A stretch of DNA of 64,000 nt from Gordonia tangerina (GTDB lineage: Bacteria > Actinomycetota > Actinomycetes > Mycobacteriales > Mycobacteriaceae). The notes beneath the pieces are model-generated. The model ran no database searches. It was given only the letters and a program-made list of their open reading frames with translations, and was not told the DNA's origin. This document shows positions 1 to 64,000 of this stretch, piece by piece. The stretch spans positions 1-64,000 of the forward strand of contig NZ_JAKGCU010000014.1 in assembly GCF_021556435.1 (NCBI RefSeq), written 5' to 3'. A program made the position numbers and the translations under genes. Each line of letters begins with the position of its first letter. Positions within the stretch are counted from its first letter, which is position 1.

Positions 1-108
1 CTCGAGCATCTACGCGGCATCGCCCTCGGATTCCGCAACCTCGGCCACTACATCTTGCGGTCCCTGATCCATTCCGGACAGCTCGCCGAACGCCTGGATG
101 CACTCTGA
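1..108 (+). CDS. ISL3-family transposase, C-terminal 35 residues (partial)
   Basis: Reading frame 1 from the first base encodes 35 residues and a TGA at 106-108. The peptide contains LRGIALGFRNLGHYILRSL, which resembles the conserved C-terminal tail of ISL3-family DDE transposases. Start, catalytic triad and zinc-binding N-terminus lie upstream of the window, so it cannot be said whether the transposase is intact. The stop sits only a few bases before the apparent inverted repeat, as usual for compact IS elements. The family call rests on remembered similarity of a short tail; the frame itself is certain. Confidence 0.65.
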   Translation, partial: LEHLRGIALGFRNLGHYILRSLIHSGQLAERLDAL

Positions 109-121
109 ATCAGGAAGAGCC
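1..121 (+). mobile_element. Right end of an ISL3-family insertion sequence (left part outside window)
   Basis: The window opens inside a transposase gene. Just after its stop codon, at 113-121, lies GGAAGAGCC; its complement GGCTCTTCC matches the start of ISL3-type terminal inverted repeats as I know them. The element therefore probably ends at about 121. ISL3 elements usually duplicate about 8 bp of target, which would be roughly 122-129, but the left end is outside the window so neither the inverted repeat nor the duplication can be checked. Confidence 0.6.
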
Positions 122-379
122 GGTAAGCTCGCGGGCCTGCTTGCGGCCCATCTGGTGACGCGACGATTGGATTGCCAGGTGTAGGAAGCGAGACCATGAA
201 CTAGCCCTCGTGGGGTCCGAGTGGAGCTCTACGATATGTGCGCATACCGGGCCCGAAATCGAGTCAGCGACTGTCAGCGGCTTCGACTCGCCCAGAAGTC
301 GGGCGATCGTCAACGCGGTCACCGGGTCAATTCCGAGCTGACTAGCGAGGCTGACGCAAGACTGATTCGACTTATTCAT
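110..379 (-). CDS. Short hypothetical protein, apparently truncated by the IS
   Basis: This 89-residue ORF starts MNKSNQSCVSLASQLGID and resembles no family I recognise. It has no signal peptide or membrane segment, and the C-terminal part is basic with RHQMGRKQAREL. Its last four codons and its stop lie in the terminal repeat of the adjacent insertion sequence, so the natural C-terminus has probably been replaced and this may be a gene fragment. No clear ribosome binding site was identified. Real coding status is uncertain; it is listed because the composition looks protein-like and because it ends at the IS junction. Confidence 0.35.
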   Translation of the reverse strand: MNKSNQSCVSLASQLGIDPVTALTIARLLGESKPLTVADSISGPVCAHIVELHSDPTRASSWSRFLHLAIQSSRHQMGRKQARELTGSS

Positions 380-542
380 CGCTGCTCCACGCTTTCATCC
401 ACTGGCCGACTGTCCAATCGAGGACACGGCTCATCGTCGTCCACCGCGTCTATTCCACCATTGGAGTCCGACATCGTGCAGCTGTCCGGGCGGTGGCCGA
501 CGCTTTGGCGGGCCGTCCGACTGTCGTAGCTTCCTCGGGAGC

Positions 543-613
543 CCAGTCCAGAATCTGTGACCAGAGGGGCATTCCAGTCCAGGAATCCAGAATTTGCGTA
601 CGCCAGTCCAGAA
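543..613 (+). repeat. Three spaced copies of CCAGTCCAGAA
   Basis: CCAGTCCAGAA occurs at 543-553 and 603-613, with a near copy (CCAGTCCAGGAA) at 574-585, giving a spacing of about 30 bp. The run lies about 150 bp upstream of clpB in a stretch without a convincing gene. The function is unknown: possible protein-binding sites or a decayed tandem repeat. Confidence 0.5.
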
Positions 614-666
614 ACTGACCGCGCGCGGCACGGGCGGAGTGTGACCCACTCCACTAAACGTACAGA

Positions 667-687
667 GTTGAGCGGAATGCACTCAAC
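667..687 (+). promoter_or_regulatory. HAIR operator for HspR upstream of clpB
   Basis: GTTGAGC-N7-ACTCAAC is an inverted repeat matching the HAIR element (CTTGAGT-N7-ACTCAAG) bound by the heat-shock repressor HspR in actinobacteria. It lies 73 bp before the clpB start. A second inverted repeat, GGCTCA-N4-TGAGCC at 713-728, lies closer to the start and contains another TTGAG half-site; it could be a second weaker site or a leader hairpin. Confidence 0.8.
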
Positions 688-700
688 CCTGGTGGCGTTA
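674..700 (+). promoter_or_regulatory. Candidate SigH/SigE-type promoter inside the HspR operator
   Basis: GGAATG at 674-679 and GTTA at 697-700 have the spacing of the GGAA...GTT promoters used by the stress sigma factors SigH and SigE in mycobacteria. The -35 element lies inside the HAIR palindrome, so HspR binding would occlude it. In Mycobacterium tuberculosis clpB is under both HspR and SigH, which agrees. Short motifs, so moderate confidence. Confidence 0.45.
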
Positions 701-759
701 CACCTCGCGTATGGCTCATACTTGAGCCTGTTGGACTAAAGAGAGAAAGGTACACGCCC

Positions 760-3312
760 GTGGACAGCTTCAACCCGACCACCAAAACGCAGCAGGCCCT
801 GAGCGCTGCTGTGCAGGCGGCGGCCTCTGCTGGCAACTCCGACGTGCGCCCGGCCCACATCCTGGTGGCCCTGCTCGATCAGTCCGACGGCATCGCCGCA
901 CCGCTGCTCAAGGCGGTCGGGGTGGACCCGTCGGCGGTTCGGTCGCAGGCCCAGGCGCTGGTGAACCGAGCGCCGACGGTGTCCAGCGCGAGCGCGCAGC
1001 CGCAGCTCTCCCGCGAATCGATCGCGGCCATCAGCGCGGCTCAGCAGCTTGCCGGCGAGCTCGACGACGAATACGTGTCCACCGAGCACATCCTGGTCGG
1101 GTTGGCCACCGGCGACTCCGACACCGCCAAGCTCCTGGCGAATGTCGGCGCCACCCCGCAGGCCCTGCGCGACGCCTTCGTGTCCGTGCGTGGCAGCGCG
1201 CGGGTGACCAGCGAGGACCCCGAGTCGACCTATCAGGCGTTGGAGAAGTACTCCACCGACCTGACCGCAGCCGCCCGTGAGGGCAAACTCGACCCGGTCA
1301 TCGGCCGCGACACCGAGATCCGCCGCGTGGTGCAGGTGCTGAGCCGCCGCACCAAGAACAACCCGGTCCTCATCGGTGAACCCGGCGTCGGCAAGACGGC
1401 CATCGTCGAGGGCCTCGCCCAGCGGATCATCGCCGGCGACGTCCCTGAGTCCCTGCGCAACAAGACGGTCATCTCCCTGGACATGGGTTCGATGGTGGCC
1501 GGCGCCAAGTACCGCGGCGAGTTCGAAGAGCGGCTCAAGGCCGTGCTCGACGAGATCAAGGGATCGGCCGGACAGGTCATCACCTTCATCGACGAGCTGC
1601 ACACCATCGTCGGCGCCGGTGCGACCGGCGACTCCGCGATGGACGCCGGCAACATGATCAAGCCGATGCTCGCCCGCGGTGAGCTGCGGCTGGTGGGCGC
1701 CACCACCCTGGAGGAGTACCGCCAGCACATCGAGAAGGATGCTGCCCTCGAACGGCGCTTCCAGCAGGTCTATGTGGGGGAGCCGTCGGTGGAGGACACC
1801 ATCGGCATCCTGCGTGGGCTCAAGGATCGTTACGAGGTGCACCATGGTGTGCGCATCACCGACTCCGCGCTGGTGTCGGCGGCCACGCTGTCGGATCGCT
1901 ACATCACCTCGCGCTTCCTGCCGGACAAGGCCATCGACCTGGTCGACGAGGCCGCGTCGCGGCTGCGGATGGAGATCGACTCGCGGCCTGTCGAGATCGA
2001 CGAGGTCGAACGCATCGTGCGCCGCCTCGAGGTCGAAGAGGTCGCCCTGCAGAAGGAGACCGACGAGGCCTCGAAGGAACGACTGGAGAAGCTGCGCGGC
2101 GAACTGGCCGACCAGAAGGAGAAGCTCAACGAACTGTCGGCTCGCTGGCAGTCGGAGAAGACCGCCATCGACGCCGTGCGCGACGTCAAGGAGGAGCTGG
2201 AACGTCTTCGCGGAGAGGCCGATCGAGCCGAACGCGAGAGCGATCTGGGCCGTGCCGCCGAGCTGCGGTACGGCAAGATCCCCGGCCTCGAGAAGGAACT
2301 GGCGGCGGCGCTGGAGAAGACCGGCACCGACCCCGGCCAGGACGTGATGCTGCAGGAGGAGGTGGGCCCCGACGATGTGGCGCAGGTCGTGTCGTCGTGG
2401 ACCGGCATCCCCGCCGGCCGCATGCTGGAAGGCGAGACCGCCAAGCTGCTGCGGATGGAAGATGAACTCGGACACCGGGTCATCGGCCAGAAGGCCGCCG
2501 TGCAGGCGGTGTCCGACGCGGTGCGGCGTGCCCGTGCCGGTGTCGCGGACCCGAACCGTCCGCTGGGCTCGTTCATGTTCCTCGGCCCGACCGGTGTCGG
2601 CAAGACCGAGCTGGCCAAGGCGCTGGCGGAGTTCTTGTTCGACGACGAGCGCGCCATGGTGCGTATCGACATGAGCGAGTACGGCGAGAAGCACAGCGTC
2701 GCACGGCTCGTCGGCGCCCCTCCCGGCTACGTCGGGTACGAGGCGGGTGGTCAGCTGACCGAGGCGGTGCGGCGCCGGCCGTACACGGTGGTGCTGTTCG
2801 ACGAGATCGAGAAGGCCCACCCGGACGTGTTCGACGTGCTGCTGCAGGTGCTCGACGAGGGTCGCCTGACCGACGGTCAGGGCCGCACGGTGGACTTCCG
2901 CAACACCATCCTCATCCTCACGTCCAACCTGGGCGCGGGTGGTGACAAGGATCAGGTGATGATGGCGGTCCGCAGCAGGTTCAAGCCGGAGTTCATCAAC
3001 CGCCTCGACGACGTGATCGTCTTCGACGCGCTGAGCCCGGAGGAACTGGTCTCCATCGTCGACATCCAGCTCGCCCAGCTGGGCAAGCGCCTGGCGCAGC
3101 GTCGCCTCGAGCTGTCGGTCACCCCGAAGGCAAAGGAGTGGCTGGCCGAGCGTGGCTTCGATCCGCTCTACGGTGCCCGTCCGCTACGGCGGCTGGTGCA
3201 GCAGGCGATCGGCGACCAGCTCGCGAAGGCGTTGCTGGCCGGTGACATTCACGACGGCGACGTGGTGCCGGTGAATGTGGGTGCCGACGGGGAATCGTTG
3301 GTGCTCGGCTGA
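760..3312 (+). CDS. clpB: ATP-dependent disaggregase chaperone ClpB
   Basis: ClpB is a hexameric AAA+ machine that threads aggregated proteins with DnaK help in the cytoplasm. The 850-residue protein has the full family layout: Clp N-terminal repeat domain (about 1-145), first ATPase with Walker A GEPGVGKT near residue 207, coiled-coil middle domain (about 400-520), second ATPase with GPTGVGKTE near residue 609, and the C-terminal small domain. The second Walker B region ([15 protein letters not shown]) is intact. The GTG start at 760 is preceded by a purine-rich GAGAGAAAGG at 741-750. It stands alone, followed by a strong inverted repeat, and the HspR operator upstream implies heat-shock control. 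In mycobacteria the next gene is the Rv0383c-like gene, found here only at 30299. Confidence 0.97.
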
Positions 3313-3329
3313 GCGGGCAGAGTCGGAAC

Positions 3330-3405
3330 TGACTGAAATCGGCTCCCTCAGGTCGGACCGAGGGGATACCCCCTCGGAACTGTCCGAGGGGGCCGATTTC
3401 AGTCA
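3330..3405 (+). terminator. Large nested inverted repeat after clpB, probable terminator
   Basis: Arms 3330-3349 and 3386-3405 are 20 bp long and complementary except for one position; inside them CCGAGGGG (3358-3365) pairs with CCCCTCGG (3370-3377) across a short loop. It lies 18 bp after the clpB stop. There is no T-run after it, as is common for actinobacterial terminators. The long arms and inner hairpin also allow a small mobile repeat. Confidence 0.6.
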
Positions 3406-3426
3406 TGGGCGGATTCTTGCGTTACG

Positions 3427-3664
3427 GGTTTCGATACGCGCCGGGCTCGCAAGCTCGCTCGGCGCTACTCAACCCGCGGGGCAGGGTCGAGCCGCTGCGA
3501 ATCTCGCGGGGTGGGGTCGGGCCGCTGCGAAACTCGGGGGGCGGGGCGGGCCGCTGTGTAACTCGCGGGGTGGGGTCGGGCCGCTGCGAAACCCGCCACG
3601 GCGATGGGGCCCCCAACTCGATGGTCGAGTAGTCGCGAGCGGCAGCGAGTGACGTATCGAGACC
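3427..3664. repeat. Dispersed repeat in inverted pair flanking a 30-bp tandem repeat
   Basis: A copy reading TCGATACG...CTACTCAACC lies at 3427-3474 on the plus strand, and a related copy at 3622-3664 on the minus strand. Between them are four tandem units of 29-30 bp (3475-3504, 3505-3534, 3535-3563, 3564-3593), each with a G-rich start and the core CCGCTG. The TCGATAC...CTACTC family recurs at about 13988 and 19055. No gene is evident between 3313 and 3668. Confidence 0.7.
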
Positions 3665-3668
3665 GGCC

Positions 3669-5303
3669 TCAGCTACCGACCTCGGCCGCGGCCCGATACA
3701 ACCACGAGACGACCAGCGCGCCCGGATCGACCACGCCGCGGGCATTCTCGCCCACATAGCTCGCCCGACCCTTGGCGGCGGTGGTGTCGCGGGTGGATTC
3801 GGCGCCGTCCTCGGCTGCCTGCGCGACCTCATCGAGCGCCGCGCCCCCGGCCAACGCGTCGGCTGCCGGGGCCAACGCGTCGACCATGGTGTTGTCGCCG
3901 ACCTCCGCGCCACCGAGGTCCTTGATCTCGGCGAGTGCTGCGGCCGTGCCGTCGCGCAGGGCCGCAGCGAAGTCGTCGGATTCCGCGAACGCGGACGCGA
4001 GCTGACGGAACAGCACCCCGAACACGGCGCCGGAGGTACCACCGGCGCGCACCAGGAACGAGGTGCTGATCGCCGTCAACACCTCGGCATCCGTCCCGCG
4101 AAGCGGCGCCTCGAAATGGCCGAGCGCCGCCTGCATGTTGGTGCCGAAGTCTCCGTCCCCGGCCTGCTGATCCAGCGCGGTCAGGTCGTCGATCGAATCG
4201 CGAACGCGAGTCACAAAGGTTGTCAGCCACGCCGACTCGTCGCCCTCGGAGGCGGCGTCGTCGGGTTCGGTGAACTCGACATCACTCACCTCTGCCGGAC
4301 CGCGGCCGATGTGCGCGGGCCACGCCGGCGCGTCGGTGTCGGCGTCGAACAGGTCCAGGATCTCGTCGTCGTGACGGACGAGGGTGATCGAGAAGCCGGT
4401 CATGTCCAGGGCGGTGACATAGGTGCCGACCATCGAGCGACCGACCGTGACGCCGCGCTGCGACAGATCGGCGACAACCTCCCCGAACACCAGCGACAAC
4501 TCGAGCGGATGGGCTGAGCCGAGGCCGTTCACCAGGCAGATCACCCGCTCGCCCGCACCGAGACCCAGTGATTCCACGATGCGATCGAGCATGCGGTGAA
4601 CCAACTCCCGTGCCCCGACCTGCTGGGTCCGCGCCTCACCGGCCTCACCGTGGATGCCGACACCGAACTCCATCTGGCCTGGTTCGAGGTCGAAGGTCGC
4701 CGACTGCGCTCCGGGGATGGTGCAGGCGCGGTAGGCAACCGCGAAGCTGCGGGCGTTGTCGGCGGTCCGGCGGCCGAGTTCGGCGACTGTTGCGAGGTCG
4801 TCCCCGCGGGCGGCCGCTGCGCCACAGATCTTTTCGACGACGATGGTCGCCCCGGTCCCGCGGCGACCGGGACCGGACTCGGACTCGGTCGCGGCGTCGT
4901 CGTCGACGAGGACGTGATCGGTGGCGACTTCCTCGCGGAGCAGGTGACGGGCGATCCGGAAGTTCATCACGTCGCCGGTGTAGTTCTTCACCACGTGCAA
5001 CACGCCCTGCCCGCGGTCGGCCCATCGGGTGGCGCCGACGATCTGCAGTGCGTTCGGTGATGTGAACACCAGGCCTGGGCAGGCGGCGTCGAGCAGGCCC
5101 GCGCCGATCAGCCCGGCGTGCATCGGTTCGTGGCCCGACCCGCCGCCGGAGATCACCGCGACACCGGAGCCCGGAGCCTCGCGACGGTGCAGGAAACCGG
5201 GGTCGGGCCGCCAGGCGATGCGCGGGTTGGCGGCGAGAAAGCCGCGCAGTGCGTCGGTGATGAAGGTGTCGGGGGAGTTGAGGACGTACTGGTGTGCGGT
5301 CAC
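3669..5303 (-). CDS. Dihydroxyacetone kinase, DhaK-DhaL fusion, ATP-dependent type
   Basis: This enzyme phosphorylates dihydroxyacetone to dihydroxyacetone phosphate, feeding glycerol or triose carbon into glycolysis. Residues 1 to about 330 form a DhaK domain with GGGSGHEPMHAG and the covalent substrate-binding histidine in GVGIHGEAG. Residues about 350-544 form DhaL with the Mg-ADP-binding DQQAGDGDFGTNM. Having both on one chain is typical of ATP-dependent kinases rather than PTS-coupled DhaKLM. The start is GTG at 5303, 9 nt after the stop of the upstream sigma factor gene, so the two are probably co-transcribed. No glycerol dehydrogenase is nearby, so the source of dihydroxyacetone is not indicated. 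Confidence 0.92.
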   Translation of the reverse strand: MTAHQYVLNSPDTFITDALRGFLAANPRIAWRPDPGFLHRREAPGSGVAVISGGGSGHEPMHAGLIGAGLLDAACPGLVFTSPNALQIVGATRWADRGQGVLHVVKNYTGDVMNFRIARHLLREEVATDHVLVDDDAATESESGPGRRGTGATIVVEKICGAAAARGDDLATVAELGRRTADNARSFAVAYRACTIPGAQSATFDLEPGQMEFGVGIHGEAGEARTQQVGARELVHRMLDRIVESLGLGAGERVICLVNGLGSAHPLELSLVFGEVVADLSQRGVTVGRSMVGTYVTALDMTGFSITLVRHDDEILDLFDADTDAPAWPAHIGRGPAEVSDVEFTEPDDAASEGDESAWLTTFVTRVRDSIDDLTALDQQAGDGDFGTNMQAALGHFEAPLRGTDAEVLTAISTSFLVRAGGTSGAVFGVLFRQLASAFAESDDFAAALRDGTAAALAEIKDLGGAEVGDNTMVDALAPAADALAGGAALDEVAQAAEDGAESTRDTTAAKGRASYVGENARGVVDPGALVVSWLYRAAAEVGS

Positions 5304-5312
5304 GACTCCACC

Positions 5313-5918
5313 CTAGGCAGCGTGACCCGGCTCCAAGTGGGTGCGAAGTCTGCGCATGCCGTCGCGGATGCGGGATTTGACGGCCGGCAACCCGATGCCC
5401 AGCCGGTCGGCGACCTCGCGATAGGTCAGACCCTGAAAGTAGGCCAGCTCCACAGATTCTCGCTGCAGGTTGGTCAGCGCGTCCATGCCGTCTCGGACTT
5501 CCCGGCGTCGGGCGCGGATCTCCACGGCATCGGATACCTCGTCGACCTCGGGGCGTAGCGAGGCCAGCCCGTATTCGGTGGTGCGCCGATGCGATGCCGT
5601 CTCCGACCGCACGCGGTCCACCGCGCGGCGATGCGCCATGGTGATCAGCCACGACAACGCCGACCCCGCGGCGGGATCGAACGCCGATGCCGACCGCCAC
5701 ACCTCCAGATAGACCTCCTGAGTGGTCTCCTCGCTGTATCCGGGGTCGCGCAGCACACGCTGGACCATTCCGAAGACCCGCTCGCACGTGCTGTCGTAGA
5801 GGGCGGCGAACGCGGCATGGTCGCCGCCACCGACACGTCGGAGTAGGTCGGCGAGGTCGATATCCGAATCGGTCACGGTGCGCGTCGCGGTGGCGGGCGA
5901 AATGTCGAGAACCGTCAT
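5313..5918 (-). CDS. sigK: ECF RNA polymerase sigma factor, SigK-like
   Basis: The 201-residue protein has the two ECF regions: region 2 (about 25-95) with YSEETTQEVYLEVWR and AHRRAVDRVR, and a region 4 helix-turn-helix (about 140-190) with GLTYREVADRLGIGLPAVKSR. Sequence and length fit the SigK group (ECF19). That group normally sits beside the membrane anti-sigma factor RskA; here the next gene downstream is the dihydroxyacetone kinase, 9 nt away, and upstream is the GH15 gene, so no anti-sigma gene is adjacent. Activity may be controlled by an unlinked partner. Assignment to ECF sigma factors is certain; the SigK subgroup is likely. Confidence 0.85.
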   Translation of the reverse strand: MTVLDISPATATRTVTDSDIDLADLLRRVGGGDHAAFAALYDSTCERVFGMVQRVLRDPGYSEETTQEVYLEVWRSASAFDPAAGSALSWLITMAHRRAVDRVRSETASHRRTTEYGLASLRPEVDEVSDAVEIRARRREVRDGMDALTNLQRESVELAYFQGLTYREVADRLGIGLPAVKSRIRDGMRRLRTHLEPGHAA

Positions 5919-6048
5919 GGATGAACCTGTCGCGTCATGAGTGTTGCAGCCGATACGAAAACGCTATCGACGATTCGGGTCCACACCCGCTGTCGGCAGA
6001 CCATCTGCGATGCATTTGCAACTCGGATAACGGAAAGGTAACGGCGGT

Positions 6049-7896
6049 TCATCCGCCGGCCAGCCGTCGATCGAGGTTGATGGCCGCACTGATCAGCGAC
6101 AAATGAGTGAAGGCCTGCGGCAGGTTGCCGAGCTGCTCGCCGGTCAACCCGATCTGCTCGGCGTAGAGGCCCAGATGATTGGCGTGGGTGAACATCTTCT
6201 CCATCGCCAGCCGGGCGTCGGCGAGACGGCCCGAGCGTGTCAACGCCTCGACGTACCAAAACGAGCACAGCGAGAAAGTGCCCTCGCCGCCGTCGAGGCC
6301 GTCGTGGCCGTCGGTGGTGTCGTAGCGGAACACCAGCGAGTCGCTGACGAGTTCGTCTTCGATGGCCCGAAGCGTGCTCTGGAAACGGTCGTCGGTGGGC
6401 GCCAACAGTTTCACGGCCGGAATCAGGAGCAGCGAGGCGTCCAGGCGGTCGGCGTCGAGGGTCTGCACGAAGGCGCCCAGCTTCTCGTTCCAGCCGCGTT
6501 CCATGATCTGGGTGAAGATCTCGTCGCGGGCCGTCATCCAGCCGGCGATATCGCCGGGCAGCCCACGCTGACGACTCATCCGGATCATCCGCTCCAGCCC
6601 TACCCAGCACATCAGCCGCGAGTACACATGATGGCGCGGTTCGGTGCGGACCTCCCAGATGCTCTGATCCGGTGCGTCCCAGTTGTCGACCAGCCAGGCC
6701 GCTACGTCGCAGAGCTGAGTCCACGACTGATACGAGATGCCCGGTCCGTACTTGTTGAACAGATACACCGAGTCGATGAGCTCGCCATAGATGTCGAGTT
6801 GGCGTTGCTGGGCGGCGGCGTTGCCGACCACCACCGGCGACGACCCGCGGTAGCCCTCCCAGTCCAGCCGCGTCTCCGTCGGCGGGGGATCACCATCGAG
6901 GGTGTACATCAGGCGTAGTGGCCCGGTCTGTTCGTCCACGCCGTCGTCGAACCGGCAGGTCAACCACTGCATGAACGCAGCGGCCTCGTCGGTGAACCCG
7001 AGTCGCAGCAATGCGTACAGCGTGAATGCGGTGTCGCGGATCCAGACGTAGCGGTAGTCCCAATTACGTTCGCTACCAATGCTCTCCGGCAGCCCGGCGG
7101 TCACCGCCGACACGACGGCACCACTCGGCTCGTGCGTGAGCAGTTTCAACGTCAGCGCCGAGCGGTGGACCATCTCGCGCCACCGGCCGGCGTAGGTCGA
7201 CTGCGAAATCCACGATTGCCAGAATGCGACGGTCTCGGCCACCACCTCCGGGGCGCGGTCGTGGGCGAAACAGTCGTCGGCGATGGGTTCGGGCGCTGCG
7301 ACGGTGGTCATCGACTCGCCGGTGTGGATGGTGAAGGTGGTTTCGAGGTCATTGTCGTCGCCGATCTGCCAGTCGGCGTCGGCGAGGATGTGTAGGGCGA
7401 ATTCCTCGGCGGAGAACGTTGCTCGTCCGGGGTCGCCCAGTGCGACGGTGTGCGGGGCGCGCCCGTAGTCGAATCGCGGCGCGATGCGCATTCGGAATCT
7501 CACCTTGCCGCGGACACACACCACTCGCCGCACGATGCGGGTGCGGTGCTTGGGATCGTGTGGTCGCGCGATCGGCATGAGGTCCTGGACCTCGGCCACA
7601 CCGTCGTCGCTCATGAAGCGGGTCACCAGGACGTTGGAGTCGGGCAGATAGAACTGCCGGGTCGTCACATCCCCATCGATCTGCTCTATCGTCCACGCGC
7701 CGCCACGCTCGGCGTCGAGCAGCGAACCGAAGACGCTCGGGGAGTCGAACCGGGGGCAGCAGAACCAGTCGATGCGTCCGTCGACCCCGATCACCGCGGC
7801 GGTGCGTAGATCGCCGATGACGCCATGGTCGGCGATCGGGAGATACGCGGGCGTGGGGGAGGACGTGGTGGTGGCGCCGTCGCAGCGGGTGGACAT
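6049..7896 (-). CDS. Glycoside hydrolase family 15 protein (trehalase/glucoamylase-like)
   Basis: GH15 enzymes are inverting alpha-glycosidases; the actinobacterial cytosolic branch includes trehalases that split trehalose to glucose. The 615-residue protein has the N-terminal beta domain with [16 protein letters not shown], and the catalytic (alpha/alpha)6 barrel with [16 protein letters not shown] and the C-terminal [17 protein letters not shown]. The frame stays open about 300 codons upstream, but that part is antisense to the merR gene, so the ATG at 7896 just before [11 protein letters not shown] is preferred. It has no signal peptide, so it is intracellular. It is divergent from the MerR gene at 8050. 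Substrate specificity, trehalose or malto-oligosaccharide, cannot be read from sequence. Confidence 0.9.
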
Positions 7897-8049
7897 ATCC
7901 GCACCGTAGGCAGGCTCGCGCGCCCGCGGCCGCCGTCGACCGCATACGGTCACAGAGTCGTGATCCGATGCCACGATTCGATATCGATGGGTCGTCGGGC
8001 CGCGGGCGCTTGACCCTGACACCGTGTGAGGCAGGAGTGTGATCGTGTC

Positions 8050-8871
8050 ATGTTCACCATCGGAGATTTCGCCACCATGGGTCGGGTGTCGGTGCGGATG
8101 CTGCGGCACTACGACTCGATCGGGCTCCTGCAACCGGCACGCGTCGACGAGTACACGGGCTACCGGTACTACGAGGCCGATCAGCTGCGTCGACTCAACC
8201 GGCTCGTCGCGCTGAAGGATCTCGGGTTCACCTTGTCCGAGGTGACCCGGATCATCGACGCCGACGTCGACACCGCCGAGCTGCGCGGCATGCTGACTCT
8301 GCGGCAATCGCAGGTGGCCGCCCAGATCGAGGCCGACACCGACCGGCTCCGGCGCATCGAGGCGAGACTTCGGATGATCGAAAGGGAAGGCACCATGAGC
8401 ACCACCTCTGTCACTGTGAAATCCGTCGAGGCACTCCGGATCGCGTCGATCAGCGGAGTCGCCGAGAGCACCGACTCCGCCGATGTCGCGCCCGTCATCC
8501 AACCTCTGTTCGGTCAATTGTTCGCCGCACTCGGGCCGGCCGGTGTGGAACCCGCGGGTCCGATCGTCGCGACCTATGCACCCACGGCAGACGGCAAATT
8601 GTCCGTCAGCGCGGCATGCACCGTCGCCGACGGGGTGACCGTCGACGGTCTCGTGATCTCCACCCTGCCGGCTCAGGAGCAGGTTGCTTCGTATGTGCAC
8701 CACGGCGAGATGGCCAACATCGGTGAGGGATATCAGATCCTGGCCACCTGGATCGACGACAACGGCTACATCACCGACGGCACCGCACGTGAGGTGTACC
8801 TGCTCAGTCATCCCGAGCCCGAGGAGAAGTGGCAGACCGAACTGCAGATGCCGATCACCGCGTCGGCCTGA
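8050..8871 (+). CDS. MerR-family regulator with GyrI-like effector-binding domain
   Basis: The 273-residue protein has a MerR winged helix (about 1-70) with SVRMLRHYDSIGLLQPARVDEYTGYRYY, a coiled dimerisation helix (about 75-115), and a C-terminal GyrI-like/SoxR-associated domain (about 120-270) that typically binds small hydrophobic or cationic ligands, as in BltR- and TipA-type regulators. The ATG at 8050 has GGAG about 12 nt upstream; a GTG at 8026 in frame is possible. It is divergent from the GH15 gene. No obvious 19-bp-spaced MerR promoter was identified and no efflux gene lies next to it, so its target is unknown. Confidence 0.88.
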   Translation: MFTIGDFATMGRVSVRMLRHYDSIGLLQPARVDEYTGYRYYEADQLRRLNRLVALKDLGFTLSEVTRIIDADVDTAELRGMLTLRQSQVAAQIEADTDRLRRIEARLRMIEREGTMSTTSVTVKSVEALRIASISGVAESTDSADVAPVIQPLFGQLFAALGPAGVEPAGPIVATYAPTADGKLSVSAACTVADGVTVDGLVISTLPAQEQVASYVHHGEMANIGEGYQILATWIDDNGYITDGTAREVYLLSHPEPEEKWQTELQMPITASA

Positions 8872-8910
8872 GGCGTCGGGGCCGGGCCCGCTGGTATCCC
8901 GCGCCGGACT

Positions 8911-9255
8911 CTAGTGCGAAAAGCGCGGCAAGTTGTCCTCCACCCAGTCGCGAAGTGCGTCAAGCGGCACCGAGGCGTCGGCGCCCAGGTCGGTCAGTGC
9001 GTACTCCACGTGTAGCGGCACCGCCGGATACACGGTGCGCGTCAGGATGCCGTGCTCTTCGAGTCGGCGCAGCGTGGCGGTGAGCACCTTCGGGCTGATG
9101 CCGTCGAGTCGCGTGCGGAGCTCACCGAAACGCATCGGGCCCGACCGCAGGGCACCGATGATGAGGGCGCTCCATTTGTCGGCGAGGAGGTCGAGCATCC
9201 CTCGGCAGGGGCATGTGGCCGAGTAGGCGTCACCGCGGTGTTGAGCTGTGCTCAT
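8911..9255 (-). CDS. HxlR/DUF24-family repressor, QorR-like
   Basis: A 114-residue winged-helix protein of the HxlR (DUF24) family. It carries N-terminal cysteines in TCPCRGMLDLLADKWSALI, the position of the redox-sensing cysteine in YodB, HypR and QorR, followed by the wing and recognition helix MRFGELRTRLDGISPKVLT. It is divergently arranged with a quinone-oxidoreductase-like gene at 9339, as QorR is with qor2 in Corynebacterium glutamicum. By analogy it may sense quinones or disulfide stress through the cysteines and repress both genes from the shared 83-bp region. It ends 39 nt from the convergent merR gene. Confidence 0.88.
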   Translation of the reverse strand: MSTAQHRGDAYSATCPCRGMLDLLADKWSALIIGALRSGPMRFGELRTRLDGISPKVLTATLRRLEEHGILTRTVYPAVPLHVEYALTDLGADASVPLDALRDWVEDNLPRFSH

Positions 9256-9285
9256 TTATCCTCCTGACGTGCATAGGTTCCCGAA

Positions 9286-9299
9286 GGATACCAATATCC
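9286..9299. promoter_or_regulatory. Candidate operator in the HxlR/oxidoreductase intergenic region
   Basis: GGATA-CCAA-TATCC is a 14-bp inverted repeat lying midway between the divergent starts at 9255 and 9339. Its position suits a shared operator for the HxlR protein. Arms are only 5 bp, so chance occurrence is possible. Confidence 0.4.
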
Positions 9300-9338
9300 C
9301 TTGCGGGTAACCAGGGTCCTCTGGATACTGTCAGCGCC

Positions 9339-10340
9339 ATGCCGACAACCACATCTGCCATCGCCGCCACCGCACCCGGTCCGATCGACGCCGACACGTC
9401 GTTCGTCACGCTCGACGTCGTCGTGGACGACCCCGGCCCACATGATCTGCTCGTGGAGGTTCGGGCCGTCTCGGTCAACCCGGTCGACGTCAAGGTCCGC
9501 GCCTCGTTCGATCCCGCCGACGGACCGAAGGTGCTCGGCTTCGACGCGGCCGGTGTCGTGGTCGGGGTCGGATCGGCAGTCACCCGCTTCGCTGTGGGTG
9601 ACGAGGTCTACTACGCGGGTGTCATCAACCGTCCGGGTAGCAACGCCGCTGTCCAGCTGGTTGACGAGCGCATCGTGGGGCACAAGCCGGCATCACTGAG
9701 CTTCGGTGATGCGGCGGCTTTGCCGCTCACGTCGCTGACCGCGTGGGAGGTGCTGTTCGACAAGTTGCGGCTCGAGGAGTCCTCCGCTGGAACACTTCTG
9801 GTGGTCGCCGGGGCAGGTGGCGTGGGTTCGATGGTCACGCAGTTGGCGCGGAAGCTGACGGGAGTGACCGCGATCGCAACCGCGTCGCGGCCCGGCTCGG
9901 CCGACTGGGTACGGGATCTGGGGGCACACCACGTGGTGGCTCCGCGAGAGATGCGCGATCAGGTTGGCGCCTTGGCGCCGGAAGGGGTCGACTACGTGTT
10001 CTCACCCCACTCCCGCGGCAACGTGGAGACCTACGCCGAGATCATGGGCGTGCACGGTCAGGTGGTGGCCATCGACGAACCGGAGGGACTCGACACGTTG
10101 CCGCTGAAGAGCAAGAGTCAGAGCTGGCACTGGGAGCTCATGTTCAGCAAACCGCTTTATCTTCCGTCCGACGACAGTCAGCATCGAATACTCGATGAGG
10201 TGGCGCGGTTTGTCGACGACGGCACGATCCGCAGCACGGTGAATCAGGTCTTCGAGGGATTCACCGTCGAGAATCTCCGCGAGGCGCACCGCATCTCCGA
10301 GAGCGGCGGAGCCATCGGGAAAACCGTCGTCATCCGTTGA
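9339..10340 (+). CDS. NADPH:quinone oxidoreductase-like zinc-independent MDR protein
   Basis: A 333-residue medium-chain dehydrogenase/reductase of the quinone oxidoreductase type. It has an N-terminal GroES-like domain with SVNPVDVKVR and GFDAAGVVVGVGSAV, then a Rossmann domain with the nucleotide-binding AGAGGVGSMVTQLARKL near residue 165-180. Structural zinc cysteines are absent, as expected for zinc-independent ZADH/QOR members. The ATG at 9339 is chosen because it begins the GroES-like domain. Divergent from the HxlR regulator, it probably reduces quinones or other electrophiles when the repressor is inactivated. The natural substrate is not determinable. Confidence 0.88.
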   Translation: MPTTTSAIAATAPGPIDADTSFVTLDVVVDDPGPHDLLVEVRAVSVNPVDVKVRASFDPADGPKVLGFDAAGVVVGVGSAVTRFAVGDEVYYAGVINRPGSNAAVQLVDERIVGHKPASLSFGDAAALPLTSLTAWEVLFDKLRLEESSAGTLLVVAGAGGVGSMVTQLARKLTGVTAIATASRPGSADWVRDLGAHHVVAPREMRDQVGALAPEGVDYVFSPHSRGNVETYAEIMGVHGQVVAIDEPEGLDTLPLKSKSQSWHWELMFSKPLYLPSDDSQHRILDEVARFVDDGTIRSTVNQVFEGFTVENLREAHRISESGGAIGKTVVIR

Positions 10341-10400
10341 CCATCGGACGTGTCGGAGCCCAGCGGTAGGGTGCGTTGATCGCCGAACCTGAGGAGTGCC

Positions 10401-11009
10401 ATGTCGTTCGTGACCACCGGAGCCGATGGCGCGACGCGCTGCGGCTGGGCCGCTGTCGAGCCGGAGACGACGTATCACGACGAGGAATGGGGATTCCCGC
10501 TCGAGGGCGACGATGCGTTCTTCGAGCGGGTCGCCCTCGAAGGGTTCCAGTCCGGCTTGAGTTGGCGCACCATCCTCACCAAGCGGGAGAACTTCCGGGC
10601 CGCGTTCGTCGGATTCTCCATCGAGAAGGTCGCCCGTTTCACCGACTCCGATGTCGACCGGCTCCTCGGCGATGCGGGCATCATCCGTCACCGTGGCAAG
10701 ATCGAGGCGACCATCAACAACGCCCGCCGCGCGGAGGAGCTCATCGAGAAGGAGGGCTCACTACCGGGTTTTTTCTGGCGCTTCGAGGCGGAGGCGGCGG
10801 CGGAGCCACAGTCGCAGACCACGTCGGTGGAGTCGGTTGCGCTGTCCAAGGACCTCAAGAAGCGAGGCTGGAAATTCGTCGGACCCACCACGATGTTCGC
10901 GTTGCTGCAGGCCAGCGGGATCGTCAACGACCACGCGGTGCAGTGTGTGACGCGCGAGCGGGTCGCGGCCGCGCGGGCAGCGGCACGTCCTGCGGGTCCA
11001 ATCGGCTGA
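10401..11009 (+). CDS. tag: DNA-3-methyladenine glycosylase I
   Basis: Tag excises 3-methyladenine from alkylated DNA as the first step of base excision repair. The 202-residue protein has the family signatures: the N-terminal zinc-binding start RCGWA, YHDEEWGFPL, the substrate pocket FQSGLSWRTILTKRENFR, and the helix-hairpin-helix region near KKRGWKFVGPTTMFALLQASGIVNDH, which also provides the C-terminal zinc ligands. The ATG at 10401 follows GAGGAG at the right distance. It is 60 nt after the oxidoreductase on the same strand and may have its own promoter. The length is normal. Confidence 0.93.
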   Translation: MSFVTTGADGATRCGWAAVEPETTYHDEEWGFPLEGDDAFFERVALEGFQSGLSWRTILTKRENFRAAFVGFSIEKVARFTDSDVDRLLGDAGIIRHRGKIEATINNARRAEELIEKEGSLPGFFWRFEAEAAAEPQSQTTSVESVALSKDLKKRGWKFVGPTTMFALLQASGIVNDHAVQCVTRERVAAARAAARPAGPIG

Positions 11010-11041
11010 CGCCGGTCGGCTGGGGTCGCGCGGGCCGTCGA

Positions 11042-11075
11042 CGACCTGCGGGAACGGAATCGACCTGCGGGAACG
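11042..11075 (+). repeat. Short direct repeat after tag
   Basis: CGACCTGCGGGAACGG occurs at 11042-11057 and again at 11060-11075, in the 199-bp gap between tag and the next gene. No function is evident. Confidence 0.6.
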
Positions 11076-11171
11076 GTGTCGTCCCGCGTGGACCGAGAGA
11101 ACCCGCGTCATCGCCATCGAAATGGGCGACTGACCAGCGTCGATCGCGTAACACAAATGTCATCTCGCACA

Positions 11172-11185
11172 GATTGTTGACAATC
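11172..11185. promoter_or_regulatory. GntR-type palindromic operator, site 1
   Basis: GATTGTTGACAATC is a palindrome apart from its central TG, 23 bp before the ATG at 11209. The same ATTGT-N2-ACAAT core occurs at 14813-14824 and 29128-29139. It overlaps a TTGACA (11178-11183) that reads as a -35 element, suggesting repression by promoter occlusion. The likely ligand is the FCD-domain GntR protein encoded at 16800. Confidence 0.7.
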
Positions 11186-11208
11186 CGACAACGTGTCATC
11201 ATTCCAGC

Positions 11209-11961
11209 ATGAAACCGGTAGAGGTAACGGGTGTCCCCCAGCATCAGGTGGGCATTGGGATGGTGTGCCCGTTCGATATGGCGCTCGACCGGGAGCTGTG
11301 GCGGTGGATGCCCGACTCGGCGTCGATCTACTTCACGCGCACGGGCTTCATCGATGCCCCGGTGGATGTCGACCTGTGCCGCGACCTCAACAACCACGCA
11401 GACATCACCACCGCTGTCCGCAGCATCACTGCGGTCGGCCCGCGCGTGGTCGGATACGCCTGTGCATCAGGAAGTTTCGTCTACGGAATGACCGGGGCCA
11501 AGGAGCTGTCGCACTGCATGGTGGCCGCCGGAGCGAAGGCCGCGGTGACCACCTCGGAGGCGCTGGTGCGGGCGCTTGACGCCATGGACCTCGGCCGCAT
11601 CGCAGTGGCAACCCCGTACACATCAGCGCTGACCGGCCTGCTGTGTGACTTCATCGGCGAGGCCGGCCGAACGGTGGTGTCACAGGCAGGATTGGGCCGT
11701 GACCATGAGATCTGGACGATTCCGTATGCGGTGACCTGCGACCTGATCCGGCAGGCCGACCATCCCGACGCCGATGCCATCTTCGTGTCCTGCACCAATC
11801 TCTGGACCTACGAGATCCTCGGCCTGATGGAGGCCGAACTCGGCAAGCCGGTGCTGTCGGCCAATCAGGTCACCGCGTGGGCCACCCTGTCCGAAGCGGG
11901 CCTGGTGGCCGAGTCGTTGTCCGCCGACGATGGGCAGTCGTTGTTCGCGCGCGTAGCCTGA
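11209..11961 (+). CDS. Maleate isomerase/arylmalonate decarboxylase-like protein (Asp/Glu racemase superfamily), two-cysteine form
   Basis: The 250-residue protein has the duplicated fold signatures of the maleate cis-trans isomerase, arylmalonate decarboxylase and EutA group. The first catalytic cysteine is in YACASGSFVYG and the second in VSCTNLWTYEIL. Having both cysteines fits isomerases or racemases that use a Cys pair. EutA proteins of this superfamily occur in ectoine-use clusters of other bacteria, where their role is unclear. It is preceded by a palindromic operator shared with two other units of the island and has no visible Shine-Dalgarno. A paralogue at 14014-14793 lacks the second cysteine. 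The exact substrate is unknown. Confidence 0.82.
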   Translation: MKPVEVTGVPQHQVGIGMVCPFDMALDRELWRWMPDSASIYFTRTGFIDAPVDVDLCRDLNNHADITTAVRSITAVGPRVVGYACASGSFVYGMTGAKELSHCMVAAGAKAAVTTSEALVRALDAMDLGRIAVATPYTSALTGLLCDFIGEAGRTVVSQAGLGRDHEIWTIPYAVTCDLIRQADHPDADAIFVSCTNLWTYEILGLMEAELGKPVLSANQVTAWATLSEAGLVAESLSADDGQSLFARVA

Positions 11962-11966
11962 CATCC

Positions 11967-12359
11967 ATGTCCGATGCACCGTTCGGCGAGGCCGCCGACG
12001 CCAAGTACGTCCTGCTGACCACGTTCCGCAAGGACGGCACGCCGAAACCCACGCCCATCTGGGCGGCGATGGATGGCGATCGCATGGTGATGTGGACGGA
12101 GGCCGAGTCGTGGAAGGTCAAGCGCATCCGCCGCGACGGCAGGGTCGTCGTGCAGGCGTGCGACGCCCGCGGCAAGACCACCCGTGGCGCCGCGGTCGAC
12201 GGCACCGCCGAGATCCTCGACCCGGCAGCCACCGAACACGTCCGCGACCTCATCAAGGGTAAGTACGGCCTGCTGGGCAAGGTGTTGGTCACGGCGTCGA
12301 CGTGGCGGCGCGGCAAGGCAGGCACCGTGGGCATCGCGATCACACCTTCGGTGACATGA
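11967..12359 (+). CDS. PPOX-class flavin/F420-dependent oxidoreductase
   Basis: A 130-residue single-domain split-barrel protein of the pyridoxamine-5'-phosphate-oxidase-like class, small form, typical of F420-dependent enzymes in actinobacteria. Recognisable elements are YVLLTTFRKDGTPKPTPIW near the N-terminus and the following MDGDRMVMWTEAESWKVKRIRRD. It begins 5 nt after the stop of the preceding gene, so the two are probably co-transcribed. Cofactor, F420 versus FMN, and substrate cannot be decided. The next 289 bp up to nhaA contain no gene I can support. Confidence 0.85.
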   Translation: MSDAPFGEAADAKYVLLTTFRKDGTPKPTPIWAAMDGDRMVMWTEAESWKVKRIRRDGRVVVQACDARGKTTRGAAVDGTAEILDPAATEHVRDLIKGKYGLLGKVLVTASTWRRGKAGTVGIAITPSVT

Positions 12360-12648
12360 CGTCGGGCGCAATGATCGAGTGACTTCCGTTTCCGTTGGTG
12401 TGTTGGCAGGCAACGTATTTCGATCTGATTGAGGCATCTCTGTCGGCAATCGATGTGCGCCATCGGGATTCGTTAGGCTACACTGGGCTGCGGTGTGCCG
12501 GGAAGCCTGGTCGGCCACGAGGTGATGTCACTGTCGTGACACCCACGTGCAAGTTGTCGACGATGAAAGGCCAAGGACACCACATGTGGGTACATCATTG
12601 CTCGGTGAGCGCAAGGGATCATGATCGTGTGGCGAACGATGTGTCGCC

Positions 12649-13941
12649 ATGACCGGGCGGGGATCGGCGGAAACCGTTGATACGCAGCACCGTCAGACGC
12701 CGACGGGACGGCTCGCCGATGTGCTGCGGCGGGACACCGTCGGCGGATTCCTGCTCCTGGGTGCGGCGCTACTGGCGCTCGTATGGGCGAACTCGCCCTG
12801 GAGTGACGGGTACGAGACCCTCGGAGACACCCAGGTCGGTGCCGACGTCGTCGGTCTGCATCTCGACCTGAGCCTCACGGCGTGGGCTGCCGACGGCTTG
12901 CTCGCGATCTTCTTCTTCGTCGTCGGACTCGAACTCAAACGGGAATTCGTGGCCGGCGATCTCCGTGACCCGCGCCGCGCGGCCCTGCCGGTTGCCGCGG
13001 CACTGGGCGGCATGATCGTCCCCGCAGCACTGTTCATCGCCGTGACCTACCGTCAGGGTGCCGACGCGATGCAGGGCTGGGCCATACCGGCGGCCACCGA
13101 CATCGCCTTCGCCATCGCGATTCTCGCAGTGGTCGCAACACATCTGCCGGTCGCGCTACGGACGTTTCTACTCACACTCGCCGTCGTCGATGACCTGCTT
13201 GCCATCACCATTATCGCGGTGTTCTACAGCGACAGCATCGACCTGACCTTCCTGGGTCTGGCAGTGATTCCGTTGGTGCTGTTCGCGATTCTCGTGCAGC
13301 GGCGCATCACATCCTGGTGGCTCCTGGTGCCGCTGGCCGGGCTCACCTGGACCTTCGTGCACGAGTCGGGAGTGCACGCGACGGTTGCCGGAGTGCTACT
13401 CGGGTTCACCGTGCCGGTGTTGCGTGCCGGCACAACCGGTGATCGCGACGACGGCCCGGGGCTGGCCGAACGTTTCGAGCACACGATCCGACCGCTCTCC
13501 TCGGGCGTGGCCGTTCCGGTGTTCGCGTTCTTCGCTGCGGGGGTGGCCTTTGGCGGGGTCGGCGGTCTCGTCTCGGCACTGCAAGAGCCGGTGGCGATGG
13601 GGATCGTCGCAGGACTGGTGATCGGAAAGGTGGTGGGGATCTTCGGGACCACCTGGCTGGTGGCGTCGGTGACCCCGGCATCGCTGGACTCCAGTCTCAA
13701 GTGGGTCGATGTGATCGGGGCGGCCATGCTGGCCGGCATCGGATTCACCGTGTCGTTGTTGATCGGTGAACTCGCCTTCGCCGGCGACCCTGACCGACAG
13801 GAGTACGTCAAAGTGGGCGTGCTGTTCGGTTCGGTGGTGTCGGCGACGCTGGCAACAGTGGTCCTACGGTCTCGGAACCGTCACTATCGCCGACAGCACG
13901 AACACGAGGTGCGTGATCGGTCCGTACTGCCTGTCGAGTAG
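12649..13941 (+). CDS. nhaA: Na+/H+ antiporter NhaA
   Basis: NhaA exchanges internal Na+ for external protons at the plasma membrane and supports pH and sodium homeostasis. The 430-residue protein shows about twelve hydrophobic segments and the family motifs: [13 protein letters not shown] in an early helix, [16 protein letters not shown], and the paired aspartates in [17 protein letters not shown] that bind the cation. The length is slightly above Escherichia coli NhaA because of hydrophilic termini, including an Arg/His-rich C-terminal tail. It stands as a single gene inside the catabolic island. Salt-stress relevance would fit an ectoine-using locus, but co-regulation is not shown: no island palindrome precedes it. 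Confidence 0.95.
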
Positions 13942-13987
13942 CGGGCAGCGTGGGGACGTTGTCGAGATCGGTTGCGGTGGTTGGTGG

Positions 13988-14034
13988 CGGCGGGCTCGCG
14001 GGCTCGCTCGCCGCTACTCAACCAGCGGGGGATG
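13988..14034 (+). repeat. Dispersed repeat copy
   Basis: GCGGGCTCGC...GCCGCTACTCAACC is related to the repeat block at 3427-3664 and 19055-19300. It spans the C-terminal codons and stop of the convergent gene at 14014, so that protein's last residues are repeat-derived. Confidence 0.6.
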
Positions 14035-14793
14035 CACTCCCGCCGACGCTACTCGGGATTCGGGAACGGTGCCGCCGAACAGCGCCCCCAAGCCGTCGAC
14101 GGACAGTTGTAGGCCGACTAAACGTGTTGCCTGCCAAGTGGTCACCTGATTCGCAGTGAGTACGGGTTTGCCGACCTCGCGTTCGAGATCGGCGATCCAG
14201 CCGATGGTGTGCAGCGCGGTGTCGGGAACCAACACCGCCTCGGTGTAGGCCGAGTCGGCCGCGCGGACCATCTCGAACAGGTTGTCGCCGTCCAGGATTC
14301 CCGCTTCGGTCGCGGTGTGTACGTCGTGGGCCGACGAGGACACCACCGAGATGCCTGCGCCGGCGAGGAAGGTCGTGAAACCGTCGGCGACCGGAGCGGG
14401 ATACGTGGCGGCAACCGACACCGACGTCACACCGAGCTCGCGGCAGGCAGCGGCGAATGCCAGGGACGTCGAAGACACCGGCAGACCCACCTGGTCGGCC
14501 ACCCGGGCGACCTGTTCATGTGCGCCCTCCCAGCCGTATAGGAAGCTGCCGGACGTGCAGGCCCAGATCAGGGCGCCCGGCTCATGGCGCATGGCGCGCT
14601 GGGCTCCCTCGCGCAGCGGGGTATCGGTTCCCACGGCGCGCATGGCCTCCACCGTGTGATCGTCGGATTCGATCTCGGTGATGACCACCGGCAGCCGGAT
14701 CGCGCCGTCGAGGCCGGTCTCGGCGAGCGGGTAGTCGTCTTCGGCGGCATGACCTGGATAGAGCAATGCGACGGTTGGCGTTCTGGTTGTCAC
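14014..14793 (-). CDS. Asp/Glu racemase-superfamily protein (EutA/maleate isomerase-like), single-cysteine form
   Basis: The 259-residue protein is a paralogue of the one at 11209. It keeps the first catalytic cysteine in WACTSGSFLYG, but where the second cysteine is expected it has VPDTALHTIGW, so Asp-Thr replaces Cys-Thr. Loss of one cysteine precludes the two-base racemase mechanism and suggests a different reaction or a regulatory role. Its start lies 15 nt from the palindromic operator at 14808-14829, shared with the divergent amidase operon. The final residues PPLVE come from a dispersed repeat. The function within the pathway is unknown. Confidence 0.8.
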   Translation of the reverse strand: MTTRTPTVALLYPGHAAEDDYPLAETGLDGAIRLPVVITEIESDDHTVEAMRAVGTDTPLREGAQRAMRHEPGALIWACTSGSFLYGWEGAHEQVARVADQVGLPVSSTSLAFAAACRELGVTSVSVAATYPAPVADGFTTFLAGAGISVVSSSAHDVHTATEAGILDGDNLFEMVRAADSAYTEAVLVPDTALHTIGWIADLEREVGKPVLTANQVTTWQATRLVGLQLSVDGLGALFGGTVPESRVASAGVHPPLVE

Positions 14794-14807
14794 TCACAGA
14801 CCTCCCG

Positions 14808-14829
14808 GGTAGATTGTCAACAATCTACC
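14808..14829. promoter_or_regulatory. GntR-type palindromic operator, site 2 (divergent)
   Basis: A 22-bp palindrome with 10-bp perfect arms (GGTAGATTGT and ACAATCTACC) around a central CA. It lies between the divergent starts at 14793 and 14859, so one bound dimer could control both units. It is the best of the three copies in the window. The minus-strand reading contains TTGACA. Confidence 0.8.
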
Positions 14830-14858
14830 AAGAACCGCACGATCTGCTGAAGGAACCG

Positions 14859-16280
14859 ATGGACACAACCGCACGCTGGTGCACCGCCACCGAGCTCGGG
14901 GCGGGGTACCGGTCGGGGGCACTCTCCCCGGTCGCCGTGACCGAAGAACTACTCGCGACCATCGACGACGAGAACCCTGTCATCAACGCATTCTGCCTGG
15001 TCGACTCCGACGCGGCGATGCGCGACGCCCGCGAGTCCGCCCGACGACACGCGGACGGCATTCCCGTGGGTCCGCTCGATGGCGTGCCGGTGAGCATCAA
15101 GGATCTCTTCCTGACAGCGGGCTGGCCCACCCTGCGGGGATCCGAACTGATTCAACCCGAGGATGACGCCTGGACCGTCGATGCTCCGGTGGTGGCACGC
15201 CTGCGTGAGGCGGGCGCGGTGCTGCTGGGCAAGGTCACCACGCCGGAGTTCGGCTGGAAGGGCGTCACCGACAGCCCGCGGTGCGGTGTCACCCGCAACC
15301 CGTGGAACTCCGACCGCACCTCTGGTGGCTCGAGTGGCGGCAGTGCGGCGGCGGTGGCGGCCGGTCTCGGTCCGCTGTCGGTCGGCACCGATGGCGGCGG
15401 ATCGATCCGCATTCCCGCATCCTTCTGCGGGATCGTCGGTTTCAAACCGACCTTTGGTCGTGTCCCGCTGTATCCGGCGAGTCCCTTCGGGACTCTGGCA
15501 CATGCCGGCCCGATGACGCGCACGGTCGCCGACTGCGCGACGATGCTCGACGTGCTGAGTGGATTCGATCCGCGCGATTGGTGGGCGATGCCGACACCGA
15601 CCACGAGTTCGGCCGAGAAGCTCGCGCTCGCACCGGATCATCTGGACGGAGTCCGGATCGCCTACAGCCCCGATCTGGGTTTCGGAACCAACTCCCCAGT
15701 GGTGCAACGCAACACCGAGGTAGCCGTCGATGCATTGCGTGGGCTGGGTGCCTCGGTGACCGAGATCGACCTGAGCTGGTCGGACCCGGCATGGGCGTAT
15801 CACATCCTGTGGTTCAGTGGCGCCGACGTGGTGGTGCGCGCGCTGGGCCCGGGCGCGCACGAGAAGATCGACCACGGTTTGGCTGCGGCATTGGCCCGTC
15901 ACGCCGGTTTCTCGGCAACCGACTACCTCGATGCCACCGCCGTGCGGATGGCGCTCGGCGTCGAGATGGGTAACCTGCATCTCGACTACGACGTGCTCAT
16001 CACACCCAGCACGCCGCGGGTAGCGTTCGAGGCCGGCGTCGACGTGCCGGCTGGATCTGACTCGCCGGACTGGACGTCGTGGACGCCCTATTCCTATCCG
16101 TTCAACCTGACCGGTCAACCGGCGATCACCGTGCCGAGCGGATTCGACGATGACGCGATTGCGCCGTTGCCGACCGGCCTGCAGATCGTCGGTGCCCGCC
16201 ACGCCGACGACACGGTACTGCGGGTGGCGGCGGCATACGAGCGTATCGCGCCGTTCCGGACCCGGGAGGGCGCACGATGA
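14859..16280 (+). CDS. Amidase-signature-family hydrolase
   Basis: The 473-residue protein belongs to the amidase signature family (Ser-cisSer-Lys triad). The lysine is in GVPVSIKDLF, and the signature block GGSSGGSAAAVAAGLGPLS with TDGGGSIRIPA supplies the two serines. These enzymes hydrolyse amide bonds in the cytoplasm; substrates vary widely. The ATG at 14859 follows AAGGA and places the operator 30 bp upstream. Its stop overlaps the ATG of the DUF3830 gene by 4 nt, so the two are translationally coupled and probably act on the same compound. GatA is an unlikely alternative because no gatB or gatC is adjacent. Confidence 0.9.
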   Translation: MDTTARWCTATELGAGYRSGALSPVAVTEELLATIDDENPVINAFCLVDSDAAMRDARESARRHADGIPVGPLDGVPVSIKDLFLTAGWPTLRGSELIQPEDDAWTVDAPVVARLREAGAVLLGKVTTPEFGWKGVTDSPRCGVTRNPWNSDRTSGGSSGGSAAAVAAGLGPLSVGTDGGGSIRIPASFCGIVGFKPTFGRVPLYPASPFGTLAHAGPMTRTVADCATMLDVLSGFDPRDWWAMPTPTTSSAEKLALAPDHLDGVRIAYSPDLGFGTNSPVVQRNTEVAVDALRGLGASVTEIDLSWSDPAWAYHILWFSGADVVVRALGPGAHEKIDHGLAAALARHAGFSATDYLDATAVRMALGVEMGNLHLDYDVLITPSTPRVAFEAGVDVPAGSDSPDWTSWTPYSYPFNLTGQPAITVPSGFDDDAIAPLPTGLQIVGARHADDTVLRVAAAYERIAPFRTREGAR

Positions 16281-16774
16281 GCGACCGCTACATCACGGTC
16301 ACACTCGAACAGCGCGGTGTCACCGCGGTGGCGCGCTTGCTCGACGACGAGGCGCCGCGTACCGCGGCGGCCGTGTGGGATGCGCTTCCGTTGGGTGACC
16401 AGGTATATCACGGCAAATTCGCCCGCAACGAGATCTACACCCTGCTACCGGCCTTCGCGCCGGTCGAGCCGGGTCCGGAGAACACCACCGTGACCCCGAT
16501 CCCCGGCGACCTGTGCTACTTCACCTTCGACGGCGTGCTCGACAACCCTGCTTACGGGTATGAACCCGGCGGTGCGCCGGGCGCACATCGTCTGCTGATC
16601 GATCTCGCGGTCTTCTACGGACGCAACAATCTGCTGATCAACGGGGACGTGGGCTGGGTGCCGGGCAACGTGTTCGGGACCATCACCGAGGGGCTCGACG
16701 CGTTCGCCGCGGCGTGCAATGACATCTGGATGGGCGGCGCGCGCGGCGAAACACTCTCGTATCGGCGTGCATGA
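16277..16774 (+). CDS. DUF3830 protein with cyclophilin-like fold
   Basis: A 165-residue protein of the DUF3830 group, a small cyclophilin-like beta-barrel family of unknown function. Diagnostic stretches are VTAVARLLDDEAPRTAAAVW near the N-terminus and FYGRNNLLINGDVGWVPGN in the C-terminal half. It starts within the ATGA that ends the amidase gene, and the GntR regulator follows 25 nt downstream, so all three form one operon under the divergent palindrome. DUF3830 genes tend to sit with catabolic enzymes, so a role as isomerase or amidase partner is possible but unproven. Confidence 0.8.
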   Translation: MSDRYITVTLEQRGVTAVARLLDDEAPRTAAAVWDALPLGDQVYHGKFARNEIYTLLPAFAPVEPGPENTTVTPIPGDLCYFTFDGVLDNPAYGYEPGGAPGAHRLLIDLAVFYGRNNLLINGDVGWVPGNVFGTITEGLDAFAAACNDIWMGGARGETLSYRRA

Positions 16775-16799
16775 GAGTAAACAACAAGGGGTAATGCAG

Positions 16800-17519
16800 A
16801 TGAGTGGAACGCGGCAACGAGGATCCGGACGCAAACGGGTCCTGACCCCGCTCGTGCAGGAGTCGACGCCGGCGATCATCGCGCGCAAACTGCACGATGC
16901 CATCGCCAACGGCGACTTCGCGCCGGGGTCGCAATTGACCGAATCGGGGCTGGCCGCCGACCTCGGGGTGAGCCGTGGACCGCTGCGGGAAGCGATGCAA
17001 CGACTCACCGCCGAAGGGTTGCTCGTCAGCCATCGGAATCGCGGCCTTTTCGTTGTGTCGATGGACAATTCGGACATACGGGACATGTACGTGGCGAGAA
17101 CTGCAGTCGAACGTGCCGCGGTGGAACAGGTGATCTATCGTGGGGATCACGACGCCATCGACGACTTGAATGATGTAGTGGCACAGATGCGAGAGTTCAT
17201 CGATGACCCGAACGGGGTCGAGATGGCCGACGCAGACATGCGTTTTCACCAGACGCTGGTGGATCACGCCGCCAGCCAGCGACTTTCGCGGTTGCACGAA
17301 ACGATCCTGGTGGAGACGCGAATGTGTCTGCGGGCGATGCGGGGAACCTACGCATCGGGAAAGGAACGGATAGAGGAACATCAGGCATTGGTCGACGCCA
17401 TCGCGGCGAAAAACGCGCCGGCGGCCGACGCGCTGATGATCGAGCACATGAACGACGGACTGCACCGACTGGTCGGAGATGACATTCCCGATCTGGCCGG
17501 CGTGGTGTCGGCGGGGTGA
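16800..17519 (+). CDS. GntR-family regulator with FCD ligand-binding domain
   Basis: The 239-residue protein has an N-terminal GntR winged helix (about 20-90) with GSQLTESGLAADLGVSRGPLREAMQRL and a C-terminal all-helical FCD domain (about 95-225). The FCD domain has the metal-ligand histidine in MRFHQTLVDHAAS and a conserved EEHQALVDAI. FCD regulators bind acid or amino-acid metabolites. AAGGGG at 16785-16790 fixes the ATG at 16800 rather than 16794. As the last gene of the amidase operon it would be autoregulated through the 14808 palindrome, and it is the obvious candidate to bind the three ATTGT-N2-ACAAT sites of the island. Confidence 0.9.
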   Translation: MSGTRQRGSGRKRVLTPLVQESTPAIIARKLHDAIANGDFAPGSQLTESGLAADLGVSRGPLREAMQRLTAEGLLVSHRNRGLFVVSMDNSDIRDMYVARTAVERAAVEQVIYRGDHDAIDDLNDVVAQMREFIDDPNGVEMADADMRFHQTLVDHAASQRLSRLHETILVETRMCLRAMRGTYASGKERIEEHQALVDAIAAKNAPAADALMIEHMNDGLHRLVGDDIPDLAGVVSAG

Positions 17520-17581
17520 TCGCAGCAGGTCTCTGATCGGTCCCATCTCGTCATCGTTGCTTCTCGATCGCACCACGCGTC

Positions 17582-17597
17582 GTTCACCTCCGTGAAC
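17582..17597. promoter_or_regulatory. Inverted repeat upstream of the MHS transporter
   Basis: GTTCAC-CTCC-GTGAAC lies 44 bp before the transporter start and differs from the island palindrome. It may be an operator for another regulator or a leader hairpin. Confidence 0.35.
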
Positions 17598-17640
17598 CCC
17601 ACACACGACAACTGGCCGAACCAAATCGAGGAAGGCTCAG

Positions 17641-19020
17641 ATGACGAATCCCACGCCGTCCGCGGCGAATGCACACCCCAGACCCGATCCGGAATCACCC
17701 GAGGGAAAGTCGATCCTGCGCAAAGCAATCAGCGCATCGGCCATCGGCAACGCCACCGAGTGGTATGACTACGGTGTCTACGCCGCGACCGCGACGTATC
17801 TGACCGACGCCTTCTTCCCCGGCGATCTCGGCACCCTGGGCACGATGCTCGGGTTCGCCATCTCATTCGTGCTCCGCCCCCTCGGCGGCTTCGTCTGGGG
17901 ACCCATCGGAGACCGCATCGGACGACGTTCGGTGCTCGCCCTGACCATCGTGCTGATCTCCGGTGCGACCGCGTTGATCGGCGTCCTTCCCACCCACGCC
18001 GTGGCCGGCGTGTGGGCTCCGGTACTGCTGATCCTGCTGCGTGTGGTGCAAGGATTCTCCACCGGTGGCGAGTACGGCGGCGCGGCAACCTTCATGGCCG
18101 AGTACGCACCCGACAAGAAGCGCGGACGCTACGGCAGTTTCCTCGAATTCGGCACTCTCGCCGGATTCGTCCTCGGATCCGCGGTGGTGTTGTTGCTCGA
18201 CCTGCTGCTGACCGACGACGCGATGGCCACCTGGGGATGGCGCCTGCCGTTCTTCCTCGCCCTCCCGCTCGGCCTCGTCGGGCTCTACCTCCGTACCCAG
18301 GTCGACGAGTCCCCGGTGTTCGAGGAACTCGAGGACGAACACAAACTCGAGGCGTCACCCGGTCGTGAGCTGATCGACCTCGTCAAGACGTACTGGCAGC
18401 CCGTCGTGGTCATGTTCGGCATGGTGATCGCCCTCAACGTGGCCAATTACACGCTTTTGGCGTATCAGCCGACGTACCTCGAGAACACCATCGGGATGAG
18501 TACGGACACGTCTACGGCGGTCATCCTCATCGGTGAGTTGGTGATGATGGCGGTGATCCCGTTCTTCGGCGCCTGGTCTGACCGGACCGGACGAAAACCG
18601 ATGTGGTGGGCGTCGCTCATCGGCCTGTTCGTCCTCGCATTGCCGCTGTACTGGCTGATGGGCCAGGGCTTTGGCTGGGCGATCATGGGCTTCGTGATCC
18701 TCGGTCTGCTCTACATCCCGCAGCTGTCCACCATTTCGGCGACCTTCCCGGCGATGTTCCCGACGCAGGTGCGGTATGCGGGCTTCGCGATCTCCTACAA
18801 CGTGGCCACCGCCGCGTTCGGTGGTACTGCGCCGCTGGTGAACGACGCGGTGGTGGAGGGGACCGGATGGAATCTGTTCCCCGCGTTGTACATGATGATC
18901 GCGTGCGCCATCGGTATGGTCGCTCTGGTCTTCCTCAAGGAGACCGCGGGAGTGTCGATCCGGGGCTCGGAGATCCCGTCCAAGGAACGCGATCTCGCGA
19001 TGGCCGCACGGGCGGCCTGA
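17641..19020 (+). CDS. MFS metabolite:H+ symporter, ProP-like
   Basis: A 459-residue member of the metabolite:H+ symporter branch of the major facilitator superfamily. About twelve membrane helices are visible. Family motifs are NATEWYDYGVYAATATYL at the first helix, GPIGDRIGRRSVL in the first cytoplasmic loop and GFSTGGEYGGAATFMAEY in helix four to five. This branch includes ProP and corynebacterial transporters for proline, betaine and ectoine, as well as dicarboxylate carriers. It sits between the GntR gene and the ectoine-type operon, so uptake of the substrate catabolised by the island is the likely role. It ends in front of a 47-bp tandem repeat. The precise substrate is not determinable. 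Confidence 0.9.
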   Translation: MTNPTPSAANAHPRPDPESPEGKSILRKAISASAIGNATEWYDYGVYAATATYLTDAFFPGDLGTLGTMLGFAISFVLRPLGGFVWGPIGDRIGRRSVLALTIVLISGATALIGVLPTHAVAGVWAPVLLILLRVVQGFSTGGEYGGAATFMAEYAPDKKRGRYGSFLEFGTLAGFVLGSAVVLLLDLLLTDDAMATWGWRLPFFLALPLGLVGLYLRTQVDESPVFEELEDEHKLEASPGRELIDLVKTYWQPVVVMFGMVIALNVANYTLLAYQPTYLENTIGMSTDTSTAVILIGELVMMAVIPFFGAWSDRTGRKPMWWASLIGLFVLALPLYWLMGQGFGWAIMGFVILGLLYIPQLSTISATFPAMFPTQVRYAGFAISYNVATAAFGGTAPLVNDAVVEGTGWNLFPALYMMIACAIGMVALVFLKETAGVSIRGSEIPSKERDLAMAARAA

Positions 19021-19054
19021 CGGGGTCGGCCGGGCGGGTGTGTGTTGGGGGGAT

Positions 19055-19300
19055 CTCGATACGCACGCTCGCCTGGCGGCTCGCGGGCTACTCGATCAGC
19101 AGAGGTAGCGCGCGCTCGCCTGGCGGCTCGCGGGCTACTCGATCAGCAGAGGTAGTGCGCGCTGGCCTGGCGGCTGGTGGGTTACTCGATCAGCAGAGGT
19201 AGTGCGCGCTGGCTTGGCGGCTCGCGGGCTACTCGATCAGCAGAGGTAGTGCGCGCTGGCATGGCGGCTGGTGGGTTACTCGATCAGCGGTGGTGGTCGG
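19055..19300. repeat. 47-bp tandem repeat, four full copies plus partial ends
   Basis: Units at 19091-19137, 19138-19184, 19185-19231 and 19232-19278 are each exactly 47 bp and begin CTCGATCAGCAGAGGTAG. A partial copy precedes them (19055-19090) and a truncated one follows (from 19279). The core GGCTCGCGGGCTACTCGA links it to the dispersed repeats at 3427 and 13988. It fills the 288-bp gap between the convergent transporter and M20 genes; no gene is present. It may act as a bidirectional transcription terminator. Confidence 0.85.
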
Positions 19301-19308
19301 ACCGACTC

Positions 19309-20532
19309 TCAGCTCAGTAGCCGCAGGGCGGTGAGCGCGTAGGCCCGGGCGGCAGTCTCCAGGTCGGCGATCGCCACCGATTCGTCGGGTTGATGTGCCT
19401 CGCTGTGGATTTCGCCCGGTCCGCAGACGATGGCCGGGATGCCCAGATCGCGGCTGACAAAGCCGCCATCGCAGGCGGCGCTCCAGCCGCCGACCGAGGT
19501 GGTGCCACCGGCATCGGTGATGGCGCCAACGGTGGTACCGACCAGCGCGTGTGATTCGTCGGTGGCGAATCCCGGCATCTCCATGGTGACCCGAACATCC
19601 ACCGACACTCCGTCGGTATCGATGTGGGCCGCCGAGATCGCCCGGCGCAGTTGAGCGGCGATGCTCTGGGCATCCTCGTGCGGCATCAGCCGTCGGTCGA
19701 TGCCGAGACTGCACATCGGTGCCACCACCGAGATGCCTTGGCCGCCGGCAATCGTGCCCACATTCCAGGTGCCCGAACCGAGTAGGTCGTCCGACGTCAT
19801 CGCCAGCTGATCATGATCAAAACGGATCAGATCGATGATGGACGCGGCCGCATTGATGGCGCTGCGACCGTCGGCCGGACGCCCGGAATGAGCTGCACGC
19901 CCAGTGATGTCGATCTCCAGGTAGGAGGCGCCACGGCACCCCCGGACCACTTCGAGGTCGGTGGGTTCGGCCACGATGCAGCCGGCAAACTCGTGATCGG
20001 GTTGCTGAGCGACGAAATCGCGCACACCGATCCCGTGCTCCTCCTCGTCGACCGTGCACACCAGCCGGACAGGTCCGGTCAGCTCGGCACCATAGGCGCC
20101 GGCATGTGACAGCGCCTGCATGGCGACCACGGCCGCCGCCAACCCACCTTTCATGTCGGTGGCGCCACGCCCGTACAACCGGCCGTCGGCAAAGCGCGCG
20201 CGGTACGGGTCCGCCGACCAGCCCGGGCCGGCGGGCACCACATCGGAGTGTCCCAGCAACATCAACCCCGGTCCGTCACCTGCGGCCATGGTGGCCACCA
20301 GATTCGGTCGCCCCGGCTCCACTTCTCGCGTCGCGACCGAGAAACCCGCGCTGCGGCAGGCCTTCTCGAGCACCTCGACCGCTGCGGCCTCGGTGCCGCC
20401 GGGATTCTCACTGGATGCCTCGACGAGACTCGCCGTCAGCATGGCGACGGTATCGGCGTTGATGTGGGACAACACGCCGGACTCGGCTTCGGACAGGGAC
20501 ACGTCGCGACCTCCGGGAGCTCTTCTGGTCAT
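19309..20532 (-). CDS. M20-family amidohydrolase (ArgE/DapE-like deacylase)
   Basis: A 407-residue zinc-dependent M20 hydrolase. Metal and catalytic motifs are LGHSDVVP with the first histidine, GRGATDMKGGLAA with the bridging aspartate, TVDEEEHG with the general-base glutamate, and a late histidine in IHSEAHQPDE. ArgE/DapE-like members remove acyl groups from N-acyl amino acids. It is the last gene of a six-gene operon containing an ectoine-hydrolase-type enzyme, so it could deacetylate N-acetyl-2,4-diaminobutyrate, a step done by the unrelated DoeB/EutE family elsewhere. It starts 13 nt after the stop of the preceding aminotransferase gene. Confidence 0.88.
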   Translation of the reverse strand: MTRRAPGGRDVSLSEAESGVLSHINADTVAMLTASLVEASSENPGGTEAAAVEVLEKACRSAGFSVATREVEPGRPNLVATMAAGDGPGLMLLGHSDVVPAGPGWSADPYRARFADGRLYGRGATDMKGGLAAAVVAMQALSHAGAYGAELTGPVRLVCTVDEEEHGIGVRDFVAQQPDHEFAGCIVAEPTDLEVVRGCRGASYLEIDITGRAAHSGRPADGRSAINAAASIIDLIRFDHDQLAMTSDDLLGSGTWNVGTIAGGQGISVVAPMCSLGIDRRLMPHEDAQSIAAQLRRAISAAHIDTDGVSVDVRVTMEMPGFATDESHALVGTTVGAITDAGGTTSVGGWSAACDGGFVSRDLGIPAIVCGPGEIHSEAHQPDESVAIADLETAARAYALTALRLLS

Positions 20533-20545
20533 CGAATGGATTCCG

Positions 20546-21790
20546 TCATCCAGTATGAGCCATCTTCTCCAGCGTGCCGGTCAGGCGGGCGATGCCCTCC
20601 TCGATCCGCTCCGGGGTACTCGAGGCGAAGCACAGCCGCATGGCGTTGCGGAACCGACCACCCGGCGACAGCGCGGGACCGGGGATGAACGCCACCCCGT
20701 CGGCCAGCGCCTGCTCGAACAACTCGCGGGTGTCGATCTCGGCGAACTCCTCACGCAGGGTGACCCAGAGGAAGAAGCCGCCGTCCGGGTTGGTGGTGAC
20801 CACCCGATCGCCGAGATGTCGAGCGATGGAGTCCAGCATGGCCTCCTTGCGTTCCCGGTAGAGCTTGCGGATTCCGGCGAGATGATCCTCCAGGCCGCCG
20901 CGGGCGATGTACTCGGCCACGATGTGCTGGTTCGGCACATTCGTGCAGGTGTCCATCGCCTGCTTGCCGTTGATGAGCAGTTGGCGCAACGACGCGTCGG
21001 CGTCGACCCAACCGACGCGCCAGCCCGGCGCGAGGATCTTGGAGAACGTCCGCACCGAGAAGATCAGTGGGTCCTTGGGGCTCAGCGTCTGGAACGTGGG
21101 CAGGTCCTCGCCGGCGAAACGCAGCAGGCCGTACGGGTCGTCGTCGATGATCACCGCACCCCACTTGTGGGCCAGGCGCAGCAGTTCGCGTCGGCGCTCC
21201 TCGGACAGGGTCACACCCGACGGGTTCTGGAAGGTCGGGATCGTGTAGATCGCCTTGGGCGTCTGATGGGTGTGGGAGACGAGATCCTCTAGGGTGTCGA
21301 CCTGCATGCCGTCCTCGTCGGTCGGGACCTCGAGCAGCTGCGCACCGTAGGAGAGGGCGGTGGCGCTGCCATTTGTGTACGTGGGTGACTCGACGACCAC
21401 CAGATCGCCCGGATCGACGAACAGCTTGCAGGCCAGATCGAGGCCCTGCATGCCGCCGGTGGTGATGACCAGCCGGTCGAGGCTGGACGGATCCGGGGTG
21501 GTGGCCAGGTAGTCGACCAGCAGTTGTAGCAGGCGCGGTTCACCCTCGGTGGCACCGTAGGTGAACGACGAGTTGTCGAGGATCTCCCCGGCGATCTGCC
21601 GGAACTCGTCGGCCGGTACCGCTTCGTCGGCGGGTGAGCCCATCGCGAAGCGCACGATGTCGTGGGTCTGGGCCGCCAGCAGCGACGTGGACGAGTCGAT
21701 CATCGAGCCGACCAGATCTTTGGCCCGGCCCGCCAGCGGCAGGGTGGGACCGGAATGGCGCAGGTTGTGGGTGTCGGCGGTGGCGGTCAT
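20546..21790 (-). CDS. PLP-dependent class I/II aminotransferase (2-aminoadipate aminotransferase-like)
   Basis: The 414-residue protein is a fold-type I aminotransferase of the LysN/ARO8 group. It has TTGGMQGLDLACKLFVDPGD, the pyridoxal-contacting IIDDDPYGLLRF, and the Schiff-base lysine in SVRTFSKILAPGWRVGW. It lacks a MocR-type DNA-binding domain, so it is an enzyme and not a regulator. It lies in the operon between the M24 hydrolase and the M20 deacylase. It may transaminate diaminobutyrate or a side product; the class III aminotransferase at the head of the operon is the other candidate. Confidence 0.9.
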   Translation of the reverse strand: MTATADTHNLRHSGPTLPLAGRAKDLVGSMIDSSTSLLAAQTHDIVRFAMGSPADEAVPADEFRQIAGEILDNSSFTYGATEGEPRLLQLLVDYLATTPDPSSLDRLVITTGGMQGLDLACKLFVDPGDLVVVESPTYTNGSATALSYGAQLLEVPTDEDGMQVDTLEDLVSHTHQTPKAIYTIPTFQNPSGVTLSEERRRELLRLAHKWGAVIIDDDPYGLLRFAGEDLPTFQTLSPKDPLIFSVRTFSKILAPGWRVGWVDADASLRQLLINGKQAMDTCTNVPNQHIVAEYIARGGLEDHLAGIRKLYRERKEAMLDSIARHLGDRVVTTNPDGGFFLWVTLREEFAEIDTRELFEQALADGVAFIPGPALSPGGRFRNAMRLCFASSTPERIEEGIARLTGTLEKMAHTG

Positions 21791-21893
21791 CGGTTCACCT
21801 CTCTCGGCGTGGTTGGGGCCCTTCGTAACGCTCGGCTAGCGCCCCGCTCCTCAGGGGTCGGGGGGTGACGCTCGGCCGTCAGGGATCGGGGCT

Positions 21894-23087
21894 TCATTTT
21901 CGGATCAGCTCCCGCGGGAAACTCGTGAACGTCTCCACTCCGGTGGGGCTGACCCGCACCGATTCGGAGAGTTCGAAACCGTAGTCGTCCATCCACATTC
22001 CGCACACGATGTGGAAGGTCATGTTGGTCTCCAGGATCGTCTCGTCCTCAGTGCGGATGCTGATGGTGCGCTCGCCCCAGTCGGGCGGGTATCCGATACC
22101 GATCGAATAGCCCAGGCGGGATGGCTTTTCGAGCCCGTACTTGGCCAGCGTCCAGTTCCAGGTGGACGCCAGTTCGCGAGTGGCGACGCCCGGACGGATG
22201 GCCTCGAGGACGTTGTTGAGACCTTCCGCGGTGGCGTTGGCGACGTAGTCGAGATCTTTCGACGGTGTGCCGAGGGACACCGTGCGGGCCAAGGGACAGT
22301 GATATCGGTTGTGGGCGCCGGTGAGTTCGATGACGACCGCCTCGTCGTCGGTGAACGTGCCCTGATGCCAGGTGAGATGCGGTGTGTCGGCGGCGGCCCC
22401 GGTCGGCATCATCGGCACGATCGCCGGATAGTCACCGCCGAAGTCCGATGTCCCGGTGATCTGCGCCTGCGAGATCGCCGCAGCTGCATCGCATTGGCGA
22501 ACACCGACGTCGATGGTCTCGATGGCTGCGCGCATCGCCTCCGAACACACCATGCCGGCCTGGCGCATCAACTGGATCTCGGCGTCGGATTTCACCGACC
22601 GCACCCAGTTGACCAATTCGAAGTTGTCCACCAGTTTCCATTCCGGAATGGCGTTGTACAGGGCCCGGTAGGCCTTGGGGGAGAAGAAGTGCGAATCCAT
22701 CTCCAACCCCACCGACCCGGCCCGCGACGCCGGTGCGATCTGGTGGCGCTGGCGCAACGCCCATGCCACCCAGTCGAATGCGTGGACGTGCGGACGGTGC
22801 ACGTAGCTCTCCGGGTAGCCGACAATCTGATCCTCGGGTAGCCATGAAGTCCGGTGTGCGCCGTGCGCATCCATCTCCCGGGCGAAGAACACCATCTCGC
22901 CCTCGATCGGCACGAAGAGCATCTGTGGGGTGTAGAACGACCACGCGTTGTACCCGATGAGATAGAAGATGTTGGCGGGGTCGGTGACGATGATCGCCGA
23001 GAGGCCCTGCCGGTCCATGAGTTCGCGGACACGGGTCAGGCGCTGCTCGTACTCGCTGTCGGTGAACAGCTGAGCGCCGAGGTACAT
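21894..23087 (-). CDS. doeA: Ectoine hydrolase-type M24 protein (DoeA/EutD family)
   Basis: DoeA opens the ectoine ring to N-acetyl-2,4-diaminobutyrate. The 397-residue protein has a creatinase-like N-domain (about 1-165) with SDPAN-type core and YNAWSFYTPQ, and a pita-bread C-domain with GLEMDSHFFSPKAY, GGDYPAIVPMMPTG, HLTWHQGTF and YPPDWGERTISI. These blocks match ectoine hydrolases as I remember them. Canonical M24 metal ligands are absent: where Asp residues are expected it reads ELTGAHNRYHCPLARTV, as in the metal-free creatinase and EutD enzymes. The length fits (about 399). Another cyclic amidine or a creatine-like substrate is the main alternative. It is 57 nt downstream of the aldehyde dehydrogenase in the same operon. 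Confidence 0.8.
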   Translation of the reverse strand: MYLGAQLFTDSEYEQRLTRVRELMDRQGLSAIIVTDPANIFYLIGYNAWSFYTPQMLFVPIEGEMVFFAREMDAHGAHRTSWLPEDQIVGYPESYVHRPHVHAFDWVAWALRQRHQIAPASRAGSVGLEMDSHFFSPKAYRALYNAIPEWKLVDNFELVNWVRSVKSDAEIQLMRQAGMVCSEAMRAAIETIDVGVRQCDAAAAISQAQITGTSDFGGDYPAIVPMMPTGAAADTPHLTWHQGTFTDDEAVVIELTGAHNRYHCPLARTVSLGTPSKDLDYVANATAEGLNNVLEAIRPGVATRELASTWNWTLAKYGLEKPSRLGYSIGIGYPPDWGERTISIRTEDETILETNMTFHIVCGMWMDDYGFELSESVRVSPTGVETFTSFPRELIRK

Positions 23088-23144
23088 CCGTGGTCTCCTG
23101 TCGGGTCGTCCCGGCCGATGGTGCGGCCGGTGAATACTGGTGTG

Positions 23145-24650
23145 TCAGCGGGCGATAGGCCGCGAGACATACTTTATGTCGAGAAACTCCTCGATGCCGA
23201 GTCGACCGCCCTCACGGCCGAGGCCGGACTGTTTTATGCCGCCGAACGGTGCCGCCGGATTGGAGACCAGGCCGGTGTTGACACCCACCATGCCGACCTG
23301 CAGATCCGTCGACAACCGGTCGGCTCGGTCGATGTCCTGGGTGTAGAGGTAACCGACCAGGCCCCACGGGGTGTCGTTGGCCAACCGCAGCACCTCGTCG
23401 TCATCGGACTTCGCGTCACCGCCGGCGGTGCCGAACGGGATGATCGCTGCCACCGGGCCGAAGATCTCGGTGTGCATGAGGTCGGCGGCCGGATCCACAT
23501 CGGTCAGCACGGTGGGCGGATAGAAATGCCCGGGTCCATCCGGTCGCTCACCGCCGCAGACGATGCGGGCGCCACGCTCGAGTGCGTCGTCGACGAGGGT
23601 GGTGACCTTGTCGGTGGCCTTCTGCTCGACGAGCGGACCCACCTGGGTGCCGACGGCGGCGCCGTCGCCGACGACGAGCCCGCCCATACGTGCCGACAGT
23701 TTGTCGGTGAAGGCGTCGAGCACGTCGCGGTGCACAAAGATCCGATTGGCCGCGGTGCAGGCCTGGCCCATGTTGCGCATCTTGGCCACCATCACGCCGT
23801 CAATGGCCCGGTCGACATCGGCGTCGGCGCACACGATGAACGGGGCGTTGCCGCCGAGTTCCATCGACGTGCGCATCACCGTGCCCGCGGCTTGGCCGAG
23901 CAGGATCTTGCCGACCTCGGTGGACCCGGTGAAGCTGACCTTGCGGGCATCGCCCGACGTCATCCATTCACCCACCACGGCACCGGGGTCGGTGGTGGTC
24001 ACCACATTGAGGACACCGTCGGGTAGGCCGGCCTCGCGCAGAATGTCGGTGAGCAGCAACGCGGTCAGTGGCGTCAGCTCGGCCGGTTTGAACACCATCG
24101 TGCAGCCCGCCGCGACGGCCGGACCGATCTTGCGGGTTCCCATGGCGAGGGGGAAGTTCCAGGGGGTGATCAGGATGCACGGGCCGACGGGCTGTTTGCT
24201 GACCACGACCCGGTTGTTGCCGTCGCCGGTGACGGTGTGGTCGCCGCCGATGCGCACGGCTTCTTCGGCGAACCAGCGGAAGAACTCGGCGCCGTAGGCG
24301 ACCTCGCCCTTGGCCTCGGCCAGTGGTTTGCCCATCTCGGCGGTCATCACCGCGGCGATCTCGTCGACGCGATCCATGATGATCTGATAAGCGCGATATA
24401 GGATCTCGCTGCGGGAGCGCGGTGAGGTCGCCGCCCAATCGGCCTGGTGTGCGGCGGCGGCTGCCAGGGCCAGACGCGCGTCGTCGGCGGAACCGTCGGC
24501 GACCACCGTCAGCGGCGCACCGGTGGCGGGATTCTCCACCGTGAAGGTGGCACCCGAGGCGGCGGGTCGCCATTGGCCGTCGATGAACAGGTCGGTGTGC
24601 AGGCGCGCGATGGCCTGCGCGGCGTCCGTGGTGGGGATGGTGGCCGTCAT
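23145..24650 (-). CDS. NAD(P)-dependent aldehyde dehydrogenase, succinate-semialdehyde type (DoeC-like)
   Basis: A 501-residue aldehyde dehydrogenase of the GabD group. It has the cofactor-loop region ITPWNFPLAMGTRKIGPA, the general-base glutamate in SMELGGNAPFIV, and the catalytic cysteine in GQACTAANRIFV. The ATG at 24650 precedes MTATIPTTDAAQ; the frame is open upstream but overlaps the FAD/Fe-S gene. Only 2 nt separate it from that gene's stop. In the ectoine pathway an enzyme of this type (DoeC) oxidises aspartate semialdehyde to aspartate; succinate semialdehyde is the other likely substrate. Confidence 0.9.
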   Translation of the reverse strand: MTATIPTTDAAQAIARLHTDLFIDGQWRPAASGATFTVENPATGAPLTVVADGSADDARLALAAAAAHQADWAATSPRSRSEILYRAYQIIMDRVDEIAAVMTAEMGKPLAEAKGEVAYGAEFFRWFAEEAVRIGGDHTVTGDGNNRVVVSKQPVGPCILITPWNFPLAMGTRKIGPAVAAGCTMVFKPAELTPLTALLLTDILREAGLPDGVLNVVTTTDPGAVVGEWMTSGDARKVSFTGSTEVGKILLGQAAGTVMRTSMELGGNAPFIVCADADVDRAIDGVMVAKMRNMGQACTAANRIFVHRDVLDAFTDKLSARMGGLVVGDGAAVGTQVGPLVEQKATDKVTTLVDDALERGARIVCGGERPDGPGHFYPPTVLTDVDPAADLMHTEIFGPVAAIIPFGTAGGDAKSDDDEVLRLANDTPWGLVGYLYTQDIDRADRLSTDLQVGMVGVNTGLVSNPAAPFGGIKQSGLGREGGRLGIEEFLDIKYVSRPIAR

Positions 24651-24652
24651 GG

Positions 24653-27600
24653 TCACGCTCCTTCCTGGTTGTCGGGTGCTGTCGATGAGGGATCGGATTC
24701 CGTCGACGGATATCGGGGTTCTGTCGACGCTGCGGGAGGTTCGCTCGGCGCGTTCTGGGGTTCTGTCGGCGCGCGGGGAGGTACGGGGGAGCGGGTGAGG
24801 AGTTCGGCGAGATGAAGTCCGGCGGAACGAATCTCTGGGTCGGTCGCGGATAGGTGGTCCACCGACATCGCACAACTGAACCCGTCGGTGATCACCGGGC
24901 GCTCGGGTGCCGAACGCAACGCGGGTGCCAGGGCGTTCTCGGCGACCGCGACACTCACCTCGTAGTGCCCACGCTCGAATCCGAAGTTCCCGGCGACGCC
25001 GCAGCATCCGTCGGAGGTGTGCACCTGCACGCCGAGTGATTCCAGCACCGTCGCGCCGGTGCGCGCGCCGAACACCGCGTACTCGTGGCAATGCGTCTGC
25101 AGCGTCACCGATTCGGGTAGTCCGATCGGCGTCCACCCCTGCTCGATGAGCGTCGGGAGATAGTCGGCGAAGCTGTGCACCCGCTTCGACACCCGTCGCG
25201 CCGCATCGGTGTGGACGAGTTCCGGGAGGTCCTTGCGTAGCGCTGCGGCGCAACTGGGTTCGGGTAGCACGATCGGCCGATCGGTGCCGTCGTCGAGAGC
25301 GTCGGCAGTGCGCGTCAACACTTTTCGCGCGTGCTTGAGCTGCCCGGTGGAGATCCAGGTGAGGGCACAGCAGTTGTCCGCGTGGCAGCCGACCTGTGCG
25401 CCGGTGGCACCGAGGACGTCGGCGGCGGCCGTGGCGACCTGCGGCCGGAATGCCTGCGTGAACGAATCGATGAACAAGATGACGTCGGAGGTGGAACCGA
25501 CGTCGGGCAGTGCGCCCAGATGACGCCGCCGATCGCGTCGACGTGCGAAGCGGGGCATGCTGCGGCGCGGGTCGAGTCCCCCGGCCCGGGCGGCCACGCG
25601 GCGCAGCGGACTGCGCAGGCTCGCATTGATCATCGGTGCCAGCGCACCGGCGACGCCCAGCCAGGCCGGCATCCAACCCAGGGAGTAGTGCGACAGTGGT
25701 CGCCGACGCCCGGCGTAGTGATGGTGGAGGAACTCCGACTTGTAGGTCGCCATGTCGACACCGGTGGGGCAGTCGGTGGAGCACGCCTTGCACGACAGGC
25801 ACAGGTCGAGGGCATCGGCGACATCGGTGGACTGCCAGCCGGATTCGACGTCGGGGGCGGTGCGCACCATGTCCTGCAGCACTCGCGCACGGCCGCGCGT
25901 GGAGTCCTTCTCGTCGCGGGTGGCGCGATAGCTGGGGCACATCACGCCGCCCGACGACGCGCGGCACCGCCCGACCCCGATACAGCCCTGGACGGCGTGC
26001 ACGAACGGGTCGAGCCCCGGGTCGGTCCCGACGCCACTGCTCGGGGCAGCCTGTGTGGGATCGGGGGTGCCGAGATCGAACATGGTCGACCAGGTGCGGG
26101 CCGGGACGTCGGCGAGCGCGAGGTCGGCGGTGATCGGCGGCGGATCGACGATGGAGCCGGGGTTGAGCGTGCCGGTGGGATCCCAGATCCGCTTGAATTC
26201 CGCGAAGGCGCTGAGCATGGCGGGGGAGTACATCACCGGGAGAAGAGCCGATCGTGCCCGGCCGTCGCCGTGTTCACCGGACAGCGAACCACCATGGGCC
26301 ACAACGAGATGAGCGGCGTCGTTGCAGAACCTGTCCATGGTCGCCCGGCCGTCGGCGGTGCGCAGATCGAAGGTGATGCGTACGTGCATGCAACCGGCGC
26401 CGAAGTGCCCGTACATCACCCCGGTGAGCCCGTGCCGATCGAGAAGGCCGGTGAAGTCGTCGAGATAGTCGGCCAGTCGGTCCGGGGCGACCGCGGCATC
26501 CTCCCAGCCGGGCCAGGACTCGTAACCGCTGTCGACGTTGTCGTCATCGGGGTCGGCCAGGCGTGACGAGAGTCCCGCACCGTCCTCGCGGACCCGCCAG
26601 AGCGTCTTGCGGGTCACTGGATCGGGCACCGTGGTGCCGGCGATCATCCGCCCGCCGGCCCGGAGCTCATCGAGCAGTCGCTTCGCGGTGGCCGTCACGT
26701 TGGTCTCGGATTTCTGTGCGGCGCTGTGCTCGTCGAGGTCGATGAACAGCCAGGCGGTGCACTCGCGGTCGGAGATGCCGGGCAACGCGCTCACCGTGTC
26801 GCGACCACGGCGGGCGGCCATCGTCGCGACGATCTTGCGGTCGATGCCCTCCACCGCCGACGGTGCGTACGGCAGGATGGCGGGCACATCGCGGGCGGCG
26901 TCGCTGACGCTGGGGTAGCCGACGCACAGCAACAGTGGACTGGTGGCGACCGGCACCAGCCGTACCCGGGCGGCCACCACCAGTGCGCAGGTGCCCTCGC
27001 TGCCAACCAGGGCGCGAGCTATGTCGAAACCGTTCTCCGGCAGCATCTTCGACAGGTGGTATCCCGACACCTGCCGCGGGATGGTCTCCAGGTCGGTGCG
27101 CAGGATGGCGAGGTTGCGGGTTGTGAGATCGCGCAGCTGCTCGGTGAGATCGACCGCACGTGCCGCGGCTTCGGCATCGTCCGGATCGGTGGCATGGATG
27201 CCGGTGCGGGTTGCGGTGAGCCGCAGCCCGTCGGCCGTGACGAGGTAGAGCTCCTCGACATGATCGGTGGTACGGCCGTGCCGGACCGAGTGGTTGCCGC
27301 ACGCATCGTTGCCGATGGCACCGCCGAGAGTCGCACGTGACGCCGACGATGGGTCGGGTGCGAACGTCAGCCGACCGTCGGTGGCCGCCTTGGCCTGTGC
27401 GGCCAGTGACGTGAGGACTATCCCGCTCTCGGCGACGGCGGTGCCCGATGCGGCATCGACGGCGCGCAACCGATCCATGTGCCGGGAGAGGTCGATGACG
27501 ACGCCGGTGCCGATGGCGTTGCCGCCCATCGACGTCCCGCCGCCACGCGCGATGAGCGGGATGCCGTGCGCGTGGCAGTACGCCGCGGTACGCGCGACGT

Positions 27601-27778
27601 CGACGTCGGTGTGCGGAAAAACCACCGCAATCGGACGAATCCGGTAATTGGAAGCGTCGTAGGAGTATTCGGCACGTCGGCGGGAGGACGCATCGACCTC
27701 GAGACCGAGCGCGGCGAGTTCACCGGAGACGTCTACATCTCCGGTGGCTGCCGGCCCCCTGGTGCTGACATCGGTCAT
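24653..27778 (-). CDS. FAD- and Fe-S-binding oxidase, YdiJ/D-2-hydroxyglutarate dehydrogenase-like
   Basis: A 1041-residue multidomain flavoprotein. Residues about 40-270 form a PCMH-type FAD domain with IARGGGTSMGGNAIGTG and LGGAIGNDACGNHSVRHG; about 270-560 is the FAD-oxidase C domain; about 600-700 holds Fe-S ligands in CIGVGRCRA and CLSCKACSTDCP; the C-terminal part has CCG-type cysteine clusters (SDGCCGVAGNFGFE). This is the layout of YdiJ, which oxidises D-2-hydroxyglutarate, and of related D-lactate dehydrogenases. Its ATG at 27778 overlaps the stop of the class III aminotransferase gene (ATGA). Its place in an ectoine-like route is unclear; it may oxidise a D-2-hydroxy acid by-product and pass electrons to the respiratory chain. 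Confidence 0.88.
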   Translation of the reverse strand: MTDVSTRGPAATGDVDVSGELAALGLEVDASSRRRAEYSYDASNYRIRPIAVVFPHTDVDVARTAAYCHAHGIPLIARGGGTSMGGNAIGTGVVIDLSRHMDRLRAVDAASGTAVAESGIVLTSLAAQAKAATDGRLTFAPDPSSASRATLGGAIGNDACGNHSVRHGRTTDHVEELYLVTADGLRLTATRTGIHATDPDDAEAAARAVDLTEQLRDLTTRNLAILRTDLETIPRQVSGYHLSKMLPENGFDIARALVGSEGTCALVVAARVRLVPVATSPLLLCVGYPSVSDAARDVPAILPYAPSAVEGIDRKIVATMAARRGRDTVSALPGISDRECTAWLFIDLDEHSAAQKSETNVTATAKRLLDELRAGGRMIAGTTVPDPVTRKTLWRVREDGAGLSSRLADPDDDNVDSGYESWPGWEDAAVAPDRLADYLDDFTGLLDRHGLTGVMYGHFGAGCMHVRITFDLRTADGRATMDRFCNDAAHLVVAHGGSLSGEHGDGRARSALLPVMYSPAMLSAFAEFKRIWDPTGTLNPGSIVDPPPITADLALADVPARTWSTMFDLGTPDPTQAAPSSGVGTDPGLDPFVHAVQGCIGVGRCRASSGGVMCPSYRATRDEKDSTRGRARVLQDMVRTAPDVESGWQSTDVADALDLCLSCKACSTDCPTGVDMATYKSEFLHHHYAGRRRPLSHYSLGWMPAWLGVAGALAPMINASLRSPLRRVAARAGGLDPRRSMPRFARRRDRRRHLGALPDVGSTSDVILFIDSFTQAFRPQVATAAADVLGATGAQVGCHADNCCALTWISTGQLKHARKVLTRTADALDDGTDRPIVLPEPSCAAALRKDLPELVHTDAARRVSKRVHSFADYLPTLIEQGWTPIGLPESVTLQTHCHEYAVFGARTGATVLESLGVQVHTSDGCCGVAGNFGFERGHYEVSVAVAENALAPALRSAPERPVITDGFSCAMSVDHLSATDPEIRSAGLHLAELLTRSPVPPRAPTEPQNAPSEPPAASTEPRYPSTESDPSSTAPDNQEGA

Positions 27779-29100
27779 CTCTGTCCGAGCGTATCGTCTG
27801 CGAACACATCGGACAGCGTTGCGGCGAATCGTTCCAGTCCTAGGGCGATCTCGTCCTCGGTCACCACCAGCGCCGGGATCAGGCGCACCACGTTGCCGGC
27901 GGGCCCGCAGGTGAGAGTGAGTAGGCCGTGCCGGGTGGTGGCCTGCTGAACCGCCGCGGCGGCCGCGGCATCGGGCACCGGCACGTCGGCGGCGTCTGTC
28001 TTGACGAACTCGATTCCGGTCATCAGGCCAAGCCCCCGGACATCGCCGATCGCGTCGAAGCGCCCGGCGATCTCCTGCAGCCCGGTGAGCAGTTGCTCGC
28101 CCCGGACCCGGGCGTTCTCCACCAGATTCTCGTCGCGGATGACGTCGATGGTGGCCACGGCGGCGGCCGCGGCGACGGCGTTGCCGCCGTAGGTGCCGCC
28201 CTGCGACCCCGGCCACGCCTTGCTCATCAGTTCGGTGGAGGCGGCGATGGCCGAGATGGGAAAGCCCGAGGCCAGGCCCTTGGCGGTGATGAGGATGTCG
28301 GGAGTCAGATCCGATGCGTGCTGATGTCCCCAGAACTTGCCGGTGCGGCCGAAGCCGGCTTGTACCTCGTCGAGGATGAACAGGATGCCGTGGCGATCCG
28401 CGCGTTCACGCAGACCCTCCAGGAATCGCGGTGGGGTCGGTAGGTAGCCGCCATCGCCGAGCACCGGTTCGATGAGGAACGCGGCGGTGTCGTTGGGTGC
28501 GACGCGTGACTGCAGCAGGTAGTCGAGCTCGCGCAGCGCGAAGTCGACGGCGGCGTCGGTGCCCCAGCCGTAGCGGTAGGCATACGGGAACGGTGACATG
28601 TGCACGCCGGACATGAGCGGTGAGAACCCGGCCGAGAAGCGGGTGCCCGCTGTGGTGAGGCTGGCCGCGGCGACGGTGCGGCCGTGGAAACCGCCCTGGA
28701 AGACGATGATGTTGGGTCGGGCGGTGGCCATCCGGGCCAACCGGATGGCGGCCTCGACGGCCTCCGATCCGGAGTTGGCGTAGAAGACCGAATCGAGACC
28801 CAGGGGTAGCACGCCACCGAGCTTCTCGGTCAGTTCGAGCAGCGGCTGATGCATCACCGTCGTGTACTGGGCATGGATGATCTTGGTGCACTGCTCCTGC
28901 GCTGCGGCGACCACGCGCGGGTGGCAGTGACCGGTACTGGTGACGCCGATACCGGTGGTGAAGTCGAGGTAGTCGTTGCCGTCGGTTCCGCGGATCCACG
29001 AGCCCTGCGCATGGTCGACGACGACGGGCGTGGCCTGTTTGAGCGCGGGGCTCAGCGATGCGGTTTGGGCGGTGTTCATGGCTTCGGCAGTGACGGTCAT
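27775..29100 (-). CDS. Class III aminotransferase (GabT/DoeD-like)
   Basis: The 441-residue PLP enzyme belongs to the 4-aminobutyrate/ornithine aminotransferase class. It has FYANSGSEAVEAAIRLAR, FQGGFHGRT, the pyridoxal-binding ILDEVQAGFGRTG and the Schiff-base lysine in TAKGLASGFP. It heads the six-gene operon and lies 27 nt after the palindromic operator at 29127-29140. In ectoine catabolism DoeD, of this class, converts 2,4-diaminobutyrate to aspartate semialdehyde. The ATG at 29100 has no Shine-Dalgarno and lies 35 nt from the start of a TTGACA, so the transcript may be leaderless; an ATG at 29079 is an alternative. Confidence 0.9.
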   Translation of the reverse strand: MTVTAEAMNTAQTASLSPALKQATPVVVDHAQGSWIRGTDGNDYLDFTTGIGVTSTGHCHPRVVAAAQEQCTKIIHAQYTTVMHQPLLELTEKLGGVLPLGLDSVFYANSGSEAVEAAIRLARMATARPNIIVFQGGFHGRTVAAASLTTAGTRFSAGFSPLMSGVHMSPFPYAYRYGWGTDAAVDFALRELDYLLQSRVAPNDTAAFLIEPVLGDGGYLPTPPRFLEGLRERADRHGILFILDEVQAGFGRTGKFWGHQHASDLTPDILITAKGLASGFPISAIAASTELMSKAWPGSQGGTYGGNAVAAAAAVATIDVIRDENLVENARVRGEQLLTGLQEIAGRFDAIGDVRGLGLMTGIEFVKTDAADVPVPDAAAAAAVQQATTRHGLLTLTCGPAGNVVRLIPALVVTEDEIALGLERFAATLSDVFADDTLGQR

Positions 29101-29126
29101 GCGTACACGGTGACGGTCGATCGTCG

Positions 29127-29140
29127 GATTGTCAACAATT
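29127..29140. promoter_or_regulatory. GntR-type palindromic operator, site 3
   Basis: GATTGTCAACAATT shares the ATTGT-N2-ACAAT core with the sites at 11172 and 14808. It lies directly upstream of the six-gene minus-strand operon, and its minus-strand reading contains TTGACA at 29135-29130, a plausible -35 element. It is also 131 bp upstream of the divergent hydroxyacid dehydrogenase gene. Confidence 0.75.
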
Positions 29141-29271
29141 AGACATCGTCCCTGGTCCGGCGCGTGCAGAGGAGGGTTTCCGGCCGCAGTTCCGGATTCC
29201 GGCTTGGCGTCCGAACTGCGGCCAGAACCCATAGGTGCGGCCAGAACCGCGGCGCCTGGTTACGGTGAGGC

Positions 29272-30294
29272 GTGGCCACACAACGACCGACCATCGCGAT
29301 CCTCGGGGCCGACGGCGTCCCGGAGCCCGCCAACCTCGATGAGATCTCGGAGCTCGCCACCATCCGACCCTGCACCGCGCAGACCTTGCCCGCGGCGCTG
29401 ACCGGAGCCGATGTGCTGCTCGTGTGGGACTTCTTTTCCCGTGCGCTGAAGGACAATTGGGGTCCCGCGACCGCCGATCTCCGTTGGGTGCACGTATGCG
29501 CCGCCGGCGTCGACTCGCTGTTGTTCGACGATCTGCGTCGCTCTGACATCGTCGTCACCAACGCCGCGGGGGTATTCGACCGCCCGATCGCCGAGTTCGT
29601 ACTTGCCTCGATCCTCGCGCGTGACAAGCAGTTACACATCTCCAAGCGATTTCAGGAGCAGCGTACCTGGCAGCATCGGGAGACCGCGCGCACCGAGGGC
29701 TCCTCGGCGTTGGTGATCGGTACCGGCGGCATCGGTCGCGCCACCGCTCGGCTGTTGAAGGCCGTCGGGATTCGGGTGACCGGAGCGGGACGGACCGCAC
29801 GGTCCGACGACCCCGACTTCGGCACCGTCGTGCCCACCGATGACCTCGCCGAGCACGTCGGCGGATTCGACACCGTGGTCGCGATCGCCCCGTTGACCCC
29901 GCAGACCGAGCGGATGATCAACGCCGCCGTGCTGTCTGCGATGCGGTCGGATGCGCACCTCATCAACGTCGGGCGCGGTCAGCTTGTCGACGAACCGGCC
30001 TTGATCGACGCACTGCGGTCCGGCGACATCGGTGCGGCCTCGCTCGACGTGTTCACCGACGAACCGCTCGACCCGTCGAGCCCGCTGTGGGCGATGGAGA
30101 ACGTCGCCATCTCCCCGCACATGAGCGGTGACGTCGTCGGATGGCGCGACGTACTCGCCGAACAGTTCCTCACGAACCTGCGGCGCTACCTCGATGCGTC
30201 CGTACCGCCGGCCGAGGTGCTCGGCAACGTCGTCGACAAGGACCGGGGTTATGTCGCCGGCGCTACACGCACCGGCGGCGATAGTAGGCTGTAG
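29272..30294 (+). CDS. D-isomer-specific 2-hydroxyacid dehydrogenase
   Basis: A 340-residue NAD(P)-dependent dehydrogenase. It has an N-terminal substrate domain, a Rossmann fold with VIGTGGIGRATARLLKAVG near residue 145, an arginine in INVGRGQLVDEPALIDAL, a glutamate in DVFTDEPLDP, and a catalytic histidine in ISPHMSGD. These are the classical D-lactate/glycerate dehydrogenase residues. The start is GTG at 29272. It is divergent from the ectoine-type operon and could share regulation through the operator between them. It could interconvert a 2-oxo acid and the D-2-hydroxy acid oxidised by the YdiJ-like protein; the substrate is unknown. Confidence 0.9.
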   Translation: MATQRPTIAILGADGVPEPANLDEISELATIRPCTAQTLPAALTGADVLLVWDFFSRALKDNWGPATADLRWVHVCAAGVDSLLFDDLRRSDIVVTNAAGVFDRPIAEFVLASILARDKQLHISKRFQEQRTWQHRETARTEGSSALVIGTGGIGRATARLLKAVGIRVTGAGRTARSDDPDFGTVVPTDDLAEHVGGFDTVVAIAPLTPQTERMINAAVLSAMRSDAHLINVGRGQLVDEPALIDALRSGDIGAASLDVFTDEPLDPSSPLWAMENVAISPHMSGDVVGWRDVLAEQFLTNLRRYLDASVPPAEVLGNVVDKDRGYVAGATRTGGDSRL

Positions 30295-30298
30295 CGCG

Positions 30299-31270
30299 AT
30301 GACCATTGTGTATTTCGTGATCGCCGTGTTGGCACTCGCCGGTGCGGTCGCCCTGTTGTGGCTCGACCGGCAGCGTGCGAGTGCTGTGCGGCATCGGCGA
30401 GCGGTCTGGGGGGACCAGCACGAGTTCAAGTTCCGTGAAACGGACACCAAGCTGCGCAAGGTCTTTCACCGCGCGACGATGAACGTGCCCGACCGTGTGG
30501 CAGTGCAGGACGTCGCATACGGGCACTACGCCGGCACCGAGGCGGCGGTGTTCGACCTCGCCGAAACGGCCACCGTGGTCGCGGTACGGCGCTCGACCCC
30601 GTCCCCGGTCGTGATCGACCTCCGCCACGAGGACGTCCTGGCGCCGGCCGAAGAAGACGTGGAGCTGCTGGGCGCGATGGGGCCGCGTGTGATGTTCTCC
30701 AACAATCTCGACGTGGCGCGTCGTGTCTGCGATCGGCGCATGGTGGCGTTGGCCAACAACGCCCCGCCGTTCATCGAGGTGCTGTGGAACGAGGGCAACT
30801 GGGTGCTCGGCTCGATGCCGCTGACCACCGAAGACGCTCAGCTCGACACCGGGCTCGAGGTGGTCCGCCGGTTCGCTGATCTGTTGCGCGTGCTACCCCC
30901 ACTGGTCGATCCGCAGGATGCCCCGGACCCCCGCGACCCGCACGGCCCCACACGCGCCGAACTGGCCGACGAGAAGACCGAGTCGATGCGCGACAAGCAG
31001 CGCCGCGCGCGGATCGAGGCCGACAAACCCGCAGCTGCTGCCGCCCCGCACCAGCCACCCACCGCGGCGCCCGAGCCGTCGACCGCCGAGGGTGACGAGG
31101 TGTCACCCGCGCCGACACGAGCCTGGAGTCAAACTCCGGAATCGGCACCCGGACGGCGCATGCAACCGATGCCTGTGCGTCGGCCGGGACCTGACGGGCG
31201 TCGTCCCTACGACATGCCGCCGGGCGCCACCCCTCCCTCCGATCGCCCCAACCGTCACCGCAAAGGCTGA
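30299..31270 (+). CDS. Membrane-anchored conserved protein (Rv0383c-like)
   Basis: A 323-residue protein of unknown function. Residues about 3-20 (VYFVIAVLALAGAVALLWL) form a single N-terminal membrane helix or uncleaved signal. The following globular part contains HATMNVPDR-like and YGHYAGTEAAVFDLAETA stretches, and the last 110 residues are Pro/Ala/Arg-rich and probably disordered. The ATG at 30299 is just after the hydroxyacid dehydrogenase stop. pyrE follows on the same strand; in mycobacteria a comparable secreted protein gene (Rv0383c) lies between clpB and pyrE, which supports orthology by position. Confidence 0.8.
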   Translation: MTIVYFVIAVLALAGAVALLWLDRQRASAVRHRRAVWGDQHEFKFRETDTKLRKVFHRATMNVPDRVAVQDVAYGHYAGTEAAVFDLAETATVVAVRRSTPSPVVIDLRHEDVLAPAEEDVELLGAMGPRVMFSNNLDVARRVCDRRMVALANNAPPFIEVLWNEGNWVLGSMPLTTEDAQLDTGLEVVRRFADLLRVLPPLVDPQDAPDPRDPHGPTRAELADEKTESMRDKQRRARIEADKPAAAAAPHQPPTAAPEPSTAEGDEVSPAPTRAWSQTPESAPGRRMQPMPVRRPGPDGRRPYDMPPGATPPSDRPNRHRKG

Positions 31271-31327
31271 TGTCGTCGGCCTCGCGGCGCGCGTCGGCGC
31301 ACCCGTGACCGTCCACCACTTGCAGAA

Positions 31328-31906
31328 ATGAGCAGCGTCATGTCTTCGTCAGCGTCCGCACCCACCGTCGACGACCGCGCCCGAACCCGCCTGGCCGAAC
31401 TGGTCACCGACCTGGCCGTCGTGCACGGACGGGTGACGTTGTCGTCGGGCAAACAAGCCGACTACTACGTGGATCTGCGGCGAGCCACGCTGCACCACGA
31501 GGCGTCGCGGCTCATCGGGCAGCTGATGCGCGAACTCACCTCCGACTGGTCGTATGACGCGGTCGGTGGCCTCACCTTGGGGGCGGACCCGGTCGCCACG
31601 TCGATCATGCACGCCGACGGCCCGGCCATCGACGCCTTCGTGGTGCGCAAGGCCACCAAGACCCACGGCATGCAACGCCGTATCGAAGGTCCCGATATCG
31701 CCGGGCGCGCTGTGCTCGTCGTCGAGGACACTTCCACCACCGGTGCCTCGCCGTCTGCTGCGGTCGAGGCCGCGCGGGAGGCCGGCGCCACGGTCATCGG
31801 AGTGGCCACCGTGGTGGACCGGGCGACCGGTGCCGACGAGGTGATTTCCGCCCTCGGGGTGCCCTACCGGTCGTTGCTCGGCTTGCCCGATCTCGGCCTC
31901 GGCTAG
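31328..31906 (+). CDS. pyrE: Orotate phosphoribosyltransferase
   Basis: PyrE makes orotidine monophosphate from orotate and PRPP in pyrimidine synthesis. The 192-residue protein has the N-terminal hood with VTLSSGKQADYYVDLR, a substrate-loop lysine/histidine region RKATKTHGMQRR, and the PRPP-binding motif VLVVEDTSTTGASP. Length and motifs match the actinobacterial form. Two ATGs (31328 and 31340) are possible starts. The methyltransferase gene begins 6 nt after its stop, so they form an operon, as pyrE does with the Rv0380c region of mycobacteria. Confidence 0.95.
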   Translation: MSSVMSSSASAPTVDDRARTRLAELVTDLAVVHGRVTLSSGKQADYYVDLRRATLHHEASRLIGQLMRELTSDWSYDAVGGLTLGADPVATSIMHADGPAIDAFVVRKATKTHGMQRRIEGPDIAGRAVLVVEDTSTTGASPSAAVEAAREAGATVIGVATVVDRATGADEVISALGVPYRSLLGLPDLGLG

Positions 31907-31912
31907 GCCCGA

Positions 31913-32596
31913 GTGGAGCGACTTACGACCGTGGAGGAAACCGGACCCACCGAGTGGCAACCGCGGTCGACGCCGTCGGTCGGAGTGGGGCCGTGGATCG
32001 CCGAACACGACGCCCCGGCCCCCACCGACGCACGCTACGACCCCGAGCTGCTCGCCGACGGCGACACCCGCAACGTGGTCGACGCCTACCGGTACTGGAC
32101 GCGCGACGCCATCGTCGCCGACATCGACTCCCGGCGTCACCCCTTCCACGTGGCCATCGAGAACTTTGCCCACGATGCCAACATCGGCACCGTGGTACGC
32201 ACCGCCAACGCCTTCGCGGCGGCGGCGGTGCACATCGTCGGCCGACGGCGGTGGAATCGGCGCGGCGCGATGGTCACCGATCGCTATCAGCATCTGATGC
32301 ACCATGATTCGGTGGCCGAGCTGATCGACTGGGCGCGAGCCGAGGGACTCGCCGTGGTCGCCGTGGACAACACGCCGGGTGCGGTTCGCCTCGAGACGGC
32401 AGACCTGCCGCGCGACTGTGTGCTGCTGTTCGGGCAGGAGGGCCCCGGAGTCAGCGACGACGCCCAGACCCACGCCGACCTCACCGTTTCGATCGCCCAG
32501 TTCGGCTCCACCCGCAGCATCAATGCCGGTGTGGCGGCCGGGATTACGATGCACGCCTGGGTGCGTCAGCATGCCGATCTCGGGACGGCGTGGTAG
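31913..32596 (+). CDS. TrmH/SpoU-family RNA 2'-O-methyltransferase
   Basis: A 227-residue SPOUT methyltransferase. The three SpoU motifs are present: NIGTVVRTANAFAAAAVH (motif 1), LLFGQEGPGVS (motif 2) and STRSINAGVAAGITMHAW (motif 3), which form the knotted S-adenosylmethionine site. The protein dimerises and methylates a ribose in rRNA or tRNA; the target is not predictable. An N-terminal extension of about 75 residues precedes the catalytic domain. A GTG at 31913, 6 nt after pyrE, is taken as start; a GTG at 31931 is also possible. It ends 14 nt from the convergent MOSC gene. Confidence 0.9.
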   Translation: MERLTTVEETGPTEWQPRSTPSVGVGPWIAEHDAPAPTDARYDPELLADGDTRNVVDAYRYWTRDAIVADIDSRRHPFHVAIENFAHDANIGTVVRTANAFAAAAVHIVGRRRWNRRGAMVTDRYQHLMHHDSVAELIDWARAEGLAVVAVDNTPGAVRLETADLPRDCVLLFGQEGPGVSDDAQTHADLTVSIAQFGSTRSINAGVAAGITMHAWVRQHADLGTAW

Positions 32597-32610
32597 GCGG
32601 CGCCGATGCG

Positions 32611-33600
32611 TCAGCCGCGACGCAGCAACTCGGCGACCCGGTTGGCGGAGTCGAAGGCCAGCACGCGGCCGCGCCGGGCCAGTCGTCGTGGCGCCGACGG
32701 TGGGCTCGGCGGCGTGATCGTCAACGAGTCGCCCACCCGGACCCGGCCCGACCGGATGACGTCGGCATACACGCCGAGGTAGCGGTCGGCGGTCGTGGCG
32801 ACCGCACGGGTCAGACCGGCCTCCACCGGTAGGCCCACATGTGCCCGGCTGGGCACCACGCAGCGCACCGTCCGCATCACCACGCGCATGCGTGCGTCAC
32901 CCAGGTCCAGGGTGGCGTCGGGCCACCGGGCCTCCGGGAGGCCGTCGGCGCCGAAGTCGCCGGCGAGTATCAGGTTCGGCCGGAACCGTCGGGGATCGAG
33001 GTGCTCGACACCCATCGCGGCGGCGATGGTGGCCACGCTCGTCTCGGTGATGATATGCACCGGACACAGATCGACGAACGTACCCGGCGGGGTGGCGTTG
33101 CGGGTCAACGTCGACAGCGCGCGGGCATTCATGTCGGAGACCTTCGGCAGCTTCTCGTCGGACGCGATACCCAGATCGCGGGCGAGCGCCCCCGGGGTCA
33201 GCGACGTCATCCGCTCGCGCCACGACAGCCGGTGCGCGCGCGGATCGTCGGGCAGGGGGATCAGGCGGACATCGCGGTCGAGTCGCGCGGACACGGCGGA
33301 ATGGATCTGCGGGTCGTCGCTGTGATGCTCCGAGCCGTCGGGAGCGGTGAGGATCACCGCCGGTACCCGCCCCGGGCCCGCGTCGGGGCCGGGTGGCGCC
33401 GCGAACCGCGCGGAGAATCCCAAGACGGCGGGCAGCCGTCGAGCCGAGATGGTGGTGTCGCGTTCGACATCATGCAGGGCCCACAGCCGATCACCATGTA
33501 CCCCAAGGGGTCTCAACTCGAGCGACTCGAGCGACTCGCCACCCATCGACTTCACTGGATGGCGCCACAACTCGGTGATACGACACGGTGTGCTGCTCAT
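32611..33600 (-). CDS. MOSC-domain protein (YcbX/mARC-like)
   Basis: The 329-residue protein has an N-terminal MOSC-N beta-barrel with RITELWRHPVKSMGGESLESL, and a C-terminal MOSC domain with PVHIITETSVATIA, DPRRFRPNLIL, and the conserved cysteine in RTVRCVVPSR that binds molybdenum in YcbX/mARC enzymes. Such proteins reduce N-hydroxylated compounds using Mo-cofactor. The ATG at 33600 follows GGAGAGCAGGGA. It has no fused ferredoxin domain, unlike E. coli YcbX, so it would need a separate electron donor. Confidence 0.88.
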   Translation of the reverse strand: MSSTPCRITELWRHPVKSMGGESLESLELRPLGVHGDRLWALHDVERDTTISARRLPAVLGFSARFAAPPGPDAGPGRVPAVILTAPDGSEHHSDDPQIHSAVSARLDRDVRLIPLPDDPRAHRLSWRERMTSLTPGALARDLGIASDEKLPKVSDMNARALSTLTRNATPPGTFVDLCPVHIITETSVATIAAAMGVEHLDPRRFRPNLILAGDFGADGLPEARWPDATLDLGDARMRVVMRTVRCVVPSRAHVGLPVEAGLTRAVATTADRYLGVYADVIRSGRVRVGDSLTITPPSPPSAPRRLARRGRVLAFDSANRVAELLRRG

Positions 33601-33714
33601 CGGTCCCTGCTCTCCGGCGATTGCCCGCAACTGTGCCCGCGGCGGTGGGTCGCGCCCACGGTAACCGATCGTTCACTTGCGCAACCAACGTCCGGGACGG
33701 AAGAGTGATCACCC

Positions 33715-34863
33715 GTGTCGACCTCGCGCCTACGCCCCGCGCTCATCTCCGTACTGACTGCTCTGACTCTCGGTCTCGGTCTCGTCTCCGGGGGAGTCGC
33801 CGCGGCCGCGCCCACCCCGGTGGCGGCGCCGGCGGCGTTCACACCCGCCCAGCTCATCGGACCGTACCCGTCGGACTATCCGCCGGGCGGGACGTACGTG
33901 CCGGTCCTGGACGGCTTCGATGTTCTGCGTGAACAGCGCCCCGACATCATCGACCAGAATCTGCGCACCGTCATCCGGATCAACAACTCGGCCACCCCGG
34001 CCCAGCAGGCCGACGCGATCGCGATCAACTACGACGATCGGTTGACCTCGTTGTCCGAAGCGCTCGGGAAGCGGCTCGGGCCGGTCTTCCGCAAGCTGCT
34101 CGCCGACGGCCGGGTGCCGAAGGTCGCCGCGCTCACCGAGGGCTACACGGCACGCGCCATGCTCCCGCTCGGCACCACCCTGATCGAGAAGGAGATCTTC
34201 GGCAACCCGCGTCCGTTCGTGGTGGCGCCCGGAAAGATCGAGCGCTACAACCGGCCGGGCGAGGACCTCTACGCCGACCTCGGCGGGAACGGCTCCTATC
34301 CGTCCGGACACACCAGCATGGGTTACCTGTTCGGCGGACTGCTGGCGTATTGGCTGCCCGAACTCGGCCCACAGATCATCGCCCGTGCCGGTGAGATCGG
34401 CCTGGGCCGCATCGTGCTCGGTGTGCACTACCCGCTCGACGTGATGGGTGGACGGATCCTGGCGACCGACCTCGCCTCGGCACGACTGTCCGATCCGGCC
34501 TTCCGGTCCCTCGTCGACCAGGCGGGACGTCAGCTTCGTGCCGAACTCGAACGTGCCGTCGGCGGATCGTTGACGCGATTCATCGCCGCGGACACCCCGT
34601 ACATGAGCACCCAGCAGGCGGTGGCGGAGCATCGGCGGATGATGACCTACGGCTTCGACAAGACGGCGCCGGCTCAGCGCAACCAGATCCCCGCGTCGGC
34701 GGCGGCGCTGCTCGCGAGCCGATTCCCGGGTCTGACCGACGCGCAGCGTCTCGACATCTTGCAGCGGACCGCGATCGACCCCGGCTATCCGCTCGACAAG
34801 TCGGGCAGCGACGGCGGGTGGCTGCGGATCGATCTGGCTGCGGCGTACGCCTACACCCCGTAG
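33715..34863 (+). CDS. Secreted PAP2-family acid phosphatase
   Basis: A 382-residue protein with a signal peptide (about 1-33, hydrophobic LISVLTALTLGLGLVSGG, cleavage near AAAA-PT). The bacterial class A/PAP2 triad is visible: KEIFGNPRPF, NGSYPSGHTSMGY and GRIVLGVHYPLDVMGGR. It should act outside the membrane as a vanadate-sensitive phosphatase on phosphomonoesters or lipid phosphates. No membrane helices follow, so it is probably soluble or wall-associated. It is convergent with the DedA gene 16 nt away. A role in lipid-carrier dephosphorylation is possible but unproven. Confidence 0.9.
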   Translation: MSTSRLRPALISVLTALTLGLGLVSGGVAAAAPTPVAAPAAFTPAQLIGPYPSDYPPGGTYVPVLDGFDVLREQRPDIIDQNLRTVIRINNSATPAQQADAIAINYDDRLTSLSEALGKRLGPVFRKLLADGRVPKVAALTEGYTARAMLPLGTTLIEKEIFGNPRPFVVAPGKIERYNRPGEDLYADLGGNGSYPSGHTSMGYLFGGLLAYWLPELGPQIIARAGEIGLGRIVLGVHYPLDVMGGRILATDLASARLSDPAFRSLVDQAGRQLRAELERAVGGSLTRFIAADTPYMSTQQAVAEHRRMMTYGFDKTAPAQRNQIPASAAALLASRFPGLTDAQRLDILQRTAIDPGYPLDKSGSDGGWLRIDLAAAYAYTP

Positions 34864-34879
34864 CCGCCCGCGCGGAAGC

Positions 34880-35599
34880 CTATGAGGTCCGCTTCTCCGG
34901 CGTCTCCACCTCGAGCGTTTCCTCGACGACCGGCTTGCGAGAACGCAGGAACCGCTTGACGACCTCCGCGATGATCGGGACCACCGAGACGAACACGATC
35001 AGCAGGAAGATGATGTCGATGTTGTCGCGGATGAACGCGATCTGCCCGAGGAAGTATCCGAGCAGGGTGACACCGGCGCCCCACGCGATCGCACCGACCA
35101 CGTTGTAGGTGAGGAACACCGGGTAACGCATTTTGGCAGCTCCCGCGACCAGCGGGGCATAGGTGCGCACGATCGGTACGAAACGTGCCAGGAAGATCGT
35201 GATGGGCCCATGCTTTTCGAAGAACTCGTGGGCCTCGAAGATATAGCGCTCTTTGAGCACCTTTGCGTTCGGTCGGAACAGCGAGTATCCGACGCGGTTG
35301 CCGATGAGGTAGCCGACCTGGTCGCCCAGGAATGCCGCGATCGGGATCGTCACAAGCAGCACCCACAGGGGTGCGAACGGTTCGATGTCGGTGGATTTCG
35401 CGGCGACGATCAGCCCCGCGGTGAACAGCAATGAATCGCCGGGCAACAACGGGAACAGCAGCCCCGACTCGATGAACACGACCAGCAGCAGGCCGGCGAG
35501 GATCCAGGTGCCAAACGAGTTCAGCAAGTTCACCGGGTCCAGAAACCCCGGCATCAAGGCGAGGTTGGTCGTGGTGGTGGCAAGGGCGGTGTCGATCAC
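34880..35599 (-). CDS. DedA-family membrane protein (VTT domain)
   Basis: A 239-residue polytopic membrane protein with the VTT/SNARE-associated fold. The hallmark is IFLARFVPIVRTYAPLVAGAAKM followed by LTYNVVGAIAWG; another re-entrant motif is LFPLLPGDSLLF. DedA proteins are now linked to translocation of undecaprenyl phosphate or other phospholipids across the membrane. The C-terminus is basic and charged. It is the counterpart of the mycobacterial DedA gene near fba (Rv0364). The DUF368 gene lies 57 nt upstream on the same strand, so the two are probably an operon. Confidence 0.92.
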   Translation of the reverse strand: MIDTALATTTTNLALMPGFLDPVNLLNSFGTWILAGLLLVVFIESGLLFPLLPGDSLLFTAGLIVAAKSTDIEPFAPLWVLLVTIPIAAFLGDQVGYLIGNRVGYSLFRPNAKVLKERYIFEAHEFFEKHGPITIFLARFVPIVRTYAPLVAGAAKMRYPVFLTYNVVGAIAWGAGVTLLGYFLGQIAFIRDNIDIIFLLIVFVSVVPIIAEVVKRFLRSRKPVVEETLEVETPEKRTS

Positions 35600-35656
35600 G
35601 ACGAACCAATGTACTCGCGCAACCGGAGCGGAAGGTACTTCTGCGCTGGGAGTCGG

Positions 35657-36643
35657 CTAAGGGGTGGCTGTGACCGAAGCCTCGGCGTCGGTGGAGTAGA
35701 CCTTGTGCTGGACGAGTGCCACCAATCCCACCACGACTGCACCGAGGACGAACAACCCGAGCGCACCGGGCCAGTCGTCACCGACGCCCATCAGGCCTCC
35801 CTCGTCGGTCTGCCACGGCCACAGCGCCCGTAGCGAACCCAGCAGAAGGCCGGCGGCCGCGATCATGGCGGTGGTGTGATGGTGTTCGAGCAGCCATTCG
35901 AGCACGCGCACGAAGGTCACGATGCCCAGTAGTGCGCCTAGGGCGAAAACCGACAGATACTGCAGGTCGCGGTCGTCGACAGCGGCCATGGTGGGTGCGT
36001 AGATGCCGACCACCAGCAAGAAGAACGAACCCGACACACCGGGCAAAACGAGCGCACACACAGCCACCGCCGCGGCGCAGAACACCAGGACCAGCGGCGG
36101 ATCGGCGATCTCGCTGCGCGGTAGCGAGGTGAGCACGAACACGGCGACAGCCATCATGGCGAACACTGCCGCGGCGCGGCCCTTGGCGCCGCCACCGTCG
36201 AGGTCGCCGGGCCGGACCTCGAGGAACGGGATCGCGACCGAGGCGGCGATCATGCCCATGAACAGTGCCTTGGAGTAAACGGGCTGCTCTGTGACGAACG
36301 TCTCCATCACCCCGGCGATGGAGAAGACGGCGATGAGCATGCCAATCGCGACCGGGATGAGCAACCACCAGTCGACCTGGCGGATCTGGGCCCGCCAGTC
36401 CGAGCGCAGGACCACCGCCCGCGGGACGTCGGTGACGTGTTTGGCCGATGCGATCAGCCGGCTGTAGATGCCGGTGACCAGTGCGACCGTTCCGCCGGAG
36501 ACACCGGGCACGGTCTCGGCCAGTCCCATCAGACCGCCGCGCACCACGTTGGCGACGGTGACACCGGCCGACGGACGGTGATTGTCGGGAGATGGACGAT
36601 CCTGCGGTACCGGTTTCTCCTTTGACGACGACACGGTTGCCAT
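35657..36643 (-). CDS. DUF368 membrane protein (PopT-like polyprenyl-phosphate transporter)
   Basis: A 328-residue protein with about eight to nine membrane helices and two related signature loops, GLAETVPGVSGGTVALVTGIY and CALVLPGVSGSFFLLVVGIY, the duplicated motif of DUF368. Members (PopT) have been reported to recycle undecaprenyl phosphate to the cytoplasmic face for wall synthesis. The ATG at 36643 (MATVSSSKEK) is preferred; the frame remains open upstream to 36733. It lies directly upstream of the DedA gene, a family with the same proposed function. Divergent from fba, with 148 bp between starts. Confidence 0.88.
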   Translation of the reverse strand: MATVSSSKEKPVPQDRPSPDNHRPSAGVTVANVVRGGLMGLAETVPGVSGGTVALVTGIYSRLIASAKHVTDVPRAVVLRSDWRAQIRQVDWWLLIPVAIGMLIAVFSIAGVMETFVTEQPVYSKALFMGMIAASVAIPFLEVRPGDLDGGGAKGRAAAVFAMMAVAVFVLTSLPRSEIADPPLVLVFCAAAVAVCALVLPGVSGSFFLLVVGIYAPTMAAVDDRDLQYLSVFALGALLGIVTFVRVLEWLLEHHHTTAMIAAAGLLLGSLRALWPWQTDEGGLMGVGDDWPGALGLFVLGAVVVGLVALVQHKVYSTDAEASVTATP

Positions 36644-36791
36644 CGTAACGGTCAAACCGGGCGGGCCGAGCGTCGGCGGAACCGGGCCCGCGGGTCCACC
36701 TGCAGCCGCAACAGCGCGCCGCGCACCTGCCATACTGAGACGCGATGGCAGCTCGCGCCTGCGAGAACCCTACGTTCGAAGGATTTCGTCG

Positions 36792-37829
36792 ATGCCCATT
36801 GCAACTCCAGAGCAGTACGCAGAGATGTTCGACAAGGCCAAGAAGGGGGGCTACGCGTTCCCCGCGATCAACTGCACGTCGTCGTCGACGATCAACGCAG
36901 CCATCAAGGGTTTCGCCGATGCCGGCAGTGACGGCATCATCCAGTTCTCCACCGGTGGTGCGGAATTCGGTTCCGGCCTCGGCGTGAAGGATATGGTCAC
37001 CGGCGCGGTGGCGCTCGCCGAGTTCGCGCATGTGGTGGCCGCCAAGTACGACGTCACCATCGGTTTGCACACCGACCACTGCCCGAAGGACAAACTCGAC
37101 ACCTACGTGCGTCCGCTGCTCGCGATCTCGCAGGAGCGCGTCGACGCCGGGAAGAACCCGCTGTTCCAGTCGCACATGTGGGATGGCAGCGCCGTGCCGC
37201 TCGACGAGAACCTGGAGATCGCGAAAGATCTGCTCGCGAAGGCGGGCGCCGCCAACATCATCCTGGAGATCGAGATCGGCGTCGTCGGCGGTGAAGAAGA
37301 CGGTGTGGAGAACGAGATCAACGACAAGCTGTTCACCACCCCCGAGGACTTCGAGAAGACCCTCGACGCGCTGGGCGCGAGCGACACCGGTAACCGGTAC
37401 CTGCTCGCCGCGACCTTCGGCAACGTGCACGGCGTCTACAAGCCGGGCAACGTGAAACTGCGTCCCGACGTGCTGAACACCGGCCAGGAGGTCGGGGTCA
37501 AGAAGCTCGGTCTGGTTGAGGGCGCGAAGCCGTTCGACTTCGTCTTCCACGGCGGTTCCGGCTCGCTGAAGAGCGAGATCGAGGAGGCCCTCAGCTACGG
37601 CGTCGTGAAGATGAACGTCGACACCGACACCCAGTACGCCTACACCCGTCCGGTCGCCGGGCACATGTTCGAGAACTATGACGGCGTGCTCAAGGTTGAC
37701 GGCGACGTGGGCAACAAGAAGACCTACGATCCGCGCGGCTGGTCGAAGAAGGCCGAGACCTCGATGTCGGAGCGTGTGGTGGAGGCCTGCACCGACCTGA
37801 AGTCGGTGGGTAAGTCCATCAGCGCCTGA
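36792..37829 (+). CDS. fba: Class II fructose-bisphosphate aldolase
   Basis: Cleaves fructose 1,6-bisphosphate to triose phosphates in glycolysis and runs in reverse in gluconeogenesis. The 345-residue zinc enzyme has the metal histidines in LHTDHCPKDK, GNVHGVYKPG and VFHGGSGS, the Glu-rich loop EIEIGVVGGEEDG, and the phosphate-binding MNVDTDTQYAY. Length matches mycobacterial Fba (about 344). It is a single gene closed by a strong hairpin terminator. Confidence 0.97.
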   Translation: MPIATPEQYAEMFDKAKKGGYAFPAINCTSSSTINAAIKGFADAGSDGIIQFSTGGAEFGSGLGVKDMVTGAVALAEFAHVVAAKYDVTIGLHTDHCPKDKLDTYVRPLLAISQERVDAGKNPLFQSHMWDGSAVPLDENLEIAKDLLAKAGAANIILEIEIGVVGGEEDGVENEINDKLFTTPEDFEKTLDALGASDTGNRYLLAATFGNVHGVYKPGNVKLRPDVLNTGQEVGVKKLGLVEGAKPFDFVFHGGSGSLKSEIEEALSYGVVKMNVDTDTQYAYTRPVAGHMFENYDGVLKVDGDVGNKKTYDPRGWSKKAETSMSERVVEACTDLKSVGKSISA

Positions 37830-37848
37830 ACGACCCGCGTAACCACTC

Positions 37849-37876
37849 GACAGCGCCCGGTTCGCCGGGCGCTGTC
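37849..37876 (+). terminator. Intrinsic-type terminator hairpin after fba
   Basis: GACAGCGCCCGG (37849-37860) and CCGGGCGCTGTC (37865-37876) pair perfectly over 12 bp with a TTCG loop, starting 20 bp after the fba stop. It also lies after the end of the minus-strand gene at 37894 and could serve both. No T-run follows. Confidence 0.85.
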
Positions 37877-37893
37877 GGCCGTTCAGGAGATGG

Positions 37894-38229
37894 TCAGAGG
37901 GTCGCGAGCCCCACCACGACGCCCACCGCGAGCGCCGCCATGACCAGCGCCGCCATCACGACCGGCGGATCGAGGCGCTGCCGGCGGGCCGGTCGGGCGG
38001 TCGGCAGCGGCCGGGCTGCCTGGCGCTCGATCCGCAACGGCCGGGTCTGGGGTTCGAAGACCGGGGACTCTGGCAGCGGCGGGACCGCCGACAGCGGCAG
38101 ACCGGCCAGCGGCGCATCGGATCGACGGTAGGCCGTAGCGTGCGGAGCGGAATGCGGTGCGGGACCGTTCGGGTGATGTACCCACCTCGACTGGTGTCGG
38201 AGGGGTTCCGTAGGACCGGTGCTGGTCAC
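37894..38229 (-). CDS. Small proline-rich protein with C-terminal membrane anchor
   Basis: A 111-residue protein of unknown function. The N-terminal 85 residues are rich in Pro, Arg and His, and the last 22 (VVMAALVMAALAVGVVVGLATL) form one membrane helix right at the C-terminus, as in tail-anchored proteins. Its GTG at 38229 overlaps the TGA of the preceding gene (GTGA), so the two are translationally coupled and likely function together. A GTG at 38250 is an alternative start. No family recognised. Confidence 0.6.
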   Translation of the reverse strand: MTSTGPTEPLRHQSRWVHHPNGPAPHSAPHATAYRRSDAPLAGLPLSAVPPLPESPVFEPQTRPLRIERQAARPLPTARPARRQRLDPPVVMAALVMAALAVGVVVGLATL

Positions 38230-40100
38230 TGCGGCGTGCACACCTTCCACTCCTCGCCGGATTTCTGCAGGTTGATGGTCACTGTCTGCGGCTGGTCGGG
38301 GTTGGCGCTCTGCACCGCGGACACCTCGACCACCGCCTGATCGCCCTCGCCGGTCAGCTTGACCGCCTTGATCTCGTCGATGCGGACCAGTTCGTCACGG
38401 GACTTCTGACCGTCGTAGATCTTCTGGAAGTCCGCGTCGCTGATCGAGGCGTAGAACTGATGCCGCTCGCCGCAGGTGACGGATCGCAGCGTGGCCAGAT
38501 CGCCCTCGTAGAGAGCGGTCGAGAACTCCTCGGCGGCGTCGGCGGCCTCGTCGGCCGGGGCCGGGGGACGCAGGTTCAGATATCCGAAGACCGCACCGGC
38601 AGCTGCGAGTACGACGACCACGGCCGCCGCGACAATCCACCATCGGCGGCCTCCGCCGGACTTCTCGCCCCCGGACTTCTCGGCTACCGTCTTCCCGGCC
38701 CCAGACTTTCCGCTCCCAGACGTGGCGGACCCGGACGTCGTGGCCCGCTCCGCATCGCTTCTGGACGGGATGACCTCCGGCTTGTGGGCGGCCGTCGACC
38801 AGCCCTCGGCTGCGGACGTCTTGGTGGTTGCCGCCCCGGCCGCCCCCGCGGCAGCAGCACCGGTCGCGGCGGCCGCGGCCGGGAACGCTTTCGTCGCACC
38901 CGACTTCTCGTCGTCGTCCTGACTGTCGGAGTCGGAGTCGCTCGCGGTGGCGGCAGCGTCGTCGACGTCGACCCACTCGTCGGTCGGGTCGTCGGCGTCG
39001 GTGTTGTGGTCGTCGGTCCCGCCGGCGTCGGCCTCGGCGCCGGTGGCGTCGGCATCGGATGCACCGTCATCGGGTGTATTGCCATCAGCGGGAGCTTCGT
39101 CGGACTCGCCGTCGGCTGCGGGGGACGGCGCGGCGACCGTTTCGATCGACTCGAGGTCTTCTAGTTCGTCATCGTCGGGTAGGTCATCTCGTCGGATGAC
39201 GGTGGTCGCCGAATCCGTGGGCCCGATCCCACCGCCGGGCTTCGCGCGCTCGGTCGGAGCCTCCGGCTCGGTGTCAGCGTCGGCCGCGGTGGTGTCCGCG
39301 TCGTCGACGGCGCTGATGCTGTCGAGGTCTTCGAGCTCGGAGATCTCGGGCAGGTCCTCGCGTCGGATGACCGCGGTCGCGGAGTCGATGCCCCGGCCAC
39401 CCTTCGGCTTCGGCCGGGTGGGCTCGGTCTTCACCGGCCCGGCGTCGGTCGTCTCGGCTGGGTCTGACGCCTCGTTGTCGGACTGTTCGGTGTCGGCAGG
39501 TTCAGACCGGTCCTCCGCGGCGTCTCCGGCCTCGTCGCCGTTTCCGGCTGCCTCTTCGAGCGCTGTCGCGTCGTCCTCGGGGGCCGCGGGCCCGGCCTCG
39601 GCATCATCGGCCGATTCGGTGTCGTCGGCATCATCGGCCGATTCGGCGTCCGACTCAGCCTCGGTCTGCTGCTCGGGGGTGCCCTCGTCTTCGTCGGCGG
39701 TCCCGTCGGAGGCCTCCGGCGCTGCCTCGTCTGTCGACGAGTCATCAGAGGGGTGGGCGTCGGCGTCGGGCTCAGCATCGGAACCGTCGTCGGTCGTGTC
39801 GCCGGTCGTGACATCGTCCTCTGCGGATTCCGCGACGGGGTCGCGTTCGGGCTGGTCGTCGACCGCAGCGGTCGGGTCGGTTGACTCGTTCGCGTTCGCC
39901 GACGCGTCATCCGAGGAGGATTCGTTCAGGCCGTCGTTGTTCGTCTCGTCTGTCACCGCTGCGTCGTCGCCCTTCGTACTGTCGACCCAGGAATCGTCCG
40001 GACCACGACGGCCGGGTCGGGCCGCCTGGTCGTTACCGCGATTACGCCACGCCTGCAGGGCGCGGCCGATCAACGATCCGTCGTCGCGTGCTGAAGGCAT
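38226..40100 (-). CDS. Acidic low-complexity membrane protein (Rv0361-like position)
   Basis: A 624-residue protein with four parts: a short basic start; an Asp/Glu/Ser/Thr/Ala-rich disordered region to about residue 470; one membrane helix (about 485-508, [20 protein letters not shown]); and an extracytoplasmic domain of about 115 residues with two cysteines (SVTCGERHQF and EWKVCTPQ), probably disulfide-linked and resembling NTF2-like lipoprotein-type domains. Two copies of a conserved peptide, SATAVIRREDLPE and SATTVIRRDDLPD, each followed by an ELEDL stretch, lie near residues 237 and 295. Their threonines resemble phospho-acceptor sites recognised by FHA domains. Mycobacteria carry a membrane-protein gene (Rv0361) near fba. 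Confidence 0.8.
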   Translation of the reverse strand: MPSARDDGSLIGRALQAWRNRGNDQAARPGRRGPDDSWVDSTKGDDAAVTDETNNDGLNESSSDDASANANESTDPTAAVDDQPERDPVAESAEDDVTTGDTTDDGSDAEPDADAHPSDDSSTDEAAPEASDGTADEDEGTPEQQTEAESDAESADDADDTESADDAEAGPAAPEDDATALEEAAGNGDEAGDAAEDRSEPADTEQSDNEASDPAETTDAGPVKTEPTRPKPKGGRGIDSATAVIRREDLPEISELEDLDSISAVDDADTTAADADTEPEAPTERAKPGGGIGPTDSATTVIRRDDLPDDDELEDLESIETVAAPSPAADGESDEAPADGNTPDDGASDADATGAEADAGGTDDHNTDADDPTDEWVDVDDAAATASDSDSDSQDDDEKSGATKAFPAAAAATGAAAAGAAGAATTKTSAAEGWSTAAHKPEVIPSRSDAERATTSGSATSGSGKSGAGKTVAEKSGGEKSGGGRRWWIVAAAVVVVLAAAGAVFGYLNLRPPAPADEAADAAEEFSTALYEGDLATLRSVTCGERHQFYASISDADFQKIYDGQKSRDELVRIDEIKAVKLTGEGDQAVVEVSAVQSANPDQPQTVTINLQKSGEEWKVCTPQ

Positions 40101-40343
40101 CGTCGTCTACACCCCGCTTCCCCGGATGGAATCTGATCGGCGTCGGTGAGTGTGCGACGTTCCCCGCCGAAGGGGATACGTCGTGGCCGATCGCGCCACT
40201 CACCCTAGCGAATGGCCCCCCGATTCAGCACTCGGTGGGCGCGGTTCACACTGCTGACGGCATTGCCTGGCCCGCCCAACAGTCGGGTCGAGTGGACCGG
40301 CCGGCTCTCCGCCCGCGCCGAGGCGAGGTGCTTGAATGGTGTG

Positions 40344-40781
40344 GTGACTTCTTTCGGAGATCTCCTGGGCCCGCAGCCGGTGCTGCTCACCGGCGACGAC
40401 GAGGCGGAATCGGACCTGCTCAACGGGACCGCACCCGCACAGGTCGCCGCCGCACACCCGACGGCATCCATCGCCTGGGCGTACCTGGCGGATGCGGCGC
40501 TCGAGGCGTCTGCGGACGGCTCGGACATCGGCAAGGTCATCGAGGCCTACGCGTACGCGCGCACCGGGTATCACCGCGGACTCGATCAGCTGCGTCGACA
40601 CGGCTGGAAGGGATTCGGTCCGGTGCCGTGGAGCCATGAGCCGAACCAGGGTTTCCTGCGGTGCGTCGGTGCGCTCGCCCGTGCGGCCAACGCGGTCGGT
40701 GAGCAGGACGAGTACCTGCGGTGCCTGGACCTGCTCAACGACAGTGATCCAAGCGCTGTGACGCACCTCGGACTGGCGTGA
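40344..40781 (+). CDS. DUF3151 protein (Rv0360c-like)
   Basis: A 145-residue cytosolic protein of the actinobacterial DUF3151 family, function unknown. It contains TSFGDLLGPQPVLL at the start and the strongly conserved YARTGYHRGLDQLRRHGWKG followed by FLRCVGALARAANAVGE. The GTG at 40344 gives exactly the length I recall for the mycobacterial protein; the frame stays open upstream to 40212 but that part is not conserved. It is divergent from the acidic membrane protein gene. Confidence 0.85.
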   Translation: MTSFGDLLGPQPVLLTGDDEAESDLLNGTAPAQVAAAHPTASIAWAYLADAALEASADGSDIGKVIEAYAYARTGYHRGLDQLRRHGWKGFGPVPWSHEPNQGFLRCVGALARAANAVGEQDEYLRCLDLLNDSDPSAVTHLGLA

Positions 40782-40826
40782 TCGACAGCCGGCGCGACCA
40801 CTGATCGCAGAGATCGACCAACCGCC

Positions 40827-41930
40827 GTGACCGAATGGCTGCGCGCCCGCCTCAACGCGTTGCCTACTCCGCTGCATCGACGCGTCCGCCGACTGTGGCT
40901 GTCGATCGTCCCGATCATCCAGTGTTCGCTGGCAGCCGGGGTCGCGTGGTGGGTGGCTGTGGTGGTGTTCGGCCATCCGCAGCCCTTCTTCGCGCCCATC
41001 GCCGCCGTCATCTCGCTCGGACTGTCGCTGGGCAAACGATGGCGTCGCTCGGCAGAACTGGTCAGCGGTGTGGTCATCGGGATCTTGGTCGGTGATCTGC
41101 TGATCTCGGTGATCGGCTCGGGTACGTGGCAGATCATCGTGGTGGTCGCACTCGCGATGACCATCGCGGTGTTCATCGACGACGGGCCGCTGATCCCGAT
41201 GCAGGCCGCGTCGTCGGCGGTGTTGGTGGCCACGTTGCTGCCGCCGGGTGGCGTGGGCGGCTTCCACCGTGCGATCGACGCCCTGATCGGTGGTCTCATC
41301 GGCATCCTCATCGGGGCGCTGGTCCCGGTGAATCCGGCGCATCGGGCCCGACGCGATGCCGCCGGCCTGCTTGCCACGATGCGGGATGCGTCGAGACGCC
41401 TCGCGAGCGGTCTGCGCGAGATGGACGAGGCCGAGGTCTTCGCCGCGCTGGCGTCCGCGCGGGGCACTCAGGAGGCCATCAACACGATGCGGTCCGACAT
41501 GCGCGGCGGCAAAGAGGTCAGCGCCATCTCCCCGCTGTACTGGACGTCGCGCGAGCGGCTTCAGCGCATCTCGGCAACCGCCGACCCCATCGACAACGCG
41601 GTGCGCAACTTCCGCATCATCGCCCGGCGCGCGTTGGGCATGACGCAGCGCGGGGAGGCGCTCGACCCGGCCATCATCGACATCCTCGACGACATCGGCG
41701 AGGCCTTCGAGGTGCTTCGCGCGATGATGATCGCCAAACCGGGCGAGGAACCCGACCAGGCAGATGCCGCGCGAGTGCTGCGCAGCGTCGCGCGCAAGGC
41801 CAAACCCGAGCTCGTCGCACATAGTTCGCTGTCGGAGACGGCGGTGATGGCCGAGCTCCGTTCATTGCTGATCGACATGTTGATGATCAGCGGCCTGCGG
41901 CGGTCGTCGGCTGCGGCCACCCTGCGCTGA
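40827..41930 (+). CDS. FUSC-family membrane protein
   Basis: A 367-residue protein with six predicted membrane helices in the first 170 residues (CSLAAGVAWWVAVVVFGHP, FFAPIAAVISLGLSLG, and a later GGLIGILIGALVP), and a cytoplasmic helical C-terminal region. This is the layout of FUSC/aromatic-acid-exporter-like half transporters. The segment PFFAPIAAVISLGLSLGKRWRR is typical. Substrate unknown; exporters of small acids and cell-surface roles are both known in the family. GTG start at 40827. It is 45 nt after the DUF3151 gene and may share its transcript. Confidence 0.85.
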   Translation: MTEWLRARLNALPTPLHRRVRRLWLSIVPIIQCSLAAGVAWWVAVVVFGHPQPFFAPIAAVISLGLSLGKRWRRSAELVSGVVIGILVGDLLISVIGSGTWQIIVVVALAMTIAVFIDDGPLIPMQAASSAVLVATLLPPGGVGGFHRAIDALIGGLIGILIGALVPVNPAHRARRDAAGLLATMRDASRRLASGLREMDEAEVFAALASARGTQEAINTMRSDMRGGKEVSAISPLYWTSRERLQRISATADPIDNAVRNFRIIARRALGMTQRGEALDPAIIDILDDIGEAFEVLRAMMIAKPGEEPDQADAARVLRSVARKAKPELVAHSSLSETAVMAELRSLLIDMLMISGLRRSSAAATLR

Positions 41931-41969
41931 CACCACGTCACGCCCATCGTGGGGAGCGCCACTCTTGTC

Positions 41970-41993
41970 ATATATGCGAAAACCTGCATATAT
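41970..41993. promoter_or_regulatory. AT-rich palindromic operator upstream of the CDF exporter
   Basis: ATATATGC-N8-GCATATAT is a perfect 8-bp-arm inverted repeat, the only strongly AT-rich stretch in the region, ending 10 bp before the CDF start. Position and AT-rich character suit a metal-sensing repressor of the ArsR/SmtB type. No regulator gene is adjacent. Confidence 0.6.
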
Positions 41994-42003
41994 TGGCGGC
42001 GAG

Positions 42004-42927
42004 ATGGGACATTCACATTCGCATTCGCACGGGCCGACGGCGGCCACCGCGACGTCGGCGGGTCATCGCCGGATCTGGCCGATGGCACTGGCCGCCGGAA
42101 TCATCGCCGCGTACTTCGTCGTCGAACTCGTGACCGGCCTGCTGGTCGACTCGCTGGCATTGATCGCCGACGCCGGCCACATGCTCACCGACGTGGTGGC
42201 CCTGCTCATGGGTCTCGTCGCATTGCTCCTGGCCAGACACGGCTCGGCCACCGACGACCGCAGCTTCGGCTGGCATCGGGCCGAGGTGTTCACCGCCGTC
42301 GCCAACGCGGTCCTGCTCATCGGTGTCGCGGCCTTCGTGCTCTACGAGGCGATCCGCCGCATCGGCACCGACCCCGAGGTTCCCGGCTTGACGCTCATCG
42401 TGGTCGCGCTCATCGGGCTCGCCGTCAACGTCGCGATGATGATGCTGCTGCGCGCCGACTCCCGGCAATCGATCGCCGTACGCGGCGCCTACCTGGAGGT
42501 CCTCGCCGATGCGGTGGGCAGTGTGGGGGTGTTGGTCGCCGGTGTCGTCGCACTGACCACGGGGTGGGGGTACGCCGATGTCGTGGTGGCGGTGCTGATC
42601 GCCCTGTGGGTGGTACCGCGGGCGGTGCGACTCGCGCTCGATGCGATGCGCATCCTCAACCAACAGGCTCCGGCACATGTCGACGTGGAGGCTCTCCGGC
42701 GCGAGTTGGCCGCCATCCCGTCGGTCGACGACGTCCACGATCTGCACGTGTGGACGTTGACCACGGGGATGGATGTGGCGACGGTGCACCTCGACAGCGA
42801 TTGTTCGAACACCGATGTGCTGGCCGCCGCGCAGGTGGTCATGGCCCGCCACGGACTCGAACACGCAACCATCCAGGTGGATCCGGCCGCGGTGCAGCGT
42901 CGCTGCCGCGACGAACTCACGTGGTGA
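42004..42927 (+). CDS. Cation diffusion facilitator, zinc-type exporter
   Basis: A 307-residue CDF transporter that exports Zn2+ or similar divalent ions in exchange for protons. It begins with a metal-binding MGHSHSHSHG, has six membrane helices, and carries the paired metal sites SLALIADAGHMLTD (helix 2, His-Asp) and YLEVLADAVGSVG (helix 5), where the second motif has Leu-Ala-Asp rather than the usual HxxxD. The C-terminal cytoplasmic domain includes VHDLHVWTLTTGM. The ATG at 42004 is chosen over an in-frame one at 41965, since the latter would place the operator inside the gene. Confidence 0.92.
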   Translation: MGHSHSHSHGPTAATATSAGHRRIWPMALAAGIIAAYFVVELVTGLLVDSLALIADAGHMLTDVVALLMGLVALLLARHGSATDDRSFGWHRAEVFTAVANAVLLIGVAAFVLYEAIRRIGTDPEVPGLTLIVVALIGLAVNVAMMMLLRADSRQSIAVRGAYLEVLADAVGSVGVLVAGVVALTTGWGYADVVVAVLIALWVVPRAVRLALDAMRILNQQAPAHVDVEALRRELAAIPSVDDVHDLHVWTLTTGMDVATVHLDSDCSNTDVLAAAQVVMARHGLEHATIQVDPAAVQRRCRDELTW

Positions 42928-42981
42928 CTGCAATCGATATTCGGTGACGTGTACCGGTGTCGGCTGGGCATTCTGACACCC

Positions 42982-43605
42982 ATGACGACCGACGAACTCG
43001 CAACTCTCACACGTAAGCCCGACCGCGCCGGTGATCGCAGGCTGCTTGACGAGGTCCTCGACGAAGCACGAGTGGGAGTGCTGTCCACGGTCACCGACGA
43101 TCGCCTCCCGTGGTCGGTACCGATGCTCGCCGCCCGTGACGGTGATCGGCTGTTGATCCACGGGTCGTCGGGGGCCGGTGCGTTGCGGCACGTCGCCGCC
43201 GGTGCGCCGGTGACGTTCACGGCGTTTCTTCTCGACGGACTGGTGGTCGCGGAGACGTTGTTCGACCATTCGGTGAACTATCGGTCAGCGGTCGTGCGCG
43301 GGCGGCTGCAGCCGGTCAACGCTGACGACGGTTCCCGTGCGCTCGACATCTTCTCCGATGCGATCCTGCCCGGCCGCAGTGCCGAGGTGCGTGCGCACAC
43401 GCGTAGAGAACTGTCGGCGACGGCGATCCTCGCGTTGCCGATCATGGACGGGTGCTGGCTGGCGAAGGCGCGCGCCGGCGGACCCGGAGACGACGGGGCC
43501 ATCGGGTGGACCGGACACGTACCGATGAAGACCGTCTACGGCGATCCGGTGACCGCGACGCCGGGTGCGGTGCCGGCGTCGGTGCGGGGTCTGCTGGAGC
43601 GGTGA
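42982..43605 (+). CDS. Pyridoxamine 5'-phosphate oxidase-like flavin-binding protein
   Basis: A 207-residue split-barrel protein of the FMN-binding, PPOX-related, nitroimidazole-resistance-like group. Conserved parts include LDEARVGVLSTVTDDRLPWSVPM and LLIHGSSGAGALRHVAAGAPV, and a C-terminal WTGHVPMKTVYGDPV. Probably binds flavin and reduces or sequesters a small molecule. It follows the CDF gene by 54 nt. The iron-regulated cluster begins 120 bp further on, separated by its own iron box. Confidence 0.82.
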   Translation: MTTDELATLTRKPDRAGDRRLLDEVLDEARVGVLSTVTDDRLPWSVPMLAARDGDRLLIHGSSGAGALRHVAAGAPVTFTAFLLDGLVVAETLFDHSVNYRSAVVRGRLQPVNADDGSRALDIFSDAILPGRSAEVRAHTRRELSATAILALPIMDGCWLAKARAGGPGDDGAIGWTGHVPMKTVYGDPVTATPGAVPASVRGLLER

Positions 43606-43726
43606 TTCTTGGTCTCCGGAGGGTCGGTTCTCCGACATCGCTTGCGGCTCAACGGACGTTGCACTTTTCGGGTGATTGTGCCGGTCGCAGGCCCGCCGGT
43701 TTCGCGGCCCCGGCCGGGCAATGTGT

Positions 43727-43745
43727 GTAAGGTAGGCTAAGCTAA
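43727..43745. promoter_or_regulatory. IdeR/DtxR iron box upstream of the esterase-NRPS operon
   Basis: GTAAGGTAGGCTAAGCTAA matches the 19-bp iron box TTAGGTTAGGCTAACCTAA at 15 positions, including the whole TAGGCTAA core. It lies 38 bp before the preferred ATG at 43784, and 5 bp before an in-frame ATG at 43751. It implies repression of the operon by iron-loaded IdeR/DtxR. Confidence 0.8.
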
Positions 43746-43783
43746 CTTGCATGTGTAGGGGTGTTTCCGGTTTGAATCGACTG

Positions 43784-44845
43784 ATGACATCCTCGGCGCC
43801 GTTTTCAGGGGCGCGTTGTGAAGCTCAGCGAACCTCGCCACGACGCCCACGGTGGTTCGGGCGCACGGTGATAGCGGCGATTCTGCTCACCGTGGTGATG
43901 TCACAGTTCGGGCCCGGACCGGCCGACGCGCGCGACCCCGACCAGCGCGCCACGCTCACCGGGCTGACTCAGGTCGACGGGACCCTCTGGCAGATGATCG
44001 TGCGATCGCCGGCGATGGGGATCGACATTCCGTTTCAGGTGATCCGTCCGGCCGGTGCCCCAATCGGCGCACCCACCCTATATCTGCTCAACGGCGCCGG
44101 CGGGGGAGAGGACGGGGCCAACTGGCTCGCGCAAACCGACGCCCAGCAGTTCTTCGCCGGCAAGTTCGTCAATGTGGTGATTCCCGCACGCGGTCTCGGT
44201 AGCTACTACACCGACTGGATCGCCGCCGATCCGCAAGTGGGGCAACCGATGTGGGCCACCTTCCTGACCGATGAGCTGCCCGACGTCGTCGATGACGCAT
44301 TGGGCACGAACGGTCGCAATGCCATCGCCGGACTGTCGATGTCGGCGACGTCGGTACTCGACCTGGCGACCATCGCGCCGAGCCTGTACCGGTCGGTGGC
44401 CTCCTACAGTGGCTGCGCCCGCACCAGTACCCCGGAGGGCGAGGCCGCAGTCCGGGGCATCGTCTACACCGCTGCCGGTGGCAATGCCGACAACATGTGG
44501 GGTCCGACGGGATCGCGGCAGTGGCGCGCACACGACCCGTATGTCAACGCCGAGAAGCTTCGCGGAACCCACCTCTACCTGTCCAGCGGCAGTGGTGCAC
44601 CGGGACGGTACGACACGCCGAGCGCGCAGGCGCCGGGTGCCCCGCCGATCGCCAACCAGATCCTGGTCGGCGGCGCGTTGGAGGCGGCCACCCGCGCGTG
44701 TACCGAGGCGATGGCGAACAGGTTGCGGCAGTTGTCCATTCCGGCGCAGGTGCACCTCCCATCCACCGGCACCCACTCCTGGGGGTACTGGCAGGACGAG
44801 TTGCACCGGTCCTGGCCGACATTGGCGGCAGGGCTCGATGGCTGA
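43784..44845 (+). CDS. Secreted PF00756-type esterase (Ag85/IroE-like)
   Basis: A 353-residue exported alpha/beta hydrolase. An Arg-rich start and hydrophobic TVIAAILLTVVMSQFG form a signal peptide with likely cleavage near ADARD. The catalytic serine lies in AGLSMSATSVLD and the histidine in GTHSWGYWQDELHRSWP, the block shared with mycolyltransferases of the antigen 85 type. The same esterase family contains Fes, IroD and IroE, which hydrolyse catecholate siderophore esters. An iron box precedes it and NRPS genes follow, so siderophore processing is a good hypothesis; mycolyl transfer is the main alternative. The in-frame ATG at 43751 is also possible. It overlaps the next gene by 8 nt. Confidence 0.83.
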   Translation: MTSSAPFSGARCEAQRTSPRRPRWFGRTVIAAILLTVVMSQFGPGPADARDPDQRATLTGLTQVDGTLWQMIVRSPAMGIDIPFQVIRPAGAPIGAPTLYLLNGAGGGEDGANWLAQTDAQQFFAGKFVNVVIPARGLGSYYTDWIAADPQVGQPMWATFLTDELPDVVDDALGTNGRNAIAGLSMSATSVLDLATIAPSLYRSVASYSGCARTSTPEGEAAVRGIVYTAAGGNADNMWGPTGSRQWRAHDPYVNAEKLRGTHLYLSSGSGAPGRYDTPSAQAPGAPPIANQILVGGALEAATRACTEAMANRLRQLSIPAQVHLPSTGTHSWGYWQDELHRSWPTLAAGLDG

Positions 44846-47372
44846 GCCGGCCACCACGGTCGCCCGGTGGCGCGCGGTAGCCGGCCGTTACGCGGATGCG
44901 ATCGCGGTGCGCAGCCCGGATGGTTCGCTCACCTATGGTGCGGCCCGTGATCGCGCCGACGAACGCGGCCGCGCGCTGGCCGCCGCCGTCGACGAACCTG
45001 GCCGGCCGATCGCCGTCGACGTCGAGTCCGATGTCGACTCTGTCCTTGCCGTGCTGTCGGTGCTCTGCTCCGGCCATCCGGTGATCCTGCTGGACCCGCT
45101 GTTGCCCGCGGAGCGGCGCGAACACATCCTCGCATTTTCGGGGGCCCGACGGTTCGATCCCGCGTCAATGGCAGCGTTGCCCCCGTCCGACGCTCCGGTG
45201 CCCGAGCCCGACCCGATCGATCCGTCGATCCTCATCTTCACCTCCGGCTCCACCGGAAAGCCCAAGGGGCTCATCCACTCCCAACGAGGCTGGGTCAACC
45301 AGGCCACCGACGGTCGCGAGTTCCTCGGTCTCGGGCCGGGTGATCGGATGGCCGTGCTGTTGCCGATCAGCTTCGGTGCCGGCGTCGACTGCCTGGTGAT
45401 GGGTTTGCTCAACGGGGCCACCCTCCTGCTGTGGGATGTGCGCCGGCGCACCACTACCGGCCTGCGTGACTGGCTGTGTGCCGAGGCCGCGACCACCGCG
45501 CACTGCACGCCGTCGCTGCTGCGGTCGTGGCTCGGTGACCTCGACACCGACGCCGCACTCCCTGAACTGCGCCTGCTGTCGACCTGTGGTGAACCCGTCC
45601 GCGGTGCCGATGTGACCCGGGTGCGGCGCACCGTGATGCCGTCCGGCACGTTCTGCAGCTGGTCGGGTTCCTCGGAGATCGGCAATCTCGCCTTCAACCT
45701 CTTCGGGCCGGACCGCGCAGTGCCCGATGGGGCCGTGGCGGTGGGCATTCCGGCCGGTGACAAGCATGTGCGGATAGTCGACGACAACGGCGACGATGTG
45801 GACGCCGGCGACGTCGGGGAGATCGTGGTGGAGTCGGGTCACCTGGCGTCGGGTTACCACAACGACCCCGAGCTCACGGCGCAGCGGTTCGAACCGATCG
45901 GAGATGGCCGGTCGCGCTTGCGCACCGGAGATCTGGGCCGTTTCGATGACAGTGGGATGCTGCATCTGCTGGGTCGGCGTGATGATGCGATCAAGGTTCG
46001 GGGCTACCTGGTGGAGCCCGCCGAGGTGGAGACCGCGCTGCGCGCGATGCCGTGGACCGTCGACGCCGTGGTGTCGGCGAATACCGAACGTACCCAACTC
46101 ATCGCCCACGTCGCCGTTGATCCGTCGAAGTGGACTCCGTCGCCCGCTGAAGTTCGGACAGCGCTCGCCACGACGCTGGCGCCCTGGATGATTCCCCGTG
46201 ACGTCGTCATCATGACCGAGCTCCCGCGAAATGAACGCGGGAAGGTGGACCGGGTGGCGTTGCCGGAGCCGGCGGCCCGGCCGAAGCCCGATCCACCCCG
46301 CGGCCCGACCGAGTCGATGCTCGCCCTTCTGTGGCAGGAGATTCTCGGACTGGACCAGGTCGGACGGCAGGAAGATTTCATCACGCTCGGTGGCGACTCA
46401 CTCGCCGCGGCAACCATGATCGCCGACATCAATCATCGGTTTCAGGTCGAACTCGATACCGGCCTGTTGACGCAAGCGCCGACCGTTGCCGAGTTCGCCC
46501 AGCATCTCGATGCTGCTAACGAGAGTCGTGAGAAGACGGCAACTCCGCGCACGCTCGTCCGGCTGCGCGAGGGCGTGGGCAGCCCGCTGTTCCTGGTGGC
46601 CGGGGCAGGCAGTCTGGCAACGAGTCTGACGCCATTGGCACGTGCGCTGGCCACGCCACGGCCGGTCTACGGTGTTCAAGCCCGTGGGATCGAGGGCCGC
46701 GGTCGTGCTGACCAGTCGATTCGCGCCGCCGCCAGACGATTGATCCGGGATGTGCGATCGGTGCAACCGCGGGGGCCATATCTGCTGGGAGGCTATTCGT
46801 GGGGCGGTTTCGTAGCGATCGAGGCCGCCGCGCGCCTGTCCGCTTCGGGTGAGCACTGCGAGAGTGTGATCGTATTGGACTCCATCATCGATCCCATCCT
46901 GGCCGCAGCAATCAGTGATCCGAAGCGAAGGAGACGCTGGCGGGTCGCGGTCGATCCGGCGCCGGCAACTGTGACCGGAGCTCTGCCGGATCGCTCGGGT
47001 AAACCGTCGGTCGGGGTCGAGACACGCTCGCGATGGCAGATCGCCTGGAATGTTGTCGTGATGAACGTGCTGATGTCTGCCGCCGGCTTGGTGAGGCTAC
47101 CCACGACACTGCAGTGGACGGTGTTCTTCGATCTGGGAACGCGAATGATCCGGCGGCACCGGCCTGTACCCTTCCCAGGCGACATCATGCTGATCCGATC
47201 ACGTAGCAACACAGATGATCTCAGCCTTTGGCGGCATTTTTCGCTCGCTGCGGTGCGTCCAGTGGATGTGTCCGGAGATCACCATTCGATGGTTCGGACG
47301 CCCTACGTGAGCGAAACCGCCAAAGCTGTGGGAACCGCTATCGGTGAAAGAGTGCAGGAGGGTGCCCGGTGA
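44838..47372 (+). CDS. Nonribosomal peptide synthetase, A-T-TE, with atypical adenylation domain
   Basis: The 844-residue protein has no condensation domain. An adenylation domain (about 1-480) carries FTSGSTGKPKGLIHSQ and YRTGD-like RLRTGDLGRF; a carrier domain (about 495-570) has DFITLGGDSLAAATM; a thioesterase (about 580-844) has GGYSWGGF and a late DHHSM. The binding pocket is unusual: where amino-acid A domains have FDxxxxE it reads FGAGVDC, losing Asp235, and the usual YGPTE is SGSSE. Loss of Asp235 suggests a substrate without an alpha-amino group, such as a keto, hydroxy or beta-amino acid. A-T-TE architecture recalls ralfuranone and atromentin synthetases that use aryl keto acids. 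Its end overlaps the glycosyltransferase start (GTGA). Confidence 0.85.
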   Translation: MAEPATTVARWRAVAGRYADAIAVRSPDGSLTYGAARDRADERGRALAAAVDEPGRPIAVDVESDVDSVLAVLSVLCSGHPVILLDPLLPAERREHILAFSGARRFDPASMAALPPSDAPVPEPDPIDPSILIFTSGSTGKPKGLIHSQRGWVNQATDGREFLGLGPGDRMAVLLPISFGAGVDCLVMGLLNGATLLLWDVRRRTTTGLRDWLCAEAATTAHCTPSLLRSWLGDLDTDAALPELRLLSTCGEPVRGADVTRVRRTVMPSGTFCSWSGSSEIGNLAFNLFGPDRAVPDGAVAVGIPAGDKHVRIVDDNGDDVDAGDVGEIVVESGHLASGYHNDPELTAQRFEPIGDGRSRLRTGDLGRFDDSGMLHLLGRRDDAIKVRGYLVEPAEVETALRAMPWTVDAVVSANTERTQLIAHVAVDPSKWTPSPAEVRTALATTLAPWMIPRDVVIMTELPRNERGKVDRVALPEPAARPKPDPPRGPTESMLALLWQEILGLDQVGRQEDFITLGGDSLAAATMIADINHRFQVELDTGLLTQAPTVAEFAQHLDAANESREKTATPRTLVRLREGVGSPLFLVAGAGSLATSLTPLARALATPRPVYGVQARGIEGRGRADQSIRAAARRLIRDVRSVQPRGPYLLGGYSWGGFVAIEAAARLSASGEHCESVIVLDSIIDPILAAAISDPKRRRRWRVAVDPAPATVTGALPDRSGKPSVGVETRSRWQIAWNVVVMNVLMSAAGLVRLPTTLQWTVFFDLGTRMIRRHRPVPFPGDIMLIRSRSNTDDLSLWRHFSLAAVRPVDVSGDHHSMVRTPYVSETAKAVGTAIGERVQEGAR

Positions 47373-48187
47373 CGGATTCGTGTGGTGTGGTTGCCGTGAT
47401 CTCGTCTTACGAGCCCGATGCGGGCCTTGTGGCGACGGTGGATTCGGTCATCGGGCAAGTCGACCGCGTCGTGATCGTCGATGACGGATCACCGTCTTTG
47501 ATCGGCGATCCCGCGGGGACGGTGCGAGCCGTGCTTGACCGGTGTGCCGAGGTCGGCGCGACCGTGCTGGAGAGCGGAGACAACCGTGGGATCGCCAGCG
47601 CGCTGAATCGAGGCGTGACCAACGCGCTCGACGGTGGTGCTGACCTGATCTTGACACTCGATCAAGACACGGTCCTCGATGTCGACTACGTACAGCGGAT
47701 GGTCGCGCATCGCGAACTGGCAGCGTCCGTCGGCATCACAGACATGATGGTCGCGCCGAGTGAGATCAACGGTGAGGTGGCGCCATTCTGGTTCGCCCAC
47801 CGCGGACTCACACTGGCCTTCGAACCTCTTCAGTCGGGGATGCTATTTTCCCGCCGGCTCTTCGAGTTGATCGGCCTCTTCGAAGAAGGCCTGTTCATCG
47901 ACTGCGTAGAGACCGAGTTCTATCTCCGCGCGCGAGCACGCGGTGTGCACGCGCTGATCGTTCCCGGAACATGTATCCATCATCGATTGGGTCACCCCGC
48001 GACCTGGACAGTGCCGCGGCCCCTGCGCTGGGCGCTGGGCAGACGAGGTTCGGTGCGACCGTGGAGTTCACCGAAGACGCACCGTTCCGGCACTACTACA
48101 TCGCGCGAAATCGACTGGTCCTCTACCGCCGATACGCTCGAACCGAGCCGCTGTGGTGCGCGGTCTCCATCGCCAAGGACACATTGA
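47369..48187 (+). CDS. GT2-family glycosyltransferase, 3' part shifted out of frame
   Basis: A 272-residue product as read. Residues 1-225 form a GT-A fold like rhamnosyltransferases: VVAVISSYEPD, the nucleotide-sugar site VIVDDGSPS, LTLDQDTVLD with a DxD-type motif, and a QSGMLFSRRLFELIGLFEEG acceptor region. From about 48045 the frame turns into low-quality sequence, while the expected continuation FRHYYIARNRLVLYRRYA appears in the +2 frame of the next ORF. Either a genuine frameshift or a sequencing error has separated the gene from its tail. The GTG at 47369 has AGGAGG at 47356 and overlaps the synthetase stop. Confidence 0.8.
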   Translation: MTDSCGVVAVISSYEPDAGLVATVDSVIGQVDRVVIVDDGSPSLIGDPAGTVRAVLDRCAEVGATVLESGDNRGIASALNRGVTNALDGGADLILTLDQDTVLDVDYVQRMVAHRELAASVGITDMMVAPSEINGEVAPFWFAHRGLTLAFEPLQSGMLFSRRLFELIGLFEEGLFIDCVETEFYLRARARGVHALIVPGTCIHHRLGHPATWTVPRPLRWALGRRGSVRPWSSPKTHRSGTTTSREIDWSSTADTLEPSRCGARSPSPRTH

Positions 48188-49248
48188 GTCGGGGCAGGGC
48201 GATGCTCATCGGGTCGCATCGAGTATCGCGAATTTACCTGACTGCCAGTGGTTTCCGTGCCGGTATCAAGGGTGACACTGGGCGTATCCCCGCCCGTACT
48301 CTCGCGCGTAGTCGGGGTCGAGGGGTGTCACATCCAAGTGAGGAACGGCGGGCACGTCACGCGCGTCGCAGGCCGCGTGCGGTGTCGGTGGTGATCCCAG
48401 CGCGCAATGCGCGAAATCTTATCGATCGCCAACTAGAAGCGCTCGCGACCCAAGACTATCCTGCCGGATTCGAAGTTCTGATCTGTGACAACGGCTCTCG
48501 AGATGGCCTGCGTCGGCATATCGAGACCCATCGACTCCGCGAGAAGTTGCAGATGAAGTGGCTCGATGCCTCCGAGCGGGCGGGTACCTCGTTTGCGAGG
48601 AACGTTGGTTCCAGAGCTGCGGCTGGTGATCTGATTGTCTACTGCGATGCAGATGACATGGTGCATCCCCAATGGCTCCGTCATATGGTCGAGACCGCAG
48701 GGTTTCACAATGTGGTCAGCGGTGGGGTCGAGACCACCTCGTTGAACGCACCTGAGGTCGCGAGTTGGCGTCCGATGCCCGACGCCGAGGAGCCTTTCGA
48801 GTTCCCCGGTTTCATGAATGTCGTCAGCGGCTGCAACATGGCGTGCTGGCGAGATGACTTCATGGCTGTCGGGGGATTCGACGAGACTTATGTCTCGGGC
48901 TACGAAGACGCGGACTTCGCGCTGCGCGTACAGCTGCGGGGCGGAACGGTGGGCCATGCACCCGAAGCGCTGGTCGGATACCGGCTTCGTGAAACCCTGC
49001 GTGGAACATTCTCCCAATCTGCGCAGTATGGTTTGGGGAACGTACAACTGTACGCAGACTATCGGGACTACGGCATGCCCAGGCGGCCAGTCATAGCACT
49101 CCTGGACGTCCTGCTCTATCTGACTTTGAGAAATCCTTTGCTGCCCGAGGTGGTCACGAGAGTTCCGGCCGGGCGCTGGCTGTTTCAGGCAGGGCACCTG
49201 CTGGGCCGCATCAAAGGCAGCGTGCGTTACGGCTGCTTCTACGTCTGA
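47971..49248 (+). CDS. GT2-family glycosyltransferase (with the displaced tail of the preceding GT at its N-terminus)
   Basis: The open frame codes for 425 residues. The first about 120 (including FRHYYIARNRLVLYRRYA) look like the missing C-terminus of the preceding glycosyltransferase; a second GT-A domain starts near residue 137 with RAVSVVIPARNARNLIDRQ, then LICDNGSRDGL, the metal-binding VYCDADDMVHPQW and the catalytic SGYEDADFALRV. No stop lies between the two parts, so the undisturbed gene may encode one two-domain glycosyltransferase of about 626 residues. If the second domain is translated alone, GTG at 48325 or ATG at 48202 region are possible starts. It ends 3 nt from the convergent exporter gene. 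Confidence 0.8.
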   Translation: MYPSSIGSPRDLDSAAAPALGAGQTRFGATVEFTEDAPFRHYYIARNRLVLYRRYARTEPLWCAVSIAKDTLSRGRAMLIGSHRVSRIYLTASGFRAGIKGDTGRIPARTLARSRGRGVSHPSEERRARHARRRPRAVSVVIPARNARNLIDRQLEALATQDYPAGFEVLICDNGSRDGLRRHIETHRLREKLQMKWLDASERAGTSFARNVGSRAAAGDLIVYCDADDMVHPQWLRHMVETAGFHNVVSGGVETTSLNAPEVASWRPMPDAEEPFEFPGFMNVVSGCNMACWRDDFMAVGGFDETYVSGYEDADFALRVQLRGGTVGHAPEALVGYRLRETLRGTFSQSAQYGLGNVQLYADYRDYGMPRRPVIALLDVLLYLTLRNPLLPEVVTRVPAGRWLFQAGHLLGRIKGSVRYGCFYV

Positions 49249-49251
49249 TTC

Positions 49252-50109
49252 TCACCCCCGCAGCGCCGCACGGCGGTATCCGATCAGGGTGGGGCCGGTG
49301 AACAACACCAGCAGTGCTGCCGACCATGCGGTCGTCAGCATCAGCGGCTGCATCAGTTCGCCACCGGTCGCCATCGCTTTGATGGCCTCCACCCCGCAGC
49401 TGAGTGGTTGATACTCCACGATCGGGCGTAACCAGGCCGGATATGCGTCGGCAGGCACGAAACCGGTGTTGAAGAACATCGCCAGGTTGGTCCCGATCGC
49501 CACCCATTCGACGATGTGAGAGTCGCGCGACAGCAACGCCATCGCGGTCACCATCATCGAGAACGACAGGCCGAAGGCCATGGCGACGGCCAGGATGCCG
49601 AGGTAGCCGAGGATGCCGCTCTCGATGCGGAATCCGATGATCGTACCCACCAGCAGGATGAAGCTCACGGTGACCGCCACGCGTACCGCCTCGGCCGCGA
49701 GCCGGCCCGTCATCGCCGCGGCCCGGTGCACCGGCAGCGTCCACAGCCTGGTGAGCAGACCCGACGTGCGTTCTCGCCGCAGACCCAGCCCGCTGATCGA
49801 CGCCCCCGACATCGCACCGATCAAGGCGACCATCGGCACCATCCCGAACGCGTACGAGGTGCCGGAGCGATCACTCACCGAGCGATCGAGGACCAGCCAG
49901 AACAGCAGCACCATCAGCGCCGGGAAGAGCAGCGATTGCAACAGGGTGGCGGGATCCTTGGTCCACTTCACCAGGATTCGCTGGGCCTGCAGAGCCGCGC
50001 CGCGCAGCAGCGCGGTCGAGGTCGGCTCCGGTGTCCACAGGTCACGCTCGGGGAAGGGGAGCGGTCCGGTCGCAGTGGTGGCGATGTCGGACGTTGTTGC
50101 GTGCTTCAT
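49252..50109 (-). CDS. ABC-2 exporter permease (DrrB/DrrC-like)
   Basis: A 285-residue membrane protein with six predicted helices (LFPALMVLLFWLVLDRSV, MVPMVALIGAMSGASISGL, and four more) and the ABC-2 signature ALLSRDSHIVEWVAIGTNLAMFF with FVPADAYPAWLRPIVEYQPLS. It is one of two half-permeases in a DrrABC-type exporter. The ATG at 50109 overlaps the TGA of the upstream permease gene (ATGA). Together with the ATPase it is divergent from the giant NRPS across two iron boxes, so it likely exports the peptide product. Confidence 0.9.
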   Translation of the reverse strand: MKHATTSDIATTATGPLPFPERDLWTPEPTSTALLRGAALQAQRILVKWTKDPATLLQSLLFPALMVLLFWLVLDRSVSDRSGTSYAFGMVPMVALIGAMSGASISGLGLRRERTSGLLTRLWTLPVHRAAAMTGRLAAEAVRVAVTVSFILLVGTIIGFRIESGILGYLGILAVAMAFGLSFSMMVTAMALLSRDSHIVEWVAIGTNLAMFFNTGFVPADAYPAWLRPIVEYQPLSCGVEAIKAMATGGELMQPLMLTTAWSAALLVLFTGPTLIGYRRAALRG

Positions 50110-50930
50110 GTGTGGGCCCGCCGATGGGTCTGGGTGTGGTGAGCGATACCGACGAACACCACGGCGAGAGCGCCGAGCCACACCAGCGCCGGCAGTGCGG
50201 TGTGCATCGTCGGTTCACCGGCGGCCAGTTCCCGCATGGTCGCGGCGAAATGTGAGATCGGCTGGTTGCGGGCGAACGGCTGGGCCCAATCGGGGAAACT
50301 GTCTTCGGGGACGAATCCGGTTGACAGCAGCCCCAGCACCAGCTGTGGCAGCACCAACAGCTGCGAGGTGGCCTCCGGACTTCGGGCGATCAAACCGAGC
50401 GAATCCGCGCCGATGGCCAGGACCAGTCCCAGCGCCAACGCGAAGGTGACGAAACCCAGTGTGTCCAGCGGATCTCCGTCGAACGAAAAACCCAGCAGTG
50501 CCCCGAACACCAGCGCCGCAACCATCGAGATCACCGATCTGATCATCGAGGTGCTCATCCGGGCGAACAACGGAACGAGCGGGCGAACGGGCATCGACGC
50601 CATCCGGCGACTCATGCCGCGCAGCTTCTCCAGCGTCGCCCGTTGCGCTGCGGCGACAGCGGTGAATGCAATCGCCTGCAGCACGATGATCGGCATGAGG
50701 AACTGCGCGTAGTCGATACCCCGGTCGGCCATGATCAGCCGCAGCGGTAGATAGAAACCGAGCGCGAACACCATCGGCATCACCACTGCGATGACGAATT
50801 CGCCCTCGGAGTGGGCCGAGCGAACGGCACGTCCGGTTGCCGCGACCCACTGCCGCCAGAACACCGGACCGCGGACGAATACGGCCGGGTCGGATCGGTC
50901 CGGCCACACGACCGGGAGATGCGCCGTCAC
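50106..50930 (-). CDS. ABC-2 exporter permease (DrrB/DrrC-like)
   Basis: A 274-residue membrane protein with six predicted helices and the ABC-2 layout, homologous to its neighbour: FVIAVVMPMVFALGFYLPL near the N-terminus, then QLLVLPQLVLGLLSTGFVPEDSFPDWAQPFARNQPISH. It overlaps both neighbours by 4 nt (ATGA), so ATPase and both permeases are made in step. The heterodimeric pair plus DrrA-type ATPase is the arrangement used for polyketide, glycopeptidolipid and siderophore export in mycobacteria. Confidence 0.9.
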   Translation of the reverse strand: MTAHLPVVWPDRSDPAVFVRGPVFWRQWVAATGRAVRSAHSEGEFVIAVVMPMVFALGFYLPLRLIMADRGIDYAQFLMPIIVLQAIAFTAVAAAQRATLEKLRGMSRRMASMPVRPLVPLFARMSTSMIRSVISMVAALVFGALLGFSFDGDPLDTLGFVTFALALGLVLAIGADSLGLIARSPEATSQLLVLPQLVLGLLSTGFVPEDSFPDWAQPFARNQPISHFAATMRELAAGEPTMHTALPALVWLGALAVVFVGIAHHTQTHRRAHT

Positions 50931-51940
50931 CCGCCGACACCCACGTGGTCACCGGGCGGGCCGGTGAGGGTCAGGAAGACGTCGTCGAGGGTCGGCTTGC
51001 GCAGACCCACATCGAGCAGCCGCACACCGGCGGTGCGCGCGAGCGCGATCACCTGCTCCATGGTCGCCACGCCGTCGGGTGCGGTGAGAGTGACCGCACC
51101 ATTCGCCGAGACCGAAGGCCGATGTGCCGCACCGAGTTCACCGGCGATGGCCGCAACGAGCGTTGCACTCTGGGTGGGATCATCGAGGATCGCCTCGCAG
51201 TAGGTGCCGCCGACCTGCTGCTTGAGTGAGTCGGCACTTCCCTCGGCGACCACACGTCCGCGGTCCATCACGATGATGTTGTCGCTGAGCAGATCGGCCT
51301 CCTCCAGGTACTGCGTGGTGAGCAGGGTGGTGATGCCATCGGCGCGCAGCGTCTCCACCAGTGACCACACTGCCTGCCTGCTGCGGGGGTCGAGGCCCGT
51401 CGTCGGTTCGTCGAGAAACACCACCGATGGCCGGGTGACGAGGCCGCACGCGATGTCGAGGCGTCGGCGCATGCCGCCGGAGTAGGCGTACACGGGCCGC
51501 TTGGCGGCATCGGTCAAACCGAATCGTTCCAGGAGGTAGTCGGCACGTTCGCGGGCGGCGCTTCGCCGCAGACCCAGCATGCGGGCGAAGAAGACGAGAT
51601 TGTCGCGGCCGCCGAGGGTTTCGTCGAGCGCCGCGTACTGTCCGGTCATCGAGATGGCGTTGCGGACGCCGGCCGGATCATCGATCAGATCATGTCCACA
51701 CACCTGCGCAGACCCGGAATCGGGCTGGATCAATGTGCACAGCACGTCCACCAGGGTGGTCTTCCCGGCCCCGTTGGGCCCCAGGATGCCCAGTACCCCG
51801 CCGCGCGGCACATCGAAGGACACACCGTTGAGGGCATGGACCGATTCGAACGACTTGTGCATGTCGCGAACCTTGACGGCCAGATCTACAACTTGCGTTG
51901 AGGCTTTGTCGCCCTTGGGATTACGAGGACGGACGTCCAT
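50927..51940 (-). CDS. ABC exporter ATPase, DrrA-like
   Basis: A 337-residue ATPase with Walker A GILGPNGAGKTTL, Q-loop SMTGQYAALDETL, signature YSGGMRRRLDIA, Walker B PSVVFLDEPTTGLDP and the H/Q-loop TTQYLEEADLL. The C-terminal extension ending LRKPTLDDVFLTLTGPP is diagnostic of the DrrA subfamily. The ATG at 51940 (MDVRPRN) has GGAAAG just upstream; ATGs at 51955 and further upstream are alternatives. Two tandem iron boxes lie about 115-155 bp upstream, so the exporter is expected to be induced under iron limitation together with the NRPS. Confidence 0.93.
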   Translation of the reverse strand: MDVRPRNPKGDKASTQVVDLAVKVRDMHKSFESVHALNGVSFDVPRGGVLGILGPNGAGKTTLVDVLCTLIQPDSGSAQVCGHDLIDDPAGVRNAISMTGQYAALDETLGGRDNLVFFARMLGLRRSAARERADYLLERFGLTDAAKRPVYAYSGGMRRRLDIACGLVTRPSVVFLDEPTTGLDPRSRQAVWSLVETLRADGITTLLTTQYLEEADLLSDNIIVMDRGRVVAEGSADSLKQQVGGTYCEAILDDPTQSATLVAAIAGELGAAHRPSVSANGAVTLTAPDGVATMEQVIALARTAGVRLLDVGLRKPTLDDVFLTLTGPPGDHVGVGG

Positions 51941-52052
51941 GGCTTTCCTACCCATCCTGCTACTCTCGACAGTGCCTCTTTCAGTGGTCAACGTAGCAAG
52001 GTTCATAGGGGCCATGAACCTCACGCTCGTTGACAGCGGGCAGACCGACACA

Positions 52053-52071
52053 ATTGGTTAGGCTAACCTTT
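52053..52071. promoter_or_regulatory. IdeR/DtxR iron box, exporter side
   Basis: ATTGGTTAGGCTAACCTTT shares the TAGGCTAA core and 15 of 19 positions with the iron-box consensus. It is centred about 125 bp upstream of the DrrA-like start, on the exporter side of the divergent region. Confidence 0.8.
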
Positions 52072-52076
52072 TTTTG

Positions 52077-52095
52077 GTAGGTTACCCTAACCAAA
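52077..52095. promoter_or_regulatory. IdeR/DtxR iron box, NRPS side
   Basis: GTAGGTTACCCTAACCAAA matches the 19-bp iron box at 15 positions. It is the second of two boxes 24 bp apart centre to centre, and ends at a short ORF that precedes the NRPS. Tandem boxes allow separate or cooperative control of the two divergent units. Confidence 0.75.
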
Positions 52096-52199
52096 TGTCA
52101 TTGCGGTCTGCGTGCCACCCCAGCGCCCAGTCGGACGACTGCCAGCGGGTCCGCAGAGAGGCACTCGGAGAATGTCCCCGACAAGTGATGCGTGAGTGA
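52095..52199 (+). CDS. Possible 34-residue upstream ORF before the NRPS
   Basis: An ATG at 52095, at the edge of the iron box, opens a 34-codon frame with three cysteines (SACHPS, DDCQRV, GECPRQ) that stops at 52199 and overlaps the NRPS GTG at 52192 by 8 nt. If translated it would couple to the NRPS start. It is not MbtH-like, and no family is recognised. The frame is short and may be chance. Confidence 0.25.
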
Positions 52200-55100
52200 T
52201 CTGTCGCCGGTCGAGAACGTGGTGCCCCTCTCGGCGGCCCAGCGCAGTATCTGGTTCGCCCAGCAGCTGGTCCCCGACGTTCCGCTGAACATCGCCCAGT
52301 ACGTCGATGTCCGCGGCGACCTCGATCGGGCGCTGCTCACCGAGGTGGGCCGTCAGGTGGCCCGTGACCTGCACGTCGGCATGATGCGGCTGGTCGGTGG
52401 GACCAGACCCGACGGCGTACCGCAGCAGGTGTTCGACGACTCGCTGCGCGACGAGATGCTGCATCTGGATTTCCGCGGACGCAACGACCCCGAGGCCGAC
52501 GCCCGCGCCTGGATGGATGCGGAGTTCCGTCGACCACTTGATCTGCTGCAGGACCGGCTGATCGAATCGGCGACCATTCGTATCGCCGACGATCGCCATT
52601 TCTGGTACACGCGTGTGCATCACATCGTGCTCGACGGCTACGGTGCCGCAACCTTCGCGCAACGTGCTTCCGAGGTCTACACGGCCCGCATCGACGGTGC
52701 GTCCGTGCCGCCGAGTCGCGCCGGCAACCTCGCCGAACTTCATGCCGACGATCTCGCCTACCGAGAATCGGCGCGCTATGAGCGTGATCGCGAGTACTGG
52801 TCGCACCGGCTGAGCGACCTGCCCGCCCCGGTCCGACTGGCCGATCCCGACCCGACCGTCACCCCGCGCACCCACAGTTGTGGTGACGCGCTCGACCCCG
52901 ACCTCAGTGCTCGGCTCGCCGAACGCGCCGCAGCGCTGGGTACCGCGCTACCTGCCCTGGTCACCGCCGCCGCGGCGCTGTTTCTCGCACAGGGCACCGG
53001 TACCGACGATGTGATGCTGAGCCTGCCGGTGTCGGCGCGCACCAACGCACTGCTGCGCCGGTCGGGCGGCATGGTGAGCAACGTGGTGCCAATCCGCAGC
53101 ACTATCACCGCCGACACCACCGTCGCCGACCTCATCGCAGGTGTGACCGCCGAGATGGGCGGCGCTCTTCGCCGGCAGCGCTATCGCTTCGAGGACATGC
53201 TCCGGGACATGACCGACGGGTCGGCCGCGGCCGACGTCGGACGCGGATTCTTCGGGCCGGCGGTCAACGTGATGACCTTCCGGTCCGAGGTCGTGCTGGG
53301 GCGGTGCACCGGCCGCAGCTACATCCTCACCACCGGGCCGGTGGAAGACCTCGCATTCACGATCTACACCGGCACCGGTGCGACGCGAATCGAGTTGGAG
53401 GGCAACGCCGCAGCGTACTCGGCGGGTGAGTTGCGTGCACACCATCGGCGTTTCCTGCAGGTCCTGGCGCAGCTGATCGACGCGCCGGGAGACCGACGTG
53501 CGGTCACCCTCGACTCCTTCACCGACGACGAGCGCGCGAGCCTGATCCCGGCCGCCGGCCCGGCAGCGGCGACATCCGTCACCGTGCCCGACCTGTTCGG
53601 CGACGTGATCGACGCTCATCCGACCACGACCGCCCTGATCGCCGGCGACGCCGACCTCACCTATGCCGAACTCGGTGCCCGGGTCAACCGGTTCGCCCGG
53701 GTGCTCATCGACCGCGGGGTGGGACCGGGCAGCGTGGTCGCCGTCGTGTTGCCGCGCAGTGCGTTGTCGGTGGTCACCGAACTCGCCGTGCTGGCCGCCG
53801 GCGGTGCCTTCATCCCGATCGATCCCGAGTCGCCCCGCGACCGTATCCGATTCCTGCTCGACGACAGCGACGCCGATCACGGCATCACCGCGCCCGGCTA
53901 TGACGACGCGGTGCCGCAGACCGGCGGTACAACCCGATGGCACCGGTGTCATACACCCGAGATGCTCGACCGGTACCGGGCGGCATCGCCTGAACCGGTC
54001 ACCGATACCGACCGCATCCGGCCGCTGCGTATCGACGATCCCGCATACCTCATCTACACCTCGGGGTCGACCGGCGTGCCCAAGGGCGTGATGGTCTCCC
54101 ACCGGGGGGTGGCCTCCTTGGCTGCCGAGCAGAACCGGCGTTACGAGGTCGGGCCTGGTTCGCGCACATTGCATTTCGCCTCACCGAGCTTCGACGCGTC
54201 GATCCTGGAACTGTTGCTCGCCTTCGCGTCCGGCGCCACCATGGTGATCGCGCCGACCGATGTGTACGGCGGTGCGGAACTGGCCGCCCTGCTGCGTGGC
54301 ACCCGCGTCACCCATGCCTTCGTGACCCCGGCGGCGCTGGCCTCGGTTCCCGACACCCGCCTCGACGACCTGCACACCGTCATCGTCGGAGGTGAGGCAT
54401 GTCCACCCGATCTGGTGGCGAGGTGGGCGATCGGGCGTCGCATGTTCAACGCGTACGGCCCCACCGAGACCACCGTGATGGCCGCGTTGGCCGGACCGCT
54501 GCGCAGTGGTGCCCCCGTGAGGATCGGGCGTCCGATCAGCGGTACCACCGCGGTGATCCTCGATCACCGACTCCAGCCGGTACCGGTGGGCTCGACCGGT
54601 GAACTCTACCTCGGTGGTGCCGGGGTGGCGCTGGGCTATCACCACCGAACCGCGCTCACCGCAAGTCGATTCGTCGCCGACCCCTACGGCGTGCCAGGGT
54701 CCCGCATGTACCGGACGGGGGATCTCGCGCGCTGGGACGCCGACGGTCACCTCGACTACCAGGGTCGCGTGGACCGACAGGTGAAGCTCCGTGGCTTCCG
54801 CATCGAACTCGGCGAGGTGGAGGCCGCACTGTCCGCGGTGCCGGGCGTCGAGTTCGCCGCCTGCGAGGTCCGTGGCGGCCCCGGCGCGCAGATGCTGGTC
54901 GGCTATGTGACCGGCGACGTCGACCACCTGGAGATCAAGGGCGTCCTGCGTCGACGACTGCCCGCGCACATGGTGCCGAACGCGCTGGTGACCCTGACGA
55001 CGATCCCGCTGACGACGTCGGGCAAACTCGACCGCTCCGCCCTGCCCGAGCCCACCGTCGAGGTCGCCGAGTACGTGCGGCCCGAAACGGAGACCGAACG

Positions 55101-58100
55101 GCTGACGGCGGAGATCTTCGCCGAGGTTCTCGGTGTCGGGGAGGTCGGTCGGACCGACGGCTTCTTCGCGTTGGGGGGCAACTCCCTGATCGCCACCCAG
55201 GTGGTGGCGGCGATCAACGATCGTCTGTCGACCACGGTTCCGGTGCGCTGGATCTTCGAGGCCCCCACGGTGGCGGCACTCGCCGAACGGGTCGAGCAAC
55301 AACCGGGTGGCGACGACGGCCCGCAACTGCGGCCGCTGCCCGACGACGGTCGCGTCACCCCGCTGTCGCCCGCGCAGCACCGGATGTGGGTGATGAACCA
55401 ATTCGATCCGGACTCGGCGATGTACAACATCCCGATCGCATTGCGGTTGCGGGGGGCCATCGACATCGATGCGCTCAGCGCTGCGGTGGCCGACCTCATC
55501 GAGCGGCACGAACCGTTGCGCACCATGTACCCGGACACACCCGACGGGCCGGTTCAGCAGGTCCTCGACATCGCCGACCTGCCTGTCGGGCTCACTGATC
55601 TCACGCGTACCGTCCGCACGGTCGCAGAGTCCGAACTGTCCGCAACCCTGGTGGAACTCGCCGACTCCGGATTCGATGTCGCTGCCGCACCGCCGATTCG
55701 GGTACATCTGCTTCGCATCGCCACCGACCACCATGTGCTGTTCTGCGTGGTGCACCACATCAGTGCCGACGGGTCGTCGACCGCGCCACTGGCCAGGGAC
55801 CTGGCGGTGGCCTACCGGGCGCGCCGCGAGGGGACACCGCCGGCGTGGCCACCGCTGCCGGTGAGCTACCGCGACTACACCCACTGGCATCACGATCTGA
55901 TGGGCAGCGAGGCCGACCCCGACTCGACGGTCGCGCGGCAACTGGACTACTGGCACCACCAGCTCGCAGGCCTGCCGGAACGGCTCGAGTTGCCCACCGA
56001 TCGGCCACGTCCGGCGGCCCTGCGCGGGCGGGGCGGGGAAGTGCGCACGCAGCTGTCGCCGACAGTGGTGTCAGGTCTGAGAGCGCTGGCCGAGTCCACC
56101 GGAACCACGCCGTTCATGGTGGCGCACACGGCCCTCGCGGTGACGCTGGCACGGTTGACCGGCAGCGACGACATCGCCGTCGGCACGCCGGTTGCCGGGC
56201 GTGGTCACCGGAACCTGGTCGACCTGGTCGGCATGTTCGTCGGAACCGTGGTGTTGCGCACCCGCTTGCGTCCCGGCGACGACTTCCGAACCGTGCTCGC
56301 CGCCGTCCGCGAGACCGACCTCGACGCGGTCGAACGCGCCGACATCCCGTTCGACCGGCTCGTCGACCTGATCAATCCGATGCGCTCGGCCGCGCATCAC
56401 CCACTGTTCCAGGTGGGCTTCTCGTATCAGAACATGGCGCCCACCCACGTGACCCTCGACGACCTGGATGTCGAGGTGATCGAGCAGCCGTCCGGTGTCG
56501 CGAAATCCGAACTGCACCTGACCATCACCGACACCGACTCTGGGATGTCGGTGCTGTGGGACTACGACCGCGCCCTGTACGACCGCTCCACCGTGGTCCG
56601 ATGGCACGAACTGTTCACAGCTGTGGTCGAGGCCGCCGCCGCCGATCCGAGCTGTGCCGTCGGCGATCTCGCGGCAATCGACATCACCGGTGCGGCACTG
56701 GTCGCACCCACCGCGCCCGCTGTCATCGACGGGGTACTGGTGGGAGACACGGCCGAACCCGGTGCGGACACGCTCACCGCTCTGCTGGATGCGGCAGCTG
56801 ACAGCTCTCCCGACGTGGTCGCGATCTGGAGTGAGGCCGCCGGCGCCGCGGTCGAATCCACCTATCGGGCAATGACATATCGGACACATCGGCTCGCCCG
56901 CCTCCTGATCGACGCCGGGGTGGGACCGGAGAGCCGGGTGGTGGTGGCCATGGCGCGCTCGCCCCGGTTGGTCGAGGCGATCCTGGCCGTCCTGCGTGCC
57001 GGCGGAGCCTACGTGCCGATCGACCCGGACGCACCCGTCGACCGCACCGCCCTCATCGTCGACGCCACCGCGCCGTGCGCGATCATCACCGACGCGGACG
57101 TCTCGCACCTGAGGGTGCCGACCACCGCCGTACTGATCGACCTCCGAACCGCCGAGGTGGACAGATTCGCCGGCCATCCAGTCACCGACGCCGACCGCCG
57201 CGGGCCGTTGCGGGCCGACAACACCGCTTACGTCATCCACACCTCGGGGTCCACCGGTACCCCCAAGGGGGTGGTCGTCTCACACGGTGCGATAGCGACC
57301 CAGTTGAGATGGAAGCGCGCCGCCCATCGGATCGGTGCCGCCGACACCGTACTGCTCAAGACGCCTATCACCTTCGACTTGTCGGTGTGGGAACTGTTCT
57401 GGCCGTTGGTGTCCGGCGCACGCCTCGCGATCGCCGCGCCCGGTGGTCAGCGCGATCCGGCCTACCTCGACGCGCTGAGCACCCGCGCCGGGGTGACCGC
57501 CGCGCATTTCGTCCCCTCGCTGCTGGAGGCCTACCTCGACGCGCGTGCCGACGATCCCGGAGCCGGAGACCATGCACCCGGCACCATTCTGTGTATCGGC
57601 GAAGCGTTGCGCCCGGTCACGGCCCGCCGCGTCGCAACCGAATTCGGTGCTCGTGTGGTGAATCTCTATGGGCCCACCGAAGCCGCCGTCGGCATCACCG
57701 AACATGCCTGGCACACCGATGATCACGCGCCGGTGACGGTGCCGATCGGCCGACCGGTGACCGGCTCCGATGCGCTGGTGCTGGACCGCCGGCTACATCC
57801 GGTGCCGGCCGGGGTCACCGGCGAGCTGTACCTGGCCGGTGCACAATTGGCGGCCGGTTACCAGGGTCGTACCGATCTCACCGCCGGGCGGTTCGTCGCG
57901 GACCCGCGGGCTGTGGGACGCCGGATGTACCGCACCGGTGACCTCGTTCGGGTGAATGCCGATGGCGACCTGGAGTATCTGGGCCGAAACGACTTCCAGG
58001 TGAAGATCCGCGGACAGCGCATCGAGCTGGGGGAGATCGAACAAGCTCTCCTGCGCGACCCCGCGGTCAGCGGCGCGGCGGTGGCCGTCGCGCGTGGTGA

Positions 58101-61100
58101 CGCCCTGATCGCCTACCTGGTCCCGTCATCGGGTGCGACCGTCGATCCCGACGACATCCTGGCGCGTCTGCGCACGGTGCTACCCGCCTACATGGTGCCG
58201 ACAGCGGTGGTGTTGCTCGACGAACTGCCCCTGGGTATCCACGGTAAGCTGGACCGTTCTCGCCTGCCGGCGCCGACGTCGGCCGCGACGACGTATACCG
58301 CACCGGCCACCCACACCGAACACGCGATCGTGGATGTGCTCACCGAACTGCTCGACGGCCGGGTCGCCGACGAACAGCCGATCGGTCGGGACGACTCCTT
58401 CTTCGCGCTCGGCGGCAACTCCCTGCTCGCCACCCGGTTCGCGGCCCGGATCGGCCGCCGACTGGGCCGGGATGTCCCGGTGCGGGCGGTGTTCGAGGCA
58501 CCCGTGATCGCCGACCTCGCCCGCTGGGTGGACGACGCCGCGGTCAGCGACCGGCCGGCCGTCGGATCGCTGCCCCGCCCGGAGGTGTTGCCGCTGTCGC
58601 GTGCGCAGCATCGGATGTGGCTGATGGAGCAGTTCGCGCCGGGAACCGGCCTCTACAACCTGCCGTTCGCCGTGCGGCTCACCGACACCCCCGATCCGGC
58701 CGCGTTGCGCGCCGCGCTGGCCCACGTCATCGGGCGGCACGAGGTGTTGCGGACGATCTATCCGGCCGACGGCGGGGTGCCGCAGCAGCGAATCCTGTTG
58801 ACCGAAGAGGCCATCGCCGGCGCCGACATCAGTTTGGACGCCACGGAGATCACCGAACGTGAACTGAGCGCAGTCATCACCGCGATCGCCGCCGACGGTT
58901 TCGACCTGTCGGCCGCGATCCCGCTGCGCGTGCGCGTACTGCGCACCGAGGACGACTCGACGGCGCTGGTGGTGGTGCTGCATCACATCGCAGCCGATGG
59001 CTGGTCGTTCGGACCGCTGCTGCGGGATCTCCTCGGGGGCTACCTCGGCGTGGACGACGCACCTGCGCTACCGGTGCACTACGCCGACTTCGCGGTGTGG
59101 CAGACGCAACTCCTCGGCGACGATGACCACCCGGCCCACCCGTCGCTGCAGCGCCAGCGCGAGTACTGGCGCGATGTCCTCGCCGACCCACCCGGCCCGC
59201 TGCCGCTACCCGTCGATCGGCCGCGCCCGGTGCGCCCCACGCATCGGGGCGACACCATCGACACGCACCTCGATGTCGAACTGGTCGCCGCGGCCGACGA
59301 CTTCGCACGCAGCCGACAGGCATCGCTGTTCCACTTGCTGCACACCGCGCTCGCCGTCACCCTCGCCCGTCTGAGCGGTACCACCGACATCGCCATCGGT
59401 ACACCGGTGTCCGGGCGAGGCGCCGCCGAACTCGACGACCTGATCGGCATGTTCGTCGAAACAGCCGTCCTGCGTACCCGGATCGACGAGTCGGTGAGTG
59501 CCGATGAGCTGCTGCGGCACGTTCGCGACGTCGACGTCGCCGCGCTCGCCAACAGCGAGGTGCCGTTCGACGAACTCGCGGCAGAACACGAACCCGACCG
59601 CGGCGGTGCACATCATCCGCTCTTCGGGGTGATGCTGGCCGTCGGAGACCCGGCGCCGGTCATCGACGGAGCCGCACTGATCGATGTCGAACTCCCGGTG
59701 GCGCGTTTCGACCTGCACGCCACGGTGGATCTCCCCGCAGACGGCTCGGCACCCGAGGGCGGGGTGCGGATGCGCTGGACCTACGCCACCGACCTCTTCG
59801 ACCGCGCGACGGTGACGCAGGTGGCCGAGATGTTCCGCGCCGTCGTGGCCGGACTGATCGCCCAACCGGCCCGCGCGGTGCACCGGGCCGCGGCCCCGGC
59901 CACGGACGTCGCCGACACGAACCTCGCCGAGTGGGGGCGCACACCCGCACCCGCACCGGTTCTCGGCGACCCTCACCCGATGCGCACGCTCGCCGGACTG
60001 CTGCCCGTCATGGCCGCGCGCAACCCCGATGCCGTTGCGGTGGTGACCGATACCGAAATCGTCAGCTTCACCGACTTCGCGGCCCGGGTGGCGCGCACCG
60101 CCCGCAGGCTGATCGCGGCCGGCGTCGAACCCGAACGCACAGTCGCGGTGGAGGTCGAGCGGTCGCTGGACCTGCTGGTCGCCGTGCACGCCACCGTCGC
60201 CGCAGGCGGCGCCTACGTGCCCGTCGATCCGTCCTGGCCGGCCCAGCGCATCGAGGCCATGCTCGATGCCGTACGGCCCATCGTCGTGGTCGCCCGCGAC
60301 GATCGTCACCTACCCGCAGACCTGCACTCGGCCGTCATCGACCCCGCAGATCCCTGCTGTGAATGGCCGGACACACCGGTCACCGATGCCGACCGCCGTG
60401 CGCCGCTGCGGCCGGAGCATCCCGCCTACGTGCTGTTCACCTCCGGGTCCACCGGTACGCCGAAGGCCGTGGTGGTGTCGCATGCCGGCATCGTCAACCG
60501 CCTCGATTGGATGCAGACCGCATATCCGATCGACAACACCGACGTGATCCTGCACAAGACTCCGGCCACCTTCGACGTGTCGGTGTGGGAGCTGTTCTGG
60601 GGCTTGGCCGCCGGCGCTCGTACGTTGCTCGCACCCGCCGATGCCCACCGCGACCCCTACCAGATCGCGGAGTTGCTGCGCGATCACGCGGTTACCGTGG
60701 TGCATTTCGTACCGGCGATGCTCGACACCTTCCTCGCCGCCCTACCCGCCGATGCGCGGTTCCCGGCGTTGCGGCACGTCGTGACCAGCGGGGAGGCCCT
60801 GGGCTCACCGGCGGCGGCAGAACTGTTGTGCCGCACTCCAGCTGCTCTGCACAACCTGTACGGACCGACCGAGGCCGCCGTCGACATCACCGCCACCACT
60901 GTCGGCCCCGAGGACATCGTGGACCGTCCGGTGTCCATCGGCCGGCCGGTGCCCGGCGGCGAGGTGATGGTGCTCGACCGCTACCTGCGTCCGGCGCCTC
61001 TCGGGGTCACCGGTGAGCTCTACCTCGGCGGTGTCCAGCTCGCCCGCGGCTACCACGGTCGTGGTGACCTCACCGCGGCCCGGTTCGTCGCCTCACCGTG

Positions 61101-64000
61101 GGGCGACGGGCAGCGGTTGTACCGTACCGGCGACCTCGTGCGCTGGCGGTCCGCCCCGCAGGAGGGTGCTGCTCCAGTGTTGGAGTACTTGGGCCGCAGC
61201 GACTTCCAGGTCAAGATCCGTGGCCAGCGGGTGGAGCTCGGCGAGATCGAGACCGTCCTGGCGGGGCATTCCGCGGTGGCTGCCGCCGTAGTGGTGGTGC
61301 ACACCGATCCGCAACTGGGTGACCAACTGGTCGCCCATGTGGTGGGCCGTACCGACGCCGACCCGGTCGACGTGGCGCAACTGCGTGCGCACCTGCGGGC
61401 GACGCTGCCCGAACACATGGTGCCCGCACACATCATGCCGGCCACCGCATTGCCCATCGGCACCAGCGGAAAGGTCGATCGTCGCGCGCTGCCCGCACCC
61501 ACCCGATCCGCCGCACAGGGCCGGTCTCGCGACCCGCGCACGGAGTCGGAGCGCACGGTGCTGGCGGTGTTCACCGATGTACTCGGTGTCGACGTCGGCG
61601 TGGACGACGACTTCTTCTCCGCCGGTGGCAACTCGCTGGTGGCGACGCGAATCGTTGCCGGCGTCGAGCAGCGGCTCGGCGTGCTGATACCGGTGCGGGC
61701 GGTGTTCGACGGTCGTACCGCGGCGGCGGTGGCCGCCGCCGCCGACGCACTCGAGGCGACTGCGGACGCGACGGCCGCCGTCGTACTGCCGCCCCGGCCG
61801 GCCGAGCTGCCGCTGTCTGCGGTCCAGCGGCAGATGGTGTTGCACAACCGTATTGATCCCGACTCGGCCGCCTATCGCATCGTCGCGCCGGTGCGTGTGC
61901 CGCAGGCCATCGACATCGGCGCGCTGCAGGCCGCACTCGCCGATGTGCTCACACGGCACGAGATCCTGCGCACCGTCTACCCCGACGGCGGCAGTGGGCA
62001 GCCGATCCAGCGGATCATGGAACCGGATCGCGAGTTGAGCGCGCACCTCATCCGCGTGCTCGATGACGTGGCACCCGACAGCGGGTCGGTCGAGCAGGCG
62101 TTGATCGCCGCCGCCCTCACCGAACCGATCGATCTGAGCACCGACCTGCCCGTGCGGCTGCTGGTACACGCCGTCGACGCCGCCACTACGACGGTGCTGC
62201 TGATGGTCCATCACGTCGCGGCCGACGGATGGTCGCTACGCATCCTGGCGCGCGATCTGACGGATGCCTACACCGCACGGCTCGGTGGGCTGGCGCCCGA
62301 ATGGGCGCCGCTGCCACTGCAGTATGCCGACCACGTACTGCGTACCGACGCGCGACTCGGCGAGGTCGACGACGACACATCCTTGGTGTCCGAGCACTTG
62401 CGCTACTGGCGGTCGGTGTTGGCCGGTGCGCCCGCGTTGTCGGTGCCCGAGGCGGATTCGGATGCGCAAGCGGGACCGACTGGCGCGGTGGAACGGACGG
62501 CGCTCGACCCCGCGATCTGGCAGCGTGTCGCCGATCTGGCCGATCGCCATCACACCACCGCGTTCGCGGTGTTGCACGCGGCGTTGGCCGTCACGCTGGC
62601 CCGCTCCGGCGCAGGCCGCGACATCGTGATCGGCACCCCGACCGCAGGCCGATGGGAGCCCGACGTCGCGGACCTGATCGGCATGTTCGTCTCGTTGGTG
62701 GCCCTGCGCAGTGACGTCGACGAGGCCGGCAATTTCGCTGCCGTGGTGGATCAATCGCGCGATCAGATCGTGTCGGCTATCGAGCATGCGGCCGTCGATG
62801 TGGAGCAGGTCGTCGACGACCTGGGGCGCTCGCGCGGCGACGGGCGTCACCCGCTGATCCAGGTGACATTCACCGTCGACGGTGCCGAGCACCCGGCTGC
62901 CGACCTCGAATCTGTTGCTCCGCAACGTCTGGACGTGCCGATGGCACGATTCGATCTGGAGTTCACCGCATTCGCCGGCGAAACCGGGGCGCCTGCCCTC
63001 GAACTCGTCTACCGGCCCGACGTGTATCGCGCGGACACCGCGCGCACACTGCTGACCCGATTCGCTACCGCCGTCGCCATGTTCACCGCAGTCCCGGACG
63101 CGACCTTGCGGACCGTCGAAATCCTCACCGCGCAGGAACGACGCGCACTCGACGGCGCCGCCGGACCCGCAGCCGCCACGCCGCGGTACCTGGCCGAGAT
63201 CCTTAACACACCCGGTCACCGCCTGGTCGGCTGCGACCCGTGCGCGTCCGACCCGACGGTGCTGCGGGAGCTGGGCGAGGATGAACTGCGTTGCGCAACC
63301 GACGAACTCGCTGCGCGTCTGCGGGCGGCGGGTGCCGGACCGGAGGTCGTGGTCGCGCTGTACCTGAGCCGTTCGATCCGCTTCTACACCGCGCTGCGAG
63401 CGGTGGCGTCCACCGGCGCGGCGTTCGTGCCGATCGACCCGCGCCAGCCCGACGACCGGGTCGCGTTCATGCTGCAAGACTCGGGAGCGGCCATCGTCGT
63501 CACCACCTCCCAGCAGCGGGATCGCTGCGCCGCAGAGACATTGGCCGGTGTCAGCGAGGTGATCGAACTCGACACCGTGGCATCGCGCCGGTCGTCGCAG
63601 CCGCCGACCCCGGTCCGGCGACATGTCGACCAGCTCGCCTACCTGATCTACACCTCCGGGTCCACCGGACGGCCGAAAGCGGTCGCGGTCACCCATCGCG
63701 GACTGTCGGCATTCGTCGCCGAGCAGCGCCGCTACGGTGTCAGGGCCGACAGCCGGGTACTGCATTTCGCGTCCCCGGGGTTCGATGCGGCCATCCTGGA
63801 ACTGCTCCTCGCCGCCGACGCCGGCGCGACGTCGGTCATCGCGCCGACGGATGTTTACGGGGCCGAGGACCTGCGCGGTGTCCTCCACGAGCAGCAGGTG
63901 ACACACGCCTTCCTCACCCCCGGTGCACTCGACACGATCGAGATACCGGTGGTCGACGCGATTGCCCAGGACCCCCTACCGCGCCTCGAGGTGCTGATCG
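52192..64000 (+). CDS. Giant nonribosomal peptide synthetase, C-A-T-C-A-T-C-A-T-C-A..., incomplete at window end
   Basis: The frame from GTG 52192 stays open to the window end, over 3,930 residues. Module 1: C with HHIVLDGYG at 143, A with YTSGSTG at 622, carrier serine 998. Module 2: C HHISADG at 1188, A TSGSTG near 1684, serine 2077. Module 3: C HHIAADG at 2264, A near 2750, serine 3148. Module 4: C HHVAADG at 3340, A at 3820, then cut. No epimerase or methylase domain is seen. Pocket codes read by hand (last Lys assumed): A1 DALFIGAVMK (hydrophobic, unassigned; A4 begins DALF), A2 DLWHLILVGK (Ser-like variant), A3 DVWHVSLVDK (serine). C1 resembles the EntF condensation domain, with [13 protein letters not shown] and [11 protein letters not shown], which suggests an aryl or acyl starter. 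Iron boxes upstream point to a siderophore. Confidence 0.95.

What the first reader, a model, noticed from the sequence alone, without database searches (positions are those of the whole stretch)
43727..64000. Iron-box-controlled NRPS locus with three boxes and two transcription fronts
Three iron boxes, each matching 15 of 19 consensus positions, precede the esterase/A-T-TE/GT operon, the DrrABC exporter and the giant NRPS. Biosynthesis, decoration, export and esterase are therefore predicted to form one iron-starvation response. The combination of genes does not match heterobactin, rhodochelin, mycobactin or desferrioxamine loci that I know.
Basis: partly seen in the sequence, partly recalled or inferred. 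Interest (0 to 1): 0.75.

Follow-up and report, generated by a model that had tools for sequence, protein, structure and literature searches.

The report
Iron-box-controlled glycopeptide synthetase locus in Gordonia
A soil-bacterium gene cluster that probably makes a sugar-decorated, iron-scavenging peptide is switched by iron boxes kept in relatives, and it carries a relative of the enzymes that move cell-wall mycolic acids where a plain esterase had been expected.

Summary
The boxes are real: 15, 15 and 16 of 19 positions; simulations gave none of 15 or better. At the same two fronts of ten loci, this one included, 16 of 20 regions hold a box of 14/19 or better; the best permuted control reaches 7. 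The locus is conserved in 9 of 59 Gordonia and in Rhodococcus globerulus, so one iron-starvation unit is well supported.

Corrections. The "esterase" is a Cmt1/antigen-85-type mycolyltransferase relative. The NRPS runs past the window to 69552, followed by another GT2. The NRPS ends in an ordinary C domain and the A-T-TE lacks one, so they could form a split module.

The chelating group is not encoded beside it. The A-T-TE family is linked to an iron-box cassette for 3-amino-4-hydroxybenzoate, inside this locus in G. sihwensis but unlinked in this genome. Three of the nine Gordonia lack it.

Best reading: an undescribed iron-regulated glycosylated (aroyl or acyl) peptide siderophore; product unproven.

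The parts
43727..43745 (+). iron box 1, 15/19, front of the mycolyltransferase/A-T-TE/GT operon
   Evidence: a box of 14/19 or better at this front in 8 of 10 loci, this one included
43751..44845 (+).
   Evidence: PDB match to Cmt1 (8qhf, 4h18) E 3e-64, PS1 6e-42, antigen 85 6e-26 to 6e-21; Ser of G[LM]SMS, Glu of GG[AL]LE and His of GTHSW kept in 7 of 7 aligned copies (their catalytic role is recalled)
44838..47372 (+). stand-alone A-T-TE protein (844 aa); the A domain lacks the amino-acid-binding Asp (FGAG in place of FDxS)
   Evidence: Ser654, Asp681 and His815 of the TE invariant in 13 of 13 (triad role recalled)
47369..48055 (+). GT2 glycosyltransferase a (rhamnosyltransferase-like), 5' part; the reading frame changes near 48030-48055 in this genome
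   Evidence: TIGR01556 78.6 bits, below its cut-off; one frame in 8 of 8 Gordonia relatives
48052..48324 (+). 3' part of glycosyltransferase a, in another frame
48325..49248 (+). GT2 glycosyltransferase b (MftF-like, 118 bits, below cut-off)
49252..50181 (-). ABC-2 permease, DrrC-like
   Evidence: Pfam; TIGR01248 130 bits, below cut-off
50106..50930 (-). ABC-2 permease, DrrB-like
   Evidence: Pfam; TIGR00025 130 bits, below cut-off
50927..52051 (-). DrrA-type ATPase (start may be about 51940-51955)
   Evidence: TIGR01188 346 bits, above its cut-off
52053..52071 (+). iron box 2, 15/19, in the divergent DrrA/NRPS promoter
52077..52095 (-). iron box 3, 16/19, in the divergent DrrA/NRPS promoter
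   Evidence: a box of 14/19 or better at this front in 8 of 10 loci, this one included
52192..64000 (+). giant NRPS: five C-A-T modules, the first C of starter type, and an orphan C-terminal C domain; continues to contig position 69552 (5786 aa), followed by GT2 c at 69549-70412

Best explanation
This is a conserved iron-starvation locus of mycolate-bearing actinobacteria that makes, decorates and exports a glycosylated N-acyl or N-aroyl peptide, most likely a siderophore. Shown by sequence: iron boxes at both fronts, conserved in relatives; a starter-type first C domain; five modules whose substrate codes are nearly fixed across eight genomes; a C-terminal orphan C domain; a separate A-T-TE; GT2 enzymes; a DrrABC-type exporter; a Cmt1-type acyltransferase relative. 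Inferred: with iron present, IdeR/DtxR bound to the boxes represses both fronts; when iron falls, both open. The peptide core (position 3 probably Ser; the others not assigned) is started with an aryl or acyl group. The orphan C domain and the A-T-TE together act as a sixth, split module, whose A domain takes a non-alpha-amino (probably aryl) acid, and the TE releases the chain. The GT2s add sugars, DrrABC exports it, and the Cmt1-type enzyme works on it outside, adding or removing an acyl (perhaps mycolyl) group. The iron-binding group is most likely the aryl acid, made in this genome by a separate iron-box cassette on C24 for 3-amino-4-hydroxybenzoate and perhaps its hydroxylated form.
For: Boxes: 15, 15 and 16 of 19 with no chance expectation; 16 of 20 promoter regions of ten loci hold 14/19 or better. 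Of 2000 permuted palindromes, the 2 that reached 16 were the true half-site drawn again; the best other one reached 7, mean 0.13. Same gene order in 9 of 59 Gordonia and, for the A-T-TE to NRPS stretch, in R. globerulus. Two strong PF01325 (DtxR-type) hits in the genome. First C domain nearest in the PDB to 7c1k (RzmA starter C, name recalled), CDA-C1, ObiF1 and EntF and to the MxcG model, 304 bits. Last C domain nearest to 5u89 (DhbF, name recalled), far from epimerases. Codes of modules 2 and 5 identical, and of modules 3 and 4 within one residue, in 8 of 8 five-module NRPSs; module 1 alike in 7 of 8. A-T-TE linked to 3-amino-4-hydroxybenzoate genes: GriH occurs in 16 of 59 Gordonia; 12 of these 16 stretches hold an A-T-TE and all 16 a box of 14/19 or better. 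In G. sihwensis the cassette sits inside this NRPS locus with boxes of its own. The window's A-T-TE shares 6 of 9 pocket positions with the GriH-linked copies of 6 Gordonia and 2 Rhodococcus.
Against: No chelator-making gene among those scanned in the locus; no Lys/Orn-oxygenase match and no MbtH gene on contig C5. G021, G026 and G049 have the locus but no GriH gene. The closest A-T-TE relatives, at the aftA/emb locus, share 8 of 9 pocket positions with the window's in all 11 copies read (L058 was not read), yet none of those 11 genomes has GriH, so the acid may not be the AHBA type. The GriH-linked A-T-TEs of 5 other Gordonia have a different pocket, GANFITWA[LI], 4 of 9 shared, and the window's A-T-TE is not in the GriH-linked clade. 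No uptake gene belongs to the conserved cluster. All nine genomes also have a salicyl- or DHB-type aryl ligase, so a second siderophore is not strictly needed. The first glycosyltransferase frame is broken here, so this strain's copy may not be fully working.
Confidence: 0.55

Rival explanations
1. An iron-regulated surface glycolipopeptide (envelope or biosurfactant component) that is not a siderophore: the starter C adds a fatty acyl chain, the GT2s add sugars, DrrABC exports it and the Cmt1-like enzyme acylates it, and the cell simply changes its surface when iron is short.
For: First C domain closest in the PDB to 7c1k (RzmA starter C, recalled as acyl-initiating) and CDA-C1. Envelope-type genes throughout: GT2, DrrABC, mycolyltransferase relative. 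Modules 1 and 4 have hydrophobic-type codes (reading recalled). The closest A-T-TE relatives sit between aftA and the emb genes of arabinogalactan synthesis in 11 Gordonia stretches.
Against: No fatty acyl-AMP ligase or free carrier protein among the genes scanned in the locus (small frames were not scanned). The first C domain also matches the MxcG/EntF models. In G. sihwensis five aryl-acid-type genes with boxes lie inside the locus.
Confidence: 0.27
2. A siderophore locus whose cap is salicylate or 2,3-dihydroxybenzoate taken from the pathway of the mycobactin-type cluster, with the A-T-TE serving some other role.
For: All nine Gordonia with the locus carry an aryl-AMP ligase scoring 556-618 bits (best per genome) on the DHB-ligase model, below its cut-off of 724, while GriH is present in only 6 of 9.
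Against: In this genome that ligase lies in its own cluster on C21 with its own boxes. It does not explain why the A-T-TE is kept in the operon in all ten loci, nor the G. sihwensis cassette.
Confidence: 0.1
3. The locus is cryptic or decaying in this strain: the boxes are inherited, but the broken first glycosyltransferase stops the finished product.
For: Frame change in the first GT2 near 48030-48055, with one frame in 8 of 8 Gordonia relatives. A relative, G049, has an NRPS of only three modules and no box at the Drr/NRPS front.
Against: The 5786-aa NRPS frame and the other genes are open, and one frame change in a 66-contig draft may be an assembly error.
Confidence: 0.08

Closest known systems
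Catecholate/aryl-capped siderophore synthetases (EntF enterobactin, MxcG myxochelin, DhbF bacillibactin)
   Same: Starter-type first C domain matching the MxcG and EntF models, an A-T-TE unit with EntF among its matches, iron boxes
   Different: Five modules plus a possible split sixth; GT2s; DrrABC; Cmt1-type enzyme; no DHB ligase above the curated cut-off in this genome or the 8 relatives; A-T-TE is a separate protein with no Asp in its A4 motif
Salmochelin (iroBCDE; recalled)
   Same: General plan: glycosylated siderophore, exporter, alpha/beta-hydrolase
   Different: The GTs here are GT2, whereas IroB is a GT1-type C-glucosyltransferase (recalled); the hydrolase is Cmt1-like, and no Fes/IroE relative was among its PDB matches
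Heterobactin, rhodochelin, rhequichelin (Rhodococcus)
   Same: NRPS siderophore loci of Mycobacteriales; named in PMC5550956 (passages seen)
   Different: Hydroxamates needing an ornithine hydroxylase (recalled); no PF13434 match on this contig, and only 21 weak ones (50 bits or less) in the genome
3-amino-4-hydroxybenzoate pathways (grixazone GriI/GriH; bagremycin/ferroverdin BagB-C/FevI-H; platensimycin PtmB1-B3; roles recalled)
   Same: The unlinked C24 cassette has the aldolase (NF005556, above cut-off), a DHQ-synthase-II family protein (NF002625, above cut-off; BagC/FevH model 420 bits, below its cut-off of 750) and a PobA-type hydroxylase
   Different: Here with iron boxes and genetically tied to an A-T-TE with GT2s and flippases, or in G. 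sihwensis to an NRPS
Mycobacterial glycopeptidolipid loci (recalled)
   Same: NRPS plus glycosyltransferases making a surface glycopeptide in a mycolate-bearing genus
   Different: GT2 enzymes, Drr rather than MmpL export, iron boxes; the comparison is from recall, nothing was aligned

Membership tests
IdeR/DtxR-controlled locus | 19-base iron box at the promoters | tested here: met
   15, 15 and 16 of 19; conserved at both fronts in relatives
IdeR/DtxR-controlled locus | A DtxR-family regulator in the genome | tested here: met
   PF01325 hits at 79 and 75 bits on C22, a third at 29 bits on C19
IdeR/DtxR-controlled locus | Measured iron response of the genes | not testable with these tools
   needs RNA from cells grown with and without iron
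NRPS siderophore cluster | Modular NRPS in one open frame | tested here: met
   six C domains and five A domains in 5786 aa
NRPS siderophore cluster | Chelator genes (hydroxylase or aryl-acid synthesis) in the cluster | tested here: not met
   none among the genes scanned in this genome's locus; an AHBA-type cassette inside the locus only in G. sihwensis among the nine and unlinked here
NRPS siderophore cluster | Ferric-siderophore uptake gene in the cluster | tested here: not met
   nearest FecCD/binding-protein genes about 11-17 kb downstream, with a 14/19 box; no FecCD or binding-protein match in the 34-55 kb stretches of the 8 relatives, G025's stretch ending about where it would begin
Heterobactin/rhodochelin-type hydroxamate siderophore | Ornithine N-hydroxylase in the cluster | tested here: not met
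   no PF13434 match on contig C5
Mycobactin/nocobactin | Salicyl-AMP ligase, lysine N-hydroxylase and NRPS/PKS set | tested here: not met
   aryl-AMP ligase, several NRPS frames, a weak PF13434 hit and a siderophore-interacting protein are on C21, not here
Antigen 85/Cmt mycolyltransferase | Sequence match to solved mycolyltransferases | tested here: met
   Cmt1 E 3e-64
Antigen 85/Cmt mycolyltransferase | Ser-Glu-His catalytic residues | tested here: met
   G[LM]SMS, GG[AL]LE and GTHSW kept in 7 of 7; assignment by recalled antigen 85 motifs
Antigen 85/Cmt mycolyltransferase | Mycolyl transfer activity | not testable with these tools
   needs an enzyme assay
Aryl-acid-activating A domain (A-T-TE) | No Asp at the amino-acid-binding A4 position | tested here: met
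   FGAG in the window; F and both G invariant in 13 of 13
Aryl-acid-activating A domain (A-T-TE) | Linked to an aryl-acid pathway | tested here: inconclusive
   12 of 16 GriH stretches hold an A-T-TE and all 16 a box, but 3 of 9 NRPS-locus genomes lack GriH

The most novel reading that the evidence does not exclude
Mycolate-bearing actinobacteria have an undescribed iron-starvation strategy built on a stand-alone A-T-TE enzyme. It loads an iron-binding aryl acid (3-amino-4-hydroxybenzoate-derived) and delivers it either to a glycopeptide (this locus) or to lipid-linked glycans (the GriH/A-T-TE/flippase/GT2 loci). The Cmt1-type enzyme of this locus then ties the exported, glycosylated siderophore to the outer membrane by a mycolyl ester, giving a cell-surface iron trap.
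Probability: 0.15. Interest if true: 0.82.

Novelty: new variant of a known kind. Interest (0 to 1): 0.55.

Why it matters
If right, Gordonia makes a glycosylated siderophore beside its mycobactin type, and a relative of the cell-envelope mycolyltransferases takes part in iron acquisition; one search for that pairing listed no such report. The linked finding, iron boxes of 14/19 or better in 16 of 16 Gordonia stretches that carry a GriH gene, gives an experimentally simple entry: the aryl precursor can be labelled. Searches that listed no report of such a locus: (open-licence PMC only; listings seen).

Tried and rejected
Considered and dropped. (1) Fes/IroE-type esterase: the Cmt1 match. (2) Hydroxamate siderophore: no PF13434 match on the contig. 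(3) The downstream FecCD/binding-protein operon as part of the cluster: no match in the stretches of the 8 relatives; G025 has the neighbouring PurK gene at the same place, but its stretch ends about where FecCD would begin. (4) Substrate calls beyond Ser for module 3: the codes DALFIGAVMK, DLWHLILVGK, DALFIGAIMK and DLWPLILVSK are conserved, but I have no reference set to name them. (5) The A-T-TE at the aftA/emb locus as iron-controlled: no box of 14/19 or better in the 12 stretches (L059 only 5 kb). (6) Rfam and tRNA scans of the window: nothing.

Limits. The promoter regions were placed by hand after the boxes had been seen. Gordonia loci were found through the A-T-TE (E at most 1e-60), so a locus with a diverged A-T-TE would be missed. 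Counting it, locus and GriH co-occur in 6/10 against 10/49 (Fisher p 0.018) instead of 6/9 against 10/50 (p 0.009); neither figure corrects for relatedness. The pocket code of the A-T-TEs rests on my alignment of motifs. Structure prediction and fold search were not used.
Full report
WHAT WAS CHECKED. The window is positions 1-64000 of contig C5 (130,379 bases) of a 5.29 Mb genome in 66 contigs.

BOXES. Against the recalled consensus TTAGGTTAGGCTAACCTAA the window holds three sites of 15/19 or better: 43727 (15), 52053 (15), 52077 (16). Markov simulations of the window give 0.03 sites of 14/19 or better per 64 kb and none of 15/19 in 100 runs of each order. At 3 mismatches or fewer the whole genome has two sites and the backward control none. 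As positive controls, on C21 a 15/19 box stands before an aryl-AMP ligase gene and another before a siderophore-interacting protein gene, in what looks like a mycobactin-type cluster (not scanned gene by gene).

CONSERVATION. The A-T-TE was searched in 59 Gordonia genomes; 36 of 59 had a match at E at most 1e-60. Twenty stretches around the best matches were fetched and compared. Nine genomes, this one included, have the block A-T-TE, two GT2s, DrrCBA on the other strand, divergent NRPS, GT2 after the NRPS. R. globerulus NBRC 14531 has A-T-TE to NRPS in the same order. The mycolyltransferase relative precedes the A-T-TE in 7 of the 9 Gordonia; in G021 and G026 it is not there and a box stands directly before the A-T-TE. 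Over ten loci and two fronts, 16 of 20 regions hold a box of 14/19 or better, 8 of 10 at each front. The misses are G004 (12 and 13) and, at one front each, G033 (13) and G049 (9). Of 2000 permuted palindromes only the 2 identical to the true half-site reach 16; the best other reaches 7.

WHAT THE GENES ARE. 43751-44845: the best solved relatives are Cmt1 (E 3e-64), PS1 and antigen 85; 7 of 7 copies keep Ser, Glu and His. The genome holds about a dozen paralogues, the nearest 51% identical. 44838-47372: A-T-TE; the A domain reads FGAG where amino-acid domains read FDxS, so it should take an acid without an alpha-amino group (rule recalled). 47369-48187 and 48325-49248: GT2s; the first changes frame near 48030-48055, while in 8 of 8 Gordonia relatives the two parts share one frame. 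49252-52051: two permeases and a DrrA-type ATPase. NRPS: five C-A-T modules, the first C nearest to 7c1k (212 bits; RzmA starter C, name recalled), CDA-C1 198, ObiF1 150, EntF 143 and to the MxcG model, 304 bits, and a final ordinary C domain (5u89 188 bits; TycA epimerase about 28). Codes: DALFIGAVMK, DLWHLILVGK, DVWHVSLVDK (Ser type, recalled), DALFIGAIMK, DLWPLILVSK (on a recalled ruler). In the 8 five-module NRPSs (this one included) modules 2 and 5 are identical, modules 3 and 4 vary at one place, module 1 varies by I/V only except in G033; G049 has only the last three modules; the R. globerulus NRPS was not complete in its stretch and was not read. So one product family is expected. Since the NRPS ends in a C domain, and the operon encodes an A-T-TE without C, a split sixth module is the simplest reading; it is inference.

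WHERE THE CHELATOR MAY COME FROM. In G. sihwensis (G037, L056) five extra genes lie between the GT2s and DrrC, with boxes at 8439 (14/19), 10450 and 13018 (15/19): a GriI-like aldolase, an arylamine N-acetyltransferase, a PobA-type hydroxylase, a luciferase-like flavin monooxygenase and a GriH-like DHQ-synthase-II. This genome has PobA, GriI, GriH and the monooxygenase together on C24 with 15/19 boxes. GriH occurs in 16 of 59 Gordonia. All 16 stretches hold a box of 14/19 or better; 12 of 16 hold an A-T-TE (11 of the 14 stretches L186-L199, plus G037); the four without are G018, G025, G052 and this genome. PobA was not found in 3 of the 6 stretches where A-T-TE directly follows GriH (L188, L189, L191). 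The pocket of the window's A-T-TE (GADHSCWNL) shares 6 of 9 positions with 6 of the 11 Gordonia copies linked to GriH outside this locus (GGDH[ACG]CRNL) and with two Rhodococcus copies (GGDHTCLNL); the other 5 read GANFITWA[LI] and share 4, or 3 for the one ending in I. It shares 8 of 9 with copies lying between aftA and the emb genes (GGDHSCWNL), and in the tree it groups with those (support 0.999), not with the GriH-linked clade. Of the 12 genomes with such a copy among the fetched stretches only G018 has GriH; in 11 of the 12 the aftA, A-T-TE, aroQ, emb order was confirmed, the twelfth stretch being too short. NRPS-locus genomes have GriH in 6 of 9 cases against 10 of 50 others (p 0.009, uncorrected); G021, G026 and G049 have none. 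So the AHBA link is suggestive, not settled. Salicylate or 2,3-dihydroxybenzoate from the other cluster's pathway, whose type of ligase all nine have, is the main alternative cap.

MECHANISM AND VERDICT. Shown: iron boxes at both fronts; conserved gene set; enzyme families. Inferred: repression by IdeR, aryl cap, split module, sugar addition, export, extracellular acyl transfer, iron binding.

LITERATURE. PMC5550956 (12 of 19 passages seen) names rhequichelin, heterobactin, rhodochelin and rhequibactin for Rhodococcus, and a saccharide cluster with arabinogalactan enzymes, GT2s and O-antigen transporters; the terms iron box, IdeR and glycolipopeptide do not occur in its main text. PMC9680422 (passages seen) surveys 531 Gordonia clusters; the term iron does not occur in its main text. 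Searches listed no paper on such a locus (open-licence PMC only; listings seen).

Noticed in passing
L167 (own C24:15000-34999) 8179-13815 and L080 (own C22:8000-24000) 5181-13500; together in L186-L191, L096, L113: An iron-box system apparently separate from the NRPS: GriI, GriH, a second A-T-TE, flippase-like proteins and GT2s, with PobA in some (3 of the 6 Gordonia) and a flavin monooxygenase in the two Rhodococcus. Contiguous in six Gordonia and two Rhodococcus, split over two contigs here. It looks like an iron-regulated aryl-glycan pathway.
   Followed up: partly
L041-L045, L047-L050, L052, L058: An A-T-TE close to the window's lies between aftA and the emb arabinogalactan genes, near a type II dehydroquinase, in 11 stretches, with no box of 14/19 or better.
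   Followed up: partly
window 48030-48055: Frame change in the first GT2 gene; one frame in 8 of 8 Gordonia relatives.
   Followed up: partly
L054/L072 (G049): NRPS reduced to the last three modules, starter C not found, and no box at the Drr/NRPS front.
   Followed up: partly
own C5 about 81000-87700 (L009 17000-19940, L082 2639-3709): FecCD permeases, an ABC ATPase and a Peripla_BP_2 binding protein with a 14/19 box just upstream.
   Followed up: partly
own C33:95448 (L078 7449): The genome's only other box with at most 3 mismatches stands before a 407-aa gene with a THUMP-like domain.
   Followed up: no
own C22:314974-315939 and C44:119573-120601: Two further Cmt1-like paralogues lie within about 1 kb of condensation-domain matches.
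   Followed up: no
L123, L148 (Micropruina): A-T-TE and PobA-like genes with boxes of 16-17/19 in an organism of another order (the order is recalled).
   Followed up: no
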